Positions 1 through 64,000 of a stretch of 64,000 nucleotides of DNA are shown piece by piece. Below the pieces are notes generated by a model that was not told the origin of the DNA, ran no database searches, and worked only from the letters and a program-made list of their open reading frames with translations. Location of the stretch: positions 186,001 to 250,000 of the forward strand of contig DAICXZ010000006.1 in NCBI GenBank assembly GCA_027311945.1. The letters are read 5' to 3'. The first letter of the stretch is position 1. Every line of letters starts with the position of its first letter. This stretch comes from Erythrobacter sp. Lineage in GTDB: Bacteria; Pseudomonadota; Alphaproteobacteria; Sphingomonadales; Sphingomonadaceae. The translations under genes and the position numbers were made by a program.

Positions 1-1979
1 GGTACATCTTCGGTCAGATGGGCATCGACGTAGGAGAAGCTGCCCTGGATGCTCAGTTCGGGAATGGGACGCGCCTGGAACGTCGCTTCGAAACCTTCCG
101 ACCGGGCCTTGCCGCCGTTGATGGTGATGCCGGTCACGCCATAAGTCGTGGCCGAGGCGACCTGAATGCCCTCCCAGTCGATGTGGAAGTAGGCCAGGTT
201 CAGGTTCAAGCGGCGATCGAACAGCTCCAGCCGGGTGCCGATTTCGAGGTTCTTGGTCTCGTCCGGCCCATACTGGATCTCGTTCGGCAGGGCGCAGATG
301 AGCTGCGGCCCGTCGTACTGCGTCGGATCGGTCGGCGTCCCGTCGGGGCAGGGGGCGACCCTGTTGGGTCCGCCGATGCGATAGCCCTTCGAGTAAGTTC
401 CGTAGATCATCAGCTCATCGGAGATGTCGAACGAAGTATTGAACTTCCATACCCAGCCATCCTCGCCGCCCGTGCCACCAGCAGCAGTCAGGTCATAGGG
501 GCTGAGCGGGTCGCCAAGCAGCGGAAGCGCAGCGGCACCAGAGATTTCCGAGGTGTAATCGAAGTAACGCGCGCCGCCGGTTACCTGCCACTGCGGGATG
601 ATCTGCAAGGTCGCTTCGCCAAAGACCGCCTTTTCCTTCACTTGCGAGCTGACGAAGCTCACATATTCGAGGCACTCGGGGTTGGACGACTGGTCGCACC
701 ACGGGTGGTTCGACAAGATTTCGGCGTAGTCCGACTGGTAATCGTTCCGGTTGAAAAATCCGCCGAGCACCCAGCTAACCGGCCCACCGTGGGTGGATAC
801 GAAGCGGACCTCCACATTGTGCTGTTTGCGCAGAGTGTCGGACTGGGTGTAACCGGAGAAGCCCGGATAGTTCTCGTAGCCATAGTCAAGGTCGAGCAGC
901 AGGTCCGTAACGTCGCTGCTGCTGGAGACAGCCGTCTCGGTATAGGCCGCGGTAGCCACGAGATCGACGATGTCGGCGATGTTGGCGTTGACCTCGAGGC
1001 TTGCCAGATGGCCATGCCGATCGACTGGCTCGGCGTAGCGGCTGGCGTTCTCGTAGAGCCCCGTTCCCATCACGCCGAAGCTGTTGCTTTGCGCACCTTC
1101 GGTCTTGGTCTGCTGATAGGCATAGGTGAAGTTAAAGGAGATATCGTCGCTCGGCGCGACCAGCAACTGGTTGCGGGTGGTTACGGTGCGCTCGTAATTG
1201 AGGTTGTCGCGGCGATAGAGGTTCGCGTCGTACTGCTCGGGCGAATAATTGGGGTTACCCGGGCCGCCGGGCTGCGGGATCGAGATGCCCGGCTCCTGCA
1301 CCAGCAGCGGATAGTCTATAAAGCCGGGATCGTAGGTGTAGCCGGTGGCCGAGCGGAAGGCGATGTGATCGCGCATGATCGGAATGTTGATCACGCCATC
1401 AACGTCGAAGCCAACATCGTCGGCGTGAGCCTTCATCGACCCGCCAACGTGGACTTCGCCCTCGAACGTGTCGAGGTTAGGCCGCGTGGGAATGTAGCGG
1501 ATTGCGCCTGCCAGAGTACCGAGGCCGTAAAGCGTGCCCTGTGGGCCAAGCAGTGTTTCGACACGCTCGATATCGAGGAACTTGAAGTCGTAGTACATCG
1601 GGACTTCGCCGAGGTAGATGCCCATTGCGCTATCATAGGCGGTGCCGGTGGCGGCCACATCGGAAGCGCGCAGGCCGCGCAGCACGATCGTGCCGGTCGA
1701 TCCCGCACCGGTGTCGGAGACGGTCATGCCGGGGGTGAAATCGGCGATGTCGCGGATGTCCTCGACCTGCTGCCGTTCAAGCTCTTCGCTGGAGAGCGCG
1801 GTGATGTTGATCGGGGTGTCCATCAGCGTGGTCGCGCGGCGGGTGGCGGTGACGACGATCGCATCGTTGGTTGTCGTCGTTGTCACCTCCTGCGCGACGG
1901 CAGGCGTGGCGAAGGCAGCGGTGCCTGTGATGGCGGTTGCCATCATCAGCTTCAGCTTGATTCTGGAGCATTTTTTCAT
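1..1979 (-). CDS. TonB-dependent outer membrane receptor, 3' end outside window
   Basis: The reading frame opens at an ATG whose first codon is at 1979 and stays open to the window edge, so about 659 residues are seen and the C-terminal barrel end is missing. Residues 1-30 are a signal peptide ending AVAQ; a TonB box-like stretch with IVVTATRR follows at about 41-48. Next comes a plug domain (TPINITALSSEELE, then a segment ending IVLRGL). This is the usual start of sphingomonad receptors that import substrates other than siderophores, powered by TonB-ExbBD. It lies 191 bases downstream of, and in the same direction as, a di-iron hydroxylase gene. It could bring in the substrate of the neighbouring catabolic island, but the ligand cannot be read from sequence. 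Confidence 0.93.
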   Translation of the reverse strand, partial: MKKCSRIKLKLMMATAITGTAAFATPAVAQEVTTTTTNDAIVVTATRRATTLMDTPINITALSSEELERQQVEDIRDIADFTPGMTVSDTGAGSTGTIVLRGLRASDVAATGTAYDSAMGIYLGEVPMYYDFKFLDIERVETLLGPQGTLYGLGTLAGAIRYIPTRPNLDTFEGEVHVGGSMKAHADDVGFDVDGVINIPIMRDHIAFRSATGYTYDPGFIDYPLLVQEPGISIPQPGGPGNPNYSPEQYDANLYRRDNLNYERTVTTRNQLLVAPSDDISFNFTYAYQQTKTEGAQSNSFGVMGTGLYENASRYAEPVDRHGHLASLEVNANIADIVDLVATAAYTETAVSSSSDVTDLLLDLDYGYENYPGFSGYTQSDTLRKQHNVEVRFVSTHGGPVSWVLGGFFNRNDYQSDYAEILSNHPWCDQSSNPECLEYVSFVSSQVKEKAVFGEATLQIIPQWQVTGGARYFDYTSEISGAAALPLLGDPLSPYDLTAAGGTGGEDGWVWKFNTSFDISDELMIYGTYSKGYRIGGPNRVAPCPDGTPTDPTQYDGPQLICALPNEIQYGPDETKNLEIGTRLELFDRRLNLNLAYFHIDWEGIQVASATTYGVTGITINGGKARSEGFEATFQARPIPELSIQGSFSYVDAHLTEDV

Positions 1980-2170
1980 TGTGCAATCCCTCATGCTTTT
2001 GGTTGTGTTTGTCCGGGCTCCGGAGCGCGCCGAAACCTGAGAATTTCAGATTGGAGAGCAGTTGAACTGGCCCTTGGTTCTTTCATGATGGAACCGTGAT
2101 GGCCGTTTCTTGCCGGAGTTTGTGTGCGGTCCCGTATTCTGGTGGGCTCTTGCTCCCTTGCCTTGCTTGA

Positions 2171-3163
2171 TTAGCCGTCTGCGTCGGCGGTTTTCGCCCG
2201 CGCAGCGCTGGCCCTGTCGAGCAGCGGCTGGAACGGGAACATGAACTGTTCGTAGATGCTCAGCCGCCGGCGATCGTCCTGCCCGACGATGGCGGATTCG
2301 CCATCGCGGTAGGTGCCGAAGATGCGGTCGAACACGATCACCGAATTGCCATAGTTGCAGCGCGTGTCCTCATAGCTGAGGGCGGTGTGGTGCAGGCTGT
2401 GGTTACGGATGGTGGTGAAGAGGAAGCCGTAGGCGAGGGGCGGGTCCGAGCGGACATTGGCATGGGCGAAGGTCGAGATCACCGTCATCATCGATAGCCC
2501 GCAAAAGATGGCCACGATGTCGAAATCGAACAGCGCCACCACCGAAAGGCTGATCAGGAACAGCTCAATCGGATTGCCGACCGCGCCCTTCATCGCGTTG
2601 AGCTGGGTCACGTGGTGATGCGGGGCGTGGGTGAGCCAGAGCGGCAGCCAGTTGTGCATCCAGCGGTGCATCCAGTACTGGCCGAACTCGATCAGGAACA
2701 CGACCATCAGGGCCTGCACCACCAGCGGCAGCGTGAGGATCCACGGGGTCGAAAGGCCGAGTTTGTCCTTCGCAGCGCCCAGCGGACCATCGGCGAAGCT
2801 CTCGACCAACCAGCCGATGACGGTCGCCATCAGGATCACGTAGAACAGGTCGGTAAGGAATTCCTTCCAGGTCAGCCGCCAGCCCGAATGCCGCTCGAGC
2901 ACGAACTCGAGACCGAGGATGAAGACGGTGATCGCGCTGGTGACGATCACCAGACTCCATTCGCTGGTGGTGAAGGAGCGCGGCGCCAGCAGCCAGAAAG
3001 CCACCACCGCCAGAAGCGTTGCCAGCGGCACCGAATTGATCAGCGCCAGCTTGATGCGGTCAGCGATAGTGGCGGGCGTTGGTGGAGCCTTGGCATCGAG
3101 CGTAACCGCTGACAGGGTGGCGATGCCCCCGGTCTGGTTGTTCGTCGCTCGTTCCATAGACAA
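2171..3163 (-). CDS. Sterol desaturase/fatty acid hydroxylase superfamily membrane protein (copy 1)
   Basis: A 330-residue integral membrane di-iron oxygenase. It carries the superfamily's histidine clusters HRWMH (166-170), HAPHH (179-183) and HSLHH (255-259), plus hydrophobic segments at about 43-60, 70-88, 103-120 and 143-162. Family members hydroxylate or desaturate hydrophobic substrates with O2 and electrons from a ferredoxin or cytochrome. It is a clear paralogue of the protein at 17216-18208, sharing LTWKEF, FGQYWMHR and LWLTHAPHH stretches, so the two probably act on the same or related compounds. A second in-frame ATG lies two codons downstream. A palindrome at 3258-3283 sits upstream and resembles sites before two other operons here. 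Substrate unknown. Confidence 0.9.
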   Translation of the reverse strand: MSMERATNNQTGGIATLSAVTLDAKAPPTPATIADRIKLALINSVPLATLLAVVAFWLLAPRSFTTSEWSLVIVTSAITVFILGLEFVLERHSGWRLTWKEFLTDLFYVILMATVIGWLVESFADGPLGAAKDKLGLSTPWILTLPLVVQALMVVFLIEFGQYWMHRWMHNWLPLWLTHAPHHHVTQLNAMKGAVGNPIELFLISLSVVALFDFDIVAIFCGLSMMTVISTFAHANVRSDPPLAYGFLFTTIRNHSLHHTALSYEDTRCNYGNSVIVFDRIFGTYRDGESAIVGQDDRRRLSIYEQFMFPFQPLLDRASAARAKTADADG

Positions 3164-3257
3164 TCTCCAAAAATGGCAGCCAATCGGCCTCCAGTTGCAG
3201 ATCCTCCGCTCCGAACTTCTCCGCAGTTCTATGCTGCGATGCGATACAGGCTATAGA

Positions 3258-3283
3258 TATTACCTAATCGGTCAAGAGTATTA
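3258..3283. promoter_or_regulatory. Palindromic operator candidate, site A (TATTAC-N14-GTATTA)
   Basis: On the plus strand TATTAC at 3258-3263 is followed after 14 bases by GTATTA at 3278-3283, one mismatch from a perfect inverted repeat. Read toward the hydroxylase gene, the spacer holds CTTGACC and the far side CTATAGCCT. Both are also present at site B (17093-17118). It lies about 95 bases before the hydroxylase start. The long-spacer dyad is the type bound by NikR-like proteins. Binding is inferred, not shown. Confidence 0.6.
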
Positions 3284-3583
3284 ATGCTGCTATGCAACAT
3301 GGGTTGGGATTCCTTCGCAAAGCGCGGAAAACCTGATGATATGAGGCTTTTTGCGGAGATTTCGATCGGCATTTCAGGGCGCATGCTGCTGGAATGTGCT
3401 CGAAGTGTAATCGAGATGCCACAGGTCGTGCCTAGAGGTGCGCGAATCGGTCTGCGCCTTGGTAAACTCTGCGCACTCGGCCGCCGTCTCCCCGGCCCAA
3501 TATGCAGCAAGGCGATGAGCTGCGGTCCGTGCTGGACTGCGGCTCATCGCCCTGGCTTCGTTGGGTTTTGGAAAGTGAGGGGC
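3284..3583. other. Intergenic stretch with no recognised gene
   Basis: Between operator site A and the end of the beta-propeller lipoprotein gene no reading frame resembles a protein I know. Short frames on both strands (from 3284 on plus, 3510 on minus) lack ribosome binding sites and family motifs. The only clear structure is the long hairpin at 3511-3551. Confidence 0.5.
3511..3551 (-). terminator. Strong hairpin, likely terminator of the MBL/lipoprotein operon
   Basis: GGCGATGAGC (3511-3520) pairs with GCTCATCGCC (3542-3551). Inner arms GCGGTCC and GGACTGC extend the stem to about 17 pairs around a 5-base loop. It lies about 33 bases past the lipoprotein stop on the minus strand. A T-rich but not uniform tract follows on that strand. 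Confidence 0.6.
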
Positions 3584-4522
3584 TCAGTCTTTGCCTGCGG
3601 TCCACCAGGTGAGCGTGTGGACGTCGTGCGCGCTGGTCCAGATGCCTTCGGGCGTATAGCGCAGCGCGCCGCTGCCCTCGGCCCGGCCGACGCGTGCGAC
3701 CACCTCGGCGGTGGAGGCGTCGATCACCACGAAGGTCTGATCGTCGGTCGTGCGCAGGAACACCTTGCCCTCGCCTGTGTCGATGTCGCCCCACTTGAGG
3801 TTGTCGCCCACCTTGGTGCGGCCGACCACCTCGCGCGTTTCAGGGTCTATGCGCGCCAACGTGCCGTCGCCCTGTTCCTGAATCCACACCATGCCTTCGC
3901 CCGCGACGAGGAAGCCGGGGGTCTTGCCGAGTTCGATCGTGTCGGTGACGGTGTTGGTCTCGGGATCTATCCGCTGCATCGTGCCGCCTTCGCCGCTCGC
4001 CGCCCACAGCGCGTCGAAGCCGTAGGCGAGATAGGTGGTGCCTGCGGCGACCGGGATGCTGGCAACCACGGTGTTCGTTTCAGGGTCGATGCGTGAGATC
4101 GTGCCCTCGGCCTGGTTCGGTGCCCAGACCGAGCCTGCGCCCGCCACCACGTTCTGCTCGCCGCTCGGGCCGATGCCGGCGGGGATCTTCTCGAGCACCT
4201 CGGCGGTGCGCGGGTCGACCCGGTAAAGTTCGCCGCCGTCGCAGTTGCCGACCCACAGCGACTCCGCCGCCATCGCCATCGTACCGCAGGGGCGCGGCAC
4301 TGCCACAGTGGTTACCTTGCCCATGGTCGACCACTGCTCGATCCGGCCCTTGTTGGTGGCCCACACCGTGTTGCCGTCCACCAGCAGGAAGTCGGCGAAG
4401 TCGGGCACTTCGATGACCTCTTCGATGTATCCGGCATCCGCCGCCTCGCCATCGGCGGGATCGGCATCGGCAGTGGAACAGGCGCCCAGCAGGACGGCGG
4501 CAAGGGCGATGGACTTCTTCAT
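3584..4522 (-). CDS. YncE/Vgb-like beta-propeller lipoprotein
   Basis: The start at 4522 (MKKS) is preferred over an ATG five codons upstream because it gives a clean lipoprotein signal with lipobox LGAC, the cysteine being residue 15. The mature 312-residue protein consists of about seven repeats around RIDPETNTV-type motifs (RVDPRTAEV, RIDPETNTV twice, RIDPETREV). This is the pattern of YVTN/NHL or virginiamycin-B-lyase-like propellers, which usually act as periplasmic binding or scaffold domains. It is the last gene of a three-gene minus-strand operon after two MBL-fold genes, 31 bases downstream of the second. Any enzymatic role is unproven; a periplasmic accessory of the MBL enzyme is plausible. 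Confidence 0.8.
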   Translation of the reverse strand: MKKSIALAAVLLGACSTADADPADGEAADAGYIEEVIEVPDFADFLLVDGNTVWATNKGRIEQWSTMGKVTTVAVPRPCGTMAMAAESLWVGNCDGGELYRVDPRTAEVLEKIPAGIGPSGEQNVVAGAGSVWAPNQAEGTISRIDPETNTVVASIPVAAGTTYLAYGFDALWAASGEGGTMQRIDPETNTVTDTIELGKTPGFLVAGEGMVWIQEQGDGTLARIDPETREVVGRTKVGDNLKWGDIDTGEGKVFLRTTDDQTFVVIDASTAEVVARVGRAEGSGALRYTPEGIWTSAHDVHTLTWWTAGKD

Positions 4523-4553
4523 GGATAGGCTCCTCAAATGAACCGTGATGGGC

Positions 4554-5558
4554 TCAGCTGTAGCGATAGGGGTTCACGTCGATGGTGGTGGTGCCTCGCG
4601 TCTGGTTGCACAGGAACACGGTGCCAGTGAAGTAGATGCCCGGCTCGGTGATGGTCTTGGCATATTCGTAGGTTTCGCGCAGTTGCTCGACCGTCATCTG
4701 CACGGGCGCTTCGTCGGGCTGCCAGGTCATGCCGTAGGGGTAGTCCTCGCCGTCCTTGCTGATCTCCACGTGGCAGCCCATCACGTGGGTCACGGGATGG
4801 GTGTCCACGAACTCGATCAGCCGGCCCATGCTTTCGAACCACGGCTCCCAGAAGCTGATGTAGCAGCGGCCACGGTAGAACATGTCGCCGGTGTAGAGGA
4901 TCTGGGTGTAGCTGTCGTAATAGGCGAATTCGGAGATGACGTGGCCGGGTGAGCCCCAGATCAGCACCTCGCGTCCGCCCAGATCGAGCGTGACCTGCTC
5001 TTCGGGGAAGTTGGTCATGCCCCAGAAGCCGACCATTTCTTCGTGCGTCAGCCCCATATACCGGGTCTTCGGCCGGTCGGCGAACTGGTTGACGGCGGCA
5101 TAGTGATCGGCGTGCAGGTGGCTGAAGGCGACCAGCAATTCCATATCCGCCGGATCGCGCCCGTTGCGCGCGCACCATTCGTTGATGCATTCATCCACCA
5201 CGCCGCGCAGGTCCCAGTCGTTGCGCCAGGTGGTAAAGCCTTCGTCCAGCAGCAGCACCCGGTCGTTGCCGAAGTAGAGCGGGGCGAACGGCGCCTCGTA
5301 GCTATAGGCCTTATTCTGCCGCAGGATCGCGGTATGGGCGTTGTACCAGTGTACCTGCACCTGCGGATCGGTGTTATCCATCAAGGATTCCGAACCGCAG
5401 ATCCACCGGTCCGGAAAACCGCCCGGTGCGGGCAGGTTGCTGGTGAAGTCGATCGGCTTGGGACTGGTGGCGGCCTTTGCCGCAGCGCTGAAAGTGGTCA
5501 GCGCCGTCGGTACGGCGACCGCGGCGGCATTGTATGACAGGAAGGTGCGACGATCCAT
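4554..5558 (-). CDS. Exported MBL-fold metallo-hydrolase with intact zinc motif
   Basis: A 334-residue metallo-beta-lactamase-fold hydrolase. The N-terminus (DRRTFL, then a hydrophobic alanine-rich run to about residue 30) looks like a Tat signal, so the enzyme is probably periplasmic. The zinc ligands are present: HLHADH at 147-152, the histidine of SPGH at 206, the aspartate of YTGD at 225 and the histidine of GCH at 263. It shares its N-terminal layout and FGN..LL.D.G signature with the upstream neighbour at 5583-6683, which lacks the first motif. The two genes are 24 bases apart and clearly cotranscribed. Substrate unknown; the family includes lactonases, esterases and sulfatases. Confidence 0.85.
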   Translation of the reverse strand: MDRRTFLSYNAAAVAVPTALTTFSAAAKAATSPKPIDFTSNLPAPGGFPDRWICGSESLMDNTDPQVQVHWYNAHTAILRQNKAYSYEAPFAPLYFGNDRVLLLDEGFTTWRNDWDLRGVVDECINEWCARNGRDPADMELLVAFSHLHADHYAAVNQFADRPKTRYMGLTHEEMVGFWGMTNFPEEQVTLDLGGREVLIWGSPGHVISEFAYYDSYTQILYTGDMFYRGRCYISFWEPWFESMGRLIEFVDTHPVTHVMGCHVEISKDGEDYPYGMTWQPDEAPVQMTVEQLRETYEYAKTITEPGIYFTGTVFLCNQTRGTTTIDVNPYRYS

Positions 5559-5582
5559 CTGCTTGGGTCTCCTGCGAATATG

Positions 5583-6683
5583 TCAGTAAGGCTGGGGCGC
5601 GGTGATGTTCGGCACGCCCTCCGGCCATTCGCCCGCGCGCGCATCGGGGCTGACCCCGTTGAACAGGACGAAATCGGGACGGATGAACTTGACCTCGCGG
5701 CCCTGAACCTCGCGGGCACTGGCCAGCGCATCGTCGATCATGGCAGGCGTCATTTCGAGCACCCGCTCATAGGGCTTGTAGGTGGCAAAGCGGGGGTAGT
5801 GCTTGCCGGGAACGAACATCATGTCGATGTGCCCGCCGAGTATCCATTGCACCGGATTGGCCGACGCAAAGCCCTGCAAGCGTTCCAGCGAAGTGACAAA
5901 ATCGCCGTCGTTGCTGATATTGATGCAGCCGGGAAACAGCAGATCGCCGGTGAACAGGATGTCACAATAGGGATCGTAGAAGCTGACCCCGTCCTTATGC
6001 GTCCCCGGCGTGGGGATGACGGTGATCACACGGTCGCCGAGGTCGATGGTGCCGGTGCCATTGGGCCAGTTCGATGACAGGCCATAGTGCTGCTTCATCA
6101 CGCCCAGCGGCTTGGGCACGATTGTGGTGTGGGGCCGGTCCATGAACTGTACCAGGCCCTGATTTTGCGCGACGTCTTCGCCGCTGGTGAAGGCGATGGT
6201 AAGCGGCACGGTCTTGCGCCCGCGCGCATCGGCCCAGCGCCCGATCACTGCATCCACGGTTTCGCGCAAGGGGTAGTAATCGCCATTGGCGGTTGCGCCG
6301 GTGTCGATCAGCAGCGCGCCGTTGTTGCCGAACAGAAGGTGGGTGAACGGTGCCTGCCAGTTGATGCAGACATTCTGGCGCATCACGAAGGTATCCTCGT
6401 TGTATTGCACCACTTGCACGCGCGGATCCCGGTTCTTGGCGGCGACGTTGCTGCCGTAGGTCCAGCGGAAACCCAACCGCCCGGCAGCGGGGCCTTCGGC
6501 ATCGTAATTGTGGATGACCGGCTCTGCGGGATGGAGCGGCAGCGCCGAACCCGTGTTGCGCACACCGGGCGGGTTGTAGCCCGCATCCGGGTTGCCGTTC
6601 GGATAGCTTCGCAAGGTCGATGACTGCGGATTTCCCGACAGGGCGGGATTATAGGTCGGTTTGGACTGCGGCGTTTGCGGCAT
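5583..6683 (-). CDS. MBL-fold protein with degenerate HxHxDH motif
   Basis: A 366-residue paralogue of the next gene, sharing YN..T...RQN, APF..L.FGN and L.D.G stretches and the later ligands (TH at 228-229, TGD at 245-247, GGH at 283-285). At the position of HLHADH it reads SGEDVA (167-172), so two histidines, the metal-bridging aspartate and the last histidine are all replaced. There is no signal peptide; instead it has about 60 proline-, asparagine- and serine-rich residues. By family logic it should bind at most one metal ion and is likely a non-hydrolytic partner, a binding protein or an enzyme with changed chemistry. It is first in the operon, divergent from the ABC transporter genes, sharing the control region with site C. 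Confidence 0.8.
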   Translation of the reverse strand: MPQTPQSKPTYNPALSGNPQSSTLRSYPNGNPDAGYNPPGVRNTGSALPLHPAEPVIHNYDAEGPAAGRLGFRWTYGSNVAAKNRDPRVQVVQYNEDTFVMRQNVCINWQAPFTHLLFGNNGALLIDTGATANGDYYPLRETVDAVIGRWADARGRKTVPLTIAFTSGEDVAQNQGLVQFMDRPHTTIVPKPLGVMKQHYGLSSNWPNGTGTIDLGDRVITVIPTPGTHKDGVSFYDPYCDILFTGDLLFPGCINISNDGDFVTSLERLQGFASANPVQWILGGHIDMMFVPGKHYPRFATYKPYERVLEMTPAMIDDALASAREVQGREVKFIRPDFVLFNGVSPDARAGEWPEGVPNITAPQPY

Positions 6684-6797
6684 CGAAAACTCCTGCTTGG
6701 GCCGCTGGGTTAGCGGCCGTGGCTGTGCCTCCGATGCATTCCCTCATCCTGCGGAGAGTTCGCGCCCCTCACGTCTGAATGGCGGCGAGCATATGGA

Positions 6798-6823
6798 TAT
6801 TACGCAAGATGACAATAGTAATA
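6798..6823. promoter_or_regulatory. Palindromic operator candidate, site C (TATTAC-N14-GTAATA)
   Basis: TATTAC at 6798-6803 and GTAATA at 6818-6823 form a perfect 6-bp inverted repeat around 14 bases. It lies 64 bases before the start of the ABC binding protein and about 115 bases before the divergent MBL operon, so it could control both. Sites A and B match it with one mismatch each. I looked here for a guanidine riboswitch (ykkC type) and saw none. Confidence 0.65.
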
Positions 6824-6886
6824 AATTGCGCTGGACATGCCTTGCGTTTGCGGCAATGCTGCGATTGCGAAAAAGGAGTTGTGCCG

Positions 6887-7972
6887 ATGATGAGTGCTGT
6901 ACGCCGCCTTGGTTCTGTCGCGATGATGGCAGGTGCTTTGCTGCTGGCCTCGTGTTCCTCAGGAGGCGAGGAGGCAGCCGAGCCGAAGACCTCGTTCAAG
7001 ATCGGCTGGTCGATTTACGCCGGGTGGATGCCCTGGCCCTATGCCGATCAGGCCGGGATCGTGAAGAAGTGGGCCGACAAGTACGGCATCGAGATCGAGA
7101 TCGTGCAGGTCAACGACTATGTCGAATCGGTCACGCAATATGCCGCCGGCCAGCTCGATGGCGTGACTGTCGCCAATATGGATGCGCTCACCATTCCTGC
7201 CGCGCAGGGGCATGACACCACCGCGATCATCGTCGGTGACTACTCGAACGGCAACGACGGCGTGCTGCTCAAGGGCAGCGATTCGCTGGCCGCGATCAAA
7301 GGGCGGCAGGTCAATCTGGTCGAGCTTTCGGTGTCGCACTATCTGCTCGCCCGTGCGCTCGAGAAGGAAGGCCTCGCGATGACCGACGTGCGCACGGTCA
7401 ACACCGCCGATGCCGATATCGCCAGCGCCTTTACTTCTCCGCAGGTGACCGCGGCGGTGGCGTGGAACCCGCAGCTCACCACCATGATGCAGCAGCCCGA
7501 TGCGAACCTGGTGTTCAGCTCCAAAGACATTCCCGGTGAAATCCTCGACCTGCTGGTGGTCGACACCGATACGGTCAAAGCCAACCCCAATCTGGGCAAG
7601 GCGCTGGCCGGTATCTGGTACGAGACGCTGGCGCTGATGGAGCAGCAGAACGAAGCCGGTGCCTCGGCCCGCGCGGCCATGGCCGAACTGGCGGGCACGA
7701 CGCCCGAGATGTTCGAGGGCCAGCTGGCGACCACCTTCCTTTATGTCGATCCCAAGGCAGCCGTCGAAGCGACGCGCTCGCCAACACTGATCGAGAACAT
7801 GACCCGCGTGCGCGACTTCAGCTTTGCGCAGGGGCTGTTCGGGCAGGGCGCCAGCTCGGCCGATGCGATCGGCATGGCGTTCCCCGGCGGCAAGACGCTT
7901 GGCGATACGAACAACATCACGCTCCGCTTCGACGACAGCTTCATGCAGATGGCAGCCGACGGTGCGCTCTAA
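6887..7972 (+). CDS. ABC transporter substrate-binding lipoprotein, urea-carboxylase-region type
   Basis: The start at 6887 follows an AAAAGGAG ribosome site and yields a lipoprotein signal ending LLLASC, giving about 361 residues. An earlier in-frame ATG at 6779 adds 36 residues without signal character. The mature part (FKIGWSIYAGWMPWPYADQAG, then GQLDGVTVANMDAL) is that of NitT/TauT-family binding proteins found beside urea carboxylase genes. In light of the carboxyguanidine deiminase work the ligand is more likely guanidine or a derivative than urea. It heads a plus-strand operon running without a break to the allophanate hydrolase. Confidence 0.9.
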   Translation: MMSAVRRLGSVAMMAGALLLASCSSGGEEAAEPKTSFKIGWSIYAGWMPWPYADQAGIVKKWADKYGIEIEIVQVNDYVESVTQYAAGQLDGVTVANMDALTIPAAQGHDTTAIIVGDYSNGNDGVLLKGSDSLAAIKGRQVNLVELSVSHYLLARALEKEGLAMTDVRTVNTADADIASAFTSPQVTAAVAWNPQLTTMMQQPDANLVFSSKDIPGEILDLLVVDTDTVKANPNLGKALAGIWYETLALMEQQNEAGASARAAMAELAGTTPEMFEGQLATTFLYVDPKAAVEATRSPTLIENMTRVRDFSFAQGLFGQGASSADAIGMAFPGGKTLGDTNNITLRFDDSFMQMAADGAL

Positions 7973-8014
7973 GGCGAACCTTCGGCGAGACTGTGCAAGC
8001 AATCAGGAGTTTCC

Positions 8015-8830
8015 ATGCGCTGGGTAAACCGCCATGTAAGCCGCAGTCGCGGGTTGATGATGGGCGCCATCCCGATCTTGCTGCTGGTGGTTCTGTACCT
8101 CGTGATCGCCGCCGAGCGGCACGCGGTGAATCCCAGCGACAAGATCCTCCCGCTGCCCGGTGCGATGGTCGATGCCATGTGGGGTCTGCTGTTCGTGCCC
8201 GACCAGCTTTCGGGAAGGCTGCTGTTCTGGGCCGATACCTGGGCCAGCTTGCAGCGGCTGTTCCTCGGGCTGGGCATCTCCACGCTCAGCGCCTTGCTGG
8301 TGGGGTTGTTGCTGGGCATTCTGCCGCCGGTTCGGGCGACGTTCGGCACGCTGGTGACGGGCATTGCGGTGATCCCGCCGATTGCCCTGCTGCCGATCCT
8401 GTTCATCGCCTTCGGGCTGGGTGAGACGGCCAAGGTGGCGCTGATCGTGATCGGCATCGCCCCGTTCATGATCCGCGACATCGCCGGCCACGTTGCCGCC
8501 TTGCCGCGCGAACAGATCCTCAAGGCGCAGACGCTCGGCGCGAGCACCTGGCAGCTGATGATCCGCGTGGCCTTGCCGCAGGTCTTGCCGCGGCTGATCG
8601 TGGCGGTGAGGCTGTCGCTCGGCCCGGCCTGGGTATTCCTGATTTCGGCCGAGGCTATCGCTGCTGACATCGGGCTCGGCTACCGGATATTCCTCGTGCG
8701 GCGTTACCTCGCGATGGATGTGATCCTGCCCTACGTGGCCTGGATCGCGCTCTTGGCCGCAGTGCTCGACATGATCCTCGTCTGGACCAACCGCAAGGCG
8801 TTCCCCTGGGCGCATGGAGGCCGCCGATGA
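8015..8830 (+). CDS. ABC transporter permease (NitT/TauT type)
   Basis: A 271-residue inner-membrane permease with a ribosome site (AGGAG at about 8004). Hydrophobic segments are at roughly 15-35, 85-112, 117-140, 145-160, 195-215 and 235-255. The conserved EAA loop is seen as the stretch around LKAQTLGASTWQLMIRVALP. The binding-protein-dependent transport signature and the position between binding protein and ATPase identify it as the membrane channel of the same importer. Its stop overlaps the ATPase start (ATGA), indicating translational coupling. Confidence 0.92.
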   Translation: MRWVNRHVSRSRGLMMGAIPILLLVVLYLVIAAERHAVNPSDKILPLPGAMVDAMWGLLFVPDQLSGRLLFWADTWASLQRLFLGLGISTLSALLVGLLLGILPPVRATFGTLVTGIAVIPPIALLPILFIAFGLGETAKVALIVIGIAPFMIRDIAGHVAALPREQILKAQTLGASTWQLMIRVALPQVLPRLIVAVRLSLGPAWVFLISAEAIAADIGLGYRIFLVRRYLAMDVILPYVAWIALLAAVLDMILVWTNRKAFPWAHGGRR

Positions 8831-9645
8831 CTGCGCTGCTGTCGTTCAAGGACGTGTGGGTCGAGTATGGCGACAAGATCGTGCTCGAACAGATCAACCT
8901 CACCATCGAGGAGGGGGCCTTCGTCTCGGTGATCGGGCCTTCGGGCGCAGGCAAGAGCAGCCTCTTGCGGCTGGCGCTGGGGCAGGAGGCCCCTTCGCGC
9001 GGCACGATCATGCTCGACGGCGTGGCGCTGCCGCCCGAATGTGGGCCGGATCGCGGCGTGGTGTTCCAGCACTATTCGGTGTTCCCGCACCTCACCGCGC
9101 TGGGCAACGTGATGTTCGGCCTGGAATGTGCGCAGTCGCCCCTGTTGGCGAAGCTAACCGGCGCGGCGCGGCGGCAGGCGCGCGAAGAGGCTGCGGCTAT
9201 GCTCGAAGAGGTCGGGCTGAAGGACGCGATGCATTCCTACCCGGCGCAGATGTCGGGCGGGATGCAGCAGCGCCTTGCCATCGCGCAGGCGCTGATCAAG
9301 CGGCCGCGCATCCTGCTGCTCGACGAGCCGTTCGGCGCCCTCGATCCGGGCATCCGCAACGATATGCACCAGCTGATCACCCGCTTGTGGACAGATTACC
9401 AGCTGACGGTGATCATGGTCACGCACGATATCGGCGAGGCCTTCAAGCTCGGCACGCGGGTGCTCACGCTCGATAAATGGCGGCATGACCCGCACGCCCC
9501 GCACCGTTACGGCGCCAAGGTCGTTTACGACATCCCGCTCGAGCGCAACAGGCAAGAGGCCTTGTCTGAAGGCGACGCCGCACAACCCTTGTCAATCGTG
9601 CCGGAAGATGCCGGTATTACGATTGACAGATTCGATAATAACTGA
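8827..9645 (+). CDS. ABC transporter ATPase (NitT/TauT type)
   Basis: A 272-residue ATP-binding subunit with Walker A GPSGAGKS, signature MSGGMQQRLAIAQAL, Walker B ILLLDEPFGALD and the switch histidine in VTHDIGEA. It overlaps the permease gene by four bases and completes the importer. The last 60 residues, after the core fold, are variable and of unknown role. The family is the nitrate/sulfonate/taurine-type ATPase group commonly seen in urea/guanidine carboxylase clusters. Confidence 0.93.
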   Translation: MTALLSFKDVWVEYGDKIVLEQINLTIEEGAFVSVIGPSGAGKSSLLRLALGQEAPSRGTIMLDGVALPPECGPDRGVVFQHYSVFPHLTALGNVMFGLECAQSPLLAKLTGAARRQAREEAAAMLEEVGLKDAMHSYPAQMSGGMQQRLAIAQALIKRPRILLLDEPFGALDPGIRNDMHQLITRLWTDYQLTVIMVTHDIGEAFKLGTRVLTLDKWRHDPHAPHRYGAKVVYDIPLERNRQEALSEGDAAQPLSIVPEDAGITIDRFDNN

Positions 9646-9657
9646 GAGGACAATCTC

Positions 9658-10194
9658 ATGTCCAGCGAACCTACCAGCCTTGCCCGCCTGAGCATGAGCC
9701 TGCCCGCCGAACTGTTCCGCCAGCTTGATGCGATGGTGGAAGAGCGCGGACTGCCTTCGCGCTCGCAACTGATTGCCGAACTGATCCGCCATGCCCTCGT
9801 GGAACACGAAGCGCATACGCGGCCCGAAGAGACGATAGCGGGAACGATTACATTGGTTTACCGCGGCGATCGCGGCTCTATCCGGCAGCAGCTGGCGATG
9901 ACGCAGACCGACTACCTGAAGGAAGTCATCTCCTCGCAGCACGTGTTCCTCGAAGATGACCAGTCGCTTGAAGTGCTGCTCGTGCAGGGTCCTGCGGTGC
10001 GGCTGAATGAGCTGTGCGATGCTTTGCGCAGTATTCGCGGCGTGCATCAGTTGCAGCTGGTTTCGACCACCGCGCTGCTCCCGCCCTTGCACGATCACAG
10101 CGAGGATGAGCTGGCCGAAGAGGCCGCGAACGATGCAGCCGCTGCCAAGGTCGTCCCTGCCAGAAAGGGCAAGCGCCGGAGTGCCGCAGCATGA
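9658..10194 (+). CDS. NikR-like ribbon-helix-helix regulator with altered metal site
   Basis: A 178-residue protein with an N-terminal ribbon-helix-helix (residues 8-48, RLSMSLPAELFRQLDAM) and a C-terminal ACT-like NikR domain (about 60-140). Aligned by eye to E. coli NikR, nickel ligand H87 is kept as H95, but H76, H89 and C95 correspond to T84, F97 and S103. Square-planar nickel sensing is therefore unlikely and the effector may be a small molecule. A basic, alanine-rich tail (150-178) is extra. It sits inside the carboxylase operon, so control of that operon, through the TATTAC-N14-GTAATA palindromes, is a reasonable inference. NikR proteins use half-sites separated by 11-16 bases. Confidence 0.85.
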   Translation: MSSEPTSLARLSMSLPAELFRQLDAMVEERGLPSRSQLIAELIRHALVEHEAHTRPEETIAGTITLVYRGDRGSIRQQLAMTQTDYLKEVISSQHVFLEDDQSLEVLLVQGPAVRLNELCDALRSIRGVHQLQLVSTTALLPPLHDHSEDELAEEAANDAAAAKVVPARKGKRRSAAA

Positions 10195-11027
10195 GCGATA
10201 CCGCCACAAGCCCGCTCGCCAATCCGCTGGCCGCGCGCGACCATGCGCGGGCCATGTCAGGGACCAAGGTCGAAGCCATGCCGGTGCTTCCGCCCGTAGC
10301 AGACGACCTGCCCGCAGGCGTTTCGGCTGACGACCTGCTGTGGGAAGAGACAGTGGCCGCCGGAGGCTATTCCTCGCGCCGCCTGCCGCGCGGATCGCGC
10401 CTGCGCCTGATCGACCTTGCGGGCGATGCCTGCGCCTCGCTGCTGATCTACAACGCCGAAATGCCGACCGAGCGGCTGAACGTGGCGGACACGGTGAAGG
10501 TGCAGTGGAACGCCTATCTGGGCGAGGGCAAGCTGCTGCTCAGCGACATGGGCCGGGTGCTGATGAGCATCACGGAAGACAGCGCGGGCACCCACGACGC
10601 CTTCTGCGGCACCTCTAACGCCGCGACTAATGAGGCGAAGTATGGCGAGGGCCGCAACAGCGGCGCCTATCCCAACGGGCGCGACCGGCTGCTGCTCGGC
10701 GCGTCCAAGCACGGCCTGCTGCGCCGCGATGTCCACCCTTGCATCAACCTGTTCAAGGGCACGAAGATCGAGCCGGATGGCACCATCAACCCGCAGATCG
10801 GCCCGTTCGAGGGCGGTCGGCAGGTGATGTTGCGCGCAGAAATGGATGTGATCGTAGTGATCGCCAATTGCCCGCACGTGCTCGACCCGCGCGACACATG
10901 GAGCGTCAGCCCGCTCAGGCTCACCGCCTGGCGCGGTGAGACTACGCCGCTCGACGATCCCATCCGTCTCGCCACGCCCGAAGGCCTGCGCGCCTTCGAG
11001 AATGTCGAAGACTACTACCGCCGCTGA
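10191..11027 (+). CDS. Urea-carboxylase-associated protein 2 type (DUF1989), carboxyguanidine deiminase subunit
   Basis: A 278-residue protein of the DUF1989 family. Its start overlaps the regulator stop (ATGA). It shares with the next gene the signatures of the family: a central C/SN segment (FCGTSNAATNEAKYGEG), an HPCINLF segment and the closing RAEMDVIVVIANCPHVLDP. Members of this pair were long called urea-carboxylase-associated proteins 1 and 2. They have been shown in other bacteria to form a heteromeric deiminase turning carboxyguanidine into allophanate. The extra N-terminal 60 residues distinguish this subunit from its partner. Assignment of A or B subunit is not attempted. Confidence 0.88.
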   Translation: MSDTATSPLANPLAARDHARAMSGTKVEAMPVLPPVADDLPAGVSADDLLWEETVAAGGYSSRRLPRGSRLRLIDLAGDACASLLIYNAEMPTERLNVADTVKVQWNAYLGEGKLLLSDMGRVLMSITEDSAGTHDAFCGTSNAATNEAKYGEGRNSGAYPNGRDRLLLGASKHGLLRRDVHPCINLFKGTKIEPDGTINPQIGPFEGGRQVMLRAEMDVIVVIANCPHVLDPRDTWSVSPLRLTAWRGETTPLDDPIRLATPEGLRAFENVEDYYRR

Positions 11028-11047
11028 ACGGAAAGGTTTGCCCAACG

Positions 11048-11683
11048 ATGACTGTTGACCCGGGAACTGAAGGCCTTTCCGGCACCATAATCCACGACGA
11101 GCTGGTGCCCGCCCGCGCGCCCTGGCTGCACCATGTTGCCGCAGGGCAGACGCTGCGCATTGTCGATGTTGAAGGCAATCAGGCGGTCGACTTCCTGCTC
11201 TATTCCGCCGCCGACGATGTGGAGCGCTACAGCGCGCAGGATACCGTCTCCGCGCAGGGCAACCTGTTCCTGCGCAAGGGCAGCATGCTGCGCTCGAACG
11301 AAGGGCGGCCGATGGCGACGATCACCGGCACCTCGGTCGACTATCACGACACCATCGGCGGCGCCTGTTCGTGCGAGTCGAACACGCTGCGTTATGGCCA
11401 CCACACCAAGGCGCAGCATGCCTGTGTTGACAACTTCCTCGAAGCCAACCTCACCGAGGGGCGAGGCAAGCGCGACATTGTGTCAAACATCAACTTCTTC
11501 ATGAACGTGCCGGTCGAAGCCGATGGCTCGCTTGGCATTGTCGACGGAATTTCCGCGCCCGGCCTCACGGTCGATCTGCGCGCAGAGATGGATATTATCG
11601 TGGTCGTTTCGAATTGTCCGCAAATCAACAACCCGTGCAACGCCTTCAACCCCACCCCGGTGCGGATGATCGTTTCGGCATGA
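11048..11683 (+). CDS. Urea-carboxylase-associated protein 1 type (DUF1989), carboxyguanidine deiminase subunit
   Basis: A 211-residue DUF1989 protein, partner of the preceding gene. Family features include LRIVDVEGNQAVDFLLY, the glycine/cysteine segment GGACSCESN, HACVDNF and RAEMDIIVVVSNCPQINNPCN, with cysteine and histidine residues that may form a metal or catalytic site. A GGAAAGG ribosome site precedes the ATG, 20 bases after the other subunit. Its stop overlaps the carboxylase start. Two such subunits beside a biotin carboxylase argue that the pathway substrate is guanidine rather than urea, since urea carboxylation would need no deiminase. Confidence 0.88.
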   Translation: MTVDPGTEGLSGTIIHDELVPARAPWLHHVAAGQTLRIVDVEGNQAVDFLLYSAADDVERYSAQDTVSAQGNLFLRKGSMLRSNEGRPMATITGTSVDYHDTIGGACSCESNTLRYGHHTKAQHACVDNFLEANLTEGRGKRDIVSNINFFMNVPVEADGSLGIVDGISAPGLTVDLRAEMDIIVVVSNCPQINNPCNAFNPTPVRMIVSA

Positions 11684-14600
11684 GCAAGGGCACGGTTCTG
11701 ATCGCCAACCGCGGCGCGATCGCCACCCGCATCATCCGCACCGTCCGCGAAATGGGGCTGCGCTCGGTAGCGGTCTATTCCGAGGCCGACGCGGAATCGC
11801 TTCACGTTGCGCAGGCCGATGCCGCCGTGTGCATCGGCCCGGCGGCTGCGGCGGAGAGTTACCTCAACGTGCCCGCGATCATTGCCGCCGCCAAGGAAAC
11901 CGGCGCGACGATGATACATCCGGGCTACGGCTTTCTTGCCGAGAACGCCGAGTTCGCCGAGGCCTGCGAGGCGGCGGGCATCGCCTTCGTCGGCCCGCGG
12001 CCGGACCATATCCGCGTGTTCGGCCTCAAGCACAGCGCCCGCGCGCTGGCGGAAGAGCATGCGATCCCGCTGGCCCCCGGCACCAACCTCCTCACCGATG
12101 AAGACGAAGCGGCGGCGGCGGCCAATGCGATTGGCTACCCCGTCATCCTCAAGGCGACGGCAGGCGGCGGCGGCATCGGCATGCGCATCTGCCAAAGCGA
12201 GGCCGAGGTGCGCGAAGGCTTTGCCGGGGTCGCGCGGCAGGGCGGGGCCAGCTTCGGTGATGCGGGCGTGTTCCTCGAACGCTACATTGCGCGGGCTCGC
12301 CATATCGAGGTGCAGATTTTCGGCGACGGTGAAGGCCGCGTCATGGCGCTGGGCGAGCGCGACTGCTCGCTGCAGCGGCGCAACCAGAAGGTGGTCGAGG
12401 AAGCGCCCGCTCCGCTTTTGCCGCAAGCGGTGCGCCAGGATCTGCTCGCGGCGGCGGTGCGGCTGGCCGCGGCTGCCAACTATCGTTCGGCGGGAACGGT
12501 GGAGTTCCTCTACGATGCCGAGCGTGAGGAATTCTACTTCCTCGAAATGAACACCCGGCTCCAGGTTGAGCACGGCGTTACCGAAGAGGTGATGGGGATT
12601 GATCTGGTCGAGTGGATGCTGCGCGGCGGGATTGGCGACTATGCCTTCCTCGACGGACCCGCGCCCGAGCCCAAGGGCCACGCGGTGCAAGTGCGCGTCT
12701 ATGCCGAAGACCCGGCGCTCGACTATCGCCCCACCACCGGTACGCTAACCGCGCTGCAATTCCCGGCGAACATCCGGGCGGACACCTGGTGCGAGGCGGG
12801 CAGCACGGTCAGCGCCTGGTACGATCCGATGATCGCCAAGCTGATCACCCATGCCGATAGCCGCGATGCCGCCATCGCGGCTATGCAAAGCGCGCTCGAC
12901 GAGAGCCGGATCGACGGCATCGAGACCAACCTGCGCTGGCTACGCGACGTCGTGCGCGACGAACGGTTCGAGACCGGGCAGGTCTACACCCGGATGCTCG
13001 ACACCGTGGGCTATCACCCGCGCTCGGTCCGCGTGATTTCGGGCGGCACGGCGACTACTGTGCAGGACTGGCCGGGCCGCGAGGGGTTGTGGTCGATTGG
13101 CGTTCCGCCGTCAGGCCCGATGGACGATAACTCGTTTCGTATGGGCAATCTGGCGCTGGGCAATCCCGAAGGTACGGCGGGGCTCGAAGTCACCTTCACC
13201 GGCCCGACGCTCCAGTTCAACGCGCCTGCCACGCTGTGCCTGACCGGGGCCGATTTCGGCGCGAAGCTCGATGGCGAGCCGGTGACGCGCGGCGTGCCAT
13301 TCGACGTTGCCGAGGGGCAGACGCTGGCCCTTGGCCGGGTGAGCGGCGGGGGCATGCGCGGCTATATCCTGTTTGCAGGCGGCCTCGACATCGCGCCCTA
13401 TCTCGATAGCCATTCGACCTTCGAGCTGGGCCAGTTCGGCGGTCATGCCGCGCGGCGTCTGCTTGCAGGCGATACGCTGCACCTTGGCGGCGCTGCGGTC
13501 GATCCGGCGCTTGCAGAGGGTGTCGGCGCGCAGGAGGACTATGGCCAGCGCTGGGAAATCCGCGTGATGTATGGCCCCCACGGCGCGCCCGACTTCTTCA
13601 CCGATGGCGACATCGCCAGCGTGGTCGAGGCCGAGTGGAAGGTGCACTACAACTCCAACCGCACCGGCGTGCGGCTGGTCGGCCCCAAGCCCGAATGGGC
13701 GCGCAAGGATGGCGGCGAGGCGGGGCTTCACCCCTCGAACATCCACGACAACCCCTATGCCATCGGCGCGGTCGACTTCACCGGCGACATGCCGATCATC
13801 CTCGGGCCTGACGGGCCATCGCTGGGCGGTTTCGTCTGCCCCTTCGTGGTGATCGCGGCGGACCGGTGGAAGATCGGCCAGCTGGCACCGGGCAACCGCT
13901 TGCGCTTCGTGCCGGTCGACATCGAAACCGCCGAGGCCGCCAACCGCGAGCCGCTCGCTTTCGGCAAGCCCGAGGTGGCGGAGAGCGGAAAGGCCGTGGC
14001 TGACCTCTCGCCCGTGCTCGCTCAGACAGACGCCAGCGGGCACCGTCCGCGCACCGTCTATCGCCAGCAGGGCGACCGCAACATACTTGTCGAATATGGC
14101 CCCATCGTGCTCGATCTGGAGCTGCGCATCCGCGTTCACGCGCTGATGACGGTGCTTGAGGCCCAGGGCTTGGCGGGCGTGATCGACATCGTGCCCGGCA
14201 TCCGTTCGTTGCAGCTGCACTTTGATGGCAAGCAACTCGATCAGGCCTCAGCCTTGGCCGCACTGATCGCGGCGGAAGAGGAACTGGGCGAACTCGACGA
14301 TTTCACCATCCCCTCGCGCATCGTCCACCTGCCGCTGAGCTGGCGCGATCCGGCGACCCTCGAAACGATCGAGAAGTACATCGCCGCCGTGCGCAAGGAC
14401 GCGCCCTGGTGCCCCGACAACATCGAGTTCATCCGCCGCATCAACGGGCTGGATGATGAGGACGCGGTGCGCTCCATCGTGTTCGACGCCAGCTATCTGG
14501 TGATGGGGCTGGGCGACGTCTATCTCGGCGCGCCGGTCGCCACGCCGGTCGATCCACGCCACCGGCTGGTGACGACGAAGTACAATCCTGCGCGCACATG

Positions 14601-15282
14601 GACGCCGCCCAACGTGGTGGGCATCGGCGGCGCTTATATGTGCATCTACGGGATGGAGGGGCCGGGCGGCTATCAGCTGTTCGGGCGCACCATTCAGGTG
14701 TGGAACACCTATCGCCAGACTGACGCCTTCGTCGATGGCAAGCCGTGGCTGCTGCGTTTCTTCGATCAGATACGCTTCTATGAAGTGAGCGCCGAGGAGC
14801 TGGAGGAATGGCGGCGCGATTTCCCCGCCGGACGCCGCAGCATCGAGGTCGAGCATTCGGAGTTCCGGCTGGCTGACTACCGCCAGTTCCTCGACGACAA
14901 CGCCGAATCGATCAGTGCCTTTCAGGAGCACCGCCAGGCCGCCTTCGACGCCGAACGCGCCGAGTGGGAGCGCAACGGCGAGTTCGACCGCGTGTCCGAA
15001 CTGGTTGAGGACGCGGAGGGCGCGGCTCAGGACGAGCCTGCTGTCGAAGTGCCTGAGGGTTCCGAGGTGGTCGAGGCCCCGTTTGGCGGCAACGTGTGGA
15101 AGCTGCTCGTCAAGCAGGGCGACACGGTCGAGGCAGGCCAGACCATCGCCGTGATCGAGGCGATGAAGATGGAATGCCCGCTCGAAAGCCCCGCTGCGGG
15201 GACCATCTCCGCGCTCTACATCGAAGAGGCGCAGAACATCACCCCCGGCGCGCCGCTGCTGGCGCTGGAGGCGGAGGCATGA
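11680..15282 (+). CDS. Biotin-dependent guanidine/urea carboxylase
   Basis: A 1200-residue multidomain enzyme that uses ATP and bicarbonate to carboxylate urea or guanidine. The start at 11680 overlaps the previous stop; a longer frame from 11614 runs into that gene. Domains in order: biotin carboxylase (about 1-445, with the ATP-grasp stretch KATAGGGGIGMRI), a KipA/AHS2 carboxyltransferase part (about 450-750), a KipI/AHS1 part (about 800-1000) and a biotinyl domain whose EAMKME motif places biotin on K1163. It lacks the fused amidase of yeast urea amidolyase, which here is the next gene. Context with two deiminase subunits favours guanidine as substrate; the sequence alone does not prove it. 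Confidence 0.93.
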   Translation: MSKGTVLIANRGAIATRIIRTVREMGLRSVAVYSEADAESLHVAQADAAVCIGPAAAAESYLNVPAIIAAAKETGATMIHPGYGFLAENAEFAEACEAAGIAFVGPRPDHIRVFGLKHSARALAEEHAIPLAPGTNLLTDEDEAAAAANAIGYPVILKATAGGGGIGMRICQSEAEVREGFAGVARQGGASFGDAGVFLERYIARARHIEVQIFGDGEGRVMALGERDCSLQRRNQKVVEEAPAPLLPQAVRQDLLAAAVRLAAAANYRSAGTVEFLYDAEREEFYFLEMNTRLQVEHGVTEEVMGIDLVEWMLRGGIGDYAFLDGPAPEPKGHAVQVRVYAEDPALDYRPTTGTLTALQFPANIRADTWCEAGSTVSAWYDPMIAKLITHADSRDAAIAAMQSALDESRIDGIETNLRWLRDVVRDERFETGQVYTRMLDTVGYHPRSVRVISGGTATTVQDWPGREGLWSIGVPPSGPMDDNSFRMGNLALGNPEGTAGLEVTFTGPTLQFNAPATLCLTGADFGAKLDGEPVTRGVPFDVAEGQTLALGRVSGGGMRGYILFAGGLDIAPYLDSHSTFELGQFGGHAARRLLAGDTLHLGGAAVDPALAEGVGAQEDYGQRWEIRVMYGPHGAPDFFTDGDIASVVEAEWKVHYNSNRTGVRLVGPKPEWARKDGGEAGLHPSNIHDNPYAIGAVDFTGDMPIILGPDGPSLGGFVCPFVVIAADRWKIGQLAPGNRLRFVPVDIETAEAANREPLAFGKPEVAESGKAVADLSPVLAQTDASGHRPRTVYRQQGDRNILVEYGPIVLDLELRIRVHALMTVLEAQGLAGVIDIVPGIRSLQLHFDGKQLDQASALAALIAAEEELGELDDFTIPSRIVHLPLSWRDPATLETIEKYIAAVRKDAPWCPDNIEFIRRINGLDDEDAVRSIVFDASYLVMGLGDVYLGAPVATPVDPRHRLVTTKYNPARTWTPPNVVGIGGAYMCIYGMEGPGGYQLFGRTIQVWNTYRQTDAFVDGKPWLLRFFDQIRFYEVSAEELEEWRRDFPAGRRSIEVEHSEFRLADYRQFLDDNAESISAFQEHRQAAFDAERAEWERNGEFDRVSELVEDAEGAAQDEPAVEVPEGSEVVEAPFGGNVWKLLVKQGDTVEAGQTIAVIEAMKMECPLESPAAGTISALYIEEAQNITPGAPLLALEAEA

Positions 15283-17045
15283 GCACGCTCGAACGCCAGA
15301 GCGCGGGTGCCATCGCCGCTGCCGTCAACGCCGGGGAAGCCTCGGCGCAGGACGTGATCGCCGATGTGCTCGAACGGCTCGCCGTCTATGACAAGGTTCA
15401 GCCGCAGGCGTGGATCAGCCGCGCCGAGCCTTCGGCCTTGCTGGCAGCAGCGCAGGCGGTCGATGCGCGTATCGCTGCGGGCCAGAGCCTGCCACTGGCG
15501 GGCGTGCCCTTCGCGGTGAAGGACAATATCGACGTACTCGGCTTCATGACGACCGCCGCTTGTCCGGACTTTGCCTACGAGCCCGGCGATTCGGCGACGG
15601 TGGTGCGCAAGCTGCTGGCGGCGGGCGCGATCTGTGTCGGCAAGACCAACCTCGACCAGTTCGCCACCGGGCTTGTCGGCACCCGCAGCCCCTATGGCGT
15701 TCCGCGCAATACCTCGAACCTAGCCTATGTGAGTGGCGGATCGAGTTCTGGTTCGGCGGTGGCCGTGGCGGCGGGGCTGGTGGCCTTTGCGCTGGGCACC
15801 GATACCGCCGGTTCGGGCCGCGTGCCTGCCGCGTTCAACCACTTGGTTGGCCTGAAGCCGAGCAAGGGGCGCTGGAGCACGCAGGGACTCGTCCCCGCGT
15901 GCCGTACACTTGATTGTATCTCGGTGTTTACCGACAAGCTCGAAGATGCCGCGCTGGTCGATCAGGTGATCGCCGGGTTCGATCCGGTCGATCCCTATTC
16001 GAAGCCGTTGGTGGATTGCCCGCTTCCCGCGATGCACATTGGGGTGCCGTTGCGCCATCAGCGTCAGTTCTTCGGCGATGCCCGCTCGGAGTATCTCTAT
16101 GACAAGGCGCTGGAGCGGTTGGCGGAGCAGGGCGAGATCGTCGAGATCGACACCGCCTTCCTTTCCGAGGCTGCGGCCTTGCTCTATTCCGGACCATGGG
16201 TGGCCGAACGCACTGCCGCCATCGAGAGCCTGCTGAAAAGCAACCCTGAGGCCATCGACCCCACGGTCAGCACCGTGGTCGCGCCGGGTGAAGACATTTC
16301 GGCGGTCGCGTTGTTCAACGGCATCTATCGCCTCGCCGCCTTGCAACGACAGGCCGAGCAGATGTGGCAAGACATCGGGATGCTCGCCTTCCCGACCACC
16401 GGCACCACCTATCGGGTGAGCGAACTGGCCGCTGCGCCGGTTGCGCTGAATTCGAACCTCGGCGCTTACACCAATTTCGTAAACCTGCTCGACATGGCGG
16501 CGCTCGCGCTGCCGGCGGGCCGGCGCGCCAATGGCACGGGCTTCGGCATCACGCTGATCGGCCCGGCCGGCAGCGACCTGGCGCTGGTGGAGGCCGGAAA
16601 AACCTATCTCGCCGGAGCGGAGCTGCCTGCTCCGCCGCCGCTCGACATGGAGGGAAAGATGGAAACCGTGAAACTGGCCGTCGTTGGCGCGCACCTCAAG
16701 GACATGCCGCTTCACTGGCAGCTGACCTCGCGCGAGGCAAAATTCGTCTGTGCAACCGAAACCGCGCCGACCTATCGCCTCTATGCCATGGCCAATAGCA
16801 CGCCGCCCAAGCCCGCGCTGGTCTACAGCGAGGATGGCGCGGCCATCGCGGTCGAAGTTTACGAACTGGATGTCGCCGCTTTCGGCAGCTTCACCGCCGA
16901 GGTTCCCGCACCGCTTGCCATCGGCACCGTGACGCTTGCCGACGGCACCAGCGTTAAGGGATTTGTTGCCGAGCCGCGCGCGACCGAAGGAGCGGAGGAT
17001 ATCACGGCTCTGGGCAGCTGGCGTGCTTATATCGCGCGCGGTTAA
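15279..17045 (+). CDS. atzF: Allophanate hydrolase
   Basis: A 588-residue amidase-signature hydrolase that converts allophanate to ammonia and CO2, the last step of the pathway. It overlaps the carboxylase stop by four bases. The Ser-cisSer-Lys triad can be placed as K81 (AVKDNID), S155 (SGGSSSGSA) and S179 (GTDTAGSGR), with the same spacing as in AtzF. After about residue 460 comes the small C-terminal domain typical of full-length AtzF/DUR1-type enzymes. It is the last gene of the seven-gene operon that begins at 6887. The symbol follows the amidase family; local naming may differ. Confidence 0.92.
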   Translation: MSTLERQSAGAIAAAVNAGEASAQDVIADVLERLAVYDKVQPQAWISRAEPSALLAAAQAVDARIAAGQSLPLAGVPFAVKDNIDVLGFMTTAACPDFAYEPGDSATVVRKLLAAGAICVGKTNLDQFATGLVGTRSPYGVPRNTSNLAYVSGGSSSGSAVAVAAGLVAFALGTDTAGSGRVPAAFNHLVGLKPSKGRWSTQGLVPACRTLDCISVFTDKLEDAALVDQVIAGFDPVDPYSKPLVDCPLPAMHIGVPLRHQRQFFGDARSEYLYDKALERLAEQGEIVEIDTAFLSEAAALLYSGPWVAERTAAIESLLKSNPEAIDPTVSTVVAPGEDISAVALFNGIYRLAALQRQAEQMWQDIGMLAFPTTGTTYRVSELAAAPVALNSNLGAYTNFVNLLDMAALALPAGRRANGTGFGITLIGPAGSDLALVEAGKTYLAGAELPAPPPLDMEGKMETVKLAVVGAHLKDMPLHWQLTSREAKFVCATETAPTYRLYAMANSTPPKPALVYSEDGAAIAVEVYELDVAAFGSFTAEVPAPLAIGTVTLADGTSVKGFVAEPRATEGAEDITALGSWRAYIARG

Positions 17046-17092
17046 GCCGTGATCGTTTGGGCTTGAATCACAGAAAGTCACTTTTCTTTCGT

Positions 17093-17118
17093 TATTACGC
17101 TTGACCTGATCGTTAATA
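17093..17118. promoter_or_regulatory. Palindromic operator candidate, site B (TATTAC-N14-TTAATA)
   Basis: TATTAC at 17093-17098 faces TTAATA at 17113-17118 across 14 bases, one mismatch from the site C repeat. The spacer contains CTTGACC and the right flank CTATAGCCT, both shared with site A and in the same order relative to a di-iron hydroxylase gene. It is about 98 bases before the second hydroxylase. Confidence 0.6.
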
Positions 17119-17215
17119 CCTATAGCCTCTCATTCAAGCCATTAGAGCATAATGTTCGCCGGGAGAGATTCTGCAATCGCCCGGGCCGCAAAGGCCCGGC
17201 CAGTGGAGAATAGGC

Positions 17216-18208
17216 ATGGCCGGGGTTAAAGTAGGAAACAGGATTATTGGCACCCAGGCACCGGTGACGGTGGGTTGGGAAAATATACCCAAGGTGGAGG
17301 GAGGGCCGTGGAAGGTCGCCTTCTTCACCTATTTTCAGCCCGCGAGCCTGCTCGCCTTGCTGGCGTTCTGGTATTACGCGCCAAACTCCATTGCCACAGC
17401 GCAGACCGCCATCATCATCAGTCTCAGCTTCAAGGTGTTCCTGATTGCGCTGGAATTCATGGCGCCGCGGCACCGCAGCTGGATGTTGACCTGGAAGGAG
17501 TTCGTCACCGACCTGTTCTACGTCGGGATGGGCTACACAGTCGTCCGCATGATGGGCGCCTATCTGGGTGATGACGTCATCATCGAGGTGGTGCAGGGCG
17601 CGGCCGACTGGAGCAAGCTGGACTGGTTCGCCGGGATGCCGCTGCTGATCCAGGCGCTGGCGATCTCGCTGCTGTTCGACTTCGGCCAGTACTGGATGCA
17701 CCGCGGAATGCACAACTGGTATCCGCTGTGGCTGACTCACGCGCCGCACCACTACATCACCCAGCTCAACATCAACAAGGGTGCGGTCGGCAACCCGGTG
17801 GAGCTGTTCCTGATCGGCCTGGGCGTCGGCGGCTTCTTCGACTTCCTGCCGCGTGCGGCCCTGCTGGCGGGCACCTTCGGCCTCGCCATCGGCACCTATC
17901 AGCACATCAACGTGCGCTTCAACACGCCGGGCTGGTGGCGCTTCCTGTTCAACACCACCGAGCACCACAGTGTCCACCACTCGCAGGATTACGAGGCGAG
18001 CCGCAGCAACTACGGTTCGACCTGGATCATCTTCGATCGCATGTTTGGCACCTGCATCGATGGCGAAGCCGAGCAGCTCGGGATGGAAGGCGGCCGCCGG
18101 ATGACGATCAAGGAAGCCATGCACTATCCTTTCACCGAAGGGTACAACACCGTCAGGGAATGGTTCCGCTCCAAGTCCGACAAGCCGAGCGCCGTACCCG
18201 CTGAGTAA
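17216..18208 (+). CDS. Sterol desaturase/fatty acid hydroxylase superfamily membrane protein (copy 2)
   Basis: A 330-residue paralogue of the protein at 2171-3163 and of identical length. Histidine clusters are HRGMH (162-166), HAPHH (175-179) and HHSVHH (250-255), the di-iron ligands of the superfamily. Membrane stretches lie at about 40-57, 64-82, 98-113, 143-158 and 195-222. It starts its own transcription unit behind site B and is followed by a small membrane protein and a ferredoxin. The ferredoxin is a natural electron donor for such an oxygenase. Substrate is unknown; a lipid-like molecule or a hydrophobic guanidine/urea compound are both possible. Confidence 0.9.
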   Translation: MAGVKVGNRIIGTQAPVTVGWENIPKVEGGPWKVAFFTYFQPASLLALLAFWYYAPNSIATAQTAIIISLSFKVFLIALEFMAPRHRSWMLTWKEFVTDLFYVGMGYTVVRMMGAYLGDDVIIEVVQGAADWSKLDWFAGMPLLIQALAISLLFDFGQYWMHRGMHNWYPLWLTHAPHHYITQLNINKGAVGNPVELFLIGLGVGGFFDFLPRAALLAGTFGLAIGTYQHINVRFNTPGWWRFLFNTTEHHSVHHSQDYEASRSNYGSTWIIFDRMFGTCIDGEAEQLGMEGGRRMTIKEAMHYPFTEGYNTVREWFRSKSDKPSAVPAE

Positions 18209-18215
18209 TACCCCA

Positions 18216-18242
18216 CCCCCGGCCTGACACGCGGGCCGGGGG
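18216..18242 (+). terminator. GC-rich hairpin after hydroxylase copy 2
   Basis: CCCCCGGCC (18216-18224) pairs with GGCCGGGGG (18234-18242) around a 9-base loop, eight bases after the hydroxylase stop. No T-tract follows, so it may attenuate read-through or protect the 3' end rather than fully terminate. Confidence 0.5.
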
Positions 18243-18344
18243 CACCTCCTCCCAAATCACCGCAAGCACACAGTCACCATCTTGCCCCCTCATGGGCAGG
18301 CCGGTCGGCTTGTGCCTGCTCGCCAAGATCCGGAGAATGCTACA

Positions 18345-19028
18345 GTGAACCTGCCTTTCATCGACTGGGCCTGGCGCAGCCGAGGTGAGATCGCGATCGA
18401 GCCGCCACTGACGACCGAAGAGACTTTCGCGCGGCTTCAGCCGCTGGTCGACAAGGATACGACCGAGTGCGACTTCGGAGACAACACGCTGACTTACGTG
18501 AAAGGCAATCCGGCGGCGCAGGATAGGCTGGCAACCTTCTCCCAAGGCATGTTCACTGTGGAACAGCACGGCGGGCTTACCAAGGTTCTTTATGACGTGA
18601 AGAGCAACGCGCTGGCGCTGGTGCTGCTGGCTCCGCTGTTCTTCGTCGGTTTCGCGCAGATCGCCGTTGCCATCAACCACTGGGAAGATCGCAAGGCGGA
18701 GGCAGTCCAGTCCGAGGGCGAAGCAGACAAGGAAGAAGACGAGGAGCCCGCGCCGCATCACTGGATCGACGAGGCGCTAGGTGCTCCGGCTCCGGAAACG
18801 CTGGAGCAGAAGAAACAACGAATGGAGGAAGAGGGCGAGCAGAAGAAAGAGAAGCTCCCGACCACCCCCTCCTACGTTCTGGCTGGGCTGTTCCTGTTTC
18901 TCTATATCCTCGGTCGCTTCCTCGAGCCCTTCCTGTTCAGGCGGACACTCAAGCGCGCTCTCAATCTGGAACTGGCCGAGATGAAGGCTGTGGCGCCAGA
19001 GGCAGCGCAGCCCGGCCGGGCGAGCTGA
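18345..19028 (+). CDS. Unrecognised two-segment membrane protein
   Basis: The GTG start at 18345 is chosen because CGGAGA lies eight bases upstream; a longer frame from 18282 has no ribosome site. The 227-residue product has a soluble N-terminal domain (1-87), a membrane segment at 88-111, a very charged Glu/Lys-rich linker (112-172, including EEEGEQKKEK) and a second membrane segment at 176-197. I recognise no family. It lies between the di-iron hydroxylase and the ferredoxin in the same orientation, so it may anchor or organise the oxygenase system, but that is context only. Confidence 0.72.
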   Translation: MNLPFIDWAWRSRGEIAIEPPLTTEETFARLQPLVDKDTTECDFGDNTLTYVKGNPAAQDRLATFSQGMFTVEQHGGLTKVLYDVKSNALALVLLAPLFFVGFAQIAVAINHWEDRKAEAVQSEGEADKEEDEEPAPHHWIDEALGAPAPETLEQKKQRMEEEGEQKKEKLPTTPSYVLAGLFLFLYILGRFLEPFLFRRTLKRALNLELAEMKAVAPEAAQPGRAS

Positions 19029-19102
19029 ACGCGCTCCGCCAAAACACCCCTTTTCTATCCAACCACACCCGGCGCGATCCGCGCCAGCAGGAGCATTGTT
19101 CG

Positions 19103-19420
19103 ATGATTACGCTTGCCGTTACCGACCGCGAAGGAAAGCCCCACGCCATCAAGACCACGCCCGATGGCACGCTGATGGAAGCGATCCGCGACTATGGCCT
19201 GACCGACGGGTTCGCACTGTGCGGGGGGCATTGTTCGTGCGCCACCTGCCATGTGATCCTCGACGAGGCCGTGCTGCCGCTGCTGTCGCCGATCTCGGAC
19301 GATGAGAGCGGCCTGCTGGACGGCTCCGATCACCGCGAGCCTGGCTCGCGTCTCGCCTGTCAGGTGGCCCTGATGCCTGCGCTTGACCTTGCGAGTGTAA
19401 AGATCGCGCCGACCGACTAG
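19103..19420 (+). CDS. Adrenodoxin-type [2Fe-2S] ferredoxin
   Basis: A 105-residue ferredoxin. Cluster ligands are C40, C46, C49 and C86, the C-x5-C-x2-C-x36-C spacing of adrenodoxin and putidaredoxin. An additional cysteine, C44, sits inside the cluster loop (CGGHCSCATC) where related proteins often have alanine or serine. Such ferredoxins pass electrons to oxygenases. Here the likely client is one or both di-iron hydroxylases of the locus. No ferredoxin reductase gene is adjacent, so a reductase encoded elsewhere must be used. Confidence 0.9.
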   Translation: MITLAVTDREGKPHAIKTTPDGTLMEAIRDYGLTDGFALCGGHCSCATCHVILDEAVLPLLSPISDDESGLLDGSDHREPGSRLACQVALMPALDLASVKIAPTD

Positions 19421-19427
19421 GTCGGTC
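19411..19427. terminator. Short hairpin between convergent genes
   Basis: GACCGAC (19411-19417) and GTCGGTC (19421-19427) form a 7-bp stem centred on the ferredoxin stop codon. The convergent glycosyltransferase gene ends eight bases on. There is no T-tract; a weak bidirectional terminator at best. Confidence 0.3.
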
Positions 19428-19434
19428 AGCCCGG

Positions 19435-21654
19435 TCAGTCGATCGTCAGGTGGTCGGGAGCGATCCCGGCCACTTGTCGTTCGTGCATCGCGGCAAAAGC
19501 CGCCTCGAGCTGTCGTGCATAGGGCGCCGAGCGGAACAGCGGAGCCTCGGTGCGGCCTGCCGCGAGCTGCTGGCGGACTTGCGCCATAGCCTCGGCATTT
19601 GTCGCGAGTTCGAGCGCTTTGGCTTCATAAGCAGCAGCATCGCTGGTAGCCAGCTCGGGCACACCCGCAGCGCTGACCAGGCTTGCCGCAACCCGCGAGA
19701 GAAACTGCCGCCCGGCCATCGTCAGCACCGGCAGGCCCGCCCACAGCGCATCGGAAGCGCTGGTGTGGGCATTGACGGCGAAGCTGTCGAGAAACAGGTC
19801 GGCATGGATCAGGCGGCCGAGATGCTCGTTGTGCGGCAGGTCGGGTGCGAAGACGATGCGCGCGGGATCAACGCCGCGATCTGCCGCCTCGCGGGCGAGG
19901 TTGCCCTCGGCCCATTCGTTCGAGCGCAGCAGCCACAGGACTGATCCCTCGACCTCCCTCAAAAGACGCATCCAGATATCGAACTCTTGCGGCCCGATTT
20001 TATAGGTGTGGTTGAACGAGCAGAACACGAAGCCTTGCTCGGGTAGCCCGTGGTCGGCGCGGGTCCGCGTGTCGGCGATGATCGCGCGCTGGTCGTCGTT
20101 GGGCTGATAACAGTCCGGCAGGCGCACCAGCTTCTCGGTGAAGTACTGTTCGTAGCCTGCCGGTGCGGTGACCGGGTCGGCGATCAAATAATCCATCGCC
20201 GGATGGCCGAGCGAGCCGGGATAGCCCAGATAGTTGACCTGCACGGGGGCGAGGCGGTGGCCGAACATCCCTGAACGCGTGAAGCGGGTATAGCCCTTGA
20301 GGTCGACCGCGATGTCGAGCCCGTCGGCGCGGGCTTTCTCGGCCACCTGAGCGTCGGACAGATGGGCGATTTCGGTGAAGCTGTCGCAGTGGGCGCGGGC
20401 GTGGGCGCGCATCGCATCGCCTTCGCGCGCGGGGCCGTAGCTGTAGGCGTGAATGGCAAAGCGGCTGCGGTCATGCTCGCGCAGCAGGCCGGCCATCAGG
20501 TACATGGTGGCGTGATCGTGGAAGTCGGCCGAGAAGTAGCCGATGCGGATGCGTCCGTCGCTCGAAGGGGGCGGGGTGGGCGCAGTTGCCGCCACGACCG
20601 GGAAGACCTTGGCCGCATGGGCCTTGGCATGGGCGAGCTGGCGCACGGGATCGTCGGCAAAAGGGAAGGCCGCGAAGGGTTGCAAGGCGCCGAGCTGCGA
20701 GGGCGGCAACTGCGCGAAATCGCCGCGCGCGTGCCAGTCGCAGATGTGCGCTTCCTGGAACAGCGCGTGGAGGTGGGCCTCAGCTTTCAGCGGTTCGTGC
20801 CGAAGCACAGTGCGGAAGCTTGAGATGGCATCGGGCAGCGCGCCAGTGGACACCTGCGCCTTGCCGCGGTTGATCAGCACCTTCGTGTCGTCCGGTTGCA
20901 ATGCCAGCGCGCGGTCGTAAGCGGCCACAGCTTCTTCGGGTCGGTGCAGCGCCTGTAGCTCTGCGCCCATGTTGTTGTGCGTGTCGGCGTGATCGGGGCG
21001 GATGCGGGCAGCCTCGCGGAACTGGACGAGCGCCTCCTCGTGGCGCTTCTGCGCGGCGAGCAGGTTGCCGAAATTGTAGTGCGCATCGGCGTGATCGGGC
21101 ACCATTGCGAGGCATTCATTGTAAGCCGCTTCGGCCTCTTCGTCGTGCCCGCGCTCCTGGAGCACGTGGGCGAGGTTGTAGCGCGCGTCGATATAGGCCG
21201 GGTCGATCACGATGGCTTCGCGATAAAGCTGCTCGGCCGCCTCTTTCTCGCCCATGCGCGAAAGCGTGATGCCGAGATTGTTCGTGCAAGCGGCATCACC
21301 GGGGGCAAGGTCGCGGGCACACTGGAAGGCGTCGCGCGCTGCGGCGAGGTCGCCCAGCTGCAGCAGCGCAGCCCCGCGAAGGTTGTGAATGGCGTGCTTG
21401 CCCGGATGGGTACGGCACAGCGCCTCGCCGATCCGCGCCGCATCGGCCATCTCGCCAGCCTTGTAGGCCGCCACCATCTTGTCGAGCGCAAGCTGCGCAT
21501 CATTGCCGGTGTCGAGCTGGTCGAGCGCGAGGCGCAGCCGCTTGTTGCGCGGATAGCGCGCCAGCGCCTCCTCGTAGAGAGCGCGCGCCGTGTCGGCATC
21601 TCCACGCTTCAATGCACCGTTGGCCTTGATCAGCGTGCTTTCGAGTCCCGCCAT
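19435..21654 (-). CDS. TPR-containing O-GlcNAc transferase-like protein (SPINDLY family)
   Basis: A 739-residue protein with about nine tetratricopeptide repeats in the first 300 residues. Examples are AYNECLAMVPDHADAHYNFG and similar 34-residue units. A GT41-type catalytic half follows (about 340-720). The catalytic region shows SADFHDHATMYL, containing the histidine conserved in eukaryotic OGT. It also has GYPGSLGHPAMDYLIAD, FNHTYKIGPQEFDIW and SASDALWAGLPVLT for the nucleotide-sugar site. In alphaproteobacteria such proteins modify flagellins or other cytoplasmic proteins; no flagellar gene is nearby, so the target is unknown. It is a single-gene unit divergent from the LOG gene. Confidence 0.9.
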   Translation of the reverse strand: MAGLESTLIKANGALKRGDADTARALYEEALARYPRNKRLRLALDQLDTGNDAQLALDKMVAAYKAGEMADAARIGEALCRTHPGKHAIHNLRGAALLQLGDLAAARDAFQCARDLAPGDAACTNNLGITLSRMGEKEAAEQLYREAIVIDPAYIDARYNLAHVLQERGHDEEAEAAYNECLAMVPDHADAHYNFGNLLAAQKRHEEALVQFREAARIRPDHADTHNNMGAELQALHRPEEAVAAYDRALALQPDDTKVLINRGKAQVSTGALPDAISSFRTVLRHEPLKAEAHLHALFQEAHICDWHARGDFAQLPPSQLGALQPFAAFPFADDPVRQLAHAKAHAAKVFPVVAATAPTPPPSSDGRIRIGYFSADFHDHATMYLMAGLLREHDRSRFAIHAYSYGPAREGDAMRAHARAHCDSFTEIAHLSDAQVAEKARADGLDIAVDLKGYTRFTRSGMFGHRLAPVQVNYLGYPGSLGHPAMDYLIADPVTAPAGYEQYFTEKLVRLPDCYQPNDDQRAIIADTRTRADHGLPEQGFVFCSFNHTYKIGPQEFDIWMRLLREVEGSVLWLLRSNEWAEGNLAREAADRGVDPARIVFAPDLPHNEHLGRLIHADLFLDSFAVNAHTSASDALWAGLPVLTMAGRQFLSRVAASLVSAAGVPELATSDAAAYEAKALELATNAEAMAQVRQQLAAGRTEAPLFRSAPYARQLEAAFAAMHERQVAGIAPDHLTID

Positions 21655-21829
21655 TCGCGCCTTGTCCTTCCACCATGCCTGTCTTTCACCCGCTAGCCAT
21701 TCATGGTTGAGGACCGGGAAGGGTAGACTAGGGGATTTTCCTTATAGCGATCGTCTCCGCCATCTTCTCTTCCGTCTTGCCCGGTGAACCTCTAGGCGGA
21801 CTCCGCCAGAAGCGAAAAGAGGACCGCCT

Positions 21830-22708
21830 GTGAGCGAGAAGCCGCACGACCACGATTTGGTCGACCACAAGTTCTACCATGCCGATGCCGAAGCGAGTTT
21901 TGCCGACAGCGCGCCCGACGATACTCCGCAAACGCGCCATCCGAGCTACAAGCTGGCCTTCCGCGACACCGAGTTCCTGCTGCGTGAGGAACTGCGCCCG
22001 GTGCGTTTCCAGCTCGAACTTCTCAAGCCCGAGATGGTGCTGGAAGAGGCGCGGGTTGGCTCGACGCTGGTAATGTATGGCTCGGCGCGCATCCCCGCGC
22101 CCGAGCAGATCGACGATGTGATGGCGCGCGCGAAGACGCCCGAAGAGAAGAAAATCGCCGAGAAGCTGGCTGAAAAGTCGCGCTACTATGTCGAGGCGCA
22201 CAAGCTGGCGAAGCTGGTGAGCGAAAAGAGCATCATCGAGAATGGCCTGCGCCAGTTCGTGATCTGCTCCGGCGGTGGCCCCTCGATCATGGAGGCGGCC
22301 AACCGCGGCGCGAGCGAGGCCGGGGCGGAGAGCGTGGGGCTCAACATCGTGCTGCCGCACGAACAAGCGCCCAATGCCTATGTGACGCCCTATCTCTCGC
22401 TCAACTTCCACTATTTCGCGCTGCGCAAGATGCACTTCCTGATCCGTGCGCGGGCCGTGGCGGTGTTCCCCGGCGGGTTCGGCACCTGCGACGAGCTGTT
22501 CGAGCTGCTCACCCTGATCCAGACAGGCAAGATGAAGCCGATCCCGGTACTGCTGTTCGGAAAGAGCTTCTGGGACCGCGTGATCAACTTCGAGGCGCTG
22601 GTGGAGGAAGGCACGATCAATGCCGCCGATCTCGACCTGTTTCAGCGGGTCGAGACGGCCGAGCAGGCGTGGAAGCACATTGCGAAGTTTTACGAGCTGG
22701 AGGGGTAG
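21830..22708 (+). CDS. LOG-family protein (cytokinin riboside phosphoribohydrolase-like)
   Basis: A 292-residue protein started by GTG behind AAAAGAGG. The C-terminal half carries the family motif PGGFGTCDE (form PGGxGTxxE) with SGGGPSIMEAANRG upstream. These proteins, often mislabelled lysine decarboxylases, hydrolyse nucleoside 5'-monophosphates to base and ribose phosphate. The N-terminal 70 residues are extra compared with the short LOG proteins and match the longer bacterial type II group. Its stop overlaps the 3' end of the convergent thiD by 19 bases. Confidence 0.85.
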   Translation: MSEKPHDHDLVDHKFYHADAEASFADSAPDDTPQTRHPSYKLAFRDTEFLLREELRPVRFQLELLKPEMVLEEARVGSTLVMYGSARIPAPEQIDDVMARAKTPEEKKIAEKLAEKSRYYVEAHKLAKLVSEKSIIENGLRQFVICSGGGPSIMEAANRGASEAGAESVGLNIVLPHEQAPNAYVTPYLSLNFHYFALRKMHFLIRARAVAVFPGGFGTCDELFELLTLIQTGKMKPIPVLLFGKSFWDRVINFEALVEEGTINAADLDLFQRVETAEQAWKHIAKFYELEG

Positions 22709-23466
22709 TCCAACCGCACCGCCTGATGCCCCATCGGCCCCGCGCCGCCACCATAACCGGGCGCGGCGTGGAGCGCCTCGCGCACGAACTGGCGGGCCTT
22801 CTCGATCGCTTCCTCCAGCGGCAACCCGCGCGCAAGGTGCGTGGCGATAGCGCTCGACAAGGTGCAGCCGGTGCCGTGGGTATGGCGGGTGACGATGCGC
22901 GCCTCGCTCCACACCTTGTCGGGCTGACCGGGGCGCACGAGCCGGTCTTCCACCATCGGACCATCGGCATCGCCGCCCTTGGCAAGGAACGCGATCCCTT
23001 TGTCCTTCAGCGCCGCCGCGCCGCCGAGCGCCTTGAGTTCGGGCACGTTGGGCGTGGTCAGTGTCGCCAGCTCCATCAGCCATTCGAACGCGGCGATGGT
23101 TGCCTCGTCTGCGAGCACCGAGCCGCTGGTAGCCACCATCACCGGATCGAACACGATCGGGCAGGGCAGGTCTTCCAGCCGGTCGGCCACGACCTCGGCG
23201 ATATCGGTGCTGCCGAGCATCCCGATCTTCACCGCCTCTACGCCGATGTCTTCCATGCAGGCATCGATCTGTGCGGCCACGAAGTCCGGCGACAGCGCCT
23301 CGACCCCGCGAACGCCGCGGGTGTTCTGCGCGGTGACGGCGGTGATCGCGGTCATCGCATAGCCGCCGAGCATGGTGATGGTCTTGATGTCGGCCTGAAT
23401 CCCTGCGCCGCCGGAACTGTCCGAGCCGGCGATTACCAGAACGCGGGGTGGGCGGGCATGGCTCAT
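22690..23466 (-). CDS. thiD: Hydroxymethylpyrimidine/phosphomethylpyrimidine kinase
   Basis: A 258-residue ribokinase-fold kinase of thiamine biosynthesis that phosphorylates HMP and HMP-phosphate. It starts at MSHARPPRVLVIAGSDSSGG; the upstream extension of the frame only reads through a repeat element. Key motifs are GSDSSGGAGIQADIK, DPVMVATSG and HTHGTGCTLSSAIA, the last holding the catalytic base region. No other thi genes are in the window and no TPP riboswitch was seen. The gene overlaps the LOG gene tail to tail. Confidence 0.93.
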   Translation of the reverse strand: MSHARPPRVLVIAGSDSSGGAGIQADIKTITMLGGYAMTAITAVTAQNTRGVRGVEALSPDFVAAQIDACMEDIGVEAVKIGMLGSTDIAEVVADRLEDLPCPIVFDPVMVATSGSVLADEATIAAFEWLMELATLTTPNVPELKALGGAAALKDKGIAFLAKGGDADGPMVEDRLVRPGQPDKVWSEARIVTRHTHGTGCTLSSAIATHLARGLPLEEAIEKARQFVREALHAAPGYGGGAGPMGHQAVRLDYPSSS

Positions 23467-23477
23467 GATTCCTGTCT

Positions 23478-23594
23478 CCGCTCGCCCTGAGCTGGTGTCG
23501 CTGCGCGACAGCTTCGCTTCCGAAGGGCCGTTCTTCCTTTGGGTACGTCGCTGCGAAGAAAAGGACAATCCTTCGACCAGCTCAGGACGAGCGG
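23478..23594. repeat. Imperfect palindromic repeat element, sphingomonad REP-like
   Basis: The arms are CCGCTCGCCCTGAGCTGGT at 23478-23496 and its near-perfect complement (one mismatch) at 23576-23594, 117 bases end to end. Inside, GTCGCTGCG occurs twice (23497 and 23547). The core resembles the CCTGAGCTTGTCGAAGG-type repeats that I associate with intergenic regions of this order. It fills the gap between glmM and thiD and appears once in this window. Confidence 0.6.
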
Positions 23595-23600
23595 GGTTGG

Positions 23601-24938
23601 CTAGGCCGCCGCCTTCACCGCATCGCATATCCGGTCCACCACCGCTTCGACCTGGGCTCCGTCGTCGCCCTCGGCCATCACGCGCACCAAGGGTTCGGTG
23701 CCCGACTTGCGGATGACGAGCCGACCCTTGCCGAACAACTCGCGTTCGGCCTCGGCAATCACTGCCTGCACGCTATCGGCGGCAAGCGGATCGCCGCCAT
23801 CATAGCGCACGTTCTTGAGCAGCTGCGGCACCGGATCGAACAGGTGGAGTAGCTCGCTCGCGGGCTTGCCGCTCTGTACCAGCGCTGCCAGCACTTGCAG
23901 CGCGGCCACGGTGCCATCTCCGGTGGTGGCGTGATCAAGCAGGATCATATGGCCCGACTGTTCGCCGCCCACGTTGTAGCCGCCCGCCTTCATCGCTTCG
24001 AGCACATAGCGGTCACCCACCTTGGCGCGCACCAGCGACAGACCGCGCGCATCAAGGAAGCGTTCGAGCCCGAGGTTGCTCATTACCGTGGCGACCACGC
24101 CGCCGCCCTTGAGCTGGCCCTGTTCGGCAAGCCGCGATCCGATCAGCGCCATGATCTGGTCGCCATCGACTGCCTCGCCCTTTTCGTCGATCACGATCAG
24201 CCGGTCAGCATCGCCATCGAGCGCAATGCCGAGATCGGCGCCATCTTCGACCACCTTGGCCTTTACCGCATCGAGCGAGGTCGAGCCGACGCCGTCGTTG
24301 ATGTTGAGGCCGTTGGGCGAAACGCCCATGGCGATCACCTTTGCACCCAGCTCCCAGATCGCGGTGGGGGCGACCTGATAGGCCGCGCCATGTGCGCAAT
24401 CGACCACGATCTTCAGCCCGTCGAGCCGTACGTTGCTCGGCAGCGATTGCTTCACGGCGTGGATATAGCGACCGCGCGCATCCTCGATTCGGCGTGCTCG
24501 GCCGATCTCGGCACCCTCGGCCAGGGTCTGGTCCTGGCCCATAAGTTTCTCGATCTGCGCTTCGTCCTCGTCGGATAGCTTGAAGCCGTCGGGACCGAAC
24601 AGCTTGATGCCGTTGTCACCGAACGGATTGTGACTGGCCGAGATCATCACACCGAGGTCGGCACGCATCTCGCGCGCGAGCAGGGCCACGGCGGGGGTGG
24701 GTAGCGGGCCGGTCATGATGACGTCCATTCCCACGCTGGTGAAACCCGCCACCAGCGCGTTCTCCATCATGTAGCCCGAAAGGCGCGTGTCCTTGCCGAT
24801 GACTACCCGGTGGCGGTGATCTCCGCGCAGGAAGTGCTGCCCTGCCGCCATGCCTACCTTCATCGCGAGCGACGCGGTCAACTTGTTGCCGTTGGCGCGG
24901 CCGCGAATGCCGTCGGTTCCGAAGTAGGTGCGTCCCAT
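23601..24938 (-). CDS. glmM: Phosphoglucosamine mutase
   Basis: A 445-residue enzyme that interconverts glucosamine-6-phosphate and glucosamine-1-phosphate for UDP-GlcNAc synthesis. The start at 24938 ([13 protein letters not shown]) follows an AGGGGAAA ribosome site. Features are the phosphoserine loop ISASHNP, the metal loop DGDADR, the sugar-binding GGEQSGH and the C-terminal phosphate loop RKSGTEP. Length and motif order are normal for GlmM. It probably forms a minus-strand unit with thiD, separated by the repeat element. Confidence 0.96.
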
Positions 24939-25026
24939 TGTTTCCCCTGAACTTGCCGAAATGCGCGTGGTTAGCCTGCTTTGCCGCTTGAAATCGGGCT
25001 TGTCACGCCCGAGATGGATCATTGTC

Positions 25027-25038
25027 TTGCATATGCAA
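25027..25038. promoter_or_regulatory. Perfect 12-bp palindrome before sodB
   Basis: TTGCATATGCAA at 25027-25038 lies about 64 bases before the sodB start and about 90 bases from the divergent glmM start. A perfect dyad here could be an operator for either gene. I cannot assign a regulator. Confidence 0.3.
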
Positions 25039-25101
25039 CCCGGCGGCGGTTCACGCGTTGGGAAATCATTCACGACCCCGAGAGACAGGAAGGACCATAC
25101 A

Positions 25102-25713
25102 ATGGCATTCACCCTTATCGACCTGCCCTACGACAGCGAAGCGCTCGCCCCCGCGATCACCGCTGAGACGCTGGGCTACCACCACGGCAAGCATCACAAG
25201 GCCTATATCGACAAGACCAACGCCGCGATCGAAGGTGGCGAGCTTGATGGCAAGCCGCTTGAAGATGTGATCGTGGCCGCGCGCGGTTCGAACCAGGGCC
25301 TGTTCAACAATGCGGCGCAGAGCTGGAACCACGGCTTCTACTGGCATTCTCTCGCCCCCTCGACCAGCGGCCCCTCGGGCGATCTGGCCAGCAAGATCGA
25401 CGAAGCTTTCGGTTCGCTCGACGAGCTGAAGACCAAGCTGAAGGATCGTGGTGCCGGTCACTTCGCCAGCGGGTGGGTCTGGCTGGCCGAGAAGGATGGA
25501 AAGCTCTCGATCGAAGAAACCCACGATGGCGACACGCTGGCCGACAGCGGCTACAACCCGCTGCTGACGATCGATGTGTGGGAGCACGCCTACTACCTCG
25601 ATCATCAGAACGCCCGCCCGAGCTATCTCTCGGCGGTGGTCGACGGTCACCTGAACTGGGATTTTGCGGCCGATAACCTCGCTCGCGGTTCGGCCTGGGC
25701 CTATCCGGCCTGA
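25102..25713 (+). CDS. sodB: Superoxide dismutase, Fe/Mn family
   Basis: A 203-residue superoxide dismutase that turns superoxide into H2O2 and O2 in the cytoplasm. The start at 25102 follows AGGAAGGA; the frame extends upstream without protein character. Metal ligands sit in [27 protein letters not shown] and [13 protein letters not shown]. The [10 protein letters not shown] segment is of the iron-type (SodB) pattern. It is a single-gene unit with its own promoter region and a strong terminator. Confidence 0.95.
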
Positions 25714-25737
25714 TCTGACTGACCAGTAAAGTTCGCG

Positions 25738-25776
25738 AAGACCCGCTCTGGCATCAGGCCACTGCGGGTCTTTTCG
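25738..25776. terminator. Intrinsic terminator after sodB, probably bidirectional
   Basis: AGACCCGC (25739-25746) pairs with GCGGGTCT (25764-25771), followed by TTT on the plus strand. On the minus strand the stem comes just after the AI-2E-family gene stop, so it can serve both convergent genes. Confidence 0.8.
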
Positions 25777-25785
25777 TATCTGCGC

Positions 25786-26949
25786 TCAGTCTTCGTTTTG
25801 GAGATCGAGCACGTTGGCGGCGAACAAGGGTTCGCCGAACAGGAAGCCGATGAAGTTGGGCCGCCCGAGGTGGTCGATCAGCGCGGTCAGCGTCAGCAGG
25901 ATCGGCACCGACAGCAGTGCGCCTGCCACGCCCCAGATCCACCCGAAGTAGGTCAGCGCGAGCAGGATCAGCACCGGGTTCATCGTAAAGCGCGCGCCCA
26001 GTACGGCTGGCGTCACGATATTGGCTTCGACAGTGTGCAACCCGAGATAGGCCGCCGCCGGAATGAGCCCGACGAGCAGGTGGTCCGCCGAACCGATGCC
26101 GAACAGCGAGAGCAGCCCGATCATCATCAAAGGGCCGACATAGGGCACGAAATTGAGCAGCGCGGCAAGGCCGCCCCACATCATCGGCGCGTCAAGACCC
26201 ATGATCCAGGCGCCCAGCGTTACCACGATGCCGACACAGGTGTTGATGAGGCCGACGGTGAGAATATAGGCCGCCACCCGATCCTGCACCTCGCGCATGG
26301 CGCGTGCGGCCTTGAGGCTCGCTCCCACCTGCTGACGGTCAAGCAGCAGACGGCGGCGCAGGCGAATGCGCGCCTCGATCATGAAGAACGCCATCATGAA
26401 GGTGAGCAGCACCTCCAGCAGTACGGTAGGTGTGGCAAAGGCCAGCTGCTCGAGGAAGCTTGGCGTTGCGAGCACCACCTCGCGCACTTCCTCGCCCTCG
26501 TCAAACCCGCCGAGCTGCTGATTGAGGTCGGTCACCCAGCTGAATGCCATGCGGAGTTCGGCAAAGTGTTTTTGCACCTGCGCAATCATGGCGGGCACAT
26601 CATCGAACAGCGTCGCCGCCGGCTGCAGCACAACCGTGAGCGCCAGAGCCAGCACACCGAGAAAGACTAGTAACGCCAGCAGCGAGGCGAGGAAATTGGG
26701 CACGCCCCAGCTGGACAGCTTGTCTGCCAAGGGGGAGAGTATGATCGTCAGGATTACGGCCGAAACCAGCGGCAGAAACACCACCGAGCCGATTGACAGC
26801 ACAAAGGGCAGGGCGAAGAACAGCCCCACGGCCATCAGGAACACCAGCGCCGAAATGAGGCGCAGTTCCTGGGCCGCAAAGCTCAGTTGCTGGCCGGGCA
26901 AGGGCTGGGGATCTGTTTCAGCCGTGCGGCCCGCTGGCTCGTCGCTCAC
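25786..26949 (-). CDS. AI-2E family transporter (PF01594 type)
   Basis: A 387-residue membrane protein with about eight hydrophobic segments. Its C-terminal family signature includes LLNFVPYVGPLMM and a glutamate-rich EANIVTPAVLGARFTMNPV. The family includes TqsA-type AI-2 exporters and ion antiporters, so substrate is open. I start it at GTG 26949, ten bases after the sigma factor stop; the longer frame from 27183 would be antisense-like overlap with the sigma gene in another frame. Location directly after nepR-ecfG suggests cotranscription with the stress sigma factor. Confidence 0.82.
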   Translation of the reverse strand: MSDEPAGRTAETDPQPLPGQQLSFAAQELRLISALVFLMAVGLFFALPFVLSIGSVVFLPLVSAVILTIILSPLADKLSSWGVPNFLASLLALLVFLGVLALALTVVLQPAATLFDDVPAMIAQVQKHFAELRMAFSWVTDLNQQLGGFDEGEEVREVVLATPSFLEQLAFATPTVLLEVLLTFMMAFFMIEARIRLRRRLLLDRQQVGASLKAARAMREVQDRVAAYILTVGLINTCVGIVVTLGAWIMGLDAPMMWGGLAALLNFVPYVGPLMMIGLLSLFGIGSADHLLVGLIPAAAYLGLHTVEANIVTPAVLGARFTMNPVLILLALTYFGWIWGVAGALLSVPILLTLTALIDHLGRPNFIGFLFGEPLFAANVLDLQNED

Positions 26950-26959
26950 CCGCCGCTCG

Positions 26960-27595
26960 TCATCGCGTCGGTTCCGCCACGCCCAGCCCGGCGGCGACCT
27001 TCCCGAGTTCATCGAGGATGGCGCTGTGGGCGGACGGGTCGTCGGTCGACCGGTCAGGAATGTCGCCGCTTTCGAGCATCGCCGTAAGCGCGGACCGGGC
27101 ACGGCCCACGCGGCTCTTGATCGTGCCCACGGCGCAGCCGCAAATCTCTGCTGCCTCTTCGTAGGAGAAGCCGCCCGCGCCAACCAGCAGGAGGGCCTCG
27201 CGCCGTTCGGCAGGCAGCGTGAGCAAGGCGCGGTGCATGTCCGAAAGGTGCATCGGCTCTTCCTGATCGGCCGGAGCGGTCAGTGTGCGTTCGGCCACGC
27301 CTTCATCATATTCGCCGCGGAAGCGATTGCGCCGCATGTCGGTGAGATAAGCGTTGCGCAGGATTACGAAGGTCCACGCGCGCATGGAGGTGCCGGGCTC
27401 GAATCGCTCTTGCGCCGCCCAGGCTTTCATCAAGGCTTCCTGCACGAGGTCGTCGGCCATGTCGGGCCTGCCGCACAAACCGCGGGCAAAGGCGCGCAGG
27501 TGCGGGATCACTTCGGTCAGTTCGCGTTTGAAATCGCTGCGATCAGCTTCGCTACGCTCGCGACGGCGCGGCGTTTCTTTGACAGAGGCGCTCAT
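26960..27595 (-). CDS. ecfG: EcfG-type RNA polymerase sigma factor, general stress response
   Basis: A 211-residue ECF sigma factor with region 2 (LRAFARGLCGRPDMADDLVQEALMKAW and FVILRNAYLTDMRRNR) and region 4 (LPAERREALLLVGAGGFSYEEAAEICGCAVGTIKSRVGRAR). Its similarity to EcfG and overlap (ATGA) with an upstream NepR gene identify it as the alphaproteobacterial stress sigma factor. It would be held by NepR and released by phosphorylated PhyR, and it recognises GGAAC-N16/17-CGTT promoters. Three such promoters are in this window, one in front of this operon. No PhyR gene is seen nearby. Confidence 0.93.
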   Translation of the reverse strand: MSASVKETPRRRERSEADRSDFKRELTEVIPHLRAFARGLCGRPDMADDLVQEALMKAWAAQERFEPGTSMRAWTFVILRNAYLTDMRRNRFRGEYDEGVAERTLTAPADQEEPMHLSDMHRALLTLPAERREALLLVGAGGFSYEEAAEICGCAVGTIKSRVGRARSALTAMLESGDIPDRSTDDPSAHSAILDELGKVAAGLGVAEPTR

Positions 27596-27729
27596 TTGTG
27601 CGCGCTGCTTTCTCCTTGTGCGCCACCGTCGAGTTTCGCCAGAAGGTCACGAAAGGTATCGGGCAGGGGTTCATCCACGACGGAGTCATAGAGTTGTTTG
27701 AGCCCATTGGCCCATTCTGGTTCATCCAT
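27592..27729 (-). CDS. nepR: Anti-sigma factor NepR
   Basis: A small protein of 45 residues from the ATG at 27729, which has AAGGA seven bases upstream; an ATG at 27762 would add 11 residues. The core LKQLYDSVVDEPLPDTFRDLLAKLD matches the two-helix NepR pattern that clamps EcfG and is displaced by PhyR. The acidic/polar tail ends in the ATGA overlap with ecfG. It is shorter than most NepR proteins, mainly at the N-terminus. Its operon has an EcfG-type promoter, so autoregulation is expected. Confidence 0.88.
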   Translation of the reverse strand: MDEPEWANGLKQLYDSVVDEPLPDTFRDLLAKLDGGAQGESSAHK

Positions 27730-27829
27730 CGTTTTATCCTTGCCGGGCTGGCCTTTCTTCATCGCTGTTCGCACTTTTCCATGAGTATGTATGGGCCCAT
27801 TGCTGATGGGCAAATGAATTGGCTTTGTT

Positions 27830-27856
27830 GGAACGAAACGGCCCCCGTCTGGTTCC
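27830..27856. promoter_or_regulatory. Palindromic, probably divergent EcfG promoter
   Basis: On the minus strand GGAAC (27856-27852), 16 bases, CGTT (27835-27832) match the EcfG consensus exactly and point at nepR. On the plus strand GGAAC (27830-27834), 16 bases, GGTT (27851-27854) miss by one base and point at the kinase gene. One 27-bp near-palindrome may therefore serve both directions. Confidence 0.8.
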
Positions 27857-27979
27857 CCGAAATGAACATAGACAAAAATCGACCGGTGATTTTGCCACGA
27901 GGGCCAATCCGGATATGGGCAGTTGCAGGATGTCGCAAGTGGTAATTGTGGCCGCATCCGGGGCAAAAAAGGGCGTTTG

Positions 27980-29707
27980 GTGAGTCATCAGCAGCAGGGT
28001 AGACGCAAGGGTGCGAAGCGGTGGCTGGTCCAGTTCCCGCGCGCCCTGCCGCTCGGCATTTTTCTGCTGATCACCGCTATTGCCCTGCTCAGTGCTGTTG
28101 CCATCGAGCGCGGCGAGGCCCAGCGTTCCGCGACACAGCTCAGCGCGCGCACTGACGCGATCGCCTCTGCGCTGGAGCGACGCGCCAATGCTTCGGGCGC
28201 CTACCTGCGCGCCGGAGCCGCCCTGCTTTCGACCCTCGGCGACGTTCCCGAAGCGGAGTTCCGCCGCTTCGTGTCGGAACTGCGGCTCGATTCCGACTTC
28301 CGCGGCAACGACGGGATCGGCTGGGCTACAGTGGTCCGTCCGGGCGAGGAAGAAGCGTTCAACGCCTTGATGGAGCGTGACTATGGCTCGCCGCATCCGC
28401 TCTACCCGCGGCCAGATGGCAGCCAGCCCTTCGCCGTTCCCGTTACTTACCTTCATCCGCAAAACGAACGGGCGCTCCGCGCGCTCGGCTTCGACATGTA
28501 TTCGGAACCCATACGCCGTTCGGCCATGATCGAGGCTGCCGTCTCGGCCACCCCGACAGCGAGCGACGCGGTCGTCCTCCAACAGGACGGTGCCGCCGAT
28601 GCACCGGGCTTTCTGATTTACATGCCCGTCTATGCTCCAGCGCCGGGCGGACGGGCACTCAAGGGCTATATTTACAGCCCCTTTAGCGCCGAACAGTTCC
28701 TCCATGCGGCACTTGAGCTGGAAGAGGCGGGGCAGTTCGGCGTCCAGCTGTTCGATGGCGGCCGGGCCAACCCCGGCACGCTGCTGGCGAGCACGATCGA
28801 GCAAGAGGCACCCGATGCCCATCTCAGCCGCCGCGAGGTGACCATTGCCAACAACACCTGGCTGCTGGTGGTGAGCCGCAGCGGGGAAGGGCTGCTATCC
28901 GGCCTTGCCTTGGCAACGCTGATCTTCGGCCTGCTGGTGGCGAGTTTGCTGGCCGTGGTGGTGCGCCTGCTCACCCAGCAGGCAGAGGAGGATGAGGCGA
29001 CCCTGGCATGGTATGGCGAGCAGGCGTCAATCCGTAATTCGCTCACGCGCGAGTTGAACCATCGGGTCAAGAACACGCTCGCCAATGTGCTTTCCATCAT
29101 CTCGCTCACCCGCCGCCGCAGCGAGGATCTCGACAGCTTCGCCGATTCGCTCACCGGGCGTATCCGCGCGCTGTCGGCCACGCATGACCTGCTTACCCAG
29201 TCTGACTGGGGATCTACCCCGGTTGGTGCGGTGATCGAGGCTGAGTTGCTGCCCTATGCCACCAGCGGCGATCACACACTGATTATCGAAGGTGAGGCCG
29301 TGAACCTCGCACCGAACGAGGCCTTGTCGCTCGGGCTCGCCGTGCACGAACTGGCCACCAATGCCGCCAAATATGGCGCGTTGAGCGTGCCCGACGGCAA
29401 CCTGCGGGTAACATGGGAGCTGGCGAGCCCAGAACTGGTGCGGATCGAGTGGCTGGAACGCGGCGGGCCTCCGGTGAAGCAGGATCGTGGGCGCGGCTTT
29501 GGCACCGATCTGATCCAGCGCATCGTCGCCCATGAATTGAGCAATCCGGTCGAACTGTCTTTCGAGCCCGAAGGCGTACGCTGTGTGCTGTGCGTGCCGA
29601 TCCGGCGGCCGCGCGAGTTTGCGCTGCGCGCGGGGGTGTCGAAGAGCAAGCGCTGGCGCGGGCGCAAGGGGCGCATCGCGTCGCAGGTCGAAGCGCAGGG
29701 GCAGTAG
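27980..29707 (+). CDS. Membrane HWE-family histidine kinase with CHASE domain
   Basis: A 575-residue sensor kinase from GTG 27980; a TTG at 27923 is an alternative start. Membrane segments at about 25-43 and 307-330 enclose an extracytoplasmic CHASE domain (about 75-290, containing GIGWATVVRP). The cytoplasmic part has the HWE/HisKA_2 box RELNHRVKNTLANV (H361) and an ATPase domain with ELATNAAKYGALS, WLERGGPPV and GRGFGTDLI. Kinases of this class feed PhyR in the general stress response. Divergent placement from nepR-ecfG and the shared promoter element support that role here. The ligand of the CHASE domain is unknown. Confidence 0.88.
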   Translation: MSHQQQGRRKGAKRWLVQFPRALPLGIFLLITAIALLSAVAIERGEAQRSATQLSARTDAIASALERRANASGAYLRAGAALLSTLGDVPEAEFRRFVSELRLDSDFRGNDGIGWATVVRPGEEEAFNALMERDYGSPHPLYPRPDGSQPFAVPVTYLHPQNERALRALGFDMYSEPIRRSAMIEAAVSATPTASDAVVLQQDGAADAPGFLIYMPVYAPAPGGRALKGYIYSPFSAEQFLHAALELEEAGQFGVQLFDGGRANPGTLLASTIEQEAPDAHLSRREVTIANNTWLLVVSRSGEGLLSGLALATLIFGLLVASLLAVVVRLLTQQAEEDEATLAWYGEQASIRNSLTRELNHRVKNTLANVLSIISLTRRRSEDLDSFADSLTGRIRALSATHDLLTQSDWGSTPVGAVIEAELLPYATSGDHTLIIEGEAVNLAPNEALSLGLAVHELATNAAKYGALSVPDGNLRVTWELASPELVRIEWLERGGPPVKQDRGRGFGTDLIQRIVAHELSNPVELSFEPEGVRCVLCVPIRRPREFALRAGVSKSKRWRGRKGRIASQVEAQGQ

Positions 29708-29741
29708 GCGCGCCTCTGCTGGCTCTCGTTTGCGATGGACC

Positions 29742-29765
29742 TGCTGTATACAAGCATATATAGCG
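29742..29765. promoter_or_regulatory. ModE-like operator before modA
   Basis: TGCTGTATA (29742-29750), six bases, TATATAGCG (29757-29765) resemble the ModE dyad CGCTATATA-N6/7-TATATAACG known from E. coli. The right arm is an exact complement of CGCTATATA and the left differs at two positions. It ends nine bases before the modA ATG. No modE gene is in the window. Confidence 0.55.
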
Positions 29766-29773
29766 CTCACTGC

Positions 29774-30547
29774 ATGCGCAGTTTTCGGTCAATTTTCTCA
29801 CTTTTCCTGGTGCTGGGCAGCTTGCTTCTGGCCGCTTGCCAGCCTGACCGCGAGGCAAGAGATGGGCCGGTAGTGCTGGCAGCGGCGAGCATGCAGGAAG
29901 CGCTGGAGGAGGCCGCCGATGACTGGGCCGCCACAGGCCATGCGCGACCGCTTCTGTCCTTCGCGTCGAGCGCGGTCGTGGCCCGTCAGGCGGCTGAAGG
30001 CGCGCCTGCCGATCTGGTCGTGACTGCCGATGAGCAGTGGATGAACTGGATGGAGCAACAGCGCTTGCTGCGGCCCGATACGCGGCGCACCATTGCGGGC
30101 AACACGCTTGTGCTGGTGGCACCGGATACGCCGAGTGAGGGCAGGTCTGATACCCGTGCGGCATTGGACGGGTTTTCCGGCCACCTTGCCATCGCTGAGC
30201 CCGAGACGGTGCCAGCGGGGCGTTACGCCATGGCGGCGCTCACGCGGATGGGTCTGGCGGAGGATCTGGCCGACCGGCTCGTTCCGGCTGAAAACGTGCG
30301 CGCCGCGCTGGCTTTGGTCGAGCGGGGCGAGGTTGAGCTGGGTATTGTCTATGCCACTGATGCACTGGCTTCGGACAAGGTGGCGGTGCTGGCGGAGGTC
30401 GATCCCGAGCTGCACGCGCCGATCCGCTATCCACTGGCGGTTCTGGCCGGATCGCCCCATCCCGAGGCCGCGGAGTTTGCTGCCTACCTCGCATCCCCCG
30501 CAGGTCAGGCAATCCTTGCCCGTCACGGCTTTTCCGCAAGCCGATGA
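29774..30547 (+). CDS. modA: Molybdate ABC transporter binding lipoprotein
   Basis: The ATG at 29774 gives a lipoprotein signal (LLLAAC) and a 257-residue product; an ATG at 29735 would put extra residues before the signal. The mature protein has the ModA layout: VLAAASMQEALEE, FASSAVVARQAAEGAPADLVVTAD and VPAGRYAMAAL. No clear ribosome site is visible and the ModE-like box lies directly upstream, so the transcript may start very near the gene. It captures molybdate for ModBC. The operon is convergent with a molybdenum hydroxylase. Confidence 0.92.
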   Translation: MRSFRSIFSLFLVLGSLLLAACQPDREARDGPVVLAAASMQEALEEAADDWAATGHARPLLSFASSAVVARQAAEGAPADLVVTADEQWMNWMEQQRLLRPDTRRTIAGNTLVLVAPDTPSEGRSDTRAALDGFSGHLAIAEPETVPAGRYAMAALTRMGLAEDLADRLVPAENVRAALALVERGEVELGIVYATDALASDKVAVLAEVDPELHAPIRYPLAVLAGSPHPEAAEFAAYLASPAGQAILARHGFSASR

Positions 30548-31245
30548 GCGGCTGGTTGTCGGCAGCCGAATGGGCGGTGATCGCCCTGTCGCTGAAGGTG
30601 AGCATCGTGGCGGTTCTGGCGAGCTTGCCGGCGGCCTATGCGCTGGCCTGGCTGATCGCGCGCCGACGGTTTCCGGGGCGGATGTTGCTCGATGCTGCGG
30701 TGCACCTGCCGCTGGTGCTGCCCCCGGTGGTGACCGGCTGGCTGCTGCTGCTTGCCTTCGGACGCAACGGGCCGATTGGCCGCTGGCTTGAACAGATCTT
30801 TGGCGTGACGCTGGTGTTCACTTGGCTTGGTGCGGCGCTGGCGGCGGCGGTGATGGCGCTGCCGCTGATGGTTCGGGCGATGCGGCTATCGATCGAGGCG
30901 GTGGACCGCAAGCTTGTCGAGGCCGCACGAACGCTCGGCGCTTCGCCTTTGCGCGCCTTTGCCACGATCACCTTGCCGCTTAGCCTGCCGGGTATCGCAG
31001 CAGGCGCGATGCTGGGGTTCGCGCGTTCGCTGGGCGAGTTCGGTGCCACCATCACCTTTGCCGCCAACATAGAGGGGCAGACCCGCACCTTGCCGCTGGC
31101 GATCTACACCGGGTTGCAGGTCCCCGGCAGCGAGGGTGCGGTGGCGCGGCTGGCGATTATGGCTATCGTTCTGTCGCTGGGCGCGCTGATGGTGTCGGAG
31201 TGGCTGGTGCGCCGCTCGGGCGGGAGCCGTGCTCATGTCCTTTGA
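30544..31245 (+). CDS. modB: Molybdate ABC transporter permease
   Basis: A 233-residue permease with five to six membrane segments and the EAA-loop stretch EAARTLGASPLRAFATITLPLSLPGIAAG, typical of ModB. Its start overlaps the modA stop (ATGA). LGEFGATITFAANIEG is the usual ModB segment. It forms the membrane channel with ModC. Confidence 0.94.
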   Translation: MSGWLSAAEWAVIALSLKVSIVAVLASLPAAYALAWLIARRRFPGRMLLDAAVHLPLVLPPVVTGWLLLLAFGRNGPIGRWLEQIFGVTLVFTWLGAALAAAVMALPLMVRAMRLSIEAVDRKLVEAARTLGASPLRAFATITLPLSLPGIAAGAMLGFARSLGEFGATITFAANIEGQTRTLPLAIYTGLQVPGSEGAVARLAIMAIVLSLGALMVSEWLVRRSGGSRAHVL

Positions 31246-31858
31246 GGTACGGCTGAGCCTGCAACTGGGCGAGGCCGAGGTCGCCGCCGACTTCTCGTCC
31301 GACGCTCGGCTGACCGCGTTGGTCGGCCCCTCAGGCGCGGGCAAGACCAGCGTGCTCAACGCTATCGCGGGGTTGCTTCGTCCCGTCGAGGGGCGGGTGG
31401 TGGCGGCTGGCCAGGTGTTGTTCGATAGCACACAGGCTATCGACCTCGCGCCCGAAGCGCGCCGGGCAGGCTATGTCTTTCAGGATGGACGGCTGTTCCC
31501 GCACATGAGCGTGCGCGCCAATCTCGCCTATGGCGAGCGGCTGGCGCCAACAACCGAACGCTGGATCACGCGCGACGAGGTGTCAGGCCTGCTCGACATT
31601 GGCGACCTGCTCGACCGGCGAACCGCGAACCTCTCGGGGGGCGAGGTCCGCCGCGTTGCGATTGCGCGCGCGCTGCTGGCGGCCCCGCGCTTCCTGCTGC
31701 TTGACGAACCGACCGCCTCGCTCGACGCCGCCCGCGCCGAGGCGCTGCTCGGCCTGATCGAGCGCATTCGCGATGCGATGAATGTGCCGATCCTACTCGT
31801 CAGCCACAGCCGCGCCGAGGTGGAGCGGCTGGCAGGGCAAGTCGTCGAAATGGCCTGA
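31235..31858 (+). CDS. modC: Molybdate ABC transporter ATPase, short form
   Basis: A 207-residue ATPase beginning at ATG 31235, eight bases after GGGAG and inside the end of modB. Walker A GPSGAGKT, signature LSGGEVRRVAIARAL, Walker B LLLDEPTASLD and switch VSHSRAEVERL are intact. Compared with the roughly 350-residue E. coli ModC it lacks the C-terminal MOP regulatory domain, so direct molybdate feedback on this subunit is not expected. Confidence 0.93.
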   Translation: MSFEVRLSLQLGEAEVAADFSSDARLTALVGPSGAGKTSVLNAIAGLLRPVEGRVVAAGQVLFDSTQAIDLAPEARRAGYVFQDGRLFPHMSVRANLAYGERLAPTTERWITRDEVSGLLDIGDLLDRRTANLSGGEVRRVAIARALLAAPRFLLLDEPTASLDAARAEALLGLIERIRDAMNVPILLVSHSRAEVERLAGQVVEMA

Positions 31859-31859
31859 A

Positions 31860-31890
31860 CGGTGCCCCTCCCGCTTGGGGAGAGGCACCG
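31860..31890. terminator. Hairpin between convergent modC and molybdenum hydroxylase genes
   Basis: CGGTGCC (31860-31866) pairs with GGCACCG (31884-31890), and the inner bases CTC/GAG and CCC/GGG extend the stem. It sits two bases after modC stop and seven bases before the end of the opposing gene. A bidirectional terminator without a long T-tract. Confidence 0.6.
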
Positions 31891-31896
31891 CTTCAA

Positions 31897-34107
31897 TCAG
31901 GAGAACAGGCTCGTATCGATGGGCAGGCTGCGCACCCGCTTGCCGGTGAGGGCGAACAGCGCGTTGGTCAGCGCCGGGATCACCGGCGGCAGTGCCGGCT
32001 CGCCAAGCCCGGTCGGCGAGTTGTCAGACTTCACCCATTCCACGTGGATCTGCGGCGTCATCGGCATGCGCGGCAGCGGGTAATTGTGGAAGTTCGATTG
32101 CTTGACCGCGCCGCCCTCGACCTCGACCGCGAGCTGCAGGGCCTGCCCGATGCCGTCGATGATCGAGCCTTCGACCTGATTTAGCGCGCCGAACGGGTTG
32201 ATGATCTGGTTGCCGACATCGCCCGCGCACCAGACATTGTGCACCTGCACCTTGTTGCTATCCGACAGCGAGACTTCGACCACTTCGGCAAAGTAGCCCT
32301 GATGGCTCCAGTAGTAGCCGAAGCCGAGCGCGTGCCCATCGGCCACCGGCTTGCCCCAGTCGGCCATGTCCATGACCTTGCTGGTCACCGCACGCACGCG
32401 ATTGGGGTTGAAGCCGGGAGTGGGGCCGGTGAAGCCCATGGTGGTTGGCTCTGTCTCGGCGTCTTCGATGATTTCCATCAGCAGGGTCGGCAGATCCTTG
32501 CCCGTTTCATGCGCCACCTCATCAAGGAAGCTCTGCGTCACGAAGGCCAGCGCGTTGCTGTTGGGCGCGCGCAGAGCGCCCATCGGGATCGCCGTGCGCA
32601 GCATGTCTTGCTCCAGCAGCAGGTTGTCCATCAGCTTGGCGGGGAAGGTATCGGGCGACATGAGCGCCGGATTGAACGGGCTCTCGCCCAGATCGAAGGT
32701 AACGAAGTGGTCTTTCAGACCGGTCATCTTGCCGTCGGCGTCGATCGAGGCGGTCAGGCGGTGCCAGCCGGCGGGGCGGTAGAAGTCGGTGCGGACGTCG
32801 TCCTCGCGGCTCCAGATCAGCTGCACCGGTGTGCCGGGCATTTCCTTGGCGATGGCCGCGACCTGGACCATGTAGTCGTTGTTCAGACGCCGGCCGAAGC
32901 CCCCGCCCATGCGGGTGATGTGGACGATCACCTTTTCCGGCGGCAGGCCGAGATATTCCGCCACCGAGGTAAGGCCGCCCTGCGGGGTCTGCGAGGGCGC
33001 CCACATCTCCATCACACCGTCTTCGCGCATCAGCGCGGTGCAGTTCATCGGCTCCATCGCCGCATGGGCGAGGAAGGGATAGGAATAGTCGGCGGTGACG
33101 ACCTTGGCCGCCGAAGCGAGCGCCCCGGCCATGTCGCCGCGTTCGCCGAAAACCTGGGCTGCCTTCCCGCCGTCCATCAGCTCCTTCGCCTTGGCGGCAT
33201 AGCCAGTGGTCGAGTGGCTGGCCCATTCGCCGTTGTCCCACTCCGGCTTCAATGCACTGCGGGCACGGTTGGCGAGCCACCAGTTCGAAGCGATGACGGC
33301 CACGCCATCGACCAGCTCTTCGGCATTGCCGTTGCCGCGCACGATGAAGGCATCGATCACGCCGGGCTGGGCCTTGGCGGCTTCGACATCGGCATTCTTC
33401 AATGTCGCACCGAACACGGGCGAGCGCTCATAGGCGGCATAGACCATGCCGGGCAGCTGCGTATCAACGCCGAAGATCGGCTCGCCGCGCACGATCTTGG
33501 GGCTGTCGATCCCGCCGATGGCACGGCCGATGATGCGGAAATCGGCCTGATCTTTCAGCGTGAGGCTTTCCGGATCGGGCACCGGTATGGTGGCCGCGAG
33601 GCTGGCCAGTTCGCCATAGGTCGCCGAGCGGCCCGAGGCCTTCTCGACCACCTTGCCCGGCTCGGTGCCAAGCGAAGCGGCGGAGACGCCCCACTTCTGC
33701 GCCGCGGCGGCGATCAGCATCGCGCGCGCCGTGGCGCCGGTCTGGCGCATGGGCATCCAGTTCATCGGGGTCGAGAACGAGCCGCCTGCAAGCTGCGGGC
33801 CGTATTTGGCCATGTTGGTCTCGGCCATCTCGATCTTGACCAGATCCCAGTCGGCATCGAGTTCTTCGGCCACGATCATCGGCAGCGAGGTCTTGATGCC
33901 CTGGCCGATCTCGGGGTTCTTGCCGATGATGGTCACGGTGTTGTCGGGCGCGATGGTGACGAAGGCCGTCAGCTCGGCCGGAGCCGATGCCTCGGCGCCC
34001 ACGGCGCGGGCGACCATCGGCATGGTGGCGCTGAGCGCGAAGCCGCCGCCAGCAAGCGCTGAGACCTTGAGCAGGGTGCGGCGCGAAAGGGTGGTTGCCT
34101 CAGACAT
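31897..34107 (-). CDS. Molybdopterin-binding large subunit, isoquinoline 1-oxidoreductase-like
   Basis: A 736-residue xanthine-oxidase-family large subunit. It starts at 34107 with a Tat signal (SRRTLLKVSALAGG), indicating export of the folded cofactor-loaded complex to the periplasm. Motifs include GIDSPKIVRGEPIFGVD, the molybdopterin loop GGGFGRR, and the C-terminal GLGEPALPPVIPAL holding the catalytic glutamate. With the small iron-sulfur subunit (34100-34573, eight-base overlap) it forms the two-subunit, FAD-free type of molybdenum hydroxylase related to isoquinoline oxidoreductase and aldehyde dehydrogenases. No separate electron-acceptor or XdhC-like maturation gene is next to it. Substrate unknown. 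Confidence 0.9.
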   Translation of the reverse strand: MSEATTLSRRTLLKVSALAGGGFALSATMPMVARAVGAEASAPAELTAFVTIAPDNTVTIIGKNPEIGQGIKTSLPMIVAEELDADWDLVKIEMAETNMAKYGPQLAGGSFSTPMNWMPMRQTGATARAMLIAAAAQKWGVSAASLGTEPGKVVEKASGRSATYGELASLAATIPVPDPESLTLKDQADFRIIGRAIGGIDSPKIVRGEPIFGVDTQLPGMVYAAYERSPVFGATLKNADVEAAKAQPGVIDAFIVRGNGNAEELVDGVAVIASNWWLANRARSALKPEWDNGEWASHSTTGYAAKAKELMDGGKAAQVFGERGDMAGALASAAKVVTADYSYPFLAHAAMEPMNCTALMREDGVMEMWAPSQTPQGGLTSVAEYLGLPPEKVIVHITRMGGGFGRRLNNDYMVQVAAIAKEMPGTPVQLIWSREDDVRTDFYRPAGWHRLTASIDADGKMTGLKDHFVTFDLGESPFNPALMSPDTFPAKLMDNLLLEQDMLRTAIPMGALRAPNSNALAFVTQSFLDEVAHETGKDLPTLLMEIIEDAETEPTTMGFTGPTPGFNPNRVRAVTSKVMDMADWGKPVADGHALGFGYYWSHQGYFAEVVEVSLSDSNKVQVHNVWCAGDVGNQIINPFGALNQVEGSIIDGIGQALQLAVEVEGGAVKQSNFHNYPLPRMPMTPQIHVEWVKSDNSPTGLGEPALPPVIPALTNALFALTGKRVRSLPIDTSLFS

Positions 34108-34573
34108 TCGCCGTATCCTCCTTGCGCGAGACCTGCGCGATGGCGGTCTTGATCCGTTTGTAGCAGGCACAGCGGCAGATATTGCCCTGCATGGCTGCGT
34201 CGATCTCGTCGTCCGACGGAGTGGCGTTGGTGTTGAGCAGCGCGGTGGCGCTCATCAGCTGGCCAGCCTGGCAATAGCCGCACTGCATCACGTCGTCATC
34301 GAGCCACGCCTGTTGCAGCGCCTGTCCGACTTCCGACTGTGCGAGGTGTTCGATGGTGGAGACTTTCTTGTCGCCAATGGCTGAGAGCGGCAGCGAGCAC
34401 GAGCGCACGGCCTGCCCATCGAGGTGGACGGTGCAGGCTCCGCACATGCCGATGCCGCAGCCGAACTTGGTGCCAACCATGCCCAATTCCTGGCGCAGCG
34501 CCCAGAGCAGAGGCATATCGCCGGGCGCGTCAATCTCGCGCGTTTCTTCGTTGATGGTGACCGTGATGGCCAT
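34100..34573 (-). CDS. [2Fe-2S]-binding small subunit of molybdenum hydroxylase
   Basis: A 157-residue iron-sulfur subunit with a plant-type cluster (FGCGIGMCGACTVHLDGQAVRSC) and a second helical cluster (CGYCQAGQ and ICRCACYKR). This two-cluster layout is the standard small subunit of the xanthine oxidase family, passing electrons from the molybdenum site. It has no signal of its own, so it is probably exported together with the Tat-tagged large subunit. It is first in the two-gene unit. Confidence 0.94.
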   Translation of the reverse strand: MAITVTINEETREIDAPGDMPLLWALRQELGMVGTKFGCGIGMCGACTVHLDGQAVRSCSLPLSAIGDKKVSTIEHLAQSEVGQALQQAWLDDDVMQCGYCQAGQLMSATALLNTNATPSDDEIDAAMQGNICRCACYKRIKTAIAQVSRKEDTANV

Positions 34574-34886
34574 GTTGCTAGTCTCCCGCTAAGCCGTCCG
34601 CCCGGGGCCGGGCACGATGTTCCTGTATCAACCTACCGGAATAGCTGCCGTAAGCCAACTGGAAGACTGTAACGTTTTGTTATGGTGAGATTCGCGCTTC
34701 GCATTGCTCGCAGGACGTTCTGCCGCTGGTACGACCGCTTTCTCGAAGGCAGGCCGGAAGCGTAGTTGAACTGAAGCCAAGCCGGAGGACATTTCCCCTT
34801 GCTTCAAGATCATCGCCCGGAAGTTGTGCACGAACATGCGCGCCATCAAGAAGGCCCGGGCACCACCGCATTGGCGGGGCCACGGC
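34574..34886. other. Intergenic stretch with no recognised feature
   Basis: Between the iron-sulfur subunit start and the end of the KtrA-like gene I see no RNA, repeat or convincing reading frame. A short minus-strand frame over 34628-34948 has no ribosome site and no family motif. It must hold the promoter of the hydroxylase operon. Confidence 0.5.
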
Positions 34887-35549
34887 CTAGTCCATCGTGG
34901 AGAACCGTTCGATGTCAGAAATTCTCCCGGATACGACGAGCTCGTCATCTGGAAAAATCAGCGTATCAGGCACCGCGTGGATAAAATCTTCCGTTCCACG
35001 TTTCACTCCCACCACCGTGACGGCATATTTCCTGCGACATTCACTGGTGACAAGCGGCAAGCCCACGATCGCATCCGGAGCCTTTAGCTTTGCGATGGCA
35101 AACTCGTCGCCAAATCCGATGAAATCCAGCAGGCGCTCATTGAGCAGATGCGCCACACGCTCGCCCATTCGCTGTTCGGGAAAAACGACGTGGGACGCAC
35201 CAGTCCGCTCAAGGATGCGCGCATGCTTTTCGTTCGTTGCCTTGGCCCAGATGTTGGTAAGGCCAAGGTCGGACAAGGCCAGCACACTGAGGACGCTTGC
35301 CTCGATATCGGTGCCAATTGCCACCACGGCTGCTTCGAAGTCTTCCACCCCCAAGCTCTTCAAACATGACACATCGGTGCAATCGGCCTGAACCACCTTC
35401 GTCAGTTCAGGCGCGAATTGCTGCACCAGCAACGGATCGGTATCCGCACCAAGCACTTCGTGACCCATCCGCTCCAAGGTCAGGCCCACTGCTCCGCCAA
35501 AGCGGCCCAGGCCGATAACCAATACTGGCTTGCGTCTTTTAGCCGACAA
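34887..35549 (-). CDS. ktrA: KtrA/TrkA-type potassium channel regulatory subunit
   Basis: A 220-residue RCK protein. I choose the TTG at 35549 because AGGAG precedes it by seven bases and it begins 11 bases inside the ktrB stop; the longer frame from 35612 lacks support. An N-terminal Rossmann fold (VLVIGLGRFGGAVGLTLE, then GADTDPLLVQQF and ADCTD) binds nucleotide or NAD. A C-terminal TrkA_C domain covers about 140-220. One RCK unit per chain fits KtrA-type gating rings rather than the double TrkA. Confidence 0.87.
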   Translation of the reverse strand: MSAKRRKPVLVIGLGRFGGAVGLTLERMGHEVLGADTDPLLVQQFAPELTKVVQADCTDVSCLKSLGVEDFEAAVVAIGTDIEASVLSVLALSDLGLTNIWAKATNEKHARILERTGASHVVFPEQRMGERVAHLLNERLLDFIGFGDEFAIAKLKAPDAIVGLPLVTSECRRKYAVTVVGVKRGTEDFIHAVPDTLIFPDDELVVSGRISDIERFSTMD

Positions 35550-36867
35550 TGAGGTTCTCCTCTGCGTAACGGTAGGTTCGATCTCGTGCTTCCAGAGCGA
35601 GGGCGGTTGCAACGGTGATTGTGCCCACGCGGCCCACGAACATCAGCACGATGATAACAAGTTGGCCGCTCGGTGGGAGGTCGGCTGTAATCCCGGTGGA
35701 CAGACCTACTGTGGCAAAGGCGGAGATCGTTTCAAACAAGATGTCCTCAAGGGCAAGCTCGCTAACCGACGCAATATAGGTTGTCGATGCCAGAATGAGA
35801 GCGGCTGCCATAACGGCAACCGAGAGCGCCTGTCGCTCCACAGCGGGCCCAAAGCGGCGATTGAAGACGCCCGCATCCCGCCTTCCGCGAACCTCGGAGA
35901 GAATTATGGCAAAGATCACGAAAAAGGTGGTGACCTTGATGCCACCAGCCGTACCCGCGCTGCCGCCGCCGACAAACATTAGCAGGTAGTTCGCCATCAG
36001 TGTTTCATCGTGGAAGCTGCCGACATCCAGGCTGTTGAAGCCTGCCGTTCGCGGCATGACCGAATGAAACGCTGCGTTGAGGATTTTGGAGCCAACGCCC
36101 ATCGGCGCCAAGGTTGCGGGATTATTCCATTCCGCAACAAGAATGCTGATGAAGCCAAACACCAACAGGGCCGCGGTTCCGGCGATAGTTACCTTCGTGT
36201 GCAGGGACCATTTTCTCCAGCGAAGCCCGTTCGCTCGCACATCCTGCATGACCGGAAAGCCGAGGGCGGTCAGAATAACTGCAAACATGATCGGCCCGAG
36301 GATCAGCGCGTCGTTCTGGTATCCCATCACACTGTCGGAATGGGTCGAGAACCCCGCGTTGTTGAAGGCGCTGACAGAATGGAAAAGGCCGTGCCAGGCT
36401 GCTTCGCCAAGCGTCATGTCGTAAGCAAGCACCATTCGGGCGGCGAGAGCGACTGCCACCAGGCCTTCCACCATGAGTGTTATAGTTAGAACCAGCTTCA
36501 GCACCGATGCCGCGTCTCCGCTTTCGAGGCGGCTGCGTTCGACCTGGGTTGCCATCCGCGCGCGCAGGCCAAAGCCTCGGCCCGCCATCAAGCCGAAGAG
36601 AGTTGCTGCCGTCATGATGCCGAAGCCGCCGATCTGGAAAAGAACGAGGATCGTGATTTGTCCGAAGGCAGACCAATAAACGGGCGTATCCACCACGATG
36701 AGGCCGGTCACTGCGACGGCCGATGTGGACGTGAAGAGCGCTGTCAGAATCGGCGCAGCTACACCGTTCGTGGTGGCGATCGGAAGGCTAAGCAGCGCAG
36801 TGCCAATCGCTATCGCACACAGGAAAAGCGCCGGGATCAGTCGAATCGGATTGCGTAGCCCGAGCAT
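35539..36867 (-). CDS. ktrB: KtrB/TrkH-family potassium transporter
   Basis: A 442-residue potassium translocating subunit with the four M1-P-M2 units of the superfamily. The pore loops read STSAVAVTGL, SVSAFNNAGFS, VMPRTAGFNS and SAFATVGLST, each with the selectivity glycine. The GGGSAGTAGGIK loop before the third-fourth repeat boundary is the flexible gate region. Size and the single-RCK partner favour the Ktr type, often sodium-coupled. The two-gene unit is divergent from the siderophore receptor gene. Confidence 0.92.
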   Translation of the reverse strand: MLGLRNPIRLIPALFLCAIAIGTALLSLPIATTNGVAAPILTALFTSTSAVAVTGLIVVDTPVYWSAFGQITILVLFQIGGFGIMTAATLFGLMAGRGFGLRARMATQVERSRLESGDAASVLKLVLTITLMVEGLVAVALAARMVLAYDMTLGEAAWHGLFHSVSAFNNAGFSTHSDSVMGYQNDALILGPIMFAVILTALGFPVMQDVRANGLRWRKWSLHTKVTIAGTAALLVFGFISILVAEWNNPATLAPMGVGSKILNAAFHSVMPRTAGFNSLDVGSFHDETLMANYLLMFVGGGSAGTAGGIKVTTFFVIFAIILSEVRGRRDAGVFNRRFGPAVERQALSVAVMAAALILASTTYIASVSELALEDILFETISAFATVGLSTGITADLPPSGQLVIIVLMFVGRVGTITVATALALEARDRTYRYAEENLIVG

Positions 36868-37020
36868 GAGGCCGCTTCGCCGATCTTGAGGAGAACGTAA
36901 AGAGATGCAGCGGTGTTCAGTCCCACCGCAGCAACCTTATATGCGGCCGTTTTGCCCTCTCCCGCAGCCACGGTAACCGCAGACGTTGACACGAAAGGAA
37001 GGCATCCCTATCCGCCTGAT

Positions 37021-37045
37021 GCAAACAAGAATCAGTCGCATTAGC
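37021..37045. promoter_or_regulatory. Fur-like box before siderophore receptor
   Basis: The 25 bases 37021-37045 form a partial dyad centred on C37033 (7 of 12 pairs match), with a core AGAATCAGT close to the AGAATCATT centre of Fur boxes. It ends nine bases before the receptor ATG, where repression would block start. Consistent with iron control; assignment is by eye. Confidence 0.5.
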
Positions 37046-37053
37046 ATTTAGAA

Positions 37054-39267
37054 ATGAGGGTTGCTTTGACTTTTCTTCCGCGTCTTCCTTACGCCTCTTG
37101 CTCGCGTGCCCTGTTGATTTCCGTCGCTCTCGGGGCTGTCGCCTTTGCGAACCCGGCCTCTGCGCAGACGGAGAGCCAAGATACCGCGCCCAATGACAGT
37201 GAAGAGCGCAACGTCGCGCAAGACGAGAACTCCGTAATCCTCGTAACCGGTTCCTACACTACCAAGGACGAAGTCGATTCCGCCACCGGCCTCGGTCTTT
37301 CGATCCAGGAAACGCCCCAATCGGTAACCGTGATGACTGCGCAACGGATGGAGGATCAGGCGATCCGTACCTTGTCCGACGTGGTCAACAATGCCGCCGG
37401 CGTTTCCTCGCGAGCCTACGACAGCTCGCGCAACGGGTTTTCCGCCCGCGGATTTGGCATCGACAATTACCAGATCGACGGTGTGCCCCTGCAATGGGGC
37501 GCGGGCGACTCTGCCGGCGAAACGCTGCTCGACATCGCCATTTACGACCGCGTGGAAATCGTGCGTGGCGCCACGGGCCTGCTGACTGGCGCTGGCGAAC
37601 CCTCGGCCTCGATCAATCTGGTGCGCAAGCATGCCGACAGCGACACGTTAACCGGCACCGTGTGGGCCAGTGGCGGGCGTTGGGACGCCTATTCGGTGAT
37701 GGGCGACATCAGCACGCCGATCACCGTCGATGGCGCGGTGCGGGCGCGTGTGGTGGCCAAATACGCCGAGAACGATAGCTACGTGGACTTGCTGCATGAC
37801 AAGAAGCTGGTGCTTTATGGCGTGGTTGACGCCGATCTTACCCCCGGCACCAAGCTGAGTTTCGGCGCGAGCTATCAGGATAATGATCCGCGCGACACGC
37901 TGTGGGGTGGCCTACCCGTCTGGTACGCGGACGGATCGCGCACCGACTGGTCGCGATCAAAAACCGTGGGAGCCGATTGGACCAGCTGGGCATCGACCAA
38001 CGAAACCTATTTCGCCAACCTGACGCAGGACATCGGCTCCTCGTGGTCGGTCGAACTTTATGGCTCGCATGCCGTCAACAAAGCCGACTTGCGCCTGCTG
38101 TACCTTTACGGGCAGCCCGACGAAGCGACCGGAATAGGCATGGGCACCTCTGCCTATCGCGCCGATACCGAGCGTTCGCAATTCGACGTCGGCTTCCGTG
38201 CCAGCGGGACCTACGACCTGTTCGGGCGGACGCACGATCTCGCCTTCGGAGCGAGCTATGCGAGCCAGGACTATGACTCGCTGACCTATGCGAGCGACGC
38301 TCTTCAGCCCGTGGGTGATTTCAATGCGTGGGATGGATCCTATCCGGAACCGTCATGGGGCGCTTCGGCACAGGCCGTCGATCTGCGTACAAAGCAATGG
38401 GGCTATTTTGCCGTTACGCGTCTGTCACTGAGCGATTCGCTGAAGGTTGTCGGAGGCGGGCGCATTTCCAGTTGGGAGCGCCAGGGTCTCAACTATGGAT
38501 CGAACCTCGATTTCGGGGACGAAAATCGCTTTCTTCCATACGCGGGAATTCTCTACGATATCGTCCCGAACCATACCTTCTATGCAAGCTACACCAAGAT
38601 CTTCGAGCCGCAGAACAGCCGCGACCGCAACGGCGATTATCTGCCGCCAGTCACCGGCGAAAACTACGAAGCTGGCCTGAAAAGCGCCTTCTTCGGAGGC
38701 GCGCTCAACACCGCCCTGTCGGTCTTCCACATCAAGCAGGACAATATGGCCCAGCCTGATAGCGGGCAGACCATTCCTGACACTACGCCACCTGAACAGG
38801 CGTACTACGCTGCCGAAGGAGCAACCAGCACCGGTTTCGAGGTGGAAGCCAACGGCGAAATCCTCCCCGGCTGGTCGGTCGCCGCCAACTACACCCAGTT
38901 CACGGCGGAAGATGCAAACGGCGAGCGCATCAACACGCTCTATCCGCAAAAGCTACTGCGCGTGTTCACGAGCTACCGTTTCGAAGGACCGCTGAGCGGC
39001 CTAATGGTCGGTGGCGGGGTAAACTGGGAAGACACCAGCTACACCGATACCAACAACCCGGTGACTGGGCTCGACGAGCGGCTGGAGATTGAAAGCCATG
39101 CGCTGATCAATCTGATGACCCGCTATCAGTTGAATAACGGCCTGTCCGCACAGCTCAATGTCGAAAACCTGCTCGACAAGACGTACTATTCGCAGATCGG
39201 ATTCTACAATCAGCTTGCCTATGGTGAGCCGCGCAATGTCACGCTGACACTACGGTATCAGTTCTGA
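37054..39267 (+). CDS. TonB-dependent siderophore receptor (FhuE/FpvA type)
   Basis: A 737-residue outer membrane receptor. The signal peptide ends NPASA at about residue 37. The plug carries the siderophore-receptor hallmark IQETPQSVTVMTAQRM, DQAIRTLSDV, ARGFGIDNYQIDGVP and YDRVEIVRGATGLLTGAGEPSASINLVRK. The barrel ends in the usual aromatic terminus (LRYQF). This pattern is that of ferric-coprogen/hydroxamate and pyoverdine receptors, although the exact siderophore is not readable. A Fur-like box lies immediately upstream. No siderophore synthesis genes are nearby, so it probably uses foreign siderophores. Confidence 0.93.
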   Translation: MRVALTFLPRLPYASCSRALLISVALGAVAFANPASAQTESQDTAPNDSEERNVAQDENSVILVTGSYTTKDEVDSATGLGLSIQETPQSVTVMTAQRMEDQAIRTLSDVVNNAAGVSSRAYDSSRNGFSARGFGIDNYQIDGVPLQWGAGDSAGETLLDIAIYDRVEIVRGATGLLTGAGEPSASINLVRKHADSDTLTGTVWASGGRWDAYSVMGDISTPITVDGAVRARVVAKYAENDSYVDLLHDKKLVLYGVVDADLTPGTKLSFGASYQDNDPRDTLWGGLPVWYADGSRTDWSRSKTVGADWTSWASTNETYFANLTQDIGSSWSVELYGSHAVNKADLRLLYLYGQPDEATGIGMGTSAYRADTERSQFDVGFRASGTYDLFGRTHDLAFGASYASQDYDSLTYASDALQPVGDFNAWDGSYPEPSWGASAQAVDLRTKQWGYFAVTRLSLSDSLKVVGGGRISSWERQGLNYGSNLDFGDENRFLPYAGILYDIVPNHTFYASYTKIFEPQNSRDRNGDYLPPVTGENYEAGLKSAFFGGALNTALSVFHIKQDNMAQPDSGQTIPDTTPPEQAYYAAEGATSTGFEVEANGEILPGWSVAANYTQFTAEDANGERINTLYPQKLLRVFTSYRFEGPLSGLMVGGGVNWEDTSYTDTNNPVTGLDERLEIESHALINLMTRYQLNNGLSAQLNVENLLDKTYYSQIGFYNQLAYGEPRNVTLTLRYQF

Positions 39268-39288
39268 TCGATGCCGGTGGTGGCGCCC

Positions 39289-40377
39289 TCAGTGCTGCGG
39301 ATCGAGGAAGGGATAGTCGGTGTAACCCGTCTCGTCGCCCCCGTAGAAAGTGTCCTGGTCCGGCTCGTTCAGATCGGCGTCGATCCGGAAACGCTCCGGC
39401 AGGTCGGGGTTGGCGATGAACGGCCGGCCGAAAGTAATCGCGTCCGCACCGCTGTTTGCGATGGCATCGCGGGCCTTGTCACCGTCGTAGGCGCCATTGC
39501 CGATATACACGCCGTGGAATTGGCCCCGCAGGCGCTTGAGCAGCGCGACCTCTTCCTCGCTGCTGTTCTGCCCGTAGAATTCTTCGACAGCATGCAGGTA
39601 GGCGATCTTGCGTTCGTTCACCATGCGGTAGGCTGCGCTGAACGTAGCCTCGCGGTCGCTGTCGCTCATATCGTTTGCCTGGCCGAGCGGTGAGAAGCGC
39701 ACGCCCACCCGGTCTGCCGGGTAGGCATCGCAGACCCGGTCGAACACTTCACCCAACAGGCGCAAACGGTTCTCGATCGATCCGCCATATTCGTCCTCGC
39801 GCCGGTTCACGCCGTCTTGCAGGAACTGGTCGAGAAGGTAGCCATTGGCGGAGTGGACCTCCACCCCGTCGAAACCCGCTTTCTTGGCGCAGGCGGCGGC
39901 ATGGCCGAAGTCGTCGAGTGTGCGTGCGATCCCATCCCCGTCCAGCGCAACGGGTTCGGATACCGGTTCGAACCCGTTTTCGGTGAAGGTCTTGGTATCT
40001 GCGCGCACCGCGCTCGAGGATACCGGCTGGGCATTATCTGGCAGCAGCGAAACGTGGCTGATCCGCCCCACGTGCCACAACTGACAGAAGATGCGCCCGC
40101 CTGCTGCATGGACCGCCTCGACGATGGGTTTCCACGCCTCGACATGGCTGTCGGTATAGATACCGGGCGTGTCCTTGTAGCCTTTGCCCATCGGGGAAAT
40201 CTGTGTCGCCTCGGAAATGATCAGCCCTGCCGAGGCGCGCTGGCGGTAATAGGTCACCGCCATATCCTTCGGAGTGCCATCCGCATGCGCGCGGTTGCGC
40301 GTAAGCGGTGCCATCAGGACACGGTTGGGAAGCTCGATCGCGCCGAGCTTGAGCGGCTGGAAGAGAATATCGGTCAT
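39289..40377 (-). CDS. nemA: Old Yellow Enzyme family alkene reductase
   Basis: A 362-residue FMN-dependent oxidoreductase from ATG 40377. It has the OYE barrel motifs MAPLTRNRA, CQLWHVGR, HSANGYLLDQFL (H and N that bind substrate carbonyl or nitro groups) and the FMN phosphate site TFGRPFIANPDLPERF. It reduces enals, enones, nitro compounds and maleimides with NAD(P)H. It is last in a four-gene minus-strand operon with a disulfide reductase family flavoprotein, an aldehyde dehydrogenase and an MBL-like protein, divergent from an OhrR-like regulator. In other bacteria nemA is induced by electrophiles. The symbol denotes family membership. Confidence 0.9.
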   Translation of the reverse strand: MTDILFQPLKLGAIELPNRVLMAPLTRNRAHADGTPKDMAVTYYRQRASAGLIISEATQISPMGKGYKDTPGIYTDSHVEAWKPIVEAVHAAGGRIFCQLWHVGRISHVSLLPDNAQPVSSSAVRADTKTFTENGFEPVSEPVALDGDGIARTLDDFGHAAACAKKAGFDGVEVHSANGYLLDQFLQDGVNRREDEYGGSIENRLRLLGEVFDRVCDAYPADRVGVRFSPLGQANDMSDSDREATFSAAYRMVNERKIAYLHAVEEFYGQNSSEEEVALLKRLRGQFHGVYIGNGAYDGDKARDAIANSGADAITFGRPFIANPDLPERFRIDADLNEPDQDTFYGGDETGYTDYPFLDPQH

Positions 40378-40393
40378 TTGGGTTTCCTGTACG

Positions 40394-41818
40394 TCATGCC
40401 CCGGGGGGCGTTCCGGCGTCCTGGTCTTGCGGGAGCGAGATGGGAGTGGCCGCGCAGATCGTGCGCAACGCGGATTTGAGCCCTTCTTCCAGGGTGGGGT
40501 GATAGAACGGCATCTCGAGCAATTCGCTGGCGGTGGTTCCGCGCTCGATCGCCCAGGCGAGAATATGGGCGAGATGGTCGCCGCCGGGCGCAATGAGATC
40601 GGCACCGATCAGCGTTCCTTCGGGTGCACAGGCGTACAGCGTCAGCACACCTTCATTGCGCGCCTCGACCCGTGCGCGGCCCTGATCGGAATAGTCCGCC
40701 GTACCGGTTATCGCCCCAGCGGCTTCAGCATCGCCGATCATGGCGAGCGGCGGATCGGTGAAGATGATGCTGAAGGGTACATGCCGCTCGGTCTCAATCG
40801 TCACCGGCAATGCGGCAGCGTTGCGTCCGGCGATTGCGCCATCGTGCGAGGCCTCGTGCAGCAGGGGCAGGTCGGCCGCGACGTCGCCGGCGAGGAAGAT
40901 CGGACTCTCCCCACAGCGCATCGTTTCACGGTTGTGGCATGGCACGCCATGATCGTCGCATTCGATCCCGGCTTTCTCCAGACACAGCCCGCCAAGCTGC
41001 GGCGGACGACCCAGAGCCGCCAGCAGCAGCTCGAAGTTTGCTTCGCCGCTATCCGAGGTCGGGTCCTTTCCGCTCCAGCACACGCGTACGCCTTCGTCGG
41101 CACGCTCGGGCGTCACCTCGACGCCGAGATGGATCGACATGTCCCGCTCGACGATCTCTTTGAGCGCGCTATGCACCTTCGCGCACCGCACTTTGCCGAG
41201 CTGCGTCTCGCGATCGAACAGTGTCACCTCGACGCCCAGATGAGCGAAGGCCTGCGCCATTTCGAGCCCGATCGAACCCGAACCGATGACCGCCATGCTG
41301 GCGGGCAGATCGTCCATTTCGAACACGGTTTCGTTGGTCACCACGCGATCGCCGAGCCCGGCGAAGGGGTCGGGCATGGCGGGAGCCGACCCGGTCGCGA
41401 TGACGATCGCCTTGGCCTCGACACTGCGGCCATCGTCCAGCTCCAGGCGGTTGGGGCCGACGAATTTCGCGCGCGCCCGGATCATTACGCCATCGGGCAG
41501 GTCATCGAAGGATTCACGGGTCAGCCGCGCGAAGCGATCGCGTTCCGATCGAACCCGGCGCATCACTGCGGCGCCGTCGATCCGCATGCCGTCGACTTCG
41601 ATGCCAAAAGCGCCCGCCTGCCTGATCCGACGCGCTTCCTTGGCGGCGGCGATCAGCAGCTTGGATGGCATGCACCCGGTATTGGCGCACAAGGTGCCAT
41701 TGAATTCAGGGTCAATCAGATGGGTCGACGCGCCGTTCTGGCGCGCCGCCCTTTCAGCGGCGAGACCGGCAGTGCCGGCCCCGATCACCGCGACATCGCA
41801 GCGCAGGATATCGCCCAT
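40394..41818 (-). CDS. Dihydrolipoamide dehydrogenase-like FAD disulfide reductase
   Basis: A 474-residue flavoprotein with the FAD-binding GAGTAG (13-18), the redox disulfide C44-x4-C49 (GTLCANTGCMPSKL), a NAD-binding GSGSIG and a C-terminal dimer domain with FYHPTLEEGL in place of the usual HPT-x-SE. The family covers lipoamide dehydrogenases, mercuric reductase and related quinone reductases. No 2-oxoacid dehydrogenase genes are present, so it is probably not the housekeeping Lpd. It overlaps the operon of aldehyde dehydrogenase and Old Yellow Enzyme with gaps of 3 and 16 bases. Confidence 0.88.
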   Translation of the reverse strand: MGDILRCDVAVIGAGTAGLAAERAARQNGASTHLIDPEFNGTLCANTGCMPSKLLIAAAKEARRIRQAGAFGIEVDGMRIDGAAVMRRVRSERDRFARLTRESFDDLPDGVMIRARAKFVGPNRLELDDGRSVEAKAIVIATGSAPAMPDPFAGLGDRVVTNETVFEMDDLPASMAVIGSGSIGLEMAQAFAHLGVEVTLFDRETQLGKVRCAKVHSALKEIVERDMSIHLGVEVTPERADEGVRVCWSGKDPTSDSGEANFELLLAALGRPPQLGGLCLEKAGIECDDHGVPCHNRETMRCGESPIFLAGDVAADLPLLHEASHDGAIAGRNAAALPVTIETERHVPFSIIFTDPPLAMIGDAEAAGAITGTADYSDQGRARVEARNEGVLTLYACAPEGTLIGADLIAPGGDHLAHILAWAIERGTTASELLEMPFYHPTLEEGLKSALRTICAATPISLPQDQDAGTPPGA

Positions 41819-41821
41819 GGC

Positions 41822-43201
41822 CTACGACGCAATCTTGACGGTCTTGACGTTCACGAACTCCTTGAGCCCTTCGGGCCCGTGCTCGCGGCCATAACCGGAA
41901 TTCTTCACCCCGCCGAAAGGCAGGTTGGGCGTAGCAACGTCGAACGTGTTGATGAAGACCATGCCGGTATCGAAGTAGGTCGCGGCGAGATGCCTGGCCT
42001 TCTCGACATCCTTGCTGAAGATACCTCCGCCAAGGCCATAGCGGCTGTCGTTCGCGATGCGCATCGCATCCTCATCGTCCTTCGCCTTGATAATGGAGGC
42101 GGCGGGGCCGAACAGCTCGTCGTCATAGGCGGGTTGCCCGGGGGCGACATCGGCCAGTACCGTCGCCGGATAGAACCAGCCCTTGCGATCGGGCACTTCG
42201 CCGCCGACTACCAGCCGCGCGCCCTTGGCGACGCTCTTTTGCACCTGTTCATGCAGGTAGTCGCGCTGGCTGCGGGTGACCAGCGGGCCGAGCTGTGTAT
42301 CCTCATCGGTCGGATCGCCCAGCCGTATCGCGGCGAACTGCTCGGCATAGGCCTTGAGGAATGCGTCGTAGTTCTTCTCGGTCACGATGAAGCGCTTGGC
42401 GTTCACACAGGTTTCACCATTGTTGTAGAGGCGCCCCTGCACACAGGTGTTTACCGCAAGCTCCAGGTCGGCATCGTCGAGCACGAGGTAGGCGTCGTTC
42501 GAACCGAGCTCGAGCACGGTCTTCTTCACGACCTCGCCCGCCTTGGCGGCGATATGTCGACCAGCCTTGTCGCTGCCCGTCATGGTGACGCCGCGCACCA
42601 GATCGTGCGCGATGATATTGTCGGACTGGTCGTGAGTGACGCGCAAGGTGCCGAACAGGCCTTTGGGCAGGCCCGCTTCCTCGTAAATGTCGCGCAGGAA
42701 CTCACCGCTTCCGGTGCAACTTTCCGCATGCTTCAAAAGCACGCCATTGCCTGCCATGAGGCTCGCGATCGAATAACGCACGGCCTGATAGGCCGGGAAG
42801 TTCCATGGCTGGATTCCGTAGACCACGCCGATGGGCGAATGGGTAACGAAAGCGGTCGCACCGTCCACTTCGCGTTCGTCGTCGGCCAGTGCCGCAGGGC
42901 CCTGCTTGGCCGTGTAATCGCAGATGCCTGCGCACAGGTCGATCTCGTCGCGACTGTCACCGATCAGCTTGCCGACCTCGCGCGTCATCAACTGGGCGAA
43001 TTCTTCCTTTCGCTCACGCAGCTTGTCGCCGATCGCGCCGATGATGGCGGCACGCTCCTCCAAGCTTTTCAGCCGCCAGTCGAGAAACGCTTCGTGGCTC
43101 CTTTTGACAATGGCATCGGCCTCGTCGTCGGACATGAAGCTGTACGTCGCGATCTCCTCTTCGGTGAAGGGGTTTACGGTGGTGATCTGATTGTCGGCCA
43201 T
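41822..43201 (-). CDS. NAD(P)-dependent aldehyde dehydrogenase, succinate-semialdehyde type
   Basis: A 459-residue aldehyde dehydrogenase from ATG 43201. Catalytic cysteine C265 lies in NNGETCVNAKRF, general base E231 in VLELGSND, and K157 in LLKHAE. The LELGSNDAYLVLDDADL variant is typical of the succinate-semialdehyde/short-chain group rather than glycine-glycine-lysine betaine-aldehyde types. It oxidises an aldehyde to the acid. Its neighbours suggest detoxification or use of a reactive aldehyde rather than GABA catabolism, as no transaminase is near. Confidence 0.9.
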   Translation of the reverse strand: MADNQITTVNPFTEEEIATYSFMSDDEADAIVKRSHEAFLDWRLKSLEERAAIIGAIGDKLRERKEEFAQLMTREVGKLIGDSRDEIDLCAGICDYTAKQGPAALADDEREVDGATAFVTHSPIGVVYGIQPWNFPAYQAVRYSIASLMAGNGVLLKHAESCTGSGEFLRDIYEEAGLPKGLFGTLRVTHDQSDNIIAHDLVRGVTMTGSDKAGRHIAAKAGEVVKKTVLELGSNDAYLVLDDADLELAVNTCVQGRLYNNGETCVNAKRFIVTEKNYDAFLKAYAEQFAAIRLGDPTDEDTQLGPLVTRSQRDYLHEQVQKSVAKGARLVVGGEVPDRKGWFYPATVLADVAPGQPAYDDELFGPAASIIKAKDDEDAMRIANDSRYGLGGGIFSKDVEKARHLAATYFDTGMVFINTFDVATPNLPFGGVKNSGYGREHGPEGLKEFVNVKTVKIAS

Positions 43202-43253
43202 TTTGGTCCTTTCGCGTTCGCAGCGGTGGGTGGGGGGTGTGGCTGATTGCGCC

Positions 43254-44015
43254 TCAGCCGTATTCGGCCCGATGTTTTGCCAGCGCCTTCTCGACATCGC
43301 CGAGCGCCCGCAGCACTTCCTCGCGCCAGCCGCCGGGCTGAAGGTGGCGGACTGCTGAGTGGGCGGCGCACACGGCTGGCGTCTCGCCCCAGTCGCTGGC
43401 GAGATCGATTGCCCAGCGGGCGAAATCGTCCGCAGCGCCAGCGCGTGGCTGCAGCGCATCGGCGAGCTTGGGATGGAACTTGAGCCTGGATTGGGGAAGC
43501 AGCGGCTTGAGGGCGCCGGGCGCGGCAAGCACGGTCAGCGTATCGTCAACATGAACCACGCCGCTAGCCTTGTGGCGTACGAGTACCGACGCGGCGTGAA
43601 CACTGTCGTCGCCGGTCACCAGATCGAGCCCGGCAGGCACCGAAAAATCCAGATCCTGCGCGAATTCTGCCTGCGTGCTTGCATCCTCGATATCGTCATC
43701 GTCCCAATCGACGTCCGGCGCCTGCCGCTTGTGCCGTGCCGTGCCGATCATGCGTGCACCGGGGAACAGCTCGTGCATCTTCGAGCAATGCAGTGTGTGG
43801 AAGGGGTGTACATTGATGATCGCATCGATCGCCGCACCGTTGTCGGTCAGCTTTACCAGCCGTCGTTTGTCCTCGCCTCCGATGGCGTAACTGTCGAGCA
43901 GCAGGAACTGCCCGTTTGAGCGACGAGCGACCGACATATGCGTACCTATGTCGAGAACCTTGGCGATCTTGAAGGAGCCGCGGATATTCCAGAAATCTTC
44001 TGCGATCTGCTGCAT
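43254..44015 (-). CDS. MBL-like hypothetical protein (DUF4336-like)
   Basis: A 253-residue protein started at 44015 (MQQIAEDFWN). The first half resembles a metallo-beta-lactamase fold with a rearranged histidine cluster, HPFHTLHCSKMH (70-81), followed by LFPGARMIGTARHKRQAPDVDW. This layout recalls DUF4336 proteins, where a standard HxHxDH is absent. The last 80 residues look helical. It is first in the redox operon and the gene closest to the palindrome at 44117-44131. Function unknown; it could be a hydrolase such as a thioesterase, but that is guesswork. Confidence 0.65.
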   Translation of the reverse strand: MQQIAEDFWNIRGSFKIAKVLDIGTHMSVARRSNGQFLLLDSYAIGGEDKRRLVKLTDNGAAIDAIINVHPFHTLHCSKMHELFPGARMIGTARHKRQAPDVDWDDDDIEDASTQAEFAQDLDFSVPAGLDLVTGDDSVHAASVLVRHKASGVVHVDDTLTVLAAPGALKPLLPQSRLKFHPKLADALQPRAGAADDFARWAIDLASDWGETPAVCAAHSAVRHLQPGGWREEVLRALGDVEKALAKHRAEYG

Positions 44016-44116
44016 GATGGAGATGGGCCTCGCGTGGGACAGGTCGGGTGTGCATCCCGAGGGAAAAGCGTGTCTTTCCCCAACCAAACCTTCGCCCCGG
44101 CGAAAGTTCCCTCCCA

Positions 44117-44131
44117 TGCGAATAATTCGCA
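44117..44131. promoter_or_regulatory. Perfect palindrome TGCGAATAATTCGCA, MarR/OhrR operator candidate
   Basis: Seven-base arms TGCGAAT and ATTCGCA flank a single central A. It sits between the divergent MBL-like gene (about 100 bases away) and the OhrR-like gene (about 80 bases away). AT-rich centre and length fit a MarR-family dimer site. Confidence 0.6.
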
Positions 44132-44211
44132 CACGAAGAAATAAGTGAATCCGTTACGCTTTTGCTCTACGCAGCAAGCAATGAAACAGTTTCTCCCGCG
44201 CTGATGGCCAT

Positions 44212-44670
44212 ATGACCAAGCTTGATAGCTCCCCGCACGAGCGTGATCCGCTGGCGCTCGATCAGCAGTTGTGCTTCCAGTTCTACGCTGCCAGCAACCT
44301 GATCACGCGGCTCTATCGCCCTCGGCTGGCTGAACTCGGGCTCACCTACCCGCAATATCTGGTGATGCTCGTGCTATGGGAGCATGACGGGCTGTCGGTT
44401 GGGGCACTCAGCAGCCGTTTGCACCTCGACAATGCCACCGTGACACCGCTGATCAAGCGTATGGAATTACTTGGCCTTCTGAACCGGAAGCGCGATCCGG
44501 ATGACGAGCGGCGGGTGCTGGTGACGCTGACCACCGATGGCCGCGCGCTTCGAGAGCGGGCAGTCGCCATTCCTGAGACCATGACCCAAGGGCATAATGT
44601 CGAGGAACTCAATTCGCTGCGCTTGCTCCTGCAGGATATGGTCAGGTCGCTCGCTGAAATGCAGTCCTGA
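44212..44670 (+). CDS. OhrR-like MarR-family redox regulator, one-cysteine type
   Basis: A 152-residue winged-helix repressor. The N-terminal DQQLCFQFYAASNLITRLYRP matches OhrR and places the peroxide-sensing cysteine at C21. It is the only cysteine, as in Bacillus-type OhrR that forms mixed disulfides with a small thiol. The recognition helix is in LHLDNATVTPLIKRME with the wing RDPDDERRV. Instead of an ohr gene, its divergent neighbours are an MBL-like protein, aldehyde dehydrogenase, flavoprotein reductase and Old Yellow Enzyme, so it may sense electrophiles or lipid-derived hydroperoxides and aldehydes. Confidence 0.88.
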   Translation: MTKLDSSPHERDPLALDQQLCFQFYAASNLITRLYRPRLAELGLTYPQYLVMLVLWEHDGLSVGALSSRLHLDNATVTPLIKRMELLGLLNRKRDPDDERRVLVTLTTDGRALRERAVAIPETMTQGHNVEELNSLRLLLQDMVRSLAEMQS

Positions 44671-44673
44671 AAA

Positions 44674-44693
44674 GGCGCAGGCGAAGCTGCGCC
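44674..44693. terminator. Hairpin between convergent ohrR-like and transporter genes
   Basis: GGCGCAG (44674-44680) pairs with CTGCGCC (44687-44693) around six bases, with AAAA before and AAA after, three bases past the regulator stop. On the minus strand the run of A becomes TTTT after the stem. Confidence 0.55.
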
Positions 44694-44808
44694 AAAGCAT
44701 GGCATAGCGCGTCGATGCCAGGTGAAGTTGGCGATGCGATGCGGATCCTATGCTGTCTCCTCAAGTTTGCACCTCGCGGGCAGTAATTGACTGCCTGTTT
44801 TCGCCTTG

Positions 44809-46158
44809 TCAAAGTTGGCGGCTCGCGATCAGGCTCAGGCTCGTGCCAACGACAACGCCTATGACCAAGGCCGTCTCAAGGGTCAGCGGAACAGGGCCGA
44901 TCGCGCTTTCAGGGTGGACCTGGCTTGTCACTGTCAAGATCCATCCCACCAATGCCGATGACAGTCCGCTTCCTACCTTCACGGCCACCGACAAAAGCGC
45001 AATGGATGACGCTTTCACATCATCTTGCTTGGCATCGCCACTCTTCTGAACAAGGACAGCCTTCGCCATAGACCAGTAGGTGAGCGAACTCATGGCCAGT
45101 CCACAACCATAAAGAGCAAGAGCGGCGAGACGAGCAGTCAGCAGTTCGGACGGGATGAGCGTAAAGGCTATGGCAGCGCAAGCCGTCGTGAGGCACGCCA
45201 ACTGGAGTGATCTTTTTTGGCCGAGTGCGAGACCGGAGGCCAGTCCGAGAGGGATCGAGAGGCACGAGCCAATAGCCATTGCGATGACAGCCAGAGCAGC
45301 CGGTGCGCGCCCCTCGAACTGGCCGCTTCCTTCTTGCCAGGGCAAAAACAAGAGCCCCGCGGCCAACATGTCGCCGAGTGCGCATACGGCCAATACTATG
45401 ACTACCAGCCTGACCAGTTGCCTGTTCGCCGGAGGTTTCCTCAACGCCGGGATCAGGCCCATGTCCTGCGGGCCGCAGGTGCGTTTCGTAGCCGGCTTTG
45501 TGCGTGCTTCCGCATGCGGCAGGGCTCTGGCTGAGAGCAGGTAGGCAAGGACAGTGAGCAGGGCCAGCGGCACCATGACCTCGAGATAAAGCGCAGGATC
45601 GCCGTTGCTCCGGTTTTCGTTCAGTAACGGAGCGACGCCGAAGGCGACCAAAAGCGAGGCGCCTTGCGCGAAAGCCCGCTTGGTTGCCCATAGTGTGGTC
45701 TGCCCGCGCCCGATAAGTTCGCAATTGGCTGAAGCCATGTTGGCGGGCACATCGGCAAAAGTGTAGGCCAGCCTGAACAGCAGCAGGCACGCCAACACGA
45801 TCGCCACGGGCACTTGGGGCCCAGGCCACAGATGCAGCGAAAACAGTAGGCACAGCAAGATACCGCTGCAGACAGGGGCGACCCGGTAGATCAGCCGCAA
45901 GCTATAGCCGCGACGCAGCCACTGGTCGATCATGGCGCCAGCGATGGGATCGGTAATGGCATCGAAGATCAGGCTTATGAGCAGCAGCGCTCCGGCAACC
46001 TTGGGGTCCAGCCCCAGGTCCTTCACCAGGTAGACCAGCGCCAGCACGTTGAAGGTTCGCCAGAGCAGGCTCTTGCCGAAATCCGCACAGGCATATTGCA
46101 TCACCATCCGGGCGCGAAAGCCGGTGGAGATGGCGGGAATGGCAAGGCGCAGGGGCAT
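44809..46158 (-). CDS. MFS transporter, GPH (sugar:cation symporter) type
   Basis: A 449-residue transporter with about 12 membrane segments. The N-terminal half has ADFGKSLLWRTFNVLALVYL, FDAITDPIAGAMIDQW and DVPANMASANCEL, the MelB-type pattern of the glycoside-pentoside-hexuronide family. It is divergent from a ROK regulator, a common pairing in sugar uptake systems of sphingomonads. No glycosidase or sugar kinase gene is adjacent, so the substrate cannot be inferred further. Confidence 0.82.
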   Translation of the reverse strand: MPLRLAIPAISTGFRARMVMQYACADFGKSLLWRTFNVLALVYLVKDLGLDPKVAGALLLISLIFDAITDPIAGAMIDQWLRRGYSLRLIYRVAPVCSGILLCLLFSLHLWPGPQVPVAIVLACLLLFRLAYTFADVPANMASANCELIGRGQTTLWATKRAFAQGASLLVAFGVAPLLNENRSNGDPALYLEVMVPLALLTVLAYLLSARALPHAEARTKPATKRTCGPQDMGLIPALRKPPANRQLVRLVVIVLAVCALGDMLAAGLLFLPWQEGSGQFEGRAPAALAVIAMAIGSCLSIPLGLASGLALGQKRSLQLACLTTACAAIAFTLIPSELLTARLAALALYGCGLAMSSLTYWSMAKAVLVQKSGDAKQDDVKASSIALLSVAVKVGSGLSSALVGWILTVTSQVHPESAIGPVPLTLETALVIGVVVGTSLSLIASRQL

Positions 46159-46275
46159 CGGATCCGGATGGTGGCGTCAGCGGCGGAGGGCATCGTGGCG
46201 CTTTGCGGCTGGAAATCTGACGCCGCGCAATATATTCAATGCTGGAAAATAATAGGGTGGGGACGTTTCAGCATC

Positions 46276-47454
46276 GTGACATCAGCGGCAGGCTCAGATC
46301 CCGATAACCAGCGTCCGACAGCCAGGCCGGCGCCGCTGGCAGGGCTGAGTGCAAACGAGAAGCTCGTCCTGCGGGTGATGCGCCGCGAGGGCGAAGTGCA
46401 TCGCAGCCGAATTTCCCAGCTTACGGGCCTCCCCCTTTCGACGCTCACCGCGCTATGTGATTCGCTGATCTCGCGCGGGCTGGCCGATGAGAAATCGGCC
46501 AAGCCCAGCGGCAAGCGGGGCAAGCCGCGCAAGTTGCTCAACATTTCCCCCAAGGGCGGTTTTGCGGCAGGCCTGTCGTTGAGCGCGGAACGTCTGCGCG
46601 TGTGCCTGAGCGACCTTTGCGGCAAGCCGCAATGGGAATGCGAGGTGCGGTTGTGGGACTTGTCGCCCGCCGCGGTCACGCAGGAGGCGCGACAGGCGCT
46701 TGACGAGGGTCTTGCCCAATTGGACTGGCCGCTCGAACGTTTTCTCGGCGCCGGTCTGTGCATGCCAGGTCACGTCGAGCGCGGTTCGCATATCCCCGTT
46801 CCGCTCCCGCAATTCGGTTCATGGCGCGGGCAGCATCCGGGTGAACTGATGGCCCGTGCACTGGGCACCTCGGTAATCTACGAGAACGATGCCAGCACGG
46901 CGGCGCTGGCCGAACTGCTTTTCGGAGTCGGCCGGTCGCGGCGCTCGTTCCTGTGCATCTATTGCGCTCACGGTGTGGGCGGGGGGCTTGTCATAAACGG
47001 GCAGCTCCACCGTGGTGCCAACGGCAACGCCGGCGAGATCGGGGCCTTCTTCCCGCGGACGCTTTCACGTCCGAGCGGGGATGACCTTTTGGCCCACCTG
47101 GCCCGTTCTGGCCACCCGGCGACGCGAATCGACGAGATTGCACTGACCGATGCCACCCGTCAGTCCATCGAGGCCTGGGCCGACCGGGCCGGAGCGCAGC
47201 TGCTCGAGATAATCAAGGCGGCAACCTACCTGCTTGATCTGGAAGCCGTGTTCGTCAGCGGGGTGATTCCCGTTTCGGTGGGTGAGTTGCTGGTAGAGCG
47301 CCTCGCCCTGAGCGATGCGCGCCTGCACGACCGGCATCCATGGCCGGACATAGAGCTCGGCACCTTTTGCGGGCAGGGTCCGCACCGGGGGGCTGCGGCA
47401 CTTCCGATCGACGTGGCGCTGACACTGGGCGAGGGCTCTCACCTGGGCTTCTGA
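46276..47454 (+). CDS. ROK-family transcriptional regulator (NagC/Mlc type)
   Basis: A 392-residue protein started here at GTG 46276; the frame extends to 46096 but that part overlaps the divergent transporter start. An N-terminal winged helix (ANEKLVLRVMRREGEVHRSRISQLTGLPLSTLTALCDSLISRG) precedes a ROK sugar-kinase-like domain with YCAHGVGGGLVINGQLHRGANGNAGEIG. The zinc motif CxCGxxGC that usually follows in ROK proteins is missing; the sequence goes straight to GAFFPRTLSRPSG. It probably controls the divergent GPH transporter in response to a sugar. Confidence 0.85.
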   Translation: MTSAAGSDPDNQRPTARPAPLAGLSANEKLVLRVMRREGEVHRSRISQLTGLPLSTLTALCDSLISRGLADEKSAKPSGKRGKPRKLLNISPKGGFAAGLSLSAERLRVCLSDLCGKPQWECEVRLWDLSPAAVTQEARQALDEGLAQLDWPLERFLGAGLCMPGHVERGSHIPVPLPQFGSWRGQHPGELMARALGTSVIYENDASTAALAELLFGVGRSRRSFLCIYCAHGVGGGLVINGQLHRGANGNAGEIGAFFPRTLSRPSGDDLLAHLARSGHPATRIDEIALTDATRQSIEAWADRAGAQLLEIIKAATYLLDLEAVFVSGVIPVSVGELLVERLALSDARLHDRHPWPDIELGTFCGQGPHRGAAALPIDVALTLGEGSHLGF

Positions 47455-47760
47455 CAGTTTTAACTATGAATATCGCACTTAATTTTGCTGCGTTGCACAT
47501 CGGGCCAGAATTCGCAAAGTTGCTGGCCTTTGAGGCAAGTCACTGAAAAGGCTTAAGAACAAACTCTTCACAAGTGCGTGGCGCCATTTTGCGCTGCGAC
47601 GGATTGCGCGATTTTATGCTGCATGAGCGTGGTGAAGAGTCGCAACGACATAAAACCATCACAAATAACTTCTAGCTGCGAACATATTGCCGCTGGGCAA
47701 TAGCTATCAGCCAAACCAGAAATTTCGCGTGGCGAGGGCCGCGCCAAAAAAGGGGGTCTC
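47455..47760. other. Regulatory intergenic region before the phosphate operon
   Basis: This stretch holds a terminator-like inverted repeat for the ROK gene (GGCCAG 47503-47508, CTGGCC 47523-47528, then TTT) and the Pho-box candidate at 47645-47663. I see no gene in it. Confidence 0.6.
47645..47663 (+). promoter_or_regulatory. Pho box candidate (PhoB site)
   Basis: ACGACAT-AAAA-CCATCACA at 47645-47663 follows the 7+4+7 layout of the E. coli Pho box CTGTCAT-AAAA-CTGTCACA, with 4 of 7 and 5 of 7 matches in the repeats and all four spacer A residues. It is 98 bases before a receptor-phosphatase-nuclease operon, which fits phosphate control. Confidence 0.65.
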
Positions 47761-50322
47761 ATGTCTCGTATTACCTCGCACGCGCTCGGGCGCGTACCCG
47801 TTGTCCTGTCTGCAGTACTTTTGTCGGGCACTGCCTGGTCGGGTATCGCGCAAGCGCAAGTGACCACCGCGACTCCTGCCACCAACGCTCAGGCCAGCGC
47901 ATCCGACGAAGACCAGCGGCCGCGCGCCGCTGCGAGCGGCGAGGGCCTCAATCTCGACACCATCGTCGTGACCGGCACGGCCCAGGGCCAGCGCCAGTTC
48001 GACACTTCCTATGCGGTGACCGCGCTGAACGAAAGCGAGATCAGCAAGCGCGGTGCCACCGGCACAGCCGACCTGCTCGGCCAGATCCCCGGCGTCTATG
48101 CCGAGGTCAACTCGGGCGAAGTGCAGAACATCTGGCGCATTCGTGGCGTGCCCGATGGTGGCGGCTTCACCGAGTTTCAGGAAGACGGCGCGCCGATCTT
48201 CGCATCGAACAACGTCAGTTTCGGTAGCGCCGACGTGCTGAGCCGCATCGATATCATGACCGAAAGCTTCGAGGTCGTGCGCGGCGGCTCCGCCCCGGTC
48301 TATGCCGACCAGGCCATCGCCATCATGAACAACATCAGCCGCCGTGGCTCGGACCAGTCGGAAGGCGCGGTGCGCGCGACCGCCGGCTCGATCGGCCTGG
48401 GCCGCATCGATGGCTACTGGTCAGGCCCGATAGCGCAGGACACCTACATCGCGGTTGGCGGCTTCTACCGTATCAGCGATGGCTATCGTGACAATGGCTA
48501 CACCGCCGACGAGGGCGGCCAGTTCCGCATGAACCTCACGCACGAGTTCGACGGCGGCAACGTCAACCTGTTCGTCCGCGTGCTTGACGACAAGAACGCC
48601 TTCTACCTGCCGGTTCCGCTCGCCAACCCCGACGATCCGTCGGAATCGCTGGCTGACTTGCTCGACCCGATGACGGGCACCATGAACACGCCGCATCTCG
48701 CCAATGCCACCACGCTCTATGCGCTACCCAATGGCGACACCGGTTCGTTCACCAGCGATCTCACCGATGGCCGGCATATCAAGATGACCACCGTCGGCCT
48801 CGATTTCACCAAGGAGTTCAGCGGTGGCTGGGAGATCACCAACCGGCTGCGCTTCTCCGATATCGATCTCGACTTCATCGGTCTTTATTCGGACGGCAAC
48901 CCGGTCGAGGCGGAAGAGTTCGCCGCCCGCTACCTCACCGCCGCAACAGCTGCCTTCGGTACGGTCGCTTATTTCGACTATGCGCTGGCCGGCACTGGCG
49001 GGGCGACCCTGTTCGACCCGGCCGACACTGCCGGACTCGTCGTTACCGGCACCTTCCGCACGATTCACACCGATGCCAAGTCTGCCCTCAACGATCTGCG
49101 CCTGAACAAGACCTTCGACACAGGTTTCGGCAGCCACAGCCTCACTATGGGCGTGTTTGCCTCGCACCTCACGCACGATTACGAGATTTACCAGCAGCGC
49201 TACCTGTTCGAGATGCGCACCCAGCCGCGCCCGATCGATCTGGTCGCCCGCGACAGCGCGGGCAATGCCATCGGCTTCGTCACCGATGACGGCGTGCTTG
49301 CCTACGGCACCAGCGTGCAGAAGGACACCGCCGAGGCGAACCATATCGCGCTGTACATCGAGGACCAGTGGAACCTGACGGACGCGTTGCGCATCGATGG
49401 CGGCCTGCGCTGGCAGTATACCGATTACCGCGGTGGTCGTTATGCCGAAGGAGTCTACAACCTCGGCGATGCCACGACGCTGGCCGATAACAGCGTGCGC
49501 GGCCTCACCGGGCAGTACATCGCCGGATCGGGCGAGAACGACTTCCTGTCCTGGACCATTGGCGCGCACTATGAAATCTCGCCGATCCTCGCGGGCTATG
49601 CGCGCTATGCCAAGTCGTTCAATGCCCCTGCCGCGCGCAGCGTCGCCCGCGGCTCGGAAATCAACCTGACCGAAGTGGATCAGTACGAGGTTGGCCTCAA
49701 GCTCGATACACGCATGTTGCAGGTTTTTGCCACAGCCTTCTACGCCAAGTATTCGCCGTTCTCGGCTGCGGGCGAGGGGATCGACCCCATCACGGGGCAG
49801 ATCGTGCAGCGCAACTATCAGGGCGATGCGCTGAGCCCGGGTGCCGAGATTGCCGCCTCCTTCCGGCCGGTGTCCTGGTTCACGCTCGACGCGGCCGTTA
49901 CCTACAACGACATCGAGATGAACGAACTGACCGATGAGTTTGGCGGCGAACCGCTCAACGCCAACGGCAACCAGCCGACCCGCGTGCCCAAATATTACGG
50001 CAACATCCAGCCGAGTGTGAACTTCGCCCTCGGCGACGTCGATCTGGATGCCTACGCGCGGTTCAACTTCATCGGACGGCGTTTCGTCGACGTGGCGAAC
50101 TCGACCGCGCTGCCTGCCTATCAGACGCTCGACATCGGCGTGGGCGCGAGCTTCGGCGACTTCGATCTGCGCCTTATCGCGCGCAACGTGACCGACGCGT
50201 TCGGCCTCAACGAGGGCAATCCGCGCGCCGACAACCTGACCGGTCAGGGCACCGCCGAGCCGATTTATGGCCGTCCGATCTTCGGACGGACCTTCGAGCT
50301 TTCGGCAACGCTCAACTTCTGA
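47761..50322 (+). CDS. TonB-dependent receptor of the phosphate-scavenging operon
   Basis: An 853-residue outer membrane receptor. The signal peptide ends AQAQ at about residue 33. A disordered alanine-rich linker leads to the TonB box LDTIVVTGTAQ, a plug (ISKRGATGTADLLGQIPGVYAE, WRIRGVP and FEVVRGGSAPVYADQAI) and a 22-strand barrel ending ELSATLNF. It is followed by phoD and an S1/P1-type nuclease gene and preceded by a Pho box, so its likely cargo is a phosphorus compound such as a nucleotide, phosphodiester or phytate. The ligand is inferred from context only. Confidence 0.92.
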   Translation: MSRITSHALGRVPVVLSAVLLSGTAWSGIAQAQVTTATPATNAQASASDEDQRPRAAASGEGLNLDTIVVTGTAQGQRQFDTSYAVTALNESEISKRGATGTADLLGQIPGVYAEVNSGEVQNIWRIRGVPDGGGFTEFQEDGAPIFASNNVSFGSADVLSRIDIMTESFEVVRGGSAPVYADQAIAIMNNISRRGSDQSEGAVRATAGSIGLGRIDGYWSGPIAQDTYIAVGGFYRISDGYRDNGYTADEGGQFRMNLTHEFDGGNVNLFVRVLDDKNAFYLPVPLANPDDPSESLADLLDPMTGTMNTPHLANATTLYALPNGDTGSFTSDLTDGRHIKMTTVGLDFTKEFSGGWEITNRLRFSDIDLDFIGLYSDGNPVEAEEFAARYLTAATAAFGTVAYFDYALAGTGGATLFDPADTAGLVVTGTFRTIHTDAKSALNDLRLNKTFDTGFGSHSLTMGVFASHLTHDYEIYQQRYLFEMRTQPRPIDLVARDSAGNAIGFVTDDGVLAYGTSVQKDTAEANHIALYIEDQWNLTDALRIDGGLRWQYTDYRGGRYAEGVYNLGDATTLADNSVRGLTGQYIAGSGENDFLSWTIGAHYEISPILAGYARYAKSFNAPAARSVARGSEINLTEVDQYEVGLKLDTRMLQVFATAFYAKYSPFSAAGEGIDPITGQIVQRNYQGDALSPGAEIAASFRPVSWFTLDAAVTYNDIEMNELTDEFGGEPLNANGNQPTRVPKYYGNIQPSVNFALGDVDLDAYARFNFIGRRFVDVANSTALPAYQTLDIGVGASFGDFDLRLIARNVTDAFGLNEGNPRADNLTGQGTAEPIYGRPIFGRTFELSATLNF

Positions 50323-50333
50323 ACCCCTTGAAT

Positions 50334-50364
50334 GCCCTCCGGCTGCCTCGTGCCGCCGGAGGGC
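50334..50364 (+). terminator. Hairpin between receptor and phoD
   Basis: GCCCTCCGGC (50334-50343) pairs perfectly with GCCGGAGGGC (50355-50364) around 11 bases, followed by a T-rich stretch TTGATTTCC. It probably causes partial termination so that the receptor is made in excess over phoD. Confidence 0.65.
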
Positions 50365-50398
50365 TTGATTTCCTCTTTGGTCCCAACAGGAGTTCGCC

Positions 50399-52069
50399 AT
50401 GTCCCTTACTCGCCGGAACCTGATCGCTGGCGGCGCACTCGTCGGCAGCCTTGCCGCTGCTCCCGCATGGTCCGTCAGCAGCGATCTGTCGCGCGGCAGC
50501 TTCACCCACGGCCTGGCCTCTGGCGATCCGCTGCCGGAAGCGGTGATCTTATGGACCCGCTTCGTGGCCGAGGGGCAGGCCTTTGCCGTATTGCGCTGGG
50601 AGGTCTCCGAGTACGAGGATTTTCGCAGCATCGCCGCGAGCGGTGAAACCTCCACCACAGGCGCGCAGGACTGGTGCGTGAAGGTTGATGCCAGTGGCCT
50701 GAAACCCGATGGCCGCTATTTCTACCGGTTCGTCTCCGCCTCCGGCGCATCGCCGACCGGGCGTACACGTACAGCGCCGCTGCGCGGCAGAGAGCCGCTG
50801 ACGGTGGCCGGCTTTGCCTGTTCCAACCTCACCATGGGCCACTTCCGCGCCTATGCTGATGCAGCCGCGCGGGACGACATCGACCTGTGCGTTCATGTTG
50901 GCGACTATATCTACGAAGGCGCGATGTCCTCAGCCCGGCGCAGCCCCGACCATGTGGCCGGGCGCGAATGGCTGCCCGACCGCGAGCTGGTGATCTACAC
51001 CGACTATTGCCAGCGATATGCCAGCTACCGTGCCGATCCTGACCTGCAGGAGTTGCACCGGGTCAAGCCGTTCGTGGTGGTATGGGACGATCACGAATTT
51101 GCCAACGATGCGTGGCGCGAAGGTGCGCAGGCGCACCAGCACCTGTCAGAAGGCAGCTGGAAGGTGCGCTATCAGGCCGCCGCGCGCGCCTGGTTCGACT
51201 GGATGCCGGTGCGCGTGCACCCCGGCCAGCCCTATCGCATCCATCACCGTCTACAGTGGGGCGAACTGGCCCATATCACCATGCTCGATACGCGGCTCCT
51301 GCGCGACAACCAGCCGCTGAACTTTGCCACCCATCTGGCGGGCTATGCCGAAGCCGGCGATGCCACCTTCGCCCGCGAGGCGCTGCGCATCTGGCACGAG
51401 GTGATGGGCGCGAGTGATCGCTCGGTTCTGGGGTTCGAACAGGAGCGCTGGCTCGATCGGCAGCTGGCGCAGTCGCGCGAGAGCGGGGCAGTCTGGCAGA
51501 TCCTCGTCGAAGGCAGCGTGCTGGGCCGCTGGGGAATGCCAGCCGAGGGCATCGACTGGCTGCCCGCCGAAGCGAGCGATGCGGAGCGGCTCCAGCGGCT
51601 GATTGAGGTTCGCGCCGGCGCATTGGGTTTGCCTTACGACACGCCCTTGTGGAACGGCTTTCCCACCGCCCGCGAGCGTCTGCTGGCAAGCTGCGCGCGC
51701 GAGGGGCGCAACGTGTTCGCCTTCGGCGGCGAGACCCACACAGGCTGGTACTTCGATTTACCTGGCGGGCACGACGGACCGGCGGCGGTCGAGGCAGCGC
51801 TTACGGCGGTCACATCGTCGAACAGCCTGCGCACGGCCGACCGCACGTCGCGCGACCGGGCGGAGAGCCTGATCGCGTTCAACCCCGAGCTTGCCTGGTG
51901 CGATGTCAACCACTGGGGTTACACCGTGGTCCGCTTCACTCCGATAGCGGCAGAGGCCGAACACGTCGGTTTTGCCTCGATCGCCGATCCGCTTGCGCCG
52001 GTGGCGCTGCGCCAGCGGCTGGTCGCCGAGGCCGGCCGTACGGGCGTACGACCCTGGCAGCTGGCCTGA
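50399..52069 (+). CDS. phoD: Alkaline phosphatase D
   Basis: A 556-residue PhoD-family phosphatase/phosphodiesterase with a Tat signal (SLTRRNLIAGGALVG). Metal-binding segments are ACSN, HVGDYIYE, WDDHEFANDAW and GGETHTGWYFDL, in the family order; the last is usually GDxHxxW, here GETHTGW. PhoD enzymes hydrolyse phosphomonoesters and diesters in the periplasm using calcium and iron. The Pho box and the neighbouring receptor and nuclease support phosphate-starvation expression. An AGGAG ribosome site lies just before the ATG. Confidence 0.9.
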   Translation: MSLTRRNLIAGGALVGSLAAAPAWSVSSDLSRGSFTHGLASGDPLPEAVILWTRFVAEGQAFAVLRWEVSEYEDFRSIAASGETSTTGAQDWCVKVDASGLKPDGRYFYRFVSASGASPTGRTRTAPLRGREPLTVAGFACSNLTMGHFRAYADAAARDDIDLCVHVGDYIYEGAMSSARRSPDHVAGREWLPDRELVIYTDYCQRYASYRADPDLQELHRVKPFVVVWDDHEFANDAWREGAQAHQHLSEGSWKVRYQAAARAWFDWMPVRVHPGQPYRIHHRLQWGELAHITMLDTRLLRDNQPLNFATHLAGYAEAGDATFAREALRIWHEVMGASDRSVLGFEQERWLDRQLAQSRESGAVWQILVEGSVLGRWGMPAEGIDWLPAEASDAERLQRLIEVRAGALGLPYDTPLWNGFPTARERLLASCAREGRNVFAFGGETHTGWYFDLPGGHDGPAAVEAALTAVTSSNSLRTADRTSRDRAESLIAFNPELAWCDVNHWGYTVVRFTPIAAEAEHVGFASIADPLAPVALRQRLVAEAGRTGVRPWQLA

Positions 52070-52115
52070 CCCATAACAGCCTTTACCGCATCGCTATCAC
52101 AGACTGGAGAGAACA

Positions 52116-53132
52116 ATGATCCGCACCACCTTGAAGAGCGCGCTGGTCGCCGCGCTGCTGTGCAGCGCTGGCGCCGCCCATGCCTGGGGCCAGCGTGGCC
52201 ACGCTGTGATCGACCGGGCCGCCATCAATGCCTTGCCCGATGATGGCCCGGTGTTCCTTAAAGACTATGCCGATTACATCGCCCGCAATGCCACCCAACC
52301 CGACAGTTGGCGTTCGGCCAGCGAGGGCTTCTCCAAGATCGCGGAAGATCCCAATCATGGCTGGTTTGCTCAGCAGTTTGCCTTCATGGAGACGATCCCG
52401 CGGTCGCGTCATGAGTTCATCCTGGCTCTTTACGACGAGCAGCAGAAACTGGCGCAGACCGATCCCGAAGCTGCCGCTCGCACCAATCCGCGCTGGACGG
52501 GAACCTTGCCCTATGCGGTCATGGAAAGTTACGGCCATCTTGTCGCCTGCATGCGCCAGGTGCGCACGATGCGCGCCACTGGCGAGGATGCGCAGCCGAT
52601 GGAGCAGACCTGCGCTTTCCATGTGGCACACCTCGGGCATTATATCGGCGACGGTGCTCAGCCCATGCACGTGACGTGGCATTCTGACGGCTGGCGCGGC
52701 CCCAATCCCGAAGGCTACGATACCACCGGGAAGAGTCACGGCCGGTTTGAATCCGCCTTCGTCGATGCCATCGCGCTGGAAGCAGAAGACATTGCCGATC
52801 GCCTCGGCGCGCCCGGACGTCAGCAGGGCGATGTCTTCGATCATGTGCTCGCCTTCGTGAACGACTCTGCCACAAGGGTCGAGACGGTCTTCCGCATGGA
52901 CCGGGACGGCGATCTGGCAACCGGCGACAACCCCGCAGCAAGGGAATTCGTGATCGCGCACACGGCCAATGGAGCGCGTTTCCTGCGCGATCTGGTTCTG
53001 CGGGCATGGAGCGAAAGCGAAGGCCCACGGCCGAATCTGCCCAACCCGAACGATCAGGGGCACCCGCAATACAACCCCATGACGGGGTCTGCACCCGCGC
53101 CCATGTCAGTTGACAGAGCGACCATCCGCTGA
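52116..53132 (+). CDS. S1/P1-type nuclease or zinc-dependent phospholipase C
   Basis: A 338-residue exported protein. After the signal peptide the mature chain starts with the tryptophan of AHAWGQRGH, the hallmark N-terminal zinc ligand of S1/P1 nucleases and zinc phospholipase C. The second hallmark, HVAHLGHYIGDGAQPMHVTWH, gives the trinuclear zinc site. The enzymes cut single-stranded nucleic acids and 3'-nucleotides or phospholipids. It lies 46 bases after phoD with a GGAGA ribosome site, so it would supply phosphoesters for the phosphatase. Confidence 0.87.
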   Translation: MIRTTLKSALVAALLCSAGAAHAWGQRGHAVIDRAAINALPDDGPVFLKDYADYIARNATQPDSWRSASEGFSKIAEDPNHGWFAQQFAFMETIPRSRHEFILALYDEQQKLAQTDPEAAARTNPRWTGTLPYAVMESYGHLVACMRQVRTMRATGEDAQPMEQTCAFHVAHLGHYIGDGAQPMHVTWHSDGWRGPNPEGYDTTGKSHGRFESAFVDAIALEAEDIADRLGAPGRQQGDVFDHVLAFVNDSATRVETVFRMDRDGDLATGDNPAAREFVIAHTANGARFLRDLVLRAWSESEGPRPNLPNPNDQGHPQYNPMTGSAPAPMSVDRATIR

Positions 53133-53141
53133 CGAGCCCGA

Positions 53142-53158
53142 CGGCCGTGCCACGGCCG
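53142..53158 (+). terminator. Hairpin after the nuclease gene
   Basis: CGGCCGTG and CACGGCCG around one base, 10 bases past the stop. GC-rich, no T-tract. A second inverted repeat GGACTTTGC/GCAAAGTCC at 53225-53268 lies between this operon and the convergent tRNA genes. Confidence 0.45.
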
Positions 53159-53309
53159 ATCGCGCAGAAAATGATGGCAACTCCGGCAACTTTGCTACGA
53201 GGTTGCGTCTAAAGGCGCGCGCTAGGACTTTGCACCTTCGCCTTGCACTCTGACGCGGCGCAAAGTCCAATATATCGTAGTTCTCTGAAATCAGCCCGTT
53301 ACCAGAGGA

Positions 53310-53385
53310 TGGTGCCGCTTACAGGACTCGAACCTGTGACCCCATCATTACGAATGATGTGCTCTACCAACTGAGCTAAAGCGGC
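53310..53385 (-). tRNA. tRNA-Thr (anticodon CGT)
   Basis: A complete cloverleaf on the minus strand with 7-bp acceptor GCCGCTT/AAGCGGC and D-loop AGCTCAGTTGGTAGAGC. The anticodon stem CATCA/TGATG encloses TTCGTAA, and the T-arm contains GGTTCGAGTCC. Discriminator A and the CCA end are encoded. It reads ACG codons. Confidence 0.96.
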
Positions 53386-53443
53386 GCTCACTGTCCTTTA
53401 GGTCTACGCGTAGCGGGCCGCAACGCGCAAACTTACAGGGAAG

Positions 53444-53517
53444 TGGAGGCCCGAGCCGGAATCGAACCGGCGTGCAAGGATTTGCAGTCCTCTGCGTAAC
53501 CACTCCGCCATCGGGCC
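53444..53517 (-). tRNA. tRNA-Cys (anticodon GCA)
   Basis: A minus-strand tRNA with acceptor GGCCCGA paired to the CGGGCC end and the discriminator U typical of tRNA-Cys. The anticodon loop reads CTGCAAA and the T-arm GGTTCGATTCC. CCA is encoded. It is 58 bases upstream of tRNA-Thr in the same direction, so they are probably cotranscribed. Confidence 0.96.
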
Positions 53518-53694
53518 GGAAGGCGCGCCAACTAGCGAATGCGGCGGCTTCGCGCAATCACTTTGATCGTCCGAGGCAACTTTCCCACCAACGCGGTTAC
53601 CGCCGCGTTAGCCAGCCTTCCTAACAATCGCTTTTCCAACGTGATGAAGTTTCGGTAAACGCTCGTTCGCCTATCACTGTGGCCTGTTCGAAAA

Positions 53695-54084
53695 ATGACG
53701 GGCTTGGCGACCATGATCTGTGACATAGGCGAGAATATCCCGCGGCTGCACGTTCGCTGTCGCGCCCAGTCGGGTGCGATTGCGGTTATGCCGATTCTCG
53801 ATCTTTCGGCTGGCGGATTGATGGTCGCGGTCAAGGGATGGGCGGCTATGCCGGGCGAGCGCGTGCTCGCCACCATCGACGGCTTTTCCGCGCTGTCAGG
53901 CGTGCTGGTATGGGCGGAGGACGGATTAGCCGGGATCGCCTTCGAAGTGGCCTTGCACGAGGCGGTCTTGGACCAAGTACACAGCAAGCTCGAAGGCACC
54001 TATCTCGATGCTACTGAGTTGGTCTCGCAGCGTGAGGATGAGCGAGTGACGACGGGCTCGGAGCGGCGTCGCTTCTTGGTCTGA
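53695..54084 (+). CDS. PilZ-domain protein
   Basis: A 129-residue single-domain PilZ protein. The c-di-GMP binding motifs are intact: RLHVR (17-21, RxxxR) and DLSAGG (36-41, DxSxxG). The remainder forms the expected small beta barrel, with a short polar C-terminus. No cyclase or phosphodiesterase is nearby, so the output is unknown. The ATG at 53695 has no strong ribosome site; an ATG at 53713 would remove part of the leader without touching the motifs. Confidence 0.85.
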   Translation: MTGLATMICDIGENIPRLHVRCRAQSGAIAVMPILDLSAGGLMVAVKGWAAMPGERVLATIDGFSALSGVLVWAEDGLAGIAFEVALHEAVLDQVHSKLEGTYLDATELVSQREDERVTTGSERRRFLV

Positions 54085-54124
54085 AGCCTGCGCGATTCAT
54101 ACCGAGAATGGCGCGCAAAGGTTA

Positions 54125-54168
54125 CTGACAAAAGCAAACGGGGCGCCGGTTTCCCGACACCCCGTTTG
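54125..54168 (-). terminator. Intrinsic terminator of csbD
   Basis: CAAACGGGG (54135-54143) pairs with CCCCGTTTG (54160-54168), and on the minus strand the stem is followed by CTTTTG. It lies 25 bases past the csbD stop. Confidence 0.75.
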
Positions 54169-54192
54169 TCTATGCAAAAGCTGCGGAAAAGC

Positions 54193-54363
54193 TCAGACCT
54201 TGTCGCCGAGCGCGCCTTCCACTTCGCCTTTCAGGTTCTGGGCCTGGCCCTTGGCCTTCTGGGCCTTGCCTTCAGCGCGGGTCTCGGGATCGTTCGACTG
54301 TTCCTTGACCTTGCCTGCAACCTGGTTGCCAAGGCCCTTGGCCTTTTCGGTAAGTTCGCCCAT
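54193..54363 (-). CDS. csbD: CsbD-family stress protein
   Basis: A 56-residue, very polar protein (MGELTEKAKGLGNQVAGKVK at the start, GEVEGALGDKV at the end) with the KxKG repeats of the CsbD family, found as general stress proteins. It is too short for most gene finders. An AAGGAGAA ribosome site precedes the ATG. A perfect EcfG promoter lies upstream and a terminator follows, so it is a monocistronic member of the general stress regulon. Molecular function of the family is not settled. Confidence 0.9.
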   Translation of the reverse strand: MGELTEKAKGLGNQVAGKVKEQSNDPETRAEGKAQKAKGQAQNLKGEVEGALGDKV

Positions 54364-54412
54364 TTCGGTTCTCCTTCGTATCTGGCAGGCAGTGCGCCTG
54401 TCTTACCCTATT

Positions 54413-54438
54413 AACGGAGTGAGGCGGCGGACAGTTCC
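54413..54438 (-). promoter_or_regulatory. EcfG promoter of csbD
   Basis: On the minus strand GGAAC (54438-54434), 17 bases, CGTT (54416-54413). Both boxes match the alphaproteobacterial EcfG consensus exactly, 50 bases before the csbD start. Confidence 0.85.
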
Positions 54439-54497
54439 GCCTCGGGCCGGCATTTGCGCCCAACCGAAGGGTGCAAGCGACGTACGGGAGGCTCCGC

Positions 54498-55958
54498 CTA
54501 TTCAGCCGCCTGCGTTGCCACCTTGGGAGCCTCAGCTGCTTCCGATGTGACTTTCAGCTTCTTCGCATAGTGCGACAAGGCAAGGATGCAGATCACGATG
54601 CCGGCAAGGCAGATAGCGGTCGCGACGTAGCCATCGAGCACCGCCTGCTTCGACCCGAGAAAGAGCCTTGCCCCGATCAGCGGCGCGGCCACGGCGGCGA
54701 ACTTGGCCATAAAGCTGGCCCAGCCGCCGCCGGTCGCACGTACGGCGCTCGGATAGTAGATGCTGGTGATCGAGATCACCGCCGCGTGACCGGCTCCGAC
54801 CAGCACCATGCCCACGAGCACCACGGGAATGAACGCTGGGCCGTCGAGCACGATGCCGAATCCGAGCAGCAGCACGAAAGGAATCGCGATAAGCGGTGCC
54901 AGTATGATCCCGCCGGGGCCGCGCCGTTCGGTGAAGATCAGCAGCAACACCCCCGCGATCGCCCCAGCAATGCCGCCTACCGAGCTGATGTCGCGCGCGG
55001 TATCCACGGTCAGCCCCAGCTCTTCGAGGAAGACCACACCGAACGCGGTCTTGAGGTAGATGGAAAAGGAGCTGAAGAAATAGGCAGCCCAGATTAGCGG
55101 GGTGATATAGACGAGCCAGCCCTTGAACAGCTCCTTCATCTTGCTGAGCGGATCTTGCTTGTCGTCGGTCTTGCGTTCGTCGGAAAGGGTGAAGGCGGCG
55201 TATTCGCCTGCGCTGAACTGCGGATCGAAGCGCGAGAGCATTGGTGCGATCTCGCTTGCCGGCTTGCCGGATGCCACCATCCAGCGCGCGCTCTCGGGCA
55301 GGAATGTGAACAGGACCACAGCAAGCAAGGCCGTCAGCCCGCCGCAGAAGAAAAACACCATCTGCCAGCTCGGCTCGGCCATGAAAGAAGGCACCGCGCC
55401 CGCCGCATAGAGCCCGGCATACCAACCGTCGGGCGAGGCAAGCAGGTTGGCCGCCTGCGCCGCCCCCGCGCTGCCGATAGAGAACCCGAGCATGATGATC
55501 GTGACCGAGGTCGCGCGCATGCTCTTGGGCATCGATTCGATGTTGAGCGACCAGATCGGCGCGAGCAGGCCGCCAATGGCGAGGCCGCCCAGCAGGCGCA
55601 GGGCGAACAGCACCTCGGGCGATCCGGCAAAGCCGGTGACGAAGGTGAGCACAGCCGCTCCCAGCGTGGAAATGATGATGACCGGGCGCCGACCGACGAT
55701 ATCGGCGATATAGGAGCCGATCAGCGAGCCGATCATCTGGCCGATGAAGGCCGCGGTCGACACGTCGCCCATCTGCGCTTCGGTCAGCGCCATGTCGTCG
55801 CGAATCTCGGGCAGCGTGACCGACACGAGCGCGAAGTCCAGCCCGTCGAAAAAGGTCACAAGACAACTGAGCAGCAGAATGTGCAGGTGGAACTTGGTGA
55901 ACGTCAGCTGTTGCAGGAACGCGGATACGTCCAGCGTCTTCGCCGGTTGACTAGCCAT
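54498..55958 (-). CDS. MFS transporter, AAHS (aromatic acid:H+ symporter) type
   Basis: A 486-residue transporter from ATG 55958 with 12 membrane segments. FFDGLDFALVSVTLPEI in the first segment holds the DG-D pattern of aromatic acid/H+ symporters. The loop IADIVGRRPVIIIS is the MFS signature, and LPESARWMV follows segment six. A cytoplasmic insert rich in Asp/Lys (about 225-260) is longer than usual. No aromatic degradation genes are adjacent, so the substrate may be another organic acid. Confidence 0.85.
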   Translation of the reverse strand: MASQPAKTLDVSAFLQQLTFTKFHLHILLLSCLVTFFDGLDFALVSVTLPEIRDDMALTEAQMGDVSTAAFIGQMIGSLIGSYIADIVGRRPVIIISTLGAAVLTFVTGFAGSPEVLFALRLLGGLAIGGLLAPIWSLNIESMPKSMRATSVTIIMLGFSIGSAGAAQAANLLASPDGWYAGLYAAGAVPSFMAEPSWQMVFFFCGGLTALLAVVLFTFLPESARWMVASGKPASEIAPMLSRFDPQFSAGEYAAFTLSDERKTDDKQDPLSKMKELFKGWLVYITPLIWAAYFFSSFSIYLKTAFGVVFLEELGLTVDTARDISSVGGIAGAIAGVLLLIFTERRGPGGIILAPLIAIPFVLLLGFGIVLDGPAFIPVVLVGMVLVGAGHAAVISITSIYYPSAVRATGGGWASFMAKFAAVAAPLIGARLFLGSKQAVLDGYVATAICLAGIVICILALSHYAKKLKVTSEAAEAPKVATQAAE

Positions 55959-56189
55959 GTGCGATCTTCTCCCTGACCGAGCCCTTAGCATGCTCACGGT
56001 CTGCCGTAGTTAGGCCAGAAGCCTCGGCGCAATGCAAGGCGCTTTGGTCAGAGAATTGCTCGCTTTGGGCGGCGGCCCAGCGTTTTGGCGCAGATTTGGT
56101 CCGGTATGCAGACGCCGCCCGGCGATCCCGCCGCCGATAAGGGGCGGGGGACGTTTACCCGGCGGCGCCTACGCTTGTTCGGTGCGCCG

Positions 56190-57389
56190 TCAGGCTGCGC
56201 TGGAATTCACGCCCATGCTTTGCAGGTAGCGGCGGATGTTCCTCCCCGCCTGGCGCAGGCGCTGTTCGTTCTCGACCAGCCCGATCCGCACGAAGCCTTC
56301 GCCGTCCTCGCCGTAGCCCACGCCCGGTGCCACCGCGACTTCGGCATGGATCAGCAATTGCTTGGCGAACTCCATACTGCCCATTTCCTTCAGCGTCGGT
56401 GGCAGGGGGGCCCAGGCGAACATCGAGGCGGGCGGCGGCGGGATTTCCCAGCCCGCGCGCCCGAAGGCCTCGACCATCACGTCGCGGCGCTTGTGGTAAA
56501 GCTGGCGGTTCTTTTCGACGATGTCCTGCGGCCCGTTGAGCGCGGCCACGGCGGCGGCCTGCATCGGGGTGAAAGCGCCATAGTCGATATAGCTCTTCAC
56601 GCGGGTGAGCGCGGCGATCAGCGTGGGGTTGCCGACCGCGAAGCCAAGCCGCCAGCCTGCCATCGAGAAGGTCTTCGACATCGAGGTGAATTCCACCGCC
56701 ACGTCCTTGGCGCCGGGCACCTGCAGGATCGAAGGGGTGGGCTTGCCGTCGAAGTACAGCTCCGAATAGGCGAGGTCGGACAGGATCCAGACCTTGTGGA
56801 ACTTCGCCCAGTCGACCAGCCGTTCATAGAAGGCCAGGTCGACCACTTCGGCGGTGGGGTTGCTGGGGAAGTTCACCACCAGCACCGTGGGGCGCGGAAC
56901 CGTGAAGTTCATCGCCTTTTCCAGCTCGTCCCAATAACGCTCGTCGGGCGTGGTCGGCACCGAGCGGATCGAGGCCCCGGCAATGATGAAGCCGAAGGTG
57001 TGAATCGGATAGCTCGGGTTGGGGGCGAGGATGGTGTCGCCCGGCGCGGTGATCGCGGTGGCGAGGCTGGCGAGGCCTTCCTTCGAGCCAAGCGTGACCA
57101 CCACTTCGCTTTCGGGGTCGAGCTCCACGCCGAAGCGGCGCTGGTAATAGGCGGCCTGAGCCTTGCGCAGGCCGGGGATGCCCTTCGACTGCGAATAGCC
57201 GTGGGCATCGGGGTTCTGCGCCACCTCGCACAGCTTGTCGATCACATGCTGGGGAGGGGGCAGGTCGGGATTGCCCATGCCGAGGTCGATGATATCGCGA
57301 CCTTCCGCTCGCGCGGCCGCTCGCATCGCGTTGACTTCGGCGATGACATAGGGCGGCAGTCGCTTGATGCGGTAGAAATCGGTATCCAT
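56190..57389 (-). CDS. alaC: Class I aminotransferase, AlaC-like
   Basis: A 399-residue PLP enzyme. The Schiff-base lysine is in SMSKTFSMAGWRLGF. Other fold type I features are LGMGNPDLPPP, NPSYPIHT, VNFPSNPTAEV and the arginine of FVRIGLVEN. The sequence resembles AlaC/LL-diaminopimelate-type aminotransferases, which make alanine from pyruvate and glutamate. It is a monocistronic unit between a transporter and phaC. The exact amino donor is not certain from sequence. Confidence 0.85.
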   Translation of the reverse strand: MDTDFYRIKRLPPYVIAEVNAMRAAARAEGRDIIDLGMGNPDLPPPQHVIDKLCEVAQNPDAHGYSQSKGIPGLRKAQAAYYQRRFGVELDPESEVVVTLGSKEGLASLATAITAPGDTILAPNPSYPIHTFGFIIAGASIRSVPTTPDERYWDELEKAMNFTVPRPTVLVVNFPSNPTAEVVDLAFYERLVDWAKFHKVWILSDLAYSELYFDGKPTPSILQVPGAKDVAVEFTSMSKTFSMAGWRLGFAVGNPTLIAALTRVKSYIDYGAFTPMQAAAVAALNGPQDIVEKNRQLYHKRRDVMVEAFGRAGWEIPPPPASMFAWAPLPPTLKEMGSMEFAKQLLIHAEVAVAPGVGYGEDGEGFVRIGLVENEQRLRQAGRNIRRYLQSMGVNSSAA

Positions 57390-57539
57390 GGCCTTGCTCG
57401 GCTATTTCCTCGTTGTTGATAAGGGCGTCCCTTGTGAAGCAATCGCGCGGTTTGCGCAACGCGCCGCATGGCGGCATCCTAAGCTTTTGCTGCCAATCGG
57501 CACGCAGCACGCTATGAGGCGGATGAAGGAACCGGGGCT

Positions 57540-59426
57540 ATGGCATCAGACGACCTCCACGACGGCAAGACCGGCCAGGATGTGGCCGACATTTTCACCG
57601 AGATGCTGCGCATTCAGGGCGAGGCGGCGCGCCAGATGATGGCAGGCTTTGCCCCCGATGCGGTGGAGTCGCTGCCCAACAAAGCCACGATTGACGAGTT
57701 CGGCGCGGCCATGCTCGCCGCCCAGAAAAACTGGTTCGACATGGTTCTGCCGGGGGAAAACCGGCCCGCACCTCCGCTGCCCGATGCGCACCCTTCGGCC
57801 TGGTTCGATGCCATGCACAAGCTGGCGGCGACCATGCCTGCGTTCGATCTCGATGCGCAGCAGGCCATGTGGCGCGACGGGCTGGAGCTGTGGAGCAATA
57901 TCCTCGGTCACTACACCGAGCAGGGCCGGGCCGATGCGCAGATCGAGGCGCTGTGGCGCAACGATCGCCGATTTGCCGATCCGGCCTGGCGGGCCGAGCC
58001 GGTCTTCGCGCTGATTCATCAGACCTATCTGTTGATGGCTGAGCGCATCGGCGCTGCTATCGAGCGCGCCGAGGGGCTGGACGACTTCGAACGCGAGCAG
58101 ATGAGCTTTGCGACCAAGGCGATGCTCGATGCGATGAGCCCGGCGAACTTCCCGCTGATGAACCCGGTGGTGCTCGAACGCACGATCGCCACGCAGGGTG
58201 AGAACCTCGTGAAGGGGCTCGAACGGCTGACGCACGATCTTGAGGCGGGGCAGCTCACGCACACCGATGCCAGCACCTTCAAAATTGGCGAGAATATCGC
58301 CGCCACGCCGGGCAAGGTCATTTACGAGACCGAGCTGTTCCAGCTCATCCACTATACCCCGACCACCGAGAAGGTGCTTGAGACGCCGCTGTTGATCTTC
58401 CCGCCGTGGATCAACCGGTTCTACATCCTCGACCTCAATCCGAAGAAGAGCTTAGTGCGCTGGGCGCTTGAGCAGGGGCTGAGCGTGCTGCTGGTAAGCT
58501 GGCGTTCGGCCGATGCCAGCCTCGCCGATATCACCATGGACGACTACGTGCGCGCCCAGATCGAGGCTATCGAGGTCACGCGCGAGCGGCTCAAGGTGAG
58601 CGATGTCCACACGGTCGGCTATTGCGTGGCGGGCACCACACTTGCGGCGACGCTCGCAGTGCTGGCGCGGCGGGGCGAGGCGGACAAGGTCGCCTCGGCA
58701 ACCTTCCTCACCGCGCAGGTCGATTTCGAACATGCCGGGGTGCTGAAGCTGTTCGTCGACGAGGAGAACCTCGACTTCATCCGAAAGGCCAGCACCAACG
58801 GCTATTTCGACGGGCGCTATATGGCCGCCACGTTCAACCTGCTGCGCGGCACCGACCTCATCTGGAATTACGTGGTCAATTACTATCTGCTGGCCGAGGA
58901 CTATCCTGCCTTCGACCTGCTGTACTGGAACGGCGACGTTACCAATCTGCCCGCCAAGTGGCACGAGGCTTACCTCACCGACATGTATCGCGACAATCTG
59001 CTGGTGGTGCCCGACGCTCTGTCGGCGGATGGCACGCCGATCGACCTCACGCGCATCACCACGCCCGCCTATGTGCAGGCGGGCCGCGAAGATCACATTG
59101 CGCCGCCCGAAAGCGTGTTCGAGATCACCCGTCATCTCGCCGGGCCGCTTCGGTTCGTGCTGGCGGGCAGTGGTCATATCGCCGGGGTGGTCAATCCGCC
59201 CGCTGCGGGCAAATACCAGCACTGGACCTGCCCCGACCGTGTCGACAGCCTCGACGAGTTCATCGCCGCCGCAACCGAGAGCAAGGGCAGTTGGTGGCCC
59301 GACTGGTTCGCCTGGCTCGAGCAACTGCGGCCTGCTGAGGTGAAGGTGAAGGGCGCGCGAAAACCGGGCGGCAAGGCCAACCCCGCAATCGAGGATGCGC
59401 CCGGCCGCTACGTGCGGGTGCGCTAG
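57540..59426 (+). CDS. phaC: Class I poly(3-hydroxyalkanoate) synthase
   Basis: A 628-residue PHA synthase that polymerises (R)-3-hydroxyacyl-CoA. The lipase-like box GYCVAG puts the catalytic cysteine at C362. The conserved segments FPPWINRFYILDL, SWRSADASLADITMDDY and the histidine of SGHIAGVVNPP are present. Length and single-subunit organisation indicate class I. A phasin gene follows after 150 bases that carry PhaR-type boxes. No phaA/phaB gene is adjacent. Confidence 0.95.
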   Translation: MASDDLHDGKTGQDVADIFTEMLRIQGEAARQMMAGFAPDAVESLPNKATIDEFGAAMLAAQKNWFDMVLPGENRPAPPLPDAHPSAWFDAMHKLAATMPAFDLDAQQAMWRDGLELWSNILGHYTEQGRADAQIEALWRNDRRFADPAWRAEPVFALIHQTYLLMAERIGAAIERAEGLDDFEREQMSFATKAMLDAMSPANFPLMNPVVLERTIATQGENLVKGLERLTHDLEAGQLTHTDASTFKIGENIAATPGKVIYETELFQLIHYTPTTEKVLETPLLIFPPWINRFYILDLNPKKSLVRWALEQGLSVLLVSWRSADASLADITMDDYVRAQIEAIEVTRERLKVSDVHTVGYCVAGTTLAATLAVLARRGEADKVASATFLTAQVDFEHAGVLKLFVDEENLDFIRKASTNGYFDGRYMAATFNLLRGTDLIWNYVVNYYLLAEDYPAFDLLYWNGDVTNLPAKWHEAYLTDMYRDNLLVVPDALSADGTPIDLTRITTPAYVQAGREDHIAPPESVFEITRHLAGPLRFVLAGSGHIAGVVNPPAAGKYQHWTCPDRVDSLDEFIAAATESKGSWWPDWFAWLEQLRPAEVKVKGARKPGGKANPAIEDAPGRYVRVR

Positions 59427-59452
59427 GAAGTCTTACGCTCTACACTTGCTTA

Positions 59453-59516
59453 TTGTGCGCTGCACAAAAGTTCCTTGACGAATGCAATTCAAGGTCCTAT
59501 TTGTGCACTGCAACAA
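59453..59516 (+). promoter_or_regulatory. Phasin promoter with two TGC-N3-GCA boxes
   Basis: A perfect dyad TTGTGC-GCT-GCACAA at 59453-59467 and a weaker copy TTGTGC-ACT-GCAACAA at 59501-59516 contain the TGC-N3-GCA core reported for the PHA regulator PhaR. A TTGACG hexamer at 59475-59480 with TATTTG 17 bases later could be the promoter. PhaR would then repress phasin until PHA granules titrate it. Confidence 0.65.
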
Positions 59517-59577
59517 AGTGATTTAATCGCCTGTCGCGGATGAGTCGACAGCCGGTAATCGCAGAAGCGAGGTATCG

Positions 59578-60429
59578 ATGGCAGACGAGCCCAGCAAGAA
59601 AGACGTCAGCGCCGAGGCAGCCGCCGAGAAGGCCTATGCCGACGCTGCGGGCAGTGTGAAGCCGAAGGCAGCTGCGGAGGCTGAGAAGCCCGAGCTCAAG
59701 CCTGCTCCGGCAGCGCAGGAAAAGCCAGCGGACAAACCGGCTCCGGCCATGGCTGCGCCCGTGAAGGCAGAGCCTGTAAAGAAAGCACCGGCGAAGAGTG
59801 TCACGGCCAAGAAGGCTCCGGCTAAGTCGGTCAAGCCCAAGGCACCTGCTCCGGCTGCCCCCAAGAAGGCCCCCGTTGCAGCCAAGGCGCAGGAAAAGCC
59901 TGCACCGGCCAAGACTGCTTCGAATACCAAGCCCACCTTACCCAGCGCTGCTCCCAGCGTCACCGAATTGAAGGAAAAGATCATGACCACCAACGATTTC
60001 ACCGCCACTATGACCGAAACCATGAGCGGCGCCGTCGCCGAAGTGCAGGCCAAGATGCAGGAAGCTTACGACAAGAGCACCAGCATGGTCACCGAGATGA
60101 CCGAGTTCGCCAAGGGCAATGTCGATGCCATGATGGAATCGGGCAAGATCCTTGCCGAAGGCGTGCAGGGCCTGGGCAAGTCCATGGCGGACGATGCCAA
60201 GTCGGTTTACGAGACCGCCACGGCCGACATGAAGGAAATGGCCTCGATCAAGAGCCCGACCGAGCTGTTCCAGCTGCAGGGCAAGATCATGCGCCGCAAC
60301 TTCGATGCCATGATCGCCAACGCCTCCAAGGGCACCGATGCGATGATGAAGCTCGCCAACGACAGCGTCGCCCCGATCAGCGGCCGCGTGAACATGGCTG
60401 CCGAAAAGATGTCGAAGGTCGCCGCCTGA
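59578..60429 (+). CDS. phaP: Phasin with Lys/Ala/Pro-rich N-terminal extension
   Basis: A 283-residue granule-associated protein. The first 125 residues are a low-complexity Ala/Lys/Pro region (repeats such as APAKSV and KKAPVAAK). The rest is the phasin domain (about 140-283) with amphipathic helices and the family pattern AKGNVDAMMESGKILAEGVQGLGK and FDAMIANASKG. An internal ATG near residue 135 (MTTNDFTATM) marks where a plain phasin would begin. The basic extension resembles DNA- or nucleoid-binding tails and could link granules to the chromosome. Confidence 0.88.
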   Translation: MADEPSKKDVSAEAAAEKAYADAAGSVKPKAAAEAEKPELKPAPAAQEKPADKPAPAMAAPVKAEPVKKAPAKSVTAKKAPAKSVKPKAPAPAAPKKAPVAAKAQEKPAPAKTASNTKPTLPSAAPSVTELKEKIMTTNDFTATMTETMSGAVAEVQAKMQEAYDKSTSMVTEMTEFAKGNVDAMMESGKILAEGVQGLGKSMADDAKSVYETATADMKEMASIKSPTELFQLQGKIMRRNFDAMIANASKGTDAMMKLANDSVAPISGRVNMAAEKMSKVAA

Positions 60430-60488
60430 GGCGCCTTCCAACGAACAACCGGCTGCCGACCTCTCCTCCTCTCCCAGGCAGCCGATTG

Positions 60489-60526
60489 GGCCGGGCGATC
60501 CTTGCGATCGCCCGGCCTTGATCGTT
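60489..60526 (+). terminator. Intrinsic terminator of phaP
   Basis: GGCCGGGCGATC (60489-60500) pairs perfectly with GATCGCCCGGCC (60506-60517) around five bases, followed by TTGATCGTTTT. A 12-bp stem ends the phaC-phaP region. Confidence 0.85.
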
Positions 60527-60621
60527 TTGTAGCCTGCCCGGGGGTTCGACCAGGGGCACTCAGGCCGCGGGCTTAACCGGAAGGCAAGCCCCGGCTGACA
60601 ACAAAAATACGGAGGTCCGAC

Positions 60622-61077
60622 TTGCAGCCGGGCCATGCGATACGATATTTGGTGTCAACGATGACCAGCCTCCACCATCCCGACGCCGCATCAGACGGCC
60701 CCGAACGCGCTTTGGCTGTTCTGTTTCCGCAGGCCGGCCCCGGCCGCGATGCCGACGATGAAGGCGATGCCGGAGGCGGTTCGGGGCAGGCCGCGCTTGC
60801 CACCAAGACACGCGCCAAGCCCAAGAAGCCCAGCCAGTACAAGGTGCTGCTGCTCAACGACGACTATACCCCGATGGAATTCGTGGTGATGGTCCTCAAG
60901 CGGTTCTTCAAGATGGACCTCGAACAGGCAACGCGTGTGATGCTTCACGTGCACCAGCGCGGGGTCGGCGTCTGCGGCATTTTTCCCTATGAAGTGGCCG
61001 AAACCAAGGTCAGTCAGGTGATGGATTGCGCCCGCGAAAACGAGCATCCGCTGCAATGCACGCTCGAAAAGGCGTGA
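60622..61077 (+). CDS. clpS: ATP-dependent Clp protease adaptor ClpS
   Basis: A 151-residue N-degron adaptor for ClpAP. The TTG at 60622 is favoured because GGAGG lies six bases upstream; an ATG at 60661 without such a site would give 138 residues. The ClpS domain (about 68-150) shows [20 protein letters not shown] with the N-end-rule pocket residues, [21 protein letters not shown] and the ClpA contact region. The N-terminal extension is disordered. clpA is not adjacent. Confidence 0.93.
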
Positions 61078-61188
61078 CCGTTGCGCCACTCGCAATGGGC
61101 TGTCCACCTGGCTTGGCGCTTATAGACATGACCTCAGGATAATAAGCCGCTAAGGCCGGTTGGCCCCGTATCGCAGCAAGCTAAGCTA

Positions 61189-62436
61189 TTGTCCCGCTTC
61201 ATCACCTCCGCTGATCGCTATATCTTCCGCCTTGTGGTGGTGCCGATGATCGGGGTGTTTCTGCTCGCGGCCAGTCTGCTGCTGCTCGAAAAGATGCTGC
61301 GCCTGTTCGAGTTCGTCTCGCTGGAAGGCGGGCCGGTGGGCGTGGTCTTCAAGATGCTGCTCAACCTGATCCCCGAATATGCGGGGCTGGCGATTCCGCT
61401 GGGGCTGATGCTCGGCATCCTGTTCGCGTTCCGCAAGCTGGCCACATCGAGCGAGCTGGACGTGATGCGGGCGGTGGGCTGGTCGTACACCCGGCTGTTG
61501 CGTGTGCCCTATCTCATCACGCTGGTGCTGGTCGGGCTCAACTTCGCCATCGTCGGCTATCTCCAGCCCAAGGCGCGCTTCGCCTATCAGGAGATGGAGT
61601 TCGAGCTGCGCTCTGGCGCGCTGGGCGCTTCGATCCGGGTTGGCGAGTTCAATGCCATTGAAGACCGGGTCGCCCTGCGCATCGAGGCCAGCGAGGACGA
61701 TGGGCGCCGTCTGCTGGGCATTTTTGCGCGACTGGCCGACGACAAGGGGCAGGTGCTCTCGATCTCGGCGCGCGAGGGGCGGTTCCTCGCCAATCGGGAG
61801 GACCGCAACACGATCATCCTGCGGCTGGCCGATGGCACCATCATTCACGACGTGGAGGACGGGCCGCCGCGCGTGCTCAGTTTCAGCCAGCACGACCTGC
61901 CGATAGACCTGCCCGCGCTGGAAGACTTCCGCGCCCGCGGGGCGGACGAGCAGGAATATGTCTTGCCCGAGCTGCTCAGAATCGGCTGGAGCCCAGAAAG
62001 CAGCGCCGATCAGCGCGCGGCCAGCCAGGCCAACTTCAACTTCCGCATGGTGGAGGTGGTAATGATGATCCTCCTCCCTTTGATGGCGCTGGCGCTGGCC
62101 ATACCGCCCAAGCGCTCGACCTCGTCGCTGGGGGTGTTCGTTTCCATCGTGATCGTGGTCGCCTATCACAAGGTGAACCAATATGGCGCTGAGGTTGCCG
62201 CCATCGGCCGGGTCGATCCGTTCCTGGCGCTGTGGGGGCCGTTCGCGGTGCTCGCGGCGATGATCTTGTGGATGTACTATCAGGTCGCTTTCGTTCCTGG
62301 TGGGCAGGCGTTGGGTGTGCTTGAGAGGCTCTTTGCCAAGCTGGGCAAGCGGGTGAAGAAGCTTTTCGGGGCCAACCGGCGCAAGGCCTTGCGGATCTCG
62401 GACGCAGAGGATGAGGGATCGTTGGGTGCTGTTTGA
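61189..62436 (+). CDS. lptF: Lipopolysaccharide export permease LptF
   Basis: A 415-residue inner-membrane subunit of the LptB2FG exporter. It begins with TTG (MSRFITSADRYIFRLVVVPM). Membrane helices at about 12-35, 50-80 and 100-120 are followed by a periplasmic beta-jellyroll (about 125-275), and three more helices lie at about 285-375. The YLQPKARFAYQEMEFELRSGAL junction is typical. It overlaps lptG by 26 bases. The C-terminal basic tail (390-415) is longer than in E. coli. Confidence 0.93.
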   Translation: MSRFITSADRYIFRLVVVPMIGVFLLAASLLLLEKMLRLFEFVSLEGGPVGVVFKMLLNLIPEYAGLAIPLGLMLGILFAFRKLATSSELDVMRAVGWSYTRLLRVPYLITLVLVGLNFAIVGYLQPKARFAYQEMEFELRSGALGASIRVGEFNAIEDRVALRIEASEDDGRRLLGIFARLADDKGQVLSISAREGRFLANREDRNTIILRLADGTIIHDVEDGPPRVLSFSQHDLPIDLPALEDFRARGADEQEYVLPELLRIGWSPESSADQRAASQANFNFRMVEVVMMILLPLMALALAIPPKRSTSSLGVFVSIVIVVAYHKVNQYGAEVAAIGRVDPFLALWGPFAVLAAMILWMYYQVAFVPGGQALGVLERLFAKLGKRVKKLFGANRRKALRISDAEDEGSLGAV

Positions 62437-63526
62437 CTTCTTCCCGTCGCGCCAGCTGACCTGGTATCTAGCCAAGACCTTCGCGGTCCGCATCGTTGCC
62501 GTGCTCGGCATGCTGGTTCTGGTGCTGTTGATGCTTGATCTGCTGGGCGAGACCGGCGACATTCTGGCCGCTCCGGGAAATGGCGAGCCCGAGCTGCTGC
62601 GCTATGCCTCGCTGCGCCTGCCGCAGCTGATCGCGCGGTTCCTGCCCTATTCGGTGCTGCTGGCCACGATCATCACGCTGGCGGCGATGAACGCCAATTC
62701 CGAGGTGGTGGCGATGAAGGCCGCGGGGCTGTCCGCGCACCAGATCCTCGCGCCGCTGTTGCTCACCGCGGCGGTGGTGGCTGCGGCGAGCTTTGCCTTC
62801 AACGAGCGGGTGGTGACGCGCTCAACCTCGACGCTGAAGGCGTGGCAGGCCGTCGAATATGGGCCGATCACGCGCGAGCCCGATGCCCGCACCAACGTCT
62901 ATTTCAACGATGGCAACGATGTTTTGATGGCCTCGGTAATGAGCGGGAACGGCGCCGGCAGCGTGCTCACTGGGGTAAGCTTCTACGAGCGCGACGATGC
63001 CGGAATGATCGCGCGCCAGATCCGCGCCGACAAGGCGACTTTCGCCAACCCCGGCTGGGCGCTGGAGGGTGCGCGGGTGTTCTCGGTCGCCAGCGCCACC
63101 GAGAAACCGCTGCCCGACGGAACGGTGGTGGCTCCCGGCGTGACTCTGGCGCAAACCGAATTGCGCCGCGTCGATCCCGATAGCGAGCCATTAACGCAGC
63201 TCACGAGCAGCATCGACGCGTTGAAGTCCGCCGGTCGCCGCACGGCCGAGCTGGAGGCCAAGTGGTGGCACAAGATTTCGGGGCCGCTGTCCGCGGTGCT
63301 GATGCCTTTGCTGGGCGCGGTGGCCGGCTTTGGGCTGGCGCGCTCGGGCCAGTTGCTGGCGCGCGCAGTTCTGGGGATGGCGCTGGGCTTCGCCTATTTC
63401 GTGGTCGACAATGCCGCGCTCGCGATGGCGAGTTTCGGCGGATATCCGCCGCTGCTGGCGGCATGGGCACCGTTCTTCCTGTTCCTGTTCGTGGGCGAGA
63501 CGGTGCTGGTCAGGACCGAGGAGTAA
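62411..63526 (+). CDS. lptG: Lipopolysaccharide export permease LptG
   Basis: A 371-residue partner of LptF with the same topology: helices at about 18-45, 62-85 and 98-125, a periplasmic jellyroll to about 275 and helices at 285-365. NSEVVAMKAAGLSAHQIL is the cytoplasmic coupling-helix region that meets LptB. It starts inside lptF behind AGAGG, so translation is coupled. Together they move LPS from the inner membrane to the Lpt bridge. Confidence 0.93.
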   Translation: MRDRWVLFDFFPSRQLTWYLAKTFAVRIVAVLGMLVLVLLMLDLLGETGDILAAPGNGEPELLRYASLRLPQLIARFLPYSVLLATIITLAAMNANSEVVAMKAAGLSAHQILAPLLLTAAVVAAASFAFNERVVTRSTSTLKAWQAVEYGPITREPDARTNVYFNDGNDVLMASVMSGNGAGSVLTGVSFYERDDAGMIARQIRADKATFANPGWALEGARVFSVASATEKPLPDGTVVAPGVTLAQTELRRVDPDSEPLTQLTSSIDALKSAGRRTAELEAKWWHKISGPLSAVLMPLLGAVAGFGLARSGQLLARAVLGMALGFAYFVVDNAALAMASFGGYPPLLAAWAPFFLFLFVGETVLVRTEE

Positions 63527-63537
63527 GGTTCCTTTTT

Positions 63538-63562
63538 GGAACCGTGTCGCAAGGCACCCGTT
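63538..63562 (+). promoter_or_regulatory. EcfG promoter of the small lipoprotein gene
   Basis: GGAAC (63538-63542), 16 bases, CGTT (63559-63562), an exact match to the EcfG consensus, 29 bases before the ATG. The GGAAC is also half of an inverted repeat GGTTCC-TTTTT-GGAACC just after lptG. Confidence 0.8.
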
Positions 63563-63590
63563 GCCATCTCAAGCAACGGAGAAAACTCTT

Positions 63591-63812
63591 ATGACGCTCA
63601 AACTGCTTTCCGCTACCAGCGCCGCCGCTCTGCTGGCTCTGGCCGCGTGCTCGAACGACGTTCCCGCCGACGAGGTTGAGGCAACGATCGATCAGCCCGA
63701 CCCGGACCTGCGCGAAGAGGTTGTCGACATGCCCGCCGATCCGGGCACGGTCGAAACGCGCGAGAAGATCGAGGACGATATCGAACAGGATATCGCCGAC
63801 GAACCGAGCTGA
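63591..63812 (+). CDS. Small acidic lipoprotein of the stress regulon
   Basis: A 73-residue protein from ATG 63591. It has a lipoprotein signal with lipobox LAAC (cysteine at residue 20) and a mature chain of about 54 residues that is almost entirely acidic and disordered (many Asp and Glu, no aromatic residues). It belongs to no family I recognise. A perfect EcfG promoter places it in the general stress response. It may act as a periplasmic or outer-membrane-attached polyanion, but no function is shown. Confidence 0.82.
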   Translation: MTLKLLSATSAAALLALAACSNDVPADEVEATIDQPDPDLREEVVDMPADPGTVETREKIEDDIEQDIADEPS

Positions 63813-63840
63813 TCAGCCCGACGGCAGCGTTTATCGGTGC

Positions 63841-64000
63841 TTACCCGCGCTTGCCCATTGTGCTGCGCGCAATCCGCATAACCAGCACCACCAGGCCGGG
63901 ATGACTCGCTTCCTCGTAGGTCGAGGCGGGGCCGAGCTTCGCCGAGAGGCGTTCGTGCGCCAGAGGCAGCGAGTGGTAGGGCAGGCTCGGCAGCAGGTGG
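63841..64000 (-). CDS. Fatty acid desaturase family protein, C-terminal end only
   Basis: The last 52 codons of a minus-strand gene whose start is beyond the window; it ends at the TAA at 63841-63843. The visible HLLPSLPYHSLPLAHERLS resembles the third histidine box and following helix of membrane fatty acid desaturases (HHLxPxxPYxxLPxxH). It ends in a short basic tail. Substrate and regiochemistry cannot be judged. Confidence 0.7.
   Translation of the reverse strand, partial: HLLPSLPYHSLPLAHERLSAKLGPASTYEEASHPGLVVLVMRIARSTMGKRG

Follow-up and report, generated by a model that had tools for sequence, protein, structure and literature searches.

The 64,000-nucleotide stretch of DNA analyzed here (the window), from an Erythrobacter sp. 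close to Aurantiacibacter, raises the question of whether the genes that enclose a putative guanidine-nitrogen pathway belong to that pathway and, if so, what they contribute to it (Table 1). All of the pathway genes named in an earlier note on this DNA (a carboxylase, two DUF1989 proteins, an allophanate hydrolase, and an ABC importer) were recovered as NCBIfam matches. The CgdA/CgdB pair adjoins the carboxylase and an allophanate hydrolase is present, making the pathway gene set complete on this test, in which CgdA/CgdB were equated with UAAP1/UAAP2 without a PF09347 tree. The carboxylase carries Asp at the equivalents of K. lactis positions 1330 and 1584, as do all aligned carboxylases (74/74); these are the signature residues by which guanidine and urea carboxylases are distinguished, by the criterion given in PMC11410670. 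Because of these residues, the core substrate is taken to be guanidine, and urea is rejected. The sequences thus establish the carboxylase, the CgdAB-type deiminase, the allophanate hydrolase, and the ABC importer as a predicted guanidine-nitrogen core, with the same core genes and signature residues as the known guanidine carboxylase pathway (gca, cgdAB, atzF, and an ABC importer).

Table 1. Features of the island, by position in the window
Feature	Positions	Strand	Basis or context
TonB-dependent receptor	1..1979	-	PF00593 1.1e-40, PF07715
FAH2, membrane FA_hydroxylase-superfamily protein	2171..3163	-	PF04116 2e-23
Operator, 1 mismatch	3258..3283	.	upstream of FAH2-TonB
PROP, beta-propeller lipoprotein	3584..4522	-	PF21959/PF16819, YVTN repeats; lipobox read by eye
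MBL1, MBL-fold, Tat-type N-terminus, HxHxDH intact	4554..5558	-	PF00753, alignment
MBL2, MBL1 paralogue without HxHxDH	5583..6683	-	PF00753, alignment
ABC importer substrate-binding lipoprotein (SBP)	6779..7972	+	TIGR03427 526.6 bits, cut-off 333.9
Operator, perfect	6798..6823	.	between divergent MBL2-MBL1-PROP and importer operon
ABC permease	8015..8830	+	NCBIfam profile search
ABC ATPase	8827..9645	+	NCBIfam profile search
Operator, 1 mismatch	9615..9640	.	inside ATPase gene end, just upstream of NikR-like gene
NikR-family regulator without nickel ligand set	9658..10194	+	PF08753, PF01402
UAAP1 / carboxyguanidine deiminase subunit (DUF1989)	10191..11027	+	TIGR03425 313.9 bits
UAAP2 / carboxyguanidine deiminase subunit (DUF1989)	11048..11683	+	TIGR03424 331.2 bits
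Guanidine carboxylase (urea-carboxylase family)	11680..15282	+	TIGR02712 1770 bits
Allophanate hydrolase	15279..17045	+	TIGR02713 729 bits, PF21986
Operator, 1 mismatch, contains -35-like TTGAC	17093..17118	.	upstream of FAH1
FAH1, membrane FA_hydroxylase-superfamily protein	17216..18208	+	PF04116 5.6e-23
TM18, membrane protein adjoining FAH1	18345..19028	+	FAH1 then TM18 in 37/37
2Fe-2S ferredoxin, weakly conserved member	19103..19420	+	PF00111 5.1e-9

The flanking genes listed in the earlier note were likewise all found by Pfam: two FA_hydroxylase proteins, two MBL-fold proteins (one degenerate), a propeller, and a TonB-dependent receptor, the gene for the last extending 444 bases past the left edge of the window. 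Both FAH proteins belong to the FA_hydroxylase superfamily by Pfam score and His clusters. FAH1 retains WMHRxMH and HHSxHH in 40/40 collected sequences, and FAH2 retains HAPHH and HSLHH in 59/59 and WMHRxMH in 55/59. A sequence search of the PDB with FAH1 (E 1) returned nothing useful, as did one with MBL1 (E 0.01). The predicted MBL1 model (pLDDT 84.7) matches MBL folds; the 50 structural matches listed are generic metallo-beta-lactamases (TM 0.42–0.48 to the query) and give no functional hint. MBL2 directly precedes MBL1 at all 23 high-identity MBL1 genes, and HxHxDH occurs in only 3 of 72 MBL2-labelled sequences, which the gene maps identify as stand-alone relatives. Similarity to the quinoprotein-associated MBL and propeller families TIGR04559 and TIGR03866 is weak (MBL2, 24.6 of 280 bits; PROP, 42.2 of 287), and, in contrast to those systems, no quinoprotein gene was recognized among the island genes. 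TM18, of which a model was also built, has no Pfam or NCBIfam match and no other match at E 0.001, weaker helix-grip matches being disregarded.

The survey of co-occurrence that the earlier note had proposed was carried out on 298 genomes sampled from the family, with UAAP2 as the stand-in for the pathway. UAAP2 is patchily distributed (42/298 genomes, 23/96 genera), and the flanking families track it: FAH1 occurs in 36 genomes, comprising 35 of the 42 UAAP2-positive and 1 of the 256 UAAP2-negative genomes (Fisher 2e-37); FAH2-type proteins in 31, of which 29 are UAAP2-positive (Fisher 7e-28); and high-identity MBL1 in 23, of which 22 are UAAP2-positive (Fisher 1e-20), all three values ignoring kinship. 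The exceptions are an intact FAH2-PROP pair (G106), an FAH2-type protein (G214), an FAH1 that stands beside a shortened PROP and TM18 (G292), and an MBL pair in a 300-contig assembly (G254), each without UAAP2. Gene maps of all 42 UAAP2-positive genomes show island genes in 35, in at least two layouts, which rules out a clustering confined to this strain. The remaining 7 carry the core without any island gene; no island gene is therefore needed for guanidine itself. For 33 of the 42 genomes, the stretches fetched include a called TonB-dependent receptor. The ferredoxin reported in the earlier note is present, but it is a weak member of the island, a relative beside the operon or island being called in just 3 of the 42. 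At class level, where FAH1 alone was searched, 2 of 385 genomes were positive at 1e-55, both from the same genus as the island's host.

The operator-like sites that the earlier note had seen as linking these units proved to be real: four copies of TATTAC-N14-GTAATA, each with at most one mismatch, precede island units. (The SBP coordinates in Table 1 are those of the longest frame; the likely start lies at 6887–6923, which places the operator outside the gene.) The fetched stretches (1.63 Mb) contain 52 perfect and 56 one-mismatch copies, as against 0 perfect and 0–7 one-mismatch copies for the other twelve spacers (8 to 20) in the same stretches, 0 perfect and 0–1 one-mismatch copies in five Markov resamples, and 0 copies of the reversed control pattern; for 105 of the 108 sites, an island gene begins no more than 800 bases downstream. 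Genome-wide at one mismatch, however, the pattern shows no excess over the reversed control (140 versus 147 in 42 genomes), and the operator signal thus resides in position and exactness rather than in total count. Among 46 loci, of which 10 were set aside as repeats and 36 counted, the site was present at 28/28 loci with the importer and 0/8 without it. FAH1 lies away from the operon at 10 loci; 5 of these keep a site (at most one mismatch) within about 110 bases, and no such site was found at the other 5. Extra copies elsewhere in one genome (G138) have neighbors that, judged by eye, are other TonB-dependent receptors, a gene resembling a peptidase, and housekeeping genes. Taken at the sequence level, FAH2-TonB, MBL2-MBL1-PROP, and FAH1-TM18 are established as sharing one predicted palindromic operator with the core and co-occurring with it across the family. 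Because of this co-occurrence, the clustering, and the shared operators, the flanking genes are taken to belong with the core, and the island is very probably one regulon for guanidine-nitrogen scavenging.

A likely regulator, absent from the earlier note, is the NikR-family protein encoded within the core, together with its candidate palindrome. Three of the four positions that we take to be the nickel ligands of NikR (three His and one Cys) are replaced in 79/79 NikR-like sequences, and the remaining one, a His, is retained in 79/79. This sets the island protein apart from NikR (PDB 2bj1 and relatives), with which it shares both the ribbon-helix-helix and NikR_C domains; it also falls under the cut-offs of all five matched NCBIfam NikR models, the closest at 104.3 of 105, and is the sole homologue found in its genome at E 0.01. 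NikR operators are palindromes whose two half-sites are separated by a spacer. TATTAC-N14-GTAATA tracks the NikR-like gene: the operator lies near the operon in 37/37 UAAP2-positive genomes with the gene (including G032, where the gene was read individually) versus 0/5 without it (p = 1.2e-6, uncorrected). Binding itself is predicted, and the NikR-like protein is probably the regulator of the regulon. In 6 genomes, among them the 5 that lack the NikR-like gene, a LysR gene lies no more than two genes from the importer; in 10 others one lies equally close to FAH2, and identity between these LysR groups is 59–76%. Rfam searches gave no sign of riboswitch control of the operon: no guanidine riboswitch reached the gathering score in 17 stretches (the 64-kb window and 16 loci, with no known-riboswitch control) and none appeared at positions 6500–7100 even at E up to 1. 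In contrast to the known guanidine carboxylase pathway, the island and its relatives have a NikR-like or LysR gene, with no guanidine riboswitch found by Rfam in the 17 stretches, along with a large flanking set.

Within the collection of papers searched, none joins guanidine carboxylase and TonB; guanidine, NikR, and urea carboxylase; guanidine, ribbon-helix-helix, and carboxyguanidine; or urea carboxylase, fatty acid hydroxylase, and TonB-dependent receptor. Broader searches yielded no relevant paper among the matches listed. A parallel is the methylguanidine operon of Vreelandella boliviensis, which PMC12508155 describes as encoding a 2-oxoglutarate dioxygenase and a lyase (mgdH, mgdL) under riboswitches. 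On that description, a carboxylase operon has been extended there by an oxygenase through which guanidine is freed, as is proposed for the island; the island, however, has FA_hydroxylase and MBL families instead of the mgdH and mgdL types.

These data are best explained, with odds slightly better than even, by a guanidine regulon with a NikR-like repressor and flanking enzymes for capture and release. The NikR-family protein, its nickel site lost, would repress by occupying the operator and so covering the -35 region until guanidine or an intermediate of the pathway releases it, and would stand in for the guanidine riboswitches used elsewhere; we give even odds that such a compound is the ligand. 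At the cell surface, the TonB-dependent receptor and the propeller lipoprotein would capture guanidino compounds; in the periplasm, an MBL1/MBL2 heteromer, exported folded by Tat, would hydrolyze a precursor; and at the inner membrane, FAH1-TM18 and FAH2 would oxidize a guanidino compound, freeing guanidine in a manner comparable to the unrelated MgdH and MgdL. That the flanking enzymes release guanidine is possible, if not quite probable. The earlier note's suggestion of oxidative release from a larger, perhaps hydrophobic, molecule is conjectural, given that FAH1 was not found (E 1e-15) in the tested Acidobacteria with the MBL pair and that G106 has FAH2 and PROP but not UAAP2. The TonB-dependent receptor provides no evidence for a large substrate, since bacteria poor in porins may need such a receptor for guanidine itself.

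The MBL pair and the hydroxylases may instead form two separate peripheral routes, feeding different guanidino compounds into the same core without acting in sequence, an arrangement to which we give slightly less than even chances. All 6 tested Acidobacteria with the MBL pair carry CgdAB homologues, versus 14 of the 151 genomes sampled from the class, and all 3 MBL1-positive genomes among those 151 are UAAP2-positive; FAH1 was not found (E 1e-15) in any of the 18 tested genomes from the acidobacterial side that encode a UAAP2 homologue, 7 of which have MBL1. Because the pair accompanies deiminase genes in Acidobacteria where FAH1 was not found, its role may be independent of FAH1. Conversely, four family genomes (G167, G206, G260, and G273) have FAH1 and UAAP2 with no MBL1 match at 1e-40, and each unit has its own operator. 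A point against separate routes is that, of the 35 genomes carrying both FAH1 and UAAP2, 31 have a gene of MBL1 or MBL2 type in the stretches fetched.

It is unlikely that the flank serves only uptake and tolerance of free guanidine, with the TonB-dependent receptor and propeller importing it past an outer membrane that has few porins, the hydroxylases altering the cell's own lipids against a chaotropic cation, and no larger substrate involved. Each FAH protein has a single NCBIfam match, to the ornithine lipid hydroxylase OlsE (E 5e-20 and 1e-19), which shares the FA_hydroxylase family and His motifs, but their scores (70.8 and 71.9 bits) fall far below the equivalog cut-off of 475 and do not support membership. 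The constant membrane protein after FAH1 would fit such a role, as would the PROP homologue beside the CgdA-type gene in 5/5 acidobacterial operons read and the Oar-like outer-membrane proteins flanking 3/5 of these carboxylase operons; the MBL pair, however, is left unexplained, and 7 of the 42 UAAP2-positive genomes carry the core but no FAH gene. It is very improbable that the flanking genes are unrelated passengers co-moving as a genomic island and retained by hitchhiking: their patchy spread and co-occurrence statistics that ignore kinship would allow this, but the operator is common even to half of the unlinked FAH1 loci, the site tracks the regulator, and the MBL-pair association recurs in another phylum.

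The proposed guanidine regulon with flanking capture and release enzymes may be a lead to natural sources of guanidine nitrogen not recognized before; where guanidine comes from in nature is a major gap according to a 2025 review (PMC12186494). In its fullest form, the proposal would have a nickel-blind NikR-family guanidine sensor replacing riboswitches in sphingomonads, and a regulon in which a membrane FA_hydroxylase that requires a membrane partner, along with an MBL heteromer exported by Tat, frees guanidine from natural guanidino compounds of larger size; this is somewhat unlikely as a whole, and if true would show where some of the guanidine in the environment originates. For cultivable sphingomonads, the regulon supplies a handful of candidate enzymes together with a candidate protein sensor and one operator. 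It also links the use of guanidine, in two phyla, with an outer-membrane protein and a propeller, and so has a bearing on which organisms compete for this nitrogen source in aquatic and soil habitats.

The carboxylase of the island, which lies in a 3.04-Mb genome, carries aspartates at the aligned equivalents of both K. lactis 1330 and 1584. The published criteria (PMC11410670) require Asp at 1584 and use Asp at 1330 to tell guanidine from urea carboxylase. Both residues are present in all 74 aligned carboxylases, the window sequence among them. These signature residues rule out urea as the core substrate, and the core enzyme is predicted to handle guanidine rather than urea. MBL1, the metallo-beta-lactamase-fold protein with HxHxDH, is 96% identical in the window to its counterparts in Aurantiacibacter xanthus and A. 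suaedae.

Layout of the island and its neighbours, with coordinates of two further genes
Feature	Location	Coordinates	Remarks
TonB receptor, FAH2, PROP, MBL1, MBL2	minus strand, in this order
SBP, permease, ATPase, NikR-like, two DUF1989 subunits, carboxylase, allophanate hydrolase, FAH1, TM18, ferredoxin	plus strand, in this order
SPINDLY-like gene, thiD, glmM	right of island		named by eye
TPR-sulfotransferase and two small proteins	left of island		small proteins exported, judged by eye
TPR-sulfotransferase gene	left of window	L004:7906-9486	adjoins TonB receptor
Third DUF1989 protein		L006:9680-10270 (G000:C19:108679-109269)	32% to UAAP2; beside 228-aa protein; similar pair in L167

The proposal that these genes cluster beyond a single strain held across the family sample. 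At a threshold of 1e-60, 42 of the 298 family genomes contain UAAP2, the DUF1989 deiminase subunit used as a stand-in for the pathway; gene maps of all 42 place island genes in 35 and the core alone in 7. The membrane hydroxylase-superfamily protein FAH1 (at least 66% identity) occurs in 36 of the 298, 35 of them UAAP2-positive, and high-identity MBL1 (at least 77%) in 23, of which 22 are UAAP2-positive; any MBL1 match at 1e-40 extends this to 31 genomes, 30 with UAAP2. Among the 42, FAH1 and its adjoining membrane protein TM18 were called in 35, the TonB receptor in 33, the propeller lipoprotein (PROP) in 32, an MBL1- or MBL2-type gene in 31, the second hydroxylase (FAH2) in 26, and the ferredoxin in 3; these co-occurrence and map counts ignore kinship, and several contigs stop within the island. 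Order is also conserved: TM18 directly follows FAH1 in 37/37 cases, and MBL2, the paralogue lacking HxHxDH, precedes high-identity MBL1 in 23/23. One genome group has a rearranged island, with FAH1-TM18, a lone stand-alone MBL protein and TonB on one side and PROP and FAH2 on the other, which still keeps the gene set together. Counter-examples include FAH2-PROP (G106) and an FAH2-type protein (G214) without UAAP2, FAH1 retained beside shortened PROP and TM18 (G292), and an MBL pair in a genome that lacks UAAP2 (G254, a fragmented assembly). The TPR-sulfotransferase was called near the operon in 32/42 UAAP2-positive genomes, and its two small neighbours, which beside the window matched no Pfam family, in 19/42 and 14/42.

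The shared operator-like sites described in the earlier note were confirmed as a palindrome, TATTAC-N14-GTAATA. The 1.63 Mb of fetched stretches contain 108 copies at one mismatch or fewer (52 perfect), 105 of them at most 800 bases upstream of an island gene; changing the spacer to any other length between 8 and 20 gave no perfect and 0-7 one-mismatch copies, and a reversed control pattern gave none in the same stretches. Genome-wide, the palindrome shows no excess at one mismatch (140 copies vs 147 for the control, 42 genomes), though the fetched stretches, which make up little of these genomes, contain 108 of those 140. Of 10 loci with FAH1 separated from the operon, five retain the palindrome at one mismatch or fewer and a sixth at two. 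TTGAC or its complement lies inside the 26-mer at 55 of 97 distinct sites, and a loosely scored −10-like hexamer lies at promoter distance at 32 of 97; this placement suggests a putative role in repression. One genome (G138) has extra copies off the island, two perfect and one with a mismatch (L107, L108, L109). One has a TonB receptor, a peptidase-like gene and an EutB-like gene for neighbours, one falls among housekeeping genes, and one is flanked on both sides by TonB receptors. These extra copies possibly reflect a larger regulon in that genome.

The palindrome is present in the fetched stretches of 37/37 UAAP2-positive genomes with the NikR-like gene (including G032, whose gene was read directly from sequence) and 0/5 without. 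The operon gene is the sole NikR-family homologue found in its genome. Compared with Pyrococcus horikoshii NikR (PDB 2bj1), the first His, third His, and Cys of the nickel site are replaced in 79/79 NikR-like sequences, and the second His is retained in all. The NikR-like protein is a candidate protein sensor of the guanidine regulon. A LysR gene sits beside the importer in all five NikR-lacking genomes and one with NikR, and relatives of it (59-76% identical) adjoin FAH2 in ten others. The same regulators thus appear to touch core and flank alike. A second NikR-like gene lies between MBL2 and the importer at ten loci, mainly in Novosphingobium (L120, L124, L127-L130, L136, L139, L142, L143), and no propeller gene was called in those islands. 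Control may have a further layer: in 12/42 genomes, with examples at L022 (G164), L030 (G290), and L032 (G115), a hybrid kinase paired with a response regulator (c17/c18, names assigned by eye) lies near the operon or island.

The metal motif of MBL1 is complete, and its N-terminus is of the Tat type. A simple rule devised for this analysis scored a Tat-like signal in 48/68 MBL1 and 3/69 MBL2 proteins and no signal in 19/68 and 64/69, respectively; many of the MBL1 failures reflect gene starts called too late. At the related loci L155 and L156 MBL2 bears the Tat-type signal and MBL1 has none, and at L152 both proteins have a signal. This pattern suggests that the two may be exported as one folded complex.

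Searching named genomes with MBL1, a probe limited to close relatives, recovered 46 loci in sphingomonads, Acidobacteria, and one MAG labelled Candidatus Poribacteria, whose sphingomonad-like island (L140) is probably contamination. All seven acidobacterial loci maintain the MBL2-MBL1 order, and their fetched flanks contain no guanidine genes. Six of these genomes were tested, and 6/6 have homologues of the deiminase pair CgdAB elsewhere, against 14/151 positive genomes in a class sample that includes two of the six; the three MBL1-positive genomes of that sample are all UAAP2-positive (6e-4; two of the three are seeds). The full carboxylase operon was read in 5/6, the remaining contig being short. 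In 5/5 a propeller homologue of 29-38% identity adjoins the CgdA-type gene, and in 3/5 the operon has in its vicinity an outer-membrane barrel protein bearing a CarboxypepD_reg domain. MBL pair and propeller therefore both accompany guanidine genes in two phyla. No FAH1 was found at 1e-15 among 18 acidobacterial-side genomes with a UAAP2 homologue, and so the hydroxylases seem to have been added in sphingomonads.

By analogy with MgdH/MgdL (PMC12508155), we propose that the MBL pair and hydroxylases may release guanidine. As read from sequence, the island is probably a conserved guanidine regulon. It varies a known pathway by a candidate protein sensor and by peripheral enzymes that are so far unexplained, and it bears on the origin of environmental guanidine.
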